Positions 1-20,862 of a stretch of 20,862 nucleotides of DNA are shown here, piece after piece (within the stretch, counting starts at the first letter, position 1; each line of letters begins with the position of its first letter). The notes under the pieces were generated by a model, which had not been told where the DNA came from, ran no database searches, and saw nothing but the letters and a program-made list of their open reading frames with translations. A program made the translations under genes and the position numbers. Source of the DNA: a virus; IMG/VR virus record IMGVR_UViG_3300010885_003034, positions 1 through 20,862 of that record; one strand, written 5' to 3'.

Positions 1-20
1 CCGTGAACTATATCTTTCAT
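1..20 (-). CDS. start of the next gene (5' end only, truncated by window edge)
   Basis: An ATG lies one base after the primase TGA stop and opens a frame reading M-K-D-I-V-H-G to the window edge. A GGAA stretch in the last primase codons could serve as ribosome-binding site. Only six full codons are visible, so the product cannot be identified. The very short gap matches the other junctions in this window. Confidence 0.4.
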
Positions 21-21
21 C

Positions 22-1053
22 TCATACTTTCTTCCAAAAAACAAATTTTGCTTGCGCTTCAAGACCTTTGAAGGTGTTACTACTTATAATAGATTCAATT
101 TCATCAACCGAAATGCCACTCATTACCATCTCATTAATATCCTTGCCATTCATAGTATTAGGCCAAATGACAACATTGTGACCTAATTTGATTGCATCTT
201 GCATTAACTTCACAATCTCTTTATTTCGAGGTTCATTATCAAATAATAATATTTTTTGTTCTGCATCAACAAATTTAGCAGCAATAGCTAGACTTGAATC
301 ACCAGAGGCAACACAGTTATTAAGGAAAAGGGAATCGATAGGACCTTCTACAATCTTAACTGGTTTGGTTAGGTCGACCCTATCCAAACCATAGATAAGT
401 TTGTCTGTACTATCATTGGTTCTAACTGTCACATATCGTAGTTTGTCACTAGAATTTTCTAATGCACGACCAGATAGAGCAATCAGTTCATTGTATTGGT
501 CATAGAAGGGAATGACCAGACGAGCATCATCTACAATCTCTTTATCATTCGTAGGAAATGCCTCAATTACAAATTGTCTGTACTTATTAGTAAATAGTAA
601 CGATTTGTAATACTTCTCAGGTATCTGCCTGCGTTGGAGATACTCTAAACAAAAATGTCCACTTTGAAGGCGGTCACAATATTCTGCCTTTTCGTAGGTA
701 CGAACTCTCTCGACTTTTCCAAATCTTGGAGATGGGACTGAAATCGCTTCTGGTAGAAGGCGTGTCGCTCCAGATTCTCCTGATTTGTATCTTTCAAGAA
801 CGTACTCTTTGTGCAAGGCTGAATCGACATGCTTGAGAAGGTTGGCAAGATTTACTCCAGAACCACAGTTGTGGCAACGATAGAATAAATCATTGCCTTT
901 TTTGAACACATACCCTCTTGCCTTTAATTTGTTCTTTTGGCTGTCACCACAAATAGGGCAAGAGAAGTTCCATAGATAGGCATCTTTTTGCTTGAAGTTA
1001 CGCAAGCGGGAAGACACCAGTTTGATATATTTTGAATCTGTAGATATTGACAT
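22..1053 (-). CDS. DNA primase, T4 gp61-like (zinc finger + TOPRIM)
   Basis: The product makes RNA primers for lagging-strand synthesis and would partner the phage replicative helicase in the cytoplasm. From the ATG at 1053 (343 aa) there is a zinc-binding motif near residues 32-63, CPICGDSQKN followed by CHNCG. A TOPRIM domain follows: VEGPID near residue 235 carries the conserved Glu, LLFDNEPRN near 272 the Asp, and GKDINE near 303 a further acidic patch. This order and length fit the T4-like phage primase family. An in-frame GTG at 1071 adds six residues, but it lies inside a strong promoter, so the ATG at 1053 is preferred. The gene ends the late-type operon upstream and probably has its own transcript. 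Confidence 0.9.
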   Translation of the reverse strand: MSISTDSKYIKLVSSRLRNFKQKDAYLWNFSCPICGDSQKNKLKARGYVFKKGNDLFYRCHNCGSGVNLANLLKHVDSALHKEYVLERYKSGESGATRLLPEAISVPSPRFGKVERVRTYEKAEYCDRLQSGHFCLEYLQRRQIPEKYYKSLLFTNKYRQFVIEAFPTNDKEIVDDARLVIPFYDQYNELIALSGRALENSSDKLRYVTVRTNDSTDKLIYGLDRVDLTKPVKIVEGPIDSLFLNNCVASGDSSLAIAAKFVDAEQKILLFDNEPRNKEIVKLMQDAIKLGHNVVIWPNTMNGKDINEMVMSGISVDEIESIISSNTFKGLEAQAKFVFWKKV

Positions 1054-1061
1054 AGACTCAT

Positions 1062-1090
1062 AATATAACACACTCGAAGATGTTTGTCAA
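1062..1090 (-). promoter_or_regulatory. sigma70-like promoter for the primase gene
   Basis: Reading the minus strand, a perfect -35 box TTGACA (1090-1085) is followed by exactly 17 bases and then TATATT (1067-1062). TG plus one base directly precedes the -10 box, which is the extended -10 pattern. The predicted start of transcription is near 1055, only about two bases before the ATG at 1053, so the message would be leaderless or nearly so. The promoter fills the 3' edge of the upstream gene and the short intergenic gap. Confidence 0.7.
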
Positions 1091-1092
1091 GT

Positions 1093-1527
1093 TTAATTAA
1101 CTAATTTGCCGAGCATATCTAAGTTAACATGTGAGAACAACCACGCAAGTGCCACGATACCACCCGCAGCCATCCATTTCCATTCGAGAATCTTCTTCAA
1201 TTCAGAATCTTCTTTCTTGTTGTGTTCGGCAATGTCGTTACGTAGGCATTTGATTTCATCCATAATTCTACGCTCAGTTAATTCTACCTTATCAGATAAC
1301 TCACGGCTGATTGTGGTAATTCGTGAATGTAATTCTTTCACATCAGCATCCTTTTCGTCCTCTCGTTTTCTCATATCGGTATAAATTTGTTCGACAATCT
1401 TTTCTTGAGCGTTAGCTAACTTTTCAATAACTTTGTCCATCTTATCACAAAGGATGATTATTGTCGATACTTGGGTCTTTAAAACACCAACATCTACCTT
1501 TAAGTCAACAAGCTCTTGGTCAGACAT
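1093..1527 (-). CDS. coiled-coil protein with C-terminal membrane anchor
   Basis: The 144-aa product has a long charged, heptad-rich region (about residues 5-112) and one hydrophobic segment near residues 117-133, followed by a short tail. This gives a tail-anchored membrane protein with the coiled coil probably in the cytoplasm. The architecture resembles the XhlA family of phage lysis-associated proteins, but no diagnostic motif was seen and the match is by shape only. It overlaps the upstream gene by one base (TAATG), with GAGAAG as ribosome-binding site. Its place just downstream of the holin, endolysin and lipoprotein genes supports a membrane or lysis role. Confidence 0.75.
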   Translation of the reverse strand: MSDQELVDLKVDVGVLKTQVSTIIILCDKMDKVIEKLANAQEKIVEQIYTDMRKREDEKDADVKELHSRITTISRELSDKVELTERRIMDEIKCLRNDIAEHNKKEDSELKKILEWKWMAAGGIVALAWLFSHVNLDMLGKLVN

Positions 1528-1736
1528 TACTTCTTCTCAGGCACTTTAGTACCTTCCAACTTTTTATGGACTTTCATTTCTTTGCAAGACTGTTTTGGTT
1601 TACCTGTTTTGGCGTCATTGACAACCTTACCTGCTTTGTCTTTAACGTCAACGCAAACTTTCTTTGTCTCACCTTCAGCCATTGCCTGACCTGATAATGC
1701 CAAACATAAACCTGCTACAAATATAATTTTTTTCAT
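1527..1736 (-). CDS. small exported protein with signal peptide
   Basis: The 69-aa product starts MKK, has a hydrophobic core (IIFVAGLCLALSG) and a signal-peptidase I-like site after AMA near residue 20. The mature part is about 49 residues, lysine-rich, with two cysteines (in KKVCVDV and KQSCKEM) that could form a disulfide in the periplasm. I do not recognise a family. The start is supported by AAGGA seven bases before the ATG. It sits between the holin-like and coiled-coil membrane genes, so an envelope role during lysis or superinfection is a reasonable guess. Confidence 0.75.
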   Translation of the reverse strand: MKKIIFVAGLCLALSGQAMAEGETKKVCVDVKDKAGKVVNDAKTGKPKQSCKEMKVHKKLEGTKVPEKK

Positions 1737-1745
1737 AATAGTTCC

Positions 1746-2267
1746 TTAGAGTAATGGTTGTGGTGCAGGTGGTGGCGCCATTTTGCCGCCAAAGCCTACT
1801 GTTACTGAGATTGGTTGTTGATTGAAATCTTGTTGTGTTCCATTGAACGCTGTTGGTGTAACGGATGATGGTGTGTAAGCATTTGACTGCATTGGTGCAC
1901 CAAAATTGGTTGGCGTTGGTACTGCCGAAGATAAGCTAGGTGTTGGTACCCCGCTTGTTGGTAAACTGGTTGAGACATTAGCTGCACCTGCGACCTTTTC
2001 TTGTGTACGACCATATGCTGTGACACCAAGGACAGCACCCATGGCAACGTGGAACAAGCCACCGCCTTGCAATGTAATTGGAACCCATTGTCTGAATGCA
2101 TCATTGGCAGCTTGTGTTTCCCAGAACTGAACAACTGTAAACATGATTGGAAATAAAGCAAAATCGAACAAACAACATGTCATGTACATCATTGCCATCA
2201 TTGGACGCCACTTCTTGGTCATCCAATCTTCGTCTTTTTTCTTTACTTCTTTAATTTCTTTGGCCAT
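1746..2267 (-). CDS. putative holin (three-TM holin family type)
   Basis: A holin would permeabilise the inner membrane and release the signal-less endolysin encoded just upstream. The 173-aa product has a charged N-terminus, then KKWRPMMAM leading into a hydrophobic segment (about 22-48). A second hydrophobic segment (about 64-85) ends in GVTAYGRTQEK. The W-R-P start and the Gly-Arg-Thr-x-Glu-Lys end are hallmarks I associate with the GTA_holin_3TM-type family. The last 75 residues are Pro/Ser/Thr-rich and probably disordered, an unusual extension. AGGAG lies six bases before the ATG. A 119-aa frame on the same strand inside it looks like a shadow. Confidence 0.7.
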   Translation of the reverse strand: MAKEIKEVKKKDEDWMTKKWRPMMAMMYMTCCLFDFALFPIMFTVVQFWETQAANDAFRQWVPITLQGGGLFHVAMGAVLGVTAYGRTQEKVAGAANVSTSLPTSGVPTPSLSSAVPTPTNFGAPMQSNAYTPSSVTPTAFNGTQQDFNQQPISVTVGFGGKMAPPPAPQPLL

Positions 2268-2268
2268 C

Positions 2269-2892
2269 TTAAACTCCTAAGACATGTAATGCGTGTTCAT
2301 AATGTTTGATACGGTCTTCAAGTCCAATAGTACCGCCATTGATTCTCTTAGTCAATGTAACAATATCACCTTTGTCTGCCCATTGATTAAGTTTGTTTGT
2401 TTCCCAGAACCAGCATGCTGATTGAGCGGCACCTTCAAATGTGGCCAAATACTCAGTTGCTTCTTCTACAGAGATTTCTAAGCTGCCTGCAAAGAATGTA
2501 TAGTTATCACGGCCGGTCAATTGAATCAGACCACGACCACAGAACCGATAACCATCACCAGAGGCCTCATCACCATTACCCATGCGACTGGCATAGATGC
2601 GGTTTGCAATTGCTTCTTGTTTGTTTGGTAGTGATGCATAGTGGCTTGCTGTTGCATCATCAGGGAAATACTTTGGAAATAGTTTACGTAAAGATGCGGC
2701 TTTGTAATTCAAATTCTCTTTGAGTGCTGTGAAACCACCAGATTCATGAGCACATTGAGCAATGAAGGCTGCAATACGTTCTGGCGTATTGATTTCATAG
2801 TCAGGCAATAACTGTTCTAATGCATGGTGCCAATGATCCACATATGGATTCTTTGGTAATAGTTGTTTTAATTGTTGTACTGTTAATTCCAT
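2269..2892 (-). CDS. endolysin, glycoside hydrolase family 19 (chitinase-like)
   Basis: The enzyme would cleave the glycan strands of host peptidoglycan at lysis. The 207-aa product is a single GH19 domain. AQCAHESGGF near residues 45-54 holds the likely catalytic glutamate (E50), YRFCGRGLIQLTGRDNY spans about 115-131, and TKRINGGTIGLEDR spans about 181-194. There is no signal peptide or membrane segment, so release should depend on a holin, and the next gene downstream is holin-like. The length fits single-domain phage GH19 endolysins. AAGGA seven bases before the ATG supports the start. Confidence 0.92.
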   Translation of the reverse strand: MELTVQQLKQLLPKNPYVDHWHHALEQLLPDYEINTPERIAAFIAQCAHESGGFTALKENLNYKAASLRKLFPKYFPDDATASHYASLPNKQEAIANRIYASRMGNGDEASGDGYRFCGRGLIQLTGRDNYTFFAGSLEISVEEATEYLATFEGAAQSACWFWETNKLNQWADKGDIVTLTKRINGGTIGLEDRIKHYEHALHVLGV

Positions 2893-2901
2893 TTTATATC
2901 C

Positions 2902-3165
2902 TTAAAGACCCAACCAGTTCTTCTTAGGTGGTTCAACTGTGACAGTTTTACTACCTTGTTGTAGTTGTTGCAATAACATGATACCAGTAGCACGAACTGC
3001 TGGATCGGAATTCTTTGCCATATCTGTCAAAGCGGCAAGTCTTGCGGTCTCGCTGATTGTTAGGTCTTTAGACATAGACTTTTGAGCATCAACATATACT
3101 GCATAATCTTTACTAGCGCAGCCAACTAACAATAGAAGGCTCAATGGAATAATTATTAGTTTCAT
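2902..3165 (-). CDS. small lipoprotein
   Basis: The 87-aa product has a classic lipoprotein signal, MKLIIIPLSLLLLVGCAS, with lipobox LVGC and the lipidated cysteine at residue 16. The mature part is a short, mostly helical region ending in a Pro/Lys-rich tail (PPKKNWLGL). I do not recognise a family. It follows another lipoprotein gene and precedes the endolysin, so it is probably part of the lysis cassette, perhaps as an outer-membrane partner. AAGGATAAG before the ATG supports the start. Confidence 0.8.
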   Translation of the reverse strand: MKLIIIPLSLLLLVGCASKDYAVYVDAQKSMSKDLTISETARLAALTDMAKNSDPAVRATGIMLLQQLQQGSKTVTVEPPKKNWLGL

Positions 3166-3175
3166 ATCTTATCCT

Positions 3176-3442
3176 TTATTTAACACTATCGAATATTTTC
3201 TTTTGTTCTACGTACCAATCACCCCAACCTTCAACACGGTTAGAGCATTCGTAATATAAACGGTAGTTGTTAACAATAGTCTTCAACATATCCGTTATAG
3301 CAACTTTATCACCTTGTACAGTTTCTAACTGAGGACATTTAACCATTAAAGTAACAGGTGCTTCGGGGAAATTCCTTTTGACAGGAACAAACATAGTGCA
3401 ACCAGACAACAAAAGAGTAATAGTTAATATAACAACTTTCAT
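3176..3442 (-). CDS. lipoprotein, candidate o-spanin (Rz1-like)
   Basis: The 88-aa product has a signal with lipobox LLLSGC and the lipidated cysteine at residue 15. A mature part of about 73 residues contains two more cysteines (VKCPQL, YECSNR) and aromatic residues near the end (VEGWGDWYVEQ). It overlaps the upstream coiled-coil membrane protein by four bases (ATGA). An inner-membrane coiled-coil protein followed by a small lipoprotein is the usual spanin arrangement for fusing inner and outer membranes at lysis. The role is inferred from architecture and position, not from a recognised sequence motif. Confidence 0.75.
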   Translation of the reverse strand: MKVVILTITLLLSGCTMFVPVKRNFPEAPVTLMVKCPQLETVQGDKVAITDMLKTIVNNYRLYYECSNRVEGWGDWYVEQKKIFDSVK

Positions 3443-3894
3443 TTTTTACCCATTGCAGCTGCTGCGTTATGTGCATCAATAATGTCCTTTGGTACTGGAC
3501 AGTTTTCAATGTACTTAATAACTTCTTCTTTTTTAACTATTTCTCGGTCAATATACTTAATGATATCGTCACCTTTTTCTTTGATGACTTTTTCTTTATG
3601 TACAATCTTCTCTACTATCTCTACATTTTTCTCGACAGATTTCTTTTCAGATTCAGCTACCTGAGCTTCTAATTCTTTGACACGGGCAAGCCATGCTTCA
3701 TTATCATATATTGCACCAGCCATGAATGTGCCAATAACAATCATTGCAATCGATAACAACTGCAATGGAGTTTTGTACATGTAAACGAATGGAATTGGTA
3801 AGAACTTAATGAAGTATGTAACCACCAAGGTTAATACACCGATTAACCCCATCGCATAGAATATCCAATTTGGTAACCAATTAAGAAGCCACAT
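3439..3894 (-). CDS. inner-membrane coiled-coil protein, candidate i-spanin
   Basis: From the ATG at 3894 the product has 151 aa: two hydrophobic segments (about 10-30 and 44-63), a long Lys/Glu heptad region (about 65-130), and a conserved-looking end, NCPVPKDIIDAHNAAA. An earlier in-frame ATG at 3981 would add 29 basic residues, but that stretch is the coding sequence of the 57-aa gene in another frame, and AAGAG precedes the 3894 start. A typical i-spanin has one membrane segment; two segments would need an outward N-terminus to place the coiled coil in the periplasm. The lipoprotein partner gene overlaps its stop. The i-spanin call is moderate. Confidence 0.75.
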   Translation of the reverse strand: MWLLNWLPNWIFYAMGLIGVLTLVVTYFIKFLPIPFVYMYKTPLQLLSIAMIVIGTFMAGAIYDNEAWLARVKELEAQVAESEKKSVEKNVEIVEKIVHKEKVIKEKGDDIIKYIDREIVKKEEVIKYIENCPVPKDIIDAHNAAAAMGKK

Positions 3895-4054
3895 TCGCTT
3901 TTCTCTTAATGAATGTTGTGAAAGAAGGAACACCCTTCTTTTTCTTCTTAACGCCAGGTTCACCTTGTGGGCCAACGCCAAGAGCGGCTACTTGGCCGCC
4001 ACTTACATTATTTGTTGGTACACCGGCACCAACATCTTCTTTAACCGGTTTCAT
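3881..4054 (-). CDS. 57-aa conserved small phage protein (Gly-rich, basic)
   Basis: The frame from ATG 4054 to TAA 3881 encodes 57 residues: an acidic start (MKPVKEDVGAG), a Gly/Val/Pro-rich middle (GVGPQGEPGV), a run of five lysines, and FTTFIKRKANVAS at the end. It overlaps the upstream gene by four bases (ATGA), has AAGGG as ribosome-binding site, and overlaps the next start by 14 bases. The GVGPQGEPGV-plus-lysines pattern matches small proteins I recall from marine T4-like phages, of unproven function and possibly virion-associated. It is easily missed because it is short. Confidence 0.75.
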   Translation of the reverse strand: MKPVKEDVGAGVPTNNVSGGQVAALGVGPQGEPGVKKKKKGVPSFTTFIKRKANVAS

Positions 4055-4443
4055 TTGATATCCCTTAATACATCCACAACTTTTTGGTCTACAGGAATCT
4101 CCGAAGATATGATATCATGTCCTTTAATACCTTTCACTCTATCTGGCATAATACTTAAAAATATCAAGTATGTTTTAAGTGCCGAATAGTCTTCTTTTGA
4201 CATTTTGAAAAACAACATTCTTGTTGCAACTTCTGGTCCAAAAACGTTATAGAGAACAACTAGATGGTTTATTACCAGTTGTTCTCTCATTTCATCATAT
4301 TTACGGTACCTAAGGAATAATCTCTTTAGGTAATTAAATCGTTTTAAATCGTCTTTAAACTCACTCATTATACAATTAGGCCTATCATAAGCTTTCATTG
4401 CATACATCATTATATTTTCATTTGTCAAATCATCAAAGGACAT
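4051..4443 (-). CDS. conserved hypothetical protein of marine T4-like phages
   Basis: The 130-aa product looks helical and soluble. It begins MSFDDLTNENIMMYAMKAYD, has LKRLFLRYRKY near residue 40 and LVVLYNVFGPEVATRMLFF near 62, and ends in PVDQKVVDVLRDI. I recognise this pattern as a conserved protein of cyanophage-like T4 relatives, often near structural genes, but I know no function. Its start follows the upstream stop directly (TAA then ATG), with GAAGAAGA as a weak ribosome-binding site, so translation is probably coupled. Confidence 0.8.
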   Translation of the reverse strand: MSFDDLTNENIMMYAMKAYDRPNCIMSEFKDDLKRFNYLKRLFLRYRKYDEMREQLVINHLVVLYNVFGPEVATRMLFFKMSKEDYSALKTYLIFLSIMPDRVKGIKGHDIISSEIPVDQKVVDVLRDIK

Positions 4444-4821
4444 TTATTCTTCTTCTGGTTCTTCCTCATCCGATAAAAGCTCTTGCATACGACTTTCATG
4501 GCCAATCTCAGCATAAAACTCATAATCATTATCATCGGTGAGAGTATATAAAATGTACACGCCTAAATCCGTATCTAGGTCGAGTACCACCTCATCTCCT
4601 TCTGGATCGGCATCGTAAAGTGCTGGCATGTCATAACCATACAAGTGCAACACTCTACGAATCCTTTGTATACCAGACTCAGGAGATAAAAACTTTTCAT
4701 CAGTATCATAATCCAAACGCTTATTCAGACTATCTAAATTTGTATCCATGAGTGATGGTGTTGGTGCAGGTCCTGAGACCGCACCAATTTCCATTTCACG
4801 GATATATTCAGAGAATCGCAT
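4444..4821 (-). CDS. conserved acidic protein with capsid-targeting-like N-terminus
   Basis: The 125-aa product begins M-R-F-S-E-Y-I-R-E, one of five N-termini here that fit the T4 internal-protein pattern ending in (I/L)-x-E, the T4 prohead-protease type of site. The rest is acidic: a central IQRIRRVLHLYGYDMPALYD segment (about 51-70), a DEVVLDLDTDLGVYILYTLTD strand-rich segment, and an Asp/Glu tail (SDEEEPEEE). I know it only as a conserved protein of T4-like phages. It overlaps the upstream gene by one base (TAATG). Confidence 0.78.
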   Translation of the reverse strand: MRFSEYIREMEIGAVSGPAPTPSLMDTNLDSLNKRLDYDTDEKFLSPESGIQRIRRVLHLYGYDMPALYDADPEGDEVVLDLDTDLGVYILYTLTDDNDYEFYAEIGHESRMQELLSDEEEPEEE

Positions 4822-5174
4822 TAGATACCTGGATAAGTGGTGTTTGCAGTTGCAAAGTCACCAGTCATTGAGCCCATAGCAACCAATGTTTCTGTTTGAA
4901 TACGACCAGCACGACCGCCAGTGCCTTCTTTACGCATTACCCAACCAGCATGAGCACCAGCTGTATTAGCTTTTCCAGCACCTGTATTGGATGCTTCTAA
5001 AGCACTAAGTCCGAAAACACCAATTGCTTGGCCTGCTCTACCTAAAGAAGTGCTTGTTGTAGCGAATGTTGTGTTTGAAAATAATTGTTGTGTGTTGGCT
5101 GTTAAGCCGATACCGCCAGTGCCAGCAAACTTTGGCGCATTGTTAGCGGCATCTAAATTTCCCCATAAAGACAT
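4821..5174 (-). CDS. conserved virion structural protein (Gly/Ala/Thr-rich)
   Basis: The 117-aa product starts MSLWGNLDAANNAPKF and carries the conserved block HAGWVMRKEGTGGRAGRIQT near residues 75-94, followed by ETLVAMGSMTG. I recognise this C-terminal block from structural proteins of marine T4-like phages. It is the first gene after a perfect TATAAATA late promoter and has a strong AGGAG ribosome-binding site, as expected for an abundant virion protein. Its exact place in the particle is not evident. Confidence 0.8.
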   Translation of the reverse strand: MSLWGNLDAANNAPKFAGTGGIGLTANTQQLFSNTTFATTSTSLGRAGQAIGVFGLSALEASNTGAGKANTAGAHAGWVMRKEGTGGRAGRIQTETLVAMGSMTGDFATANTTYPGI

Positions 5175-5205
5175 ATTGTTCTCCTATTTGTCTGATTTGA
5201 TTGTT

Positions 5206-5213
5206 TATTTATA
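5206..5213 (-). promoter_or_regulatory. T4-type late promoter
   Basis: The minus strand reads TATAAATA, the exact T4 late -10 element, ending 31 bases before the ATG at 5174 and followed by AGGAG. It lies in the 51-base gap after the lysine-rich mosaic gene and should drive the structural gene and probably the genes after it through the lysis cassette. A TTGACA lies directly upstream but has no matching -10 at 16-18 bases. Confidence 0.75.
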
Positions 5214-5225
5214 CCTGTCAACCAC

Positions 5226-7214
5226 TCAATAATTTTTAGTGATAGTGGAACCTAATTCTGGTTCCGATTGAAACTTATCAGCTGATGCGGTTTTAGATTT
5301 CTTAGCATCTTTAACAATTTGAGCCTTACGACTTTTCTTTGGTGCTTCTTCAGGTTCTTTCTCAACAGGTTCTGCATCTTCACGCATTGACTTAGTTGGA
5401 TTAGCATTCTTCTTTGCAGCCATTTTGGCCAAATGTTTTGCTCTAGACATTGCTGTATGTTTTGCACCAGACTTATCTGTAACTTCATCCGACTTAGATT
5501 TCTTCCAACCTGTATCTACCTTCCAACTTTCGCCTTCTACTAATGATTCATCGTGTTCAACGCTGTCGCCCATATAACGACCTTGTTCGTAACCACGACT
5601 ATTAGGGTCTTTCTTTGGTGCAGGTGCTGCAGGTTTAGATGGAAATTGCTTGGCATGAGCAGTTTTAATACCTTTTTCCAATTTAGATTTCTTAGCCATC
5701 GAATCAGCATCAGTATTATTTCTAATACTATCATACTTCTTGTGGCCAGCAACTTTGTAACTCTGTAAGGTACTAGGCGACAACTCATCCAATTGTTCAA
5801 CTTCTTCTTTAGCCATTTTCTTTCTTGCCATTACTGCGGCAATCTTAGCACGCTTTGCAGCGGCTTCTTTATCATGTGGTTTATCAGAAGGTTTAACATC
5901 TTTATCGTATGCATCACTTTCATTCATGTGACCATACTTTTTTTTGTACCAATCAGCCATACCATGTGTCTTACGATAGTGTCTTACTGTTGCAGAATCA
6001 TTGGCTTGGTCACGATACTTGTTCTCAGCAGTTGGATTGTGTGACTTCATTGCTTCAGCAGCTGCATGTGCGTCTTTAGCAATGTGTACCAAAGCCTCAT
6101 CAGACTTCTTATGATACTCATGGCCTTCCAATGGATGGCGTTGTGATGGACGACCTTCAGTCAATTCAACTTCTTCTGTTACATTCTTCTGTGAGTACAT
6201 GTAATCATGGGCAGTTTGCATATAATCTTGTGCTAAAGTAATTTTAGATTGTACCCATTCTGGAAGGTTATCGTTCTCATCTAATTGGTCATGCAACTCT
6301 TGTGCGTGGTAAATAATACTACGCAATTGTGTCATAGCCATGTCACCTTCTTGGTCATATTCACCAGGATCCTTAGCTTCGTTTTTCATATCGTTAGCAA
6401 ATTGTTTATTAGTTGCTTTCATAGTACCTGAAAACCTCTTGTTCTGTATTTCTGTATTCTTTTTGGTCTTACTGGAATCAGATTGCATTTCTTTACCAAG
6501 ACTTGAAGATTGTTTAGTAGCAGCAGATTTGTAACGAGATAACAAATTGTTAGATAGTTCATCAAGCATCTCTGTTTCTTCAAATTGCGTCTGCTTAGCA
6601 ACAACCTTAGTACCTTTTCTTACAAGATTATCAGGTGGGGTATCACCAGTTGGATCATCTCCAACTTCTTTAACTTCATTGACTGATTTCCAACCGCCAC
6701 CCATTGCTTTATATTTCTTTGCAGCCCAACCATTGGCATAAGCAGAAGGGTAAACATCAAACTTAGATTTAGCCTGTGCTTTTGCCTGAGCCCATTTTTC
6801 TGGACTTGTTGGTACATTTTTTTCGTTTAAGTTTTCCATATCTTCGCTTATCTTTCCTTTTCCAAAGTTAGACACATTTATTGGTGGACCTTTTCTCTCA
6901 GGATTAGGGTCATGTTTTCTTTTAGACGCAACGGCAGATGCTCTTTCTTTTTTACTTAAAGAAGCTCTCTTTTCGTTAGACATACACTTAGGCTTAGGTT
7001 CACCAGGTTCTCTTGCACAAGGGCCAATTGCTTCACCCTTACTATTGATCCTTTTCCAACCACCTTTTGGATCCGTTTTACTAAACCATTTACGCAAATC
7101 TTCTTCAATAGTAGGAGATTCTTTCACACAAGAACCAGGTGAGTATGCTTTTTTACCTGGCACAGATTTGTAGCCAGGCCAACATCTTTCACGCAATTCA
7201 GACCATTTTTTCAT
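5226..7214 (-). CDS. lysine-rich modular virion/head-core-type protein
   Basis: From ATG 7214 the product has 662 aa, is strongly basic and is built from short modules. MKKWSELRERCWPGYK and a WFSKTDPKGGWKRI block with cysteines come first. A FDVYPSAYANGWAAKKYK block lies near residues 152-169. Two related repeats, EETEMLDELSNNLLSRYKSA (about 213) and EEVEQLDELSPSTLQSYKVA (about 470), flank a GDMAMTQLRSIIYHAQELHDQL helix block and a YHKKSDEALVHIAKDAHAAA block. I recognise these modules from marine T4-like phages, mixed in different orders. The composition suggests a disordered head-internal or core protein. An in-frame ATG at 7250 would overlap the upstream gene by 35 bases and has no ribosome-binding site, so 7214 is preferred. 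Confidence 0.85.
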   Translation of the reverse strand: MKKWSELRERCWPGYKSVPGKKAYSPGSCVKESPTIEEDLRKWFSKTDPKGGWKRINSKGEAIGPCAREPGEPKPKCMSNEKRASLSKKERASAVASKRKHDPNPERKGPPINVSNFGKGKISEDMENLNEKNVPTSPEKWAQAKAQAKSKFDVYPSAYANGWAAKKYKAMGGGWKSVNEVKEVGDDPTGDTPPDNLVRKGTKVVAKQTQFEETEMLDELSNNLLSRYKSAATKQSSSLGKEMQSDSSKTKKNTEIQNKRFSGTMKATNKQFANDMKNEAKDPGEYDQEGDMAMTQLRSIIYHAQELHDQLDENDNLPEWVQSKITLAQDYMQTAHDYMYSQKNVTEEVELTEGRPSQRHPLEGHEYHKKSDEALVHIAKDAHAAAEAMKSHNPTAENKYRDQANDSATVRHYRKTHGMADWYKKKYGHMNESDAYDKDVKPSDKPHDKEAAAKRAKIAAVMARKKMAKEEVEQLDELSPSTLQSYKVAGHKKYDSIRNNTDADSMAKKSKLEKGIKTAHAKQFPSKPAAPAPKKDPNSRGYEQGRYMGDSVEHDESLVEGESWKVDTGWKKSKSDEVTDKSGAKHTAMSRAKHLAKMAAKKNANPTKSMREDAEPVEKEPEEAPKKSRKAQIVKDAKKSKTASADKFQSEPELGSTITKNY

Positions 7215-7215
7215 T

Positions 7216-8127
7216 TTAGTCTTTTTTAGCCTGCTTAGTTGCAGTTGCATACATTACAGATTTAGCTTTATCGCCGTATCGGTCTTTGAAACCTGCTAAA
7301 CCTTTTTTCATAGATTTAACAATTTCTTCTTTCTTCTTTGTCTCACCGGCAGTCAATGTACGTTCTTCAATGTTAACTTGGTCAACACCGTTGGCACCAT
7401 CTGCATTGATAACTTGAATGTCTTGTTCAGTTGCTTCTTGTTGAACTGCTTGAACAGATGGTTTAGCAACTTCAGCTTGTGGTTTAGTACCAGCTGCACG
7501 TTTCTTTTGGTCTTCCAATTCTTTTGCGAATTGAGCAGAATCAGGTTCTTCAGAAATCATTTCCTCTTTCTCAATAGACTCAAAGAATGCCTTCATGCCG
7601 CCATCTTTATATGTGGCAACCATTTCAGACATTTTCTTTTTCTTCTTCTCAGACTCAATAGATTTCAATTCTTTATCTTTTGGTCCTTTTAGTACATCAA
7701 ATGCGCTTGCTTCTGGTTTAGATGAACCATATGCACGACCTTGTACTTTAGTTGATGGCAAATCAGCCATCTTAACTTCATCCAACTCAACTTCTTCTTT
7801 AACGCCGGCACTTTTAAGCATATCAATACGGTCACGATAACCGCCAACGCCAGGTTTAATATCTTTAGCTGCTTGTTTTTGTGCAGGTGTTGGATTTGGA
7901 ATGTGTTTCATTGTAGTCTTAGATTGATGACTTTCTTCTTCAATCTCGATTTCTTCCTTCTTCATCTTACGAAGTTTGGCAAAATCTTTACCATCAATCT
8001 TTTCATCGTCAACCACATCAATCTTTTGTTGATTTGGATGCAATTTTTCTTCAAGTGGTGGTAAACCAGCCATGATTCGTGCAGCAACATCTGCAACATC
8101 ACGAATTTGTTTGTTATCTGAATACAT
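7216..8127 (-). CDS. lysine/glutamate-rich virion or core-type protein
   Basis: The 303-aa product is highly charged and probably largely disordered. It contains EEVELDEVKMADLPS (about 111), a VATYKDGGMKAFFESIEKEE block (about 170-189) and a C-terminal module (about 260-300) with KKEEIVKSMKKGLAGFKDRY and VMYATATKQAKK. The last module is one I recall from many marine T4-like phage proteins. It shares EEVE-type acidic motifs with the next, larger mosaic protein, so the two are probably related in role. AGGAG seven bases before the ATG supports the start. No enzymatic motif was seen. Confidence 0.82.
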   Translation of the reverse strand: MYSDNKQIRDVADVAARIMAGLPPLEEKLHPNQQKIDVVDDEKIDGKDFAKLRKMKKEEIEIEEESHQSKTTMKHIPNPTPAQKQAAKDIKPGVGGYRDRIDMLKSAGVKEEVELDEVKMADLPSTKVQGRAYGSSKPEASAFDVLKGPKDKELKSIESEKKKKKMSEMVATYKDGGMKAFFESIEKEEMISEEPDSAQFAKELEDQKKRAAGTKPQAEVAKPSVQAVQQEATEQDIQVINADGANGVDQVNIEERTLTAGETKKKEEIVKSMKKGLAGFKDRYGDKAKSVMYATATKQAKKD

Positions 8128-8148
8128 AAGTTTCTCCTGTTTTTGTTT

Positions 8149-8949
8149 TTATGTTAATTCTTTAATTGTAAATGCAAACCAAACATCAAGTTTGGTGGAA
8201 TTGTCAACTCTTTTCATGCAAAGTGTAAGCATGTTTGGCGTTGCACCACCTTTGAGCGTGGCGGGGCCTTCATCAGCATCAGAATTTTTACCAATGATAA
8301 TACCACTATGCCGCATAACTGCACCATTTGGTGTAAATGTGTTTCCATTATTAATACTGTTTTTGTCTTGATACACACGATACTGACATTTTGTTCCTAC
8401 TGAATCCCATGCAGGAATTGCGGCACCACTTATAGCAATTTCACCTTCATACCATTCATATACTATGGTACTTTGATTTGCATTATTATTACCAATCTCA
8501 TATTCCATTATTTCTGCTAAGTCTGTTATACTTGTTGCAGTATTAGAAACTCGTATACTAACAACTGGCCTCATAGTATCATCCATTGTCCAACCACGAT
8601 GCACATTTATATCATGGTTATTGAATGAAAATAAATTACCAGAAGCCTCTTCTGCAATTACTGTTATAATGTTTGAAAGTGTTACTGGTAATGAAGTTCC
8701 TGAAATATTAACATTTCCAAATTCTGTTACATGAGTATGCACTGGATTTGATGGTGAACTTGATACATTAACAGTTGTAGGTATTGCTATATTACCAACA
8801 ATATTAATATTATTTGAGCCAATAGAAACTGGTAGCGGATTGGTTGTGGAAACTAATGCGCCCAAAGCACCATTAGCCAAATACATCACCTCATAGTGTG
8901 ATGATATTTTTGGGTCTAACGCACCAGTTTCAACTTTCCATTGTGCCAT
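8149..8949 (-). CDS. beta-rich virion structural protein (function not identified)
   Basis: The 266-aa product is Ser/Thr/Asn/Ile/Val-rich, with alternating strand-like stretches (NNINIVGNIAIPTTVNV, GNVNISGTSLPVTLSNI) typical of phage fibres or baseplate proteins. A globular half follows (RGWTMDDTMRPVVSIRVSNT to DVWFAFTIKEL). There is no signal peptide, membrane segment or enzyme motif. It sits between genes for putative virion proteins. The start directly follows the upstream stop (TAA then ATG). The structural call rests on composition and position. Confidence 0.65.
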   Translation of the reverse strand: MAQWKVETGALDPKISSHYEVMYLANGALGALVSTTNPLPVSIGSNNINIVGNIAIPTTVNVSSSPSNPVHTHVTEFGNVNISGTSLPVTLSNIITVIAEEASGNLFSFNNHDINVHRGWTMDDTMRPVVSIRVSNTATSITDLAEIMEYEIGNNNANQSTIVYEWYEGEIAISGAAIPAWDSVGTKCQYRVYQDKNSINNGNTFTPNGAVMRHSGIIIGKNSDADEGPATLKGGATPNMLTLCMKRVDNSTKLDVWFAFTIKELT

Positions 8950-9243
8950 TTAGCAGTTCCACTTTCTTAAAGCTAATGCTTTGCGTGTTGGTTCGCCGTT
9001 TGGTTTTTTCATTGGACCTTCCATGCCGCCCATACGAGCACAGAATGATTTTCTACGATTTGCGGCCTTAGAACCAGGTTTCAACTTTGATGGTGGAGTT
9101 GTAACTGCCATTGAAAGTTTAGAACCTGGATTTGCAGCACGATAAGAAGCAATACCCTTGCGGTTTAAACCACCCTCAGGGTTCTTGCCTTCTTTTCGTG
9201 TCCAAGCAGGCGTTTCTGTTATGAATGCTTTAAATGATTTCAT
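8950..9243 (-). CDS. small basic DUF6321-like protein with capsid-targeting-like N-terminus
   Basis: The 97-aa product begins M-K-S-F-K-A-F-I-T-E, which fits residue for residue the pattern of the T4 internal-protein targeting sequence, with a predicted protease cut after E10. The remainder holds AWTRKEGKNPEGGLNRKG, PGSKAANRRKSFCARMGGM and PTRKALALRKWNC, a compact basic fold I recognise as DUF6321-like in many T4-like and other phages. Two cysteines and several His-free basic clusters suggest nucleic-acid binding, but no function is known. Its start overlaps the upstream stop by four bases (ATGA). Confidence 0.85.
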   Translation of the reverse strand: MKSFKAFITETPAWTRKEGKNPEGGLNRKGIASYRAANPGSKLSMAVTTPPSKLKPGSKAANRRKSFCARMGGMEGPMKKPNGEPTRKALALRKWNC

Positions 9244-11645
9244 CCTACAAACTTCTTTGATTTAAATGTTTTAAGATTAATACCAATTCGTTTCAGTTCG
9301 CCTTCTTTTTGGTCACCGATACTCATGGTTGTTTCATCGCCAGTCAATTCTTCTAATGGTTTCTTTAATGTCTTAATTCTTGTTGTACCACGGCCAAGGT
9401 TTTCGCCAGATGATGCCATTGAAAGACCAGATTCACCATTATTGATAGACTCAATTACTTTTTCTTTTTGGCGGGTGCGGATTTCTGCGAGCGTGATTTT
9501 GCTACGGGTTGTTTCTTCGGTGGTGTGCTTGGTGTCACAGGTGCAGGTGCTGGTTCCACAACAACTTCCTGTACTGGAACTGGCACTGGTTCCGGTGTTG
9601 GTTCTACCACTGGCACCGGCACTACGATTTCTTCCTGAACTGGACTCACAGAAGAAGCTTGTTCTTTTGGTTTGGTTTGGAATAATTTCTTCAGATAATT
9701 TAGCATTTTTATTTTCTCCATTAAGTTTAACAACATAACCATTCTTGTATTTAACAATGGTTCCATTCTTAGTGTGCGCTTCTTTTGCTGCTGAATTTCT
9801 AAGCATGAAAATACGCACCTTACCATCTTTGTCTCTCATCACCTCATGTTTTTCAATGAGAATATCATCATTAGTAAATGTCATACTGTCAGGTCTATCA
9901 CCAACAGATTCGTGTCTTGAACCGAGTGTCAATACTTCAGTAGTATCTGTAAATTGGTACTGTTCAGATTGAGTTTCTTCTTTTGGTGTAACACCTTGCA
10001 TCATAGAAAACATCTTATTAACTTCTTCAGCCGTATCACCAGTAATTGATACTGTAACAGATTCTTTGATGAAGTTACTAAATGATTCTTTAACAACTGG
10101 TTTAGCAGGTTTCTGTGATGAACTATTCACAGGAATCTTTGGTTGTTTTGGTTCTTCTTTATTAACCAAAACCAATTGGCCATGTACAGAACGATGTGTA
10201 ACTTTACCATTTTTGCCGTATCTACCAAAACCATAATATTGTAGACCAAGACTTCTTGCTTCTTCAGCAGCTGCATCACCAGCAGCAGGCAGTTGTTCAG
10301 CACCATCAGTTTGAACTGGTAATGTGTCTTTCTTATCCAACTCATTAGCAACCCAAAATTGAGACTCAGGTGATTTTGGTGGTGTAGAAACAAATTCTTT
10401 AAAACCTGTATATAATTGTAACAACTCAGACTTCTTTGCTTTAACTGTTTCAGGATCGGCTTGTCTTAGGTCCTCAGAGTTATCAAATTCTTTATAGTTA
10501 TCACCAAACATTTTAGCATATTCAGTACGTGCTAACTGTACACTATCCCATTTTTCTTTACGAATTGGTTCTGGTACCGCACGACCACCACGTTGGCCAC
10601 GTTCAATATTTCTTTGAGCGGAGATATCATCTCTTGTATTCACCAACAACATGGCAGTATCGTAACCAAGTTTTTCTAATTGGTCTTTGATGCGTTTTGT
10701 TTTAACTACATCATCACCAGTGCCATTAATAATCAAGCCATTGCGACCTAACAAGGCGAGTTGTTGACGCAATTCTGTAACATTCTTTGCACGACCACGG
10801 ACAATATCACGTTTCTCTGTCTCATCAACAGGCATCATCTTGTCTAGACCTTCTTTGTCCATTAAGAACTCAAGTGCCTTGTCAGAGTTAATTTCAGTCA
10901 GGCCTTGGCCATCAAGTGTATTGTCTAACACATAATCTTTACCAGAACCAGGACCACCTGCTAAGAAAACAGCTTTGAAGATTGATTGGTCATGTACACC
11001 TTCTAAAAGGATTTGTTGAAATTCTTCGTTTAGGTCAATAGACTCTTTGATACTCATGCCTTTGCGGACATCATGGTACAATTCTTTAGCGTGATGTTCT
11101 GGTATGTGTTTTGGAATGCCTTGTTTAAAGTCTTCAAAATTACCAGAGCCTGCATGTTTACGCATCTTTGAAGCAGACATACCCTCTGTACCTTCAGCAT
11201 CAGGGTCACGTTCACCTGCGTTATGTACAGTTATCTTTTTGAAGTTAAAAAGAGCACCTTCATGTGTCCCGTTGTATTTGTGCAACAGTTTGTGATACTC
11301 TGCGGTGCGGTCAGCGCCTGCAACCATGTGTAGATGTGTTACACCTTGTTTGTGTAACTTGGCTGCTTGTGTTAAGAAGTTTGGTTCTTCTTTGGTTGCA
11401 ACAGATATATTTGTATCTGGAAAGAACCTTTTGGCATGTTTTACTTTTTGTGCCGCAGTAAGAGGATTCTTATCGGCATCTTGTGAATGGGACAGAATGA
11501 TGTGATGAGAACCACCAACTTGTTTGGCAACTGATTTAACCTTATTGACCAAGACTTCATGTCCGGTCGTTGGTGGATTCATACGGCCAAACGCCATGAC
11601 CGCATGTTTCTCTTTATTCTCAGTAATAAATTCTCTAAATTTCAT
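9240..11645 (-). CDS. nucleotidyltransferase / P-loop kinase fusion with capsid-targeting-like N-terminus
   Basis: The 801-aa product begins M-K-F-R-E-F-I-T-E. A cytidylyltransferase-like domain follows, with GRMNPPTTGHE at 20-30 (the TxGH motif) and MSASKMR at 156-162 (the ISxSxxR-like motif). A P-loop kinase domain then has GGPGSGKD at 230-237 and resembles zeta-toxin or polynucleotide-kinase folds. A linker leads to SFSNFIKES at 521-529, which looks like an internal targeting or cleavage site. The C-terminal domain ends in LTGDETTMSIGDQKEGELKR and is typical of marine T4-like phages. Residues 647-730 are odd Ser/Thr/Gly/Cys-rich sequence because another gene occupies that DNA in a second frame. 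GAGG precedes the ATG. Substrates cannot be told from sequence. Confidence 0.85.
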   Translation of the reverse strand: MKFREFITENKEKHAVMAFGRMNPPTTGHEVLVNKVKSVAKQVGGSHHIILSHSQDADKNPLTAAQKVKHAKRFFPDTNISVATKEEPNFLTQAAKLHKQGVTHLHMVAGADRTAEYHKLLHKYNGTHEGALFNFKKITVHNAGERDPDAEGTEGMSASKMRKHAGSGNFEDFKQGIPKHIPEHHAKELYHDVRKGMSIKESIDLNEEFQQILLEGVHDQSIFKAVFLAGGPGSGKDYVLDNTLDGQGLTEINSDKALEFLMDKEGLDKMMPVDETEKRDIVRGRAKNVTELRQQLALLGRNGLIINGTGDDVVKTKRIKDQLEKLGYDTAMLLVNTRDDISAQRNIERGQRGGRAVPEPIRKEKWDSVQLARTEYAKMFGDNYKEFDNSEDLRQADPETVKAKKSELLQLYTGFKEFVSTPPKSPESQFWVANELDKKDTLPVQTDGAEQLPAAGDAAAEEARSLGLQYYGFGRYGKNGKVTHRSVHGQLVLVNKEEPKQPKIPVNSSSQKPAKPVVKESFSNFIKESVTVSITGDTAEEVNKMFSMMQGVTPKEETQSEQYQFTDTTEVLTLGSRHESVGDRPDSMTFTNDDILIEKHEVMRDKDGKVRIFMLRNSAAKEAHTKNGTIVKYKNGYVVKLNGENKNAKLSEEIIPNQTKRTSFFCESSSGRNRSAGASGRTNTGTSASSSTGSCCGTSTCTCDTKHTTEETTRSKITLAEIRTRQKEKVIESINNGESGLSMASSGENLGRGTTRIKTLKKPLEELTGDETTMSIGDQKEGELKRIGINLKTFKSKKFVG
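9455..9706 (-). CDS. nested proline-rich 83-aa protein in another frame of the 801-aa gene
   Basis: Within the 801-aa gene, in a different frame of the same strand, ATG 9706 to stop 9455 encodes 83 residues. A start helix MLNYLKKLFQTKPKEQ is followed by a Pro/Val/Glu repeat region (VPVPVVEPTPEPVPVPVQ, then VVVEPAPAPVTP) and a basic end (KSRSQKSAPAKKKK). GGAG lies nine bases before the ATG. The sequence looks like a genuine small phage protein, whereas the host frame over the same bases is low-complexity Ser/Thr/Gly/Cys. This suggests overprinting or insertion of a small gene. The function is unknown; the layout suggests a short amphipathic helix with a flexible basic tail. Confidence 0.6.
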   Translation of the reverse strand: MLNYLKKLFQTKPKEQASSVSPVQEEIVVPVPVVEPTPEPVPVPVQEVVVEPAPAPVTPSTPPKKQPVAKSRSQKSAPAKKKK

Positions 11646-11675
11646 GTCCCGCCTCTGCAGCAGTTGTTAATGTCT

Positions 11676-11689
11676 TATTTAGTATTTAG
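11676..11689 (-). promoter_or_regulatory. tandem CTAAATA, possible late promoter
   Basis: The minus strand carries CTAAATA twice in a row, overlapping the stop of the upstream methyltransferase gene. The second copy ends 30 bases before the ATG of the 801-aa gene, nearly the same spacing as the perfect TATAAATA promoter to its gene. CTAAATA is a one- to two-base variant of the T4 late element. The repeat and its spacing are seen; promoter activity is inferred. Confidence 0.45.
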
Positions 11690-12369
11690 TGAGTTCTGAT
11701 AATCAAAACCTCATCAGATTTTGGTCCGCCATACTCTTGTGGGATTTTAGCACCCACATTACCACGCTCAAACACCACAATACTATCATAACACGACATG
11801 CACTTTGTTTCATGTGTGAAGAAATCTGGTGCAATTTGACCTTTGGTGTGGTCTGCATTCAACTTATCAATCATGGTCTTGGCCACATTGTTGATTGAAT
11901 CTGGATGGTCAATAGAACCTCCATGAGAATTCCAATATGCCGCATGTGTATCTTCAATGAAGTAAACACCATCTTTAGCAATCTTTGGATACAAGGACTG
12001 GAATGTTTTGTTCACATGGTCAACACGGTGACTGCCATCATCCAAAACCAAATCAAACTCACCAAATTCATCTACAAGGCTTTGTAAGAATTCTGGATCA
12101 GATTGGTCACCGATGCGGACATGAACATTATTCTCAGCATCTTCAAAGTCTTTACAACTAGGTGTAATATCAATACCTACGATTGTACTATCAGGATGGA
12201 AGTATTTCTTCCACATCTCCAATGAACCACCATTCAATACACCAATCTCCAACATCTTAATTGGTTTATCTCGTAGTGCCGCAAAGTGTCGGTCATATAC
12301 CCAAAAGTAATGAGTCCACTTTGTAATCTTTTTGCCGGTGTTGTTTAGCCAGTATTCTTTTAAATCCAT
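11686..12369 (-). CDS. class I SAM-dependent methyltransferase
   Basis: From ATG 12369 the product has 227 aa, starting MDLKEYWLNNTGKK. Motif I is MLEIGVLNGGS (39-49). The acidic residue after strand 2 is in VGIDITP (64-70), and FDLVLDDGSH lies at 105-114. The pattern fits the Methyltransf_24/CmcI-like group often found with glycan genes, so it may methylate a sugar or another small group. An earlier in-frame start at 12435 would overlap the upstream gene and add an unlikely N-terminus, while GAGG lies upstream of 12369. It is the last gene of the glycan cassette. Confidence 0.85.
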   Translation of the reverse strand: MDLKEYWLNNTGKKITKWTHYFWVYDRHFAALRDKPIKMLEIGVLNGGSLEMWKKYFHPDSTIVGIDITPSCKDFEDAENNVHVRIGDQSDPEFLQSLVDEFGEFDLVLDDGSHRVDHVNKTFQSLYPKIAKDGVYFIEDTHAAYWNSHGGSIDHPDSINNVAKTMIDKLNADHTKGQIAPDFFTHETKCMSCYDSIVVFERGNVGAKIPQEYGGPKSDEVLIIRTH

Positions 12370-12370
12370 A

Positions 12371-13081
12371 TTAATATACCTCAGTTGCGCCTGTACTGGC
12401 CATGATGCCAGAACAATGCAGTTTATCAAATTCAATCACGTATCGTTTATCTATGTTCATGTGGTGTGCGTGTTCTGTATCCATTCCTTGATTAGTGTTT
12501 TCTAAACAAGCCATCAAAGTTGCCATGTAATCCTTCACCAATGATGGGCACAATGAATACATCCTAGTGATGTACAAGTGGTCTGTTAACATCAACTTAG
12601 CTTCATCAGGCATCCAAGATGGAATGGCCTTCTTAAACACATACTTTCCAAATAGACCATCATACTCTTTTAAATCAAACTCATCAAGCAATACTGTACG
12701 TGCCGAGTATTTAAAGATACGTTTAACACTATGCATCATACTCATCAAGTCTGGATTGTTGTACAACACATTAATTGTTTTCATTAACAACACAAGTTCA
12801 GCCTGACTTTTCATACCACCGCTTGCATAGTGGTTCACATCTTTGTCTTGGTGCCACACTGCCATAATGTCGGCATGGTTTGAAATGTTTTCTAACCATT
12901 TTTGGTCAACTTCATTTGGTGAACCATCAGTAAATAAAATGATATCATTTGGAAAGTGTTTACGTAGAGACACCAACGAATCAATCGTTTGTTTATATCT
13001 GTCTTCATTTGGAATAACACCTATGTTTGGTGCCAATGCCGATGTGACAATGATTAGGTTTTTATCAGGTAAGAGACTCAT
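12371..13081 (-). CDS. glycosyltransferase-like protein of T4-like phages
   Basis: The 236-aa product starts NLIIVTSALAPNIGVIPNED and has a Rossmann-like N-terminal half with IILFTDGSP. FKYSARTVLLDEFDL in the middle resembles a donor-binding region with acidic residues, followed by GKYVFKKAIPSWMPDE. I recognise this type from marine T4-like phages, where it is annotated as glycosyltransferase-like. No classical DxD is visible. It overlaps the upstream nucleotidyltransferase gene by 17 bases, so translation is coupled. Confidence 0.65.
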   Translation of the reverse strand: MSLLPDKNLIIVTSALAPNIGVIPNEDRYKQTIDSLVSLRKHFPNDIILFTDGSPNEVDQKWLENISNHADIMAVWHQDKDVNHYASGGMKSQAELVLLMKTINVLYNNPDLMSMMHSVKRIFKYSARTVLLDEFDLKEYDGLFGKYVFKKAIPSWMPDEAKLMLTDHLYITRMYSLCPSLVKDYMATLMACLENTNQGMDTEHAHHMNIDKRYVIEFDKLHCSGIMASTGATEVY

Positions 13082-13763
13082 TATATTTCTGCCAATCTTC
13101 TATTGTTCCAACATCATTATAACCTTGTACATCCTTCTCAAAGAAGATACAATCGTTCATTAGACATTCCTGTATGATGTGTGAAACAAAAATTTCATTA
13201 TGTACATTACTATTCAACTTCTCATATGTATCAACATAGAGTTTGATAGATTCAAACTTATAACCACCAACACAAAACTTATCAGATACCACTTTCTTCT
13301 CAATGATATCAGTAATAATGCCTTGTTCATTTGAAACCACGAAACTCTTGGCAGCCAAATTACTTAACATGAAATGGTTTGCAATTCTACTGATACAGAC
13401 ATAATTGCCTGGTGTATTGGTATGTGTAAAATAACTATCGCAATCTTTAATCAAAAACTCAGAGTCTTCAGATATGTTTGTAGCCTTGATAATCTGATAG
13501 GCAGTATCAGCAGGACCACTTGTTACTTTTGGAATAACAATAATGTTAATCTTATCACCAAACTGAGCCTTTAAAAGGTTGTAAGAATCGTATTTGTCAA
13601 TGTGTGCCTGAAGAATACCAACAGTAACATTGTGACCCTCAGACAAATATGGGTTGATGGATTTAGCTAACATCATTCTGCCATTCTTATCCAACAGAAG
13701 ATATTTCGGTTTCATATTTGGAAACCTAGTTGATAGGCCTGCGGCCGGTACAATTACTTCCAT
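13065..13763 (-). CDS. sugar-phosphate nucleotidyltransferase
   Basis: The enzyme would activate a sugar or related phosphate with an NTP, giving an NDP-linked donor. The 232-aa product has the signature VPAAGLSTRFPNMKPKYLL (5-23), GPADTA at 83-88 and IKDCDSYF near 105-112, whose aspartates probably bind the metal. VGGYKFES and VGTIEDWQKY near the end fit the family. Length matches short single-domain members. It overlaps the kinase gene upstream by 10 bases, which suggests two consecutive steps: phosphorylation, then nucleotidyl transfer. The substrate could be a sugar 1-phosphate or phosphocholine-like compound. Confidence 0.85.
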   Translation of the reverse strand: MEVIVPAAGLSTRFPNMKPKYLLLDKNGRMMLAKSINPYLSEGHNVTVGILQAHIDKYDSYNLLKAQFGDKINIIVIPKVTSGPADTAYQIIKATNISEDSEFLIKDCDSYFTHTNTPGNYVCISRIANHFMLSNLAAKSFVVSNEQGIITDIIEKKVVSDKFCVGGYKFESIKLYVDTYEKLNSNVHNEIFVSHIIQECLMNDCIFFEKDVQGYNDVGTIEDWQKYNESLT

Positions 13764-14494
13764 AATCTATTAATCTCTTTCACTATAAATTGTCTTTCCA
13801 TGTCGCCTGGTTTTGTGTGTAGGTACACTCGCAACAACATCAATATTAGAATATAATCATTGTTGGCTAATGGAAACTCTTTTAGAATTCTTTTCTGTAT
13901 GCTTGACAACTTAACATCTAACATCAGGTTTGTATCACGTAGAAACCATTTGCATTCTAAATCCTGTCTGAGTTTAGCAATATCAAATATGTATGAATCA
14001 TATTCAATAGTAACTGCGTCAATCATATAGAATTCGTTGCTTGTATGCAGTATATTCTCCAAAGTCAAATCACCATGATACTGTGACTGTGGTAGAATTT
14101 TAGGCAACTTAGCAATCAATTCGTCTTTGGTAAAAGGCAAATCTTCTTTATCAACCCATTCCAACTTCTTATTATACACCTCTGTGTAGTCTTTGTCAAC
14201 CACACTATCTGCAAAACTACTTAATATATCTAATAGAAAATTGGTTAAATTCTGTGTTGAACCAGATAACAGATAGTTCTTCATGTCTAGGCCATGAATA
14301 TATTCCATATCTAACACGGAGTCTTTATACTCAAATATGTTTGGTACAGGATAATAACTAGCTAGAGAAGTTAATCTCTCATAGTTTCTTTCCGTGTTAC
14401 CAACTTTTCTAATGAATTTTTTATACTTATCGGACATTAGATAGATTTTACTACCAGAATGTCCTTTAAGTTCTTTAATTACTTTTTCTTCCAT
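13754..14494 (-). CDS. small-molecule kinase, aminoglycoside phosphotransferase/choline kinase fold
   Basis: The 246-aa product shows the catalytic pattern of this kinase superfamily: YHGDLTLENIL at 139-149 (catalytic Asp and metal-binding Asn), FYMIDAV at 155-161, and FDIAKLRQDLE near 170-180. The N-lobe has FIRKVGNTERNYERL, with a likely ATP-contacting lysine. Combined with the overlapping nucleotidyltransferase gene, the likely substrate is a sugar or amino alcohol destined for a glycan; resistance to an antibiotic is unlikely in this setting. It overlaps the upstream gene by 16 bases. Confidence 0.8.
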   Translation of the reverse strand: MEEKVIKELKGHSGSKIYLMSDKYKKFIRKVGNTERNYERLTSLASYYPVPNIFEYKDSVLDMEYIHGLDMKNYLLSGSTQNLTNFLLDILSSFADSVVDKDYTEVYNKKLEWVDKEDLPFTKDELIAKLPKILPQSQYHGDLTLENILHTSNEFYMIDAVTIEYDSYIFDIAKLRQDLECKWFLRDTNLMLDVKLSSIQKRILKEFPLANNDYILILMLLRVYLHTKPGDMERQFIVKEINRLWK

Positions 14495-15177
14495 TCGGCA
14501 GCATCATCCCTAATTAAACTATGCCAAGTGCCGTTAAATTGGCCAGGTGGAAATGGGTTGTTCATGTTCACATAAACTAGATTCTCACCAATAAGACTGT
14601 GGTGGTGTAGATGAGCTCTCATCATATCTTCACCAATCATCTGAACACCTTGGTCATAGTAGTGTTCCATATTCAAGTAAATTGACATTCTACGATTCAT
14701 CACATTTGAATTACCAAATGCAAATTGGTCATTGCCAAAATCACGTTCAGGCACCATTCTGCAATTTGGAATATACAACTTAGTTGGATCCAAATCTGCA
14801 AATGGAATCTCCACATTCAAGGCATAATCTGTACGTGACTTGATAACCCAATCATACAGAAACTTTTTATCCATTTCCTGTTCTGTCTTATACAACATAG
14901 TTTGGAAAATAGAATACAACATAGCCACCGTGAAGCGTGATGGGTGTGCCTGTGCATTTGGTGTGTTTGTGTACTTCTTATCAAAATTACCAACCAATGG
15001 TTTCTCAACCACCATCTTTACAGGTTTATACAACTGACGGAGTTCTTCAAGGCCTTCAGCTTGCCATGTGTGAATGAATATATCCACATCATGTTTGTCT
15101 AATAGGTTTCTTTTATAGTATTCATAACCTTGTTTGAAACTTCTGGCTTGGCCAGATAAACATAAAGCAATTTTCAT
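14479..15177 (-). CDS. glycosyltransferase-like protein (SGQxR family)
   Basis: The 232-aa product begins MKIALCLSGQARSFKQGYEY, has DVDIFIHTWQ at 30-39, VIKSRTDYALN at 111-121 and NDQFAFGNSNVM at 149-160. This arrangement is known from phage and bacterial proteins treated as glycosyltransferases; the SR-x-D motif may take the role of a DxD. The neighbouring broken gene shows the same ordered motifs, so the two appear to be paralogues. The start lies just after the stop of that gene. Confidence 0.65.
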   Translation of the reverse strand: MKIALCLSGQARSFKQGYEYYKRNLLDKHDVDIFIHTWQAEGLEELRQLYKPVKMVVEKPLVGNFDKKYTNTPNAQAHPSRFTVAMLYSIFQTMLYKTEQEMDKKFLYDWVIKSRTDYALNVEIPFADLDPTKLYIPNCRMVPERDFGNDQFAFGNSNVMNRRMSIYLNMEHYYDQGVQMIGEDMMRAHLHHHSLIGENLVYVNMNNPFPPGQFNGTWHSLIRDDAAEWKKK

Positions 15178-15178
15178 A

Positions 15179-15508
15179 TTATCTTCTTAAAAATACAGGC
15201 AAATCAACAACAGTATATGGTGTGTTTGTTTCAAAAAAGTTTCTCATACACAACATGTGTGGGCAATATCTATTCTCATCATGTAAGCGGATATCTCTTT
15301 GACCATTCTCCCAAAAGAATTTAACTGATAGCCATTCTTTCATTTTCTTATTGAATCTACGTGACAATATATCTTCTGCTCGTGGGTAGAAGAAGTAGTT
15401 GTCTGCATATTTCCATGGAACAATAGCAAAGATATCAGATACCATACCATACTGCTCATTGGTTGGTGTAACAACTGCATCAGGAAATTCAGAAACAATT
15501 GCTCTGAC
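15179..15508 (-). pseudogene. 3' part of an interrupted glycosyltransferase-like gene
   Basis: These codons continue in the same frame directly after the TGA at 15511-15509. They read VRAIVSEFPDAV, then NEQYGMVSDIFAIVP, then a C-terminal part ending VVDLPVFLRR. The NEQYGMVSDIF segment matches the position of NDQFAFGNSNVM in the adjacent intact paralogue, so this is the second half of one protein. An internal ATG at 15445 could restart translation (88 aa), but it has no good ribosome-binding site and would lack the N-terminal nucleotide-binding half. Confidence 0.65.
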
Positions 15509-15889
15509 TCAGAAGGCATTCATATGTGTATCAAATCTGGAGAATACAACATTATTATATTCTTTTTCAATCAACTCAAATGCTTTTCTACGTGCAAAGT
15601 GCATCGATAGTGTTGCAAAGTTTTTATCTGGAGTAATAAGTTCTTTTGGATTTTTTGTTAAAATTCTTTGTTCAGCCTCAAGGAATTCTGGCAGATAGGT
15701 TTCATTCTTCTCTGCCTTCCATTTGATTGGTTTCAAAGTCTTAACAACAAAATCAATTTCATCTTGGTTGCCTTCATCCCAAATATACAGATACACATCC
15801 AATTCATTGAAGCGAATAAAATGTGTTAGTTCTTCTGCGATACTTTTAAAGGTTCTTACATGACCTGCCATTACTAATGCGTTACTCAC
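15509..15889 (-). CDS. 5' part of an interrupted glycosyltransferase-like gene
   Basis: The GTG at 15889, seven bases after GGAG and overlapping the upstream stop by eight bases, starts a 126-aa frame: SNALVMAGHVRTFKSI, then LDVYLYIWDEG, then VVFSRFDTHMNAF and TGA. A TTG at 15904 is in frame but lies upstream of the Shine-Dalgarno. The motifs parallel the next gene (SGQARSF, DVDIFIHTW, SRTDYALN), and the stop falls just after the SR-x-D motif. The product is therefore a truncated glycosyltransferase, or the sequence carries an error or the stop is suppressed. Confidence 0.7.
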   Translation of the reverse strand: MSNALVMAGHVRTFKSIAEELTHFIRFNELDVYLYIWDEGNQDEIDFVVKTLKPIKWKAEKNETYLPEFLEAEQRILTKNPKELITPDKNFATLSMHFARRKAFELIEKEYNNVVFSRFDTHMNAF

Positions 15890-16718
15890 CGTATTTCTCC
15901 TCAATCATCCGGCGCATTTCAGGCACTCTATCATATTGATGAACAATATGGTATGGAATTCCTTTTGATGTGGTCACAATACCTCGGTACATAGAAGGAG
16001 ATGGTTCTAACAGATATGGTTTAAATTGATTAATCTTAGTTGGGTCTGCTGTTGTGCCCAACTGGCAAGCCCAACCTGTTTCTGATTGAGTATAGAGAGA
16101 AGTTTCTTTATAAGGACTCATAGAGACCATGAAGTTAAATGTTGATTGGTCGCAAATTGGTATCGGACAGTTTGCTGCCATGGTGAAGATGTTAATTGCC
16201 AAATCACGCACCGCAGAGCCAGTACCAGCAAGAACACCAACATTATAGATTTCATTTTCTTTGTAAATTCCGTGTACATAAGGGCCAAAAGTCTCCAACA
16301 GGTTTTGGTTGCCCCAAGGTTCGTCTTTGTATAACATGCTCTCAGAAGAAAACACCAGATTATGTCTAAGGCAATTTGCTTCTAAGAAGTCAATAGGGTT
16401 GGATTGGAAAATAACATCCTTTACGTCTGTCGTAATGACGTAACGATATTCATTTTTGCGGAGATATTCGTAGATATGGCCAAATCGCTCAACGTGGATT
16501 GGCATTTCTGATTTGTAGGTCAAGTTACCATCGGAATCTTGGTTGAATCCAATAACTTTAAAACCTGCTGCGTTAACTTTTTTAACTGTGGCTGCATCAC
16601 AGTTCATTAGAATCAGGACTTTATCACCTTCAAATCCTGATTTATTAATGGAATTAATCCAATATTTTAATTTGTCCCAATCATAGTTGGTACTTGCACC
16701 GATTATCAAATCTTTCAT
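15882..16718 (-). CDS. glycosyltransferase (GT-A-like)
   Basis: The 278-aa product starts KDLIIGASTNYDWDKLKYWI and has a Rossmann-like first half. YVITTDVKDVIFQSNPI at 93-109 gives a DVKD acidic motif in the place of the GT-A DxD, with a following NVGVLAGTG and a CDQSTFNFM block. This fits glycosyltransferases acting on NDP-sugars in the cytoplasm. GGAG six bases before the ATG supports the start. It is the first gene of the glycan cassette. Confidence 0.75.
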   Translation of the reverse strand: MKDLIIGASTNYDWDKLKYWINSINKSGFEGDKVLILMNCDAATVKKVNAAGFKVIGFNQDSDGNLTYKSEMPIHVERFGHIYEYLRKNEYRYVITTDVKDVIFQSNPIDFLEANCLRHNLVFSSESMLYKDEPWGNQNLLETFGPYVHGIYKENEIYNVGVLAGTGSAVRDLAINIFTMAANCPIPICDQSTFNFMVSMSPYKETSLYTQSETGWACQLGTTADPTKINQFKPYLLEPSPSMYRGIVTTSKGIPYHIVHQYDRVPEMRRMIEEKYGE

Positions 16719-16735
16719 AATATACTCCAGTTGGT

Positions 16736-17071
16736 TTACTTAGTTGTTTTGTAGTCTTTAAATGAGGTAATGTTTTGGCCTGGCGTGCCTTTTTTATAGT
16801 TGTTTGCCAGAGTATCTGTTCCCCATGCACCTGCGCCAGACTTAGGCAGGATATCAGGTTTAATTTCTTCATGCACACTCTTATGTAGTTTGACTCCAGT
16901 AACGTCTTGGACCATCTTCCATGCGTCTTTGTGGCGCTTGTTCTTCACATGGTCATCAAACTGTTTTTTCTGTTCTGGACTAGCATTACTTTTGAACTTA
17001 ATCAGTTCCATGATACCGATATTGCCTGCATAGGCTGCTTCCATTAGTTCATCGAATTCGGTAAATTTCAT
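16736..17071 (-). CDS. conserved small protein with capsid-targeting-like N-terminus
   Basis: The 111-aa product begins M-K-F-T-E-F-D-E-L-M-E-A; a T4-type prohead protease site would be L-M-E|A. The body has AGNIGIMELIKFKSNASPEQ, KRHKDAWKMVQDVTGVKLHK and an S/G/K-rich tail ending TSFKDYKTTK. I recognise this as a conserved small protein of marine T4-like phages, of unknown function. GAGG before the ATG supports the start. It lies between conserved phage genes and the glycan cassette, so it probably marks the edge of the inserted region. Confidence 0.8.
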   Translation of the reverse strand: MKFTEFDELMEAAYAGNIGIMELIKFKSNASPEQKKQFDDHVKNKRHKDAWKMVQDVTGVKLHKSVHEEIKPDILPKSGAGAWGTDTLANNYKKGTPGQNITSFKDYKTTK

Positions 17072-17072
17072 T

Positions 17073-17351
17073 TCAACCTCGTGTTAGGTTTAATATCTTT
17101 TGAATTTGTGCCTCTAATGCCGGCTTGCGGTTAGGCCACTTAATAATCGGTTGGTCAGCAGTCTTTAACAACCTAGTTAAGAAAGGCAGAATCAACTTTT
17201 CAACTGCTTCTAATCTTGCTTTGTATTCTTCAACTGTTTCATCTTTTTCTGCAATAACCGCATTGTATTCTTCTTCGTCAGTTGCCGTAAATCCAAAGTC
17301 GTCTTCACCATACTCGGCTAAGATTTCGGTTAAATCAAATTTCTTATCCAT
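17073..17351 (-). CDS. conserved hypothetical protein of marine T4-like phages
   Basis: The 92-aa product from ATG 17351 begins MDKKFDLTEILAEYGEDDFG, then FTATDEEE, a helical EYKARLEAVEKLILPFLTRL segment, and IKWPNRKPALEAQIQKIL near the end. It is recognisable as a conserved small protein of cyanophage-like T4 relatives; I know no function. An in-frame TTG at 17363 lies on the wrong side of the GGAG, while the ATG has GGAG six bases upstream and overlaps the previous stop by one base (TAATG). Confidence 0.82.
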   Translation of the reverse strand: MDKKFDLTEILAEYGEDDFGFTATDEEEYNAVIAEKDETVEEYKARLEAVEKLILPFLTRLLKTADQPIIKWPNRKPALEAQIQKILNLTRG

Positions 17352-18583
17352 TACTTGCTCCAATTCTTAGCGGCATTAAAATTAGCATGAGCAAATTCCA
17401 GTCTATCAATCAACTTAACAGCATTACCTTTTAACCTATCAACTGCCACAAAACCTTCTGGATTGGTAACTTTGAAACCATCATCAGTACGTAAGAATGT
17501 ATTGGTTACTTGTTTCATTTGTTGCAACTTCTTAACAATCATATTCTTAACATCAACCAACTGATTCATCAAATCAAAAATGTTTTTCAAGTCTGTTGAC
17601 GCATTACGAAAGAAACGCATAATCTCTGTTTTCTCTTTGATACGTTTCTGTCTAGTTTCTTCCTTCTTGGCATCAATAATGTCTTTATTCAATTTAGCCT
17701 CAACCCAACGAATCAACTCTAGTGTGTGAGCTCTTGTGTCTTTAATCTTCAGACCTTCACGCACTTTGGTGTTATTGAATGTTTTAATATATGTAAGAAT
17801 AACATCACTTGTTGAAATTCGATTCAAGTTTAATGAATTGATTGTTTGAAAGGTTCTGCCGGCTTGAGACAGGATAGATGTAACTGTTCTTGTTTCTTCT
17901 TCGGTAAATGAGGCAGTACCAGATGCATCAACAAAGTAAGCATCACGGAACCAAACATCTTTGGTTGTTGTAAGGTTCTTAATGTCAATGTTGAATGAGG
18001 CTTTCATATCAGAGAATGTTTTACCTGTATATGAAGTGTGAAACACCACACCCATCTGAGCAGCTAACATCATTTGCGCTAACTTAGAATCAGCAGGCAC
18101 AGCATAGACAATTGTATTTGGTTGAAATGTGATGTAGTCTTCACCATCAATTGTTTTGTTCTGTATATCACCTTTAGCAAACATCATGTCGCCTTGTAAT
18201 ACACCCTTGATGCCTAATTTTGGCAAATAACGTAATGCAATTTTAAGTTTGGAATTTAATCCTTCTGAAGCATGGTTCGCATCAATGTCTGCATCGGTGT
18301 AGTTTAACTTAGGATTGGCATTGAACACACCTTTTGTACCAACAAAGAATTTGCCATTGTCTGGATTAATACCACAGAAAATAGCAGGTGCACCATCCCA
18401 TTTAGTAGTCAGATTCACTTTAGAATTGGCATGGCCAGCAAGCATATCACGGAGAGATTGCAAGAAGTTGATTGCATCTCTAGCACCAGAAACACCACGA
18501 TTCAGAACTTCGTCTTCAATGTGTTCTAGGTGAAGGTTAGCACCTTCTTTTTTTGATTCGGTTAAAAATTGTGTGAATTTCAT
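17351..18583 (-). CDS. DUF6267-like protein with ligase-type KxDG motif and capsid-targeting-like N-terminus
   Basis: The 410-aa product begins M-K-F-T-Q-F-L-T-E-S, a capsid-targeting-like start. NLHLEHIEDEVLNRGVSGAR follows, then TTKWDGAPAIFCGI at 59-72, KFFVGTKGVF at 78-87, GVLQGDMMF at 127-135 and ITFQPNTIVYAV at 151-162. The K-W-D-G sequence and the following order of blocks resemble motifs I, III and IIIa of DNA/RNA ligases and capping enzymes, with K61 the candidate adenylylated lysine. I recognise the family as DUF6267, conserved in T4-like marine phages. The C-terminal half is helical and basic. The start follows the upstream stop by one base, with no clear ribosome-binding site. The enzymatic reading is an inference. 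Confidence 0.8.
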   Translation of the reverse strand: MKFTQFLTESKKEGANLHLEHIEDEVLNRGVSGARDAINFLQSLRDMLAGHANSKVNLTTKWDGAPAIFCGINPDNGKFFVGTKGVFNANPKLNYTDADIDANHASEGLNSKLKIALRYLPKLGIKGVLQGDMMFAKGDIQNKTIDGEDYITFQPNTIVYAVPADSKLAQMMLAAQMGVVFHTSYTGKTFSDMKASFNIDIKNLTTTKDVWFRDAYFVDASGTASFTEEETRTVTSILSQAGRTFQTINSLNLNRISTSDVILTYIKTFNNTKVREGLKIKDTRAHTLELIRWVEAKLNKDIIDAKKEETRQKRIKEKTEIMRFFRNASTDLKNIFDLMNQLVDVKNMIVKKLQQMKQVTNTFLRTDDGFKVTNPEGFVAVDRLKGNAVKLIDRLEFAHANFNAAKNWSK

Positions 18584-18584
18584 T

Positions 18585-19760
18585 TTAGTATATTTTTAAA
18601 AATGGGCCGTTTTTGCCACCAAATTCTTTTTTGGCGCCATAGTATAAAGTTTTCAACCAATCTTCCATCATTCCTTTTTTCTCAATTAAAACCCATGTGT
18701 ATGCCCAACGGAGACCAATTAATTTTGATGAGAACCTACCAGCAGAACTTCTTGTTTTATCTTCAGATAGAATTGCATTACGTATAACTTCTTCTGCACC
18801 AGAAGTTTCTTTACCATTCATACGAACTTTTAATTGGCCAAGGTCAATTGGTTGTCCTGCAATTTTAAAATTCATCAGATTTTCAATATATTTAACCCAG
18901 TATTTAATGTTAGCATCAGTCCATTGGCCTGGTGCATCAATGTTCGGGTCTTTAGAAGCAGAAGCAGGTCTAGGTAATCCAGCTTTACGTAAGAATGTGT
19001 CAAGTGCTTCGGAAGATACTTTACCTAACTTGGCACCACCTGAACGACCTTTTGGTGTCAAATCAGTTTGTACCAAATTACGAGCAACTGAATACTGGAA
19101 ATTTCTTGCTTGACCGTGGATTTCTTCATCACCCACTCTAAAGTCAAATGCAAACTCACCTGTATCAAACTCAAAATCATTTTTATGACCAAAGTCCAAA
19201 ATACATTTGACAGAACCAGGAACAACTTTAATGTCCAATTTAGGACCTTTACCACCAGCATTAGCAGGTTCAACTTTAGCTGTTGATGTACTCTTTTTAA
19301 TTGCTTTAAGTGATACTGGTAACATATCTAAATTAGACATTAAACCACGCATATAATCATTTAGAGCCAAAAGATTTGTTTCTTTATCAGCGCCTTTAGT
19401 CAACTCAACCAATCGTTTTTGTATGTCGTTTTTCTTGTTCTTTTTAACCATGTATATGTCAGCAGGATCCCAACGGTCTTTAACACTTACACCACAATTA
19501 GATTTAGCTATACGTTCAATAAATGGCATGAATCCATCATCACGGGAATATTCATAACCCTTACTACTGCCAATATAGGCTTTCAATGCCGCAGCTTGTT
19601 TTTCATAAGATTCCATCCATTCATTATTGACATTTGGATAAACCTTCTTAACAGCTTTAGATAGAGTGGAAAAATCTCTCACATTTTTTTCAATGTATAG
19701 TTCAAAATACACTCTTGAGCCATTTTCCTGTTTTGCAGTTTCAATTGCGTTGCCAGCCAT
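18585..19760 (-). CDS. conserved phage protein of unknown function (391 aa)
   Basis: The 391-aa product is soluble and basic-mixed, without signal or membrane segment. Recognisable stretches are RVYFELYIEKNVRDFSTL, VKDRWDPADIYMVKKNKK (about 94-111), a SVKCILDFGHKNDFEFDTGE segment, and RSSAGRFSSKLIGLRWAYTW near the end. I do not recognise a named family; the WDPADIY motif is distinctive but not diagnostic. Its start is controlled by an unusual leader with promoters and a hairpin covering the GGAG site. The next gene follows after one base, so the two are co-translated and may act together. Confidence 0.75.
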   Translation of the reverse strand: MAGNAIETAKQENGSRVYFELYIEKNVRDFSTLSKAVKKVYPNVNNEWMESYEKQAAALKAYIGSSKGYEYSRDDGFMPFIERIAKSNCGVSVKDRWDPADIYMVKKNKKNDIQKRLVELTKGADKETNLLALNDYMRGLMSNLDMLPVSLKAIKKSTSTAKVEPANAGGKGPKLDIKVVPGSVKCILDFGHKNDFEFDTGEFAFDFRVGDEEIHGQARNFQYSVARNLVQTDLTPKGRSGGAKLGKVSSEALDTFLRKAGLPRPASASKDPNIDAPGQWTDANIKYWVKYIENLMNFKIAGQPIDLGQLKVRMNGKETSGAEEVIRNAILSEDKTRSSAGRFSSKLIGLRWAYTWVLIEKKGMMEDWLKTLYYGAKKEFGGKNGPFLKIY

Positions 19761-19761
19761 T

Positions 19762-19791
19762 TAAATACTCCGATGTTTAATGGAGTATTTA
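19762..19791 (-). promoter_or_regulatory. hairpin sequestering the ribosome-binding site
   Basis: TAAATACTCC and GGAGTATTTA form a perfect 10-bp inverted repeat around a 10-base loop. On the minus-strand transcript the 3' arm contains the GGAG Shine-Dalgarno (19771-19768), seven bases before the ATG at 19760, paired with CTCC of the 5' arm (19785-19782). Only transcripts that include the 5' arm can form the structure. Confidence 0.65.
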
Positions 19792-19819
19792 TCCTACCAG
19801 AATTACCGAATAATGTCAA
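19786..19819 (-). promoter_or_regulatory. overlapping sigma70-like and late-like promoters
   Basis: On the minus strand, TTGACA (19819-19814) is followed after 17 bases by TAGGAT (19796-19791), preceded by TG plus one base (extended -10). Overlapping it, GATAAATA (19793-19786) is a 7-of-8 match to the T4 late element. The late start would fall near 19780, just after the 5' arm of the hairpin, and the sigma70-like start near 19784. The -35 box lies in the last codons of the upstream gene. Confidence 0.55.
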
Positions 19820-20862
19820 GCACTTTATCACCAGTCCAAACTTCTTGTTCTGTACGAATACGGCCTTCTGTTTTCAAAGTATCAAATCGATTGATAGCCT
19901 TCTTACGCCACCACTCTGTGATATTGGTCAGATTATGTTTCTCATAGTTCTCACCTGGAATTAACTTGTCAGTCTTTCCATTTACGAAATCAACCATGTT
20001 TTTAAAACCATAATCTGAAATGAAGTAACGTTTCTGTTCATTCAGGTTCTTGGCATTCTCAATTGTCTGTGCAAACTTGGCAGCTTCTGGTGTGCCTTTG
20101 AGTGTTGTTTTAATGATACTGACCATTGCATTAGAAATCTTCAACTTGCGTGACGATGCGCCTTCTGGTGCCAATGGTTCGCCAATGATATTTTCAATGT
20201 AATCTTTAAGGTCAGTATAAGTTTTACCATGCAACATTGGCAAAAAATCACTATCAGTTAAACCTTTGAAACGAATCAGAGGTTTCATACCATCATACTG
20301 TGATACCGCCTTTGAAGAACCATACAGACTGGTTGTCTCAAACAAACAAGTGGTCATCTTATACTTGTCATCAAGCATTTTACGGACCTCATGTGAGCAA
20401 CAGATGGCTGCAAGTAATTTACCACCAAGGTAATTGAAACCAAATGGTTGTGCAGGTACAATCACAAAACCCATTGCGGCACATTGATTGAACAATTGAG
20501 CACCGCCTTCGTGTTGTGTGAATACTTGGCCAAGCATTTCATTACGAGGTTTACAATTGATAACAGGAGAACCAAGACGAATGAAACCAACCCACTTCTG
20601 TGACTTCTTCTCAAATACAGCCAAACGCAAACAACGGCCAGGAATACTGGTCATATTTGAGTGACTAGAAATCATATTGAGATAAATGTCCCACCTATCT
20701 TGTGGTAACTCCATGATTTCAAATTCCATATCAGCAGGTGACATAGTGAAATCAGAAAACAAATCTTCTTCTGGCCCCATGCCAAACAAAACAGGTGACC
20801 GTTCAGACATAGAGGCAAGTTTCTGCTCGCGCATATACTCATCTATACGACCAAACTTATCG
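19803..20862 (-). CDS. DUF4338 (DruA-like) protein, 5' end outside the window
   Basis: An ATG at 20834 starts 343 residues, but the frame stays open upstream to the window edge (D-K-F-G-R-I-D-E-Y before that ATG), so the true start is probably outside. The core reads GRCLRLAVFEKKSQKWVGFI, FVIVPAQPFGFNYLGGKLLA, ICCSHEVRKML, FETTSLYGSSKAVSQYDGM and FKGLTDSDFLPML. This is the pattern of DUF4338, the family that includes DruA of the Druantia defence system, and close versions occur in T4-like cyanophages. The biochemical role in phages is not established. The helical C-terminal part (ISNAMVSIIKTTLKG onward) is of unknown use. Confidence 0.75.
   Translation of the reverse strand, partial: DKFGRIDEYMREQKLASMSERSPVLFGMGPEEDLFSDFTMSPADMEFEIMELPQDRWDIYLNMISSHSNMTSIPGRCLRLAVFEKKSQKWVGFIRLGSPVINCKPRNEMLGQVFTQHEGGAQLFNQCAAMGFVIVPAQPFGFNYLGGKLLAAICCSHEVRKMLDDKYKMTTCLFETTSLYGSSKAVSQYDGMKPLIRFKGLTDSDFLPMLHGKTYTDLKDYIENIIGEPLAPEGASSRKLKISNAMVSIIKTTLKGTPEAAKFAQTIENAKNLNEQKRYFISDYGFKNMVDFVNGKTDKLIPGENYEKHNLTNITEWWRKKAINRFDTLKTEGRIRTEQEVWTGDKVLDIIR

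Follow-up and report, generated by a model that had tools for sequence, protein, structure and literature searches.

Five proteins encoded in the window, a 20,862-nucleotide stretch of DNA from an aquatic T4-like virus (IMG/VR record IMGVR_UViG_3300010885_003034), begin with a common short motif that is very probably a capsid-targeting sequence of the T4 type: it would dock its carriers to the scaffold, be cut by a gp21-type protease and bring a mixed set of proteins into the head, with probable ejection. A new observation here is that the motif recurs at both domain junctions of one of these proteins, which suggests, at the level of sequence, a packaged polyprotein that would be cut into separate enzymes.

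Five unrelated proteins share an N-terminal motif

The five tagged genes all lie on the minus strand, with start codons ending at 4821, 9243, 11645, 17071 and 18583, and their products start MRFSEYIRE↓M, MKSFKAFITE↓T, MKFREFITE↓N, MKFTEFDELME↓A and MKFTQFLTE↓S, respectively (the arrow follows the Glu of the motif). The initial annotation had noticed this common start and described all five proteins as fitting the motif or a close variant. The shared N-terminus is real: four proteins carry the exact consensus M-[KR]-x(0-1)-F-x-x-[FY]-[IL]-x-E, whereas the fifth (16736-17071, MKFTEFDELMEA) matches only in part, being a looser variant in which two additional residues separate F-x-x-F from L-x-E. 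Family comparison showed that in most of its relatives conservation is limited to [ILV]-x-E↓A-[ASG]-Y-x-G-N-[IL]-G. Behind the tags, all-against-all BLASTP (E ≤ 1) detected no similarity among the five bodies, bearing out the earlier view that the remaining domains are unrelated.

The tag MRFSEYIRE (4795..4821, minus strand, as are all features below) belongs to a 125-aa protein (4444..4821) and is retained in L082-L084 and G001, while the G003 relative starts MRFKQFVEE. The variant tag (17039..17071) precedes a 111-aa protein (16736..17071). Family searches gave no match for the 125-aa protein and no trustworthy one for the 111-aa protein. The tag MKSFKAFITE (9214..9243) heads a 97-aa basic DUF6321 protein (8950..9243; PF19846, E 2e-22), whose relatives start MKTLKQFVSE, MISFKEFINE, MKSLKEFINE and, in S-SZBM1_192, MKTFKQYITEA.

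The tag MKFTQFLTE (18557..18583) opens a 410-aa DUF6267 protein (17351..18583; PF19782, E 2e-113) with conserved KWDG and PEGFVAVD motifs. In 39 aligned relatives, all variation of residues 1-9 stays inside a pattern resembling M-x-F-x-x-[FY]-[IL]-x-E, and the F and the final E are invariant. This protein had initially been called ligase-like, a label for which we found nothing beyond the KxDG motif. AlphaFold modelling from the 39 close relatives gave a poor model (pLDDT 67, pTM 0.49) with no Foldseek match at E ≤ 0.001, and neither a sequence profile search of the PDB nor hhalign against T4 gp30, RnlA and RnlB returned a match, all of these comparisons being limited by the shallow alignment.

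The motif is confined to gene starts

The initial annotation had expected the motif only at N-termini, and it is essentially restricted to gene starts both in the window and across the IMG/VR matches listed. Among the 29 called genes of the window, [FY]xx[FY][ILMV]xE begins within residues 1-7 at 4 of 203 positions and elsewhere at 3 of 6447 (odds ratio 43, p = 3e-5, an optimistic value since the motif was picked after being seen); the exception to N-terminal confinement is a pair of junctions within the 801-aa protein described below. N-terminal enrichment was also observed in the related genome G001 (5/1424 N-terminal versus 4/40559 other positions, p = 5e-6), in G004 (p = 1e-4), in G003 (p = 0.002) and in the cultured Synechococcus phage S-CREM2 (p = 4e-5), but not in G006 (one match, p = 0.16). 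The wide regular expression also picked up several short frames and an in-frame Met that seemed to lie within nrdB (G001:71498), all discounted as probably spurious.

For a collection-wide test, all of IMG/VR was searched for DNA encoding MKxFxxF(h)xEA, and the control was a pattern in which these codons were scrambled. The search gave at least 124 matches; among the matches listed, 123 are ORF starts (ORF ≥ 45 aa, or incomplete at the contig edge) and none is internal. The scrambled control matched 32 times in the whole collection, with just 6 ORF starts. The tagged ORFs among the matches listed span many unrelated families, with MKTF and MKSF starts dominating; tag-bearing domains include HAD phosphatase, a 351-aa nuclease-like protein, GNAT, RlpA/DPBB, DUF6321, DUF6267 and CTP transferase.

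The tag matches T4 sequences and accompanies gp21

The T4 internal proteins IPII and IPIII start MKTYQEFIAE (read from NC_000866 as a control), as previously stated, and this start matches the tags of the window; applied to T4, the regular expression found IPII, IPIII and two spurious frames, and no others. The capsid-targeting sequence of IPII/IPIII was described by Mullaney and Black in 1996 (reviewed in PMC3012670 and PMC5694885). The cleavage site of T4 gp23, FGSFLTE↓A, also matches the motif, and gp23 is processed there (PMC5694885). Residues behind the Glu in several tagged proteins (N, Q, M) differ from T4 sites.

A gp21 homologue had been expected alongside the motif. The window, a genome fragment of 20.9 kb, contains no gp21-type prohead protease (S77), but such a homologue is encoded by 6 of 9 longer relatives, among them G001 (157.7 kb), in which the best segment matches the 801-aa protein at 95%. 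Among other contigs with the tag, gp21 is present in 6 of 15, versus 0 of 13 control contigs. In relatives, genes for gp22-type scaffolds and core proteins adjoin gp21. G001, G003, G004 and G006 contain core-type genes, gp21, a protein in the gp22 position with 12-13 [IL]xE sites and a major capsid protein with an MLYE↓T-type site, these assignments resting on position and sequence rather than on profile search.

The motif recurs inside an 801-aa protein

As initially annotated, the tagged set includes a nucleotidyltransferase/kinase, the 801-aa protein (9240..11645; phrog_3041, E 3e-66; PF06414, E 2e-9). Its tag, MKFREFITE (11619..11645), has a counterpart in 17 of 18 distinct homologues. A cytidylyl/NMN-adenylyltransferase (residues 9-204) is followed by a zeta-toxin/AAA-type kinase (about 217-437), a common module of ∼34 aa and C-terminal parts. 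Both borders carry a candidate gp21 site; together with the tag, the predicted cuts fall at residues 9, 215 and 528. Junction 1, FQQILLE↓GVHD (11001..11021), separates transferase from kinase; F-x-x-h-h-x-E is present there in 12 of 18 homologues and similar or shortened in the rest, with GVHD always directly after. Junction 2, FSNFIKE↓SVT (10062..10082), separates the kinase from the C-terminal part, and F-x-x-F-[IL]-x-E follows the kinase domain in 8 homologues. The junction 1 pattern had no match across 7033 residues of the folded domains, and the junction motif alone stands out: [IL]xE enrichment over the whole protein was not significant (P = 0.13).

Because a search with the ∼34-aa module is circular where the tag itself was used to retrieve the loci, it was redone from a tag-independent internal pattern. 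The tag then lay at the start codon of 78 of 79 ORFs found through the internal motif versus 1 of 443 other ORFs, a result that counts as one family because nearly all matches belong to the same cytidylyltransferase family. Upstream of the gene lies a late-promoter-like doublet, CTAAATACTAAATA (11676..11689), and among 19 distinct stretches homologous to this upstream region, 17 contain CTAAATA or TATAAATA, versus 11 of 178 G001 genes. A low-complexity stretch towards the gene's end suggested a frameshift, which was rejected after comparison with relatives, both frames being open there.

Tagged homologues are found in virions of cultured phages

Published virion proteomics of related cultured phages supports packaging of tagged proteins. 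The exact consensus occurs in 3 of the 219 proteins of S-CREM2 (a SAM lyase, a kinase and a cytidylyltransferase), and mass spectrometry (MS) detected all three in virions. Motif-bearing gp6, gp14, gp136 and gp154 (MKNFSSFLTE) of this phage were virion-detected, yet gp30 (MNFKKWFKEW), which fits the wider regular expression, was not (4/5, p = 0.012; modest numbers). Position-weight scores over all S-CREM2 proteins separated MS-positive from MS-negative ones weakly (p = 0.058), and with tail proteins removed, a subset of our own choosing, p was 0.002, both with a matrix that over-weights the start Met. The tagged cytidylyltransferases of S-SM1 (T4-GC190, MKKFSAFLNEA) and S-SZBM1 (S-SZBM1_140, MRFRQFIIEA) were likewise virion-detected, whereas the tagged S-SZBM1_191 and _192 were not seen in the list of 30 proteins for that phage. 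DUF6267 proteins lack a good tag in S-SM1 and S-SZBM1, as do the DUF6267 protein and transferase of HTVC008M (MYNDLLVEDK and MKTLKELLRKK).

The S-CREM2 authors were unable to rule out co-purification. Purified cyanophage particles have repeatedly yielded cytidylyltransferases, kinases, a SAM lyase and also a Cas9-like protein, and packaged proteins could not be told apart from contaminants (PMC10665884). A tag that predicts packaging makes this question directly testable and offers a likely mechanism.

Interpretation of the shared start

Targeting had been proposed to explain the shared start, and the gene-start confinement, the match to T4 IPII/IPIII, gp21 in relatives and the tagged homologues in virions all favour it. 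Weighing against it are the poorly tagged versions of the same domains in some relatives, the tagged proteins not seen in virions, possible co-purification, the modest S-CREM2 association with its weak position-weight separation, and the residues behind the Glu that differ from T4 sites. During formation of the prohead core, the peptide of ∼10 residues (aromatic, two residues, aromatic, Ile/Leu, x, Glu) would dock the precursor to the scaffold; once the shell is assembled, a gp21-type protease would cut behind the Glu, leaving the mature protein inside with the DNA. The cargo would be mixed and probably late-expressed, comprising the DUF6267 protein, the transferase-kinase polyprotein, the basic DUF6321 protein, the 125-aa protein and probably the 111-aa protein. 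With the motif at two domain junctions of the 801-aa protein, gp21 would therefore also split it, within the head, into individual enzymes. Once mature, the cargo proteins would probably leave the head together with the DNA and take effect immediately after entering the host, like T4 IPI and Alt.

A peptide that only binds scaffold and packages its protein, with no processing site or with the protein left uncut, would accommodate the variable residues behind the Glu (N, Q, M, T, S, A) and the weaker or altered motif ends of some relatives. We consider this unlikely: the Glu never varies among DUF6267 relatives, [ILV]-x-E↓A is the very part conserved in the 16736 family, and gp23 of T4 is processed at this motif.

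Starts as alike as these, dominated by MKTF and MKSF among the IMG/VR matches listed, and the modules shuffled behind the tag in DUF6321-type proteins could also reflect a single ancestral tagged N-terminus that recombination has carried to new bodies and that now plays no part in targeting. Such spread is compatible with targeting, so that common descent competes with function only, and there it is very improbable, since a functionless 10-residue start is not expected to last on so many unrelated bodies and tagged proteins were detected in virions. Chance or a compositional bias of short K/F/E-rich N-termini is hardly credible: the motif is short and its first test was post hoc, but enrichment was replicated in several genomes, and the IMG/VR gene-start test had already refuted chance, the same-codon scrambled pattern having matched much less often and for the most part in the wrong frame.

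Returning to targeting, the tag may be a general, transferable address label of T4-like phages in natural waters, its internal copy a processing signal through which one packaged polyprotein would yield a nucleotidyltransferase and a kinase along with a third part, co-delivered at infection; we hold this broader proposal to be evenly balanced. If it is true, a gene-start tag search would list packaged effectors straight from metagenomes. As a predictor of packaging, the tag would allow packaged, possibly injected proteins of uncultivated phages to be listed, and the internal repeats raise the new possibility of multi-enzyme cargo released by protease.

Comparison with known systems

T4 IPII/IPIII resemble the present set in the N-terminal 10 residues with [FY]-x-x-F-I-x-E, in a tag on otherwise unrelated proteins and in a genome with gp21-type protease and scaffold, here seen in relatives. 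They differ in that T4 internal proteins are small, whereas the cargo of the window has large multi-domain enzymes, one with the motif repeated at domain borders. T4 Alt, a packaged, injected ADP-ribosyltransferase, is likewise a large enzyme that travels in the head, as proposed for the window cargo, but it starts with another variant, MELITELFDED, and the window yielded no identified ADP-ribosyltransferase. The cyanophage virion cytidylyltransferase/NMNAT (T4-GC190) has a homologous domain and a tagged start and was MS-detected in S-SM1, S-SZBM1 and S-CREM2 virions, with no mention of a targeting sequence in the consulted passages of those reports; the window homologue differs in being fused through tag-like junctions to a kinase and C-terminal parts. 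Ejection proteins of the giant phages SPN3US and phiKZ likewise have N-terminal propeptides on head-packaged proteins that are cut by the prohead protease (a cut we infer for the window), but these are mostly longer than 100 residues and have another cleavage motif (PMC5694885).

Other candidate head proteins in the window

A neighbouring 303-aa K/E-rich protein (7216..8127) has 5 [IL]xE sites (P = 0.19, not significant; acidic context P = 0.04), a faint hint that it may belong to the packaged set. A 674-aa modular K/R-rich protein with a phrog_727-type module (5226..7250) lacks a canonical tag and is a candidate processed head protein by its excess of [IL]xE sites, with 10 against 3.8 expected (P = 0.0035), 8 of them in acidic context against 1.2 expected (0/2000 shuffles). 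S-CREM2 gp160, which has phrog_727 in common with it, was virion-detected.

A T4-like tag motif at the N-termini of four window proteins, partial in a fifth

The window proteins match families from phages of Synechococcus, Prochlorococcus, Pelagibacter and Methylophilales, many of them Kyanoviridae; the window, an IMG/VR fragment of 20,862 bases taken in full, is from a T4-like phage. Five minus-strand genes, starting at 18583 (DUF6267), 17071 (111 residues), 11645 (801 residues, transferase plus kinase), 9243 (DUF6321) and 4821 (125 residues, 4444-family), had been proposed in the initial annotation to share a T4-like capsid-targeting start, M-(K/R)-x(0-1)-F-x-x-(F/Y)-(I/L)-x-E or a close variant. 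A shared tag-like start was confirmed, with four N-termini fitting this consensus. In the fifth, MKFTEFDELMEA, the motif is longer by two residues. Its relatives have often lost or altered the aromatic part and mostly keep [ILV]-x-E|A-[ASG]-Y-x-G-N-[IL]-G (the bar marks the presumed cut), so this protein shares the presumed cleavage site and not the full tag. Comparison of the five bodies detected no mutual relatedness, as had been stated.

In the window, the motif begins within the first seven residues at 4 of 203 positions versus 3 of 6,447 elsewhere. Because this test was post hoc, it was repeated on other genomes: enrichment agreed in three longer relatives (G001, G003 and G004) and in the cultured cyanophage S-CREM2, while another relative, G006, gave one match and no significant enrichment. 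The strongest test scanned the whole viral collection (IMG/VR) for DNA that encodes MKxFxxF(h)xEA. At least 124 matches were obtained. Among the matches listed, 123 were starts: the open frame beginning there either spanned 45 residues or more or was cut short by the contig end, and no long open frame lay upstream of it. Grouped by sequence, just the first 80 loci made up 27 clusters. A control with the same codons reordered produced 32 matches in the entire collection, with 6 such starts and 24 short or out of frame. In the window and in the collection the motif is essentially limited to N-termini, as had been anticipated.

Relation to T4 head proteins and gp21

The window proteins resemble T4 IPII and IPIII in their tag start, which in the T4 proteins reads MKTYQEFIAE. 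T4 IPI starts MKTFKEFTST, with ITE|A at 19, Alt starts MELITELFDED, gp24 contains LLRE|S, and gp23, whose propeptide has 65 residues (PMC5694885), carries FGSFLTE|A at residue 65. Since the IPII/IPIII starts and the gp23 cut site both carry it, the same heptad is tag and cleavage context in T4. According to reviews (PMC3012670, PMC5694885), every T4 internal head protein enters the core via such a sequence, the prohead protease gp21 then removes it, and foreign proteins that carry it are also packaged.

Six of the nine long relatives encode a gp21 homologue (PF03420); one of these six is G001 (157.7 kb). Adjoining the gp21 gene are genes of core type, a scaffold-position protein carrying 12-13 [IL]xE sites, and a major capsid protein whose site near residue 52 reads MLYE|T, ILQE|T or YLTE|A; one core-type protein, in G006, itself begins MRLIDFIFEGK. 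For comparison, gp21 is present in 6 of 15 tagged contigs from the collection scan versus 0 of 13 control contigs (one-sided p ~0.013 by our own arithmetic, contig sizes overlapping and unmatched).

Proteins carrying the tag

Tagged proteins in relatives are DUF6267, DUF6321, the cytidylyltransferase-kinase protein and the 4444-family. Two more were labelled from our reading of motifs: a HAD-type phosphatase, and a protein of 351 residues whose TDxxIGxxxxSLK motif is nuclease-like. The collection scan adds tagged GNAT, RlpA/DPBB and WYL_2 proteins (by Pfam), and HExxH and HNH-like proteins (by eye). The tag is missing from DUF6267 in the cyanophages S-SM1 and S-SZBM1, and is degenerate in HTVC008M. 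T4-type capsid targeting of a mixed set of proteins, probably expressed late, is supported for the window, with the fifth start partial and the ligase-like label of the DUF6267 protein not confirmed: a PDB search, a fold search with a low-confidence predicted model and hhalign against T4 ligases gave no tie.

In the Pelagibacter podovirus HTVC131P (Autographiviridae), gp35 (L129:3992-4231) is an untagged DUF6321 protein encoded between scaffold and capsid genes, which suggests a head role for DUF6321 independent of this tag. Elsewhere, a short ORF (L072:4396-4580) opens with the DUF6267 tag (MKFTQYLTEAKK) and continues with unrelated sequence; the DUF6267 match at this locus starts only at residue 17. 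The arrangement resembles an insertion immediately after the tag.

Between the tagged 801- and 111-residue genes (11686-16718) lies a block of about eight glycosyltransferase, methyltransferase, sugar-nucleotidyltransferase and kinase-like genes. G001 has a similar-sized gap at this place, whereas tagged-family genes are adjacent in Melnitz and HTVC008M. A 343-residue protein matching the Druantia DruA domain (19803-20834; PF14236, E 1.5e-10) adjoins the tagged set.

Detection of tagged homologues in virions

The S-CREM2 proteomics lists 52 of 219 proteins in virions, and its authors note that co-purification could not be excluded (PMC10665884). The exact consensus selects three proteins, every one of them in that list (chance ~0.013, our own arithmetic): the SAM lyase gp6 (PF23780, E 2e-19), the kinase gp14 and the cytidylyltransferase gp154. 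A slightly wider expression brings in two more, of which gp136 is in the list and gp30 is not (p = 0.012). The near variants gp13 (MKDLHSFLTEQD) and gp15 (MNFSEFNESL) are both listed. Likewise listed is gp12 (L134:7704-10313), annotated Cas9-like, with FASFMAEA at residue 19, a possible targeting sequence preceded by an annotated N-terminus that is too long.

In two further studies, S-SM1 T4-GC190 (PMC3037559), starting MKKFSAFLNEA, and S-SZBM1_140 (PMC9146016), starting MRFRQFIIEA, were detected in virions. S-SCSM1 virions are also reported to contain a cytidylyltransferase/NMNAT (PMC9602691). When this family was gathered through a tag-independent internal motif, the tag stood at the start codon in 78 of 79 ORFs versus 1 of 443 other ORFs at the same loci. 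In a search of part of the literature, no paper connected the tag with T4-like phages from the sea or from fresh water.

Internal motifs of the 801-residue protein

The same motif also occurs at internal domain borders, a new observation. In the 801-residue protein, EEFQQILLE|GVHD separates transferase and kinase, and ESFSNFIKE|SVT separates the kinase from the C-terminal part. At the first border, F-x-x-h-h-x-E is present in 12 of 18 distinct homologues and similar or shortened in the rest, always directly followed by GVHD; it was absent from 7,033 residues of folded domains in these homologues. The HTVC008M kinase is a separate gene starting MIPFILKE|GLYDPGIFKAFFLAGGPGSGK, exactly at this border, and a tagged collection protein (L189) has FESLLTE|G at the same border, preceding a HAD-like domain. 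From these positions we infer that the border motifs may be gp21 sites. The neighbouring 674-residue K/R-rich protein contains 10 [IL]xE sites versus 3.8 expected, 8 versus 1.2 in acidic context.

The T4 late promoter is TATAAATA. Of 19 distinct homologous stretches upstream of the 801-residue gene, 17 contain CTAAATA or TATAAATA, which resembles this promoter; the figure for G001 genes is 11 of 178.

Residues ~461-494 of this protein (gene 9240-11645) form a ~34-residue module, LGLxxxGxGx[WY]xDxxGxxxx[KR][TS]xxGxL, common to S-CREM2 gp12 and gp14 and cyanophage cytidylyltransferases (L134, L133, L193 and others), with no Pfam match among the proteins scanned. A nested 83-residue gene (9455-9706, minus strand; MLNYLKKLFQTKPKE...KSRSQKSAPAKKKK) lies in another frame inside the same gene. 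About ten homologues (L007, L071, L081-L084, L093, L094, G001 and G003) retain its ATG together with a GGAG/AGGAG site, and substitutions in this stretch are even across codon positions (56/45/50), versus 47/28/232 in the transferase domain.
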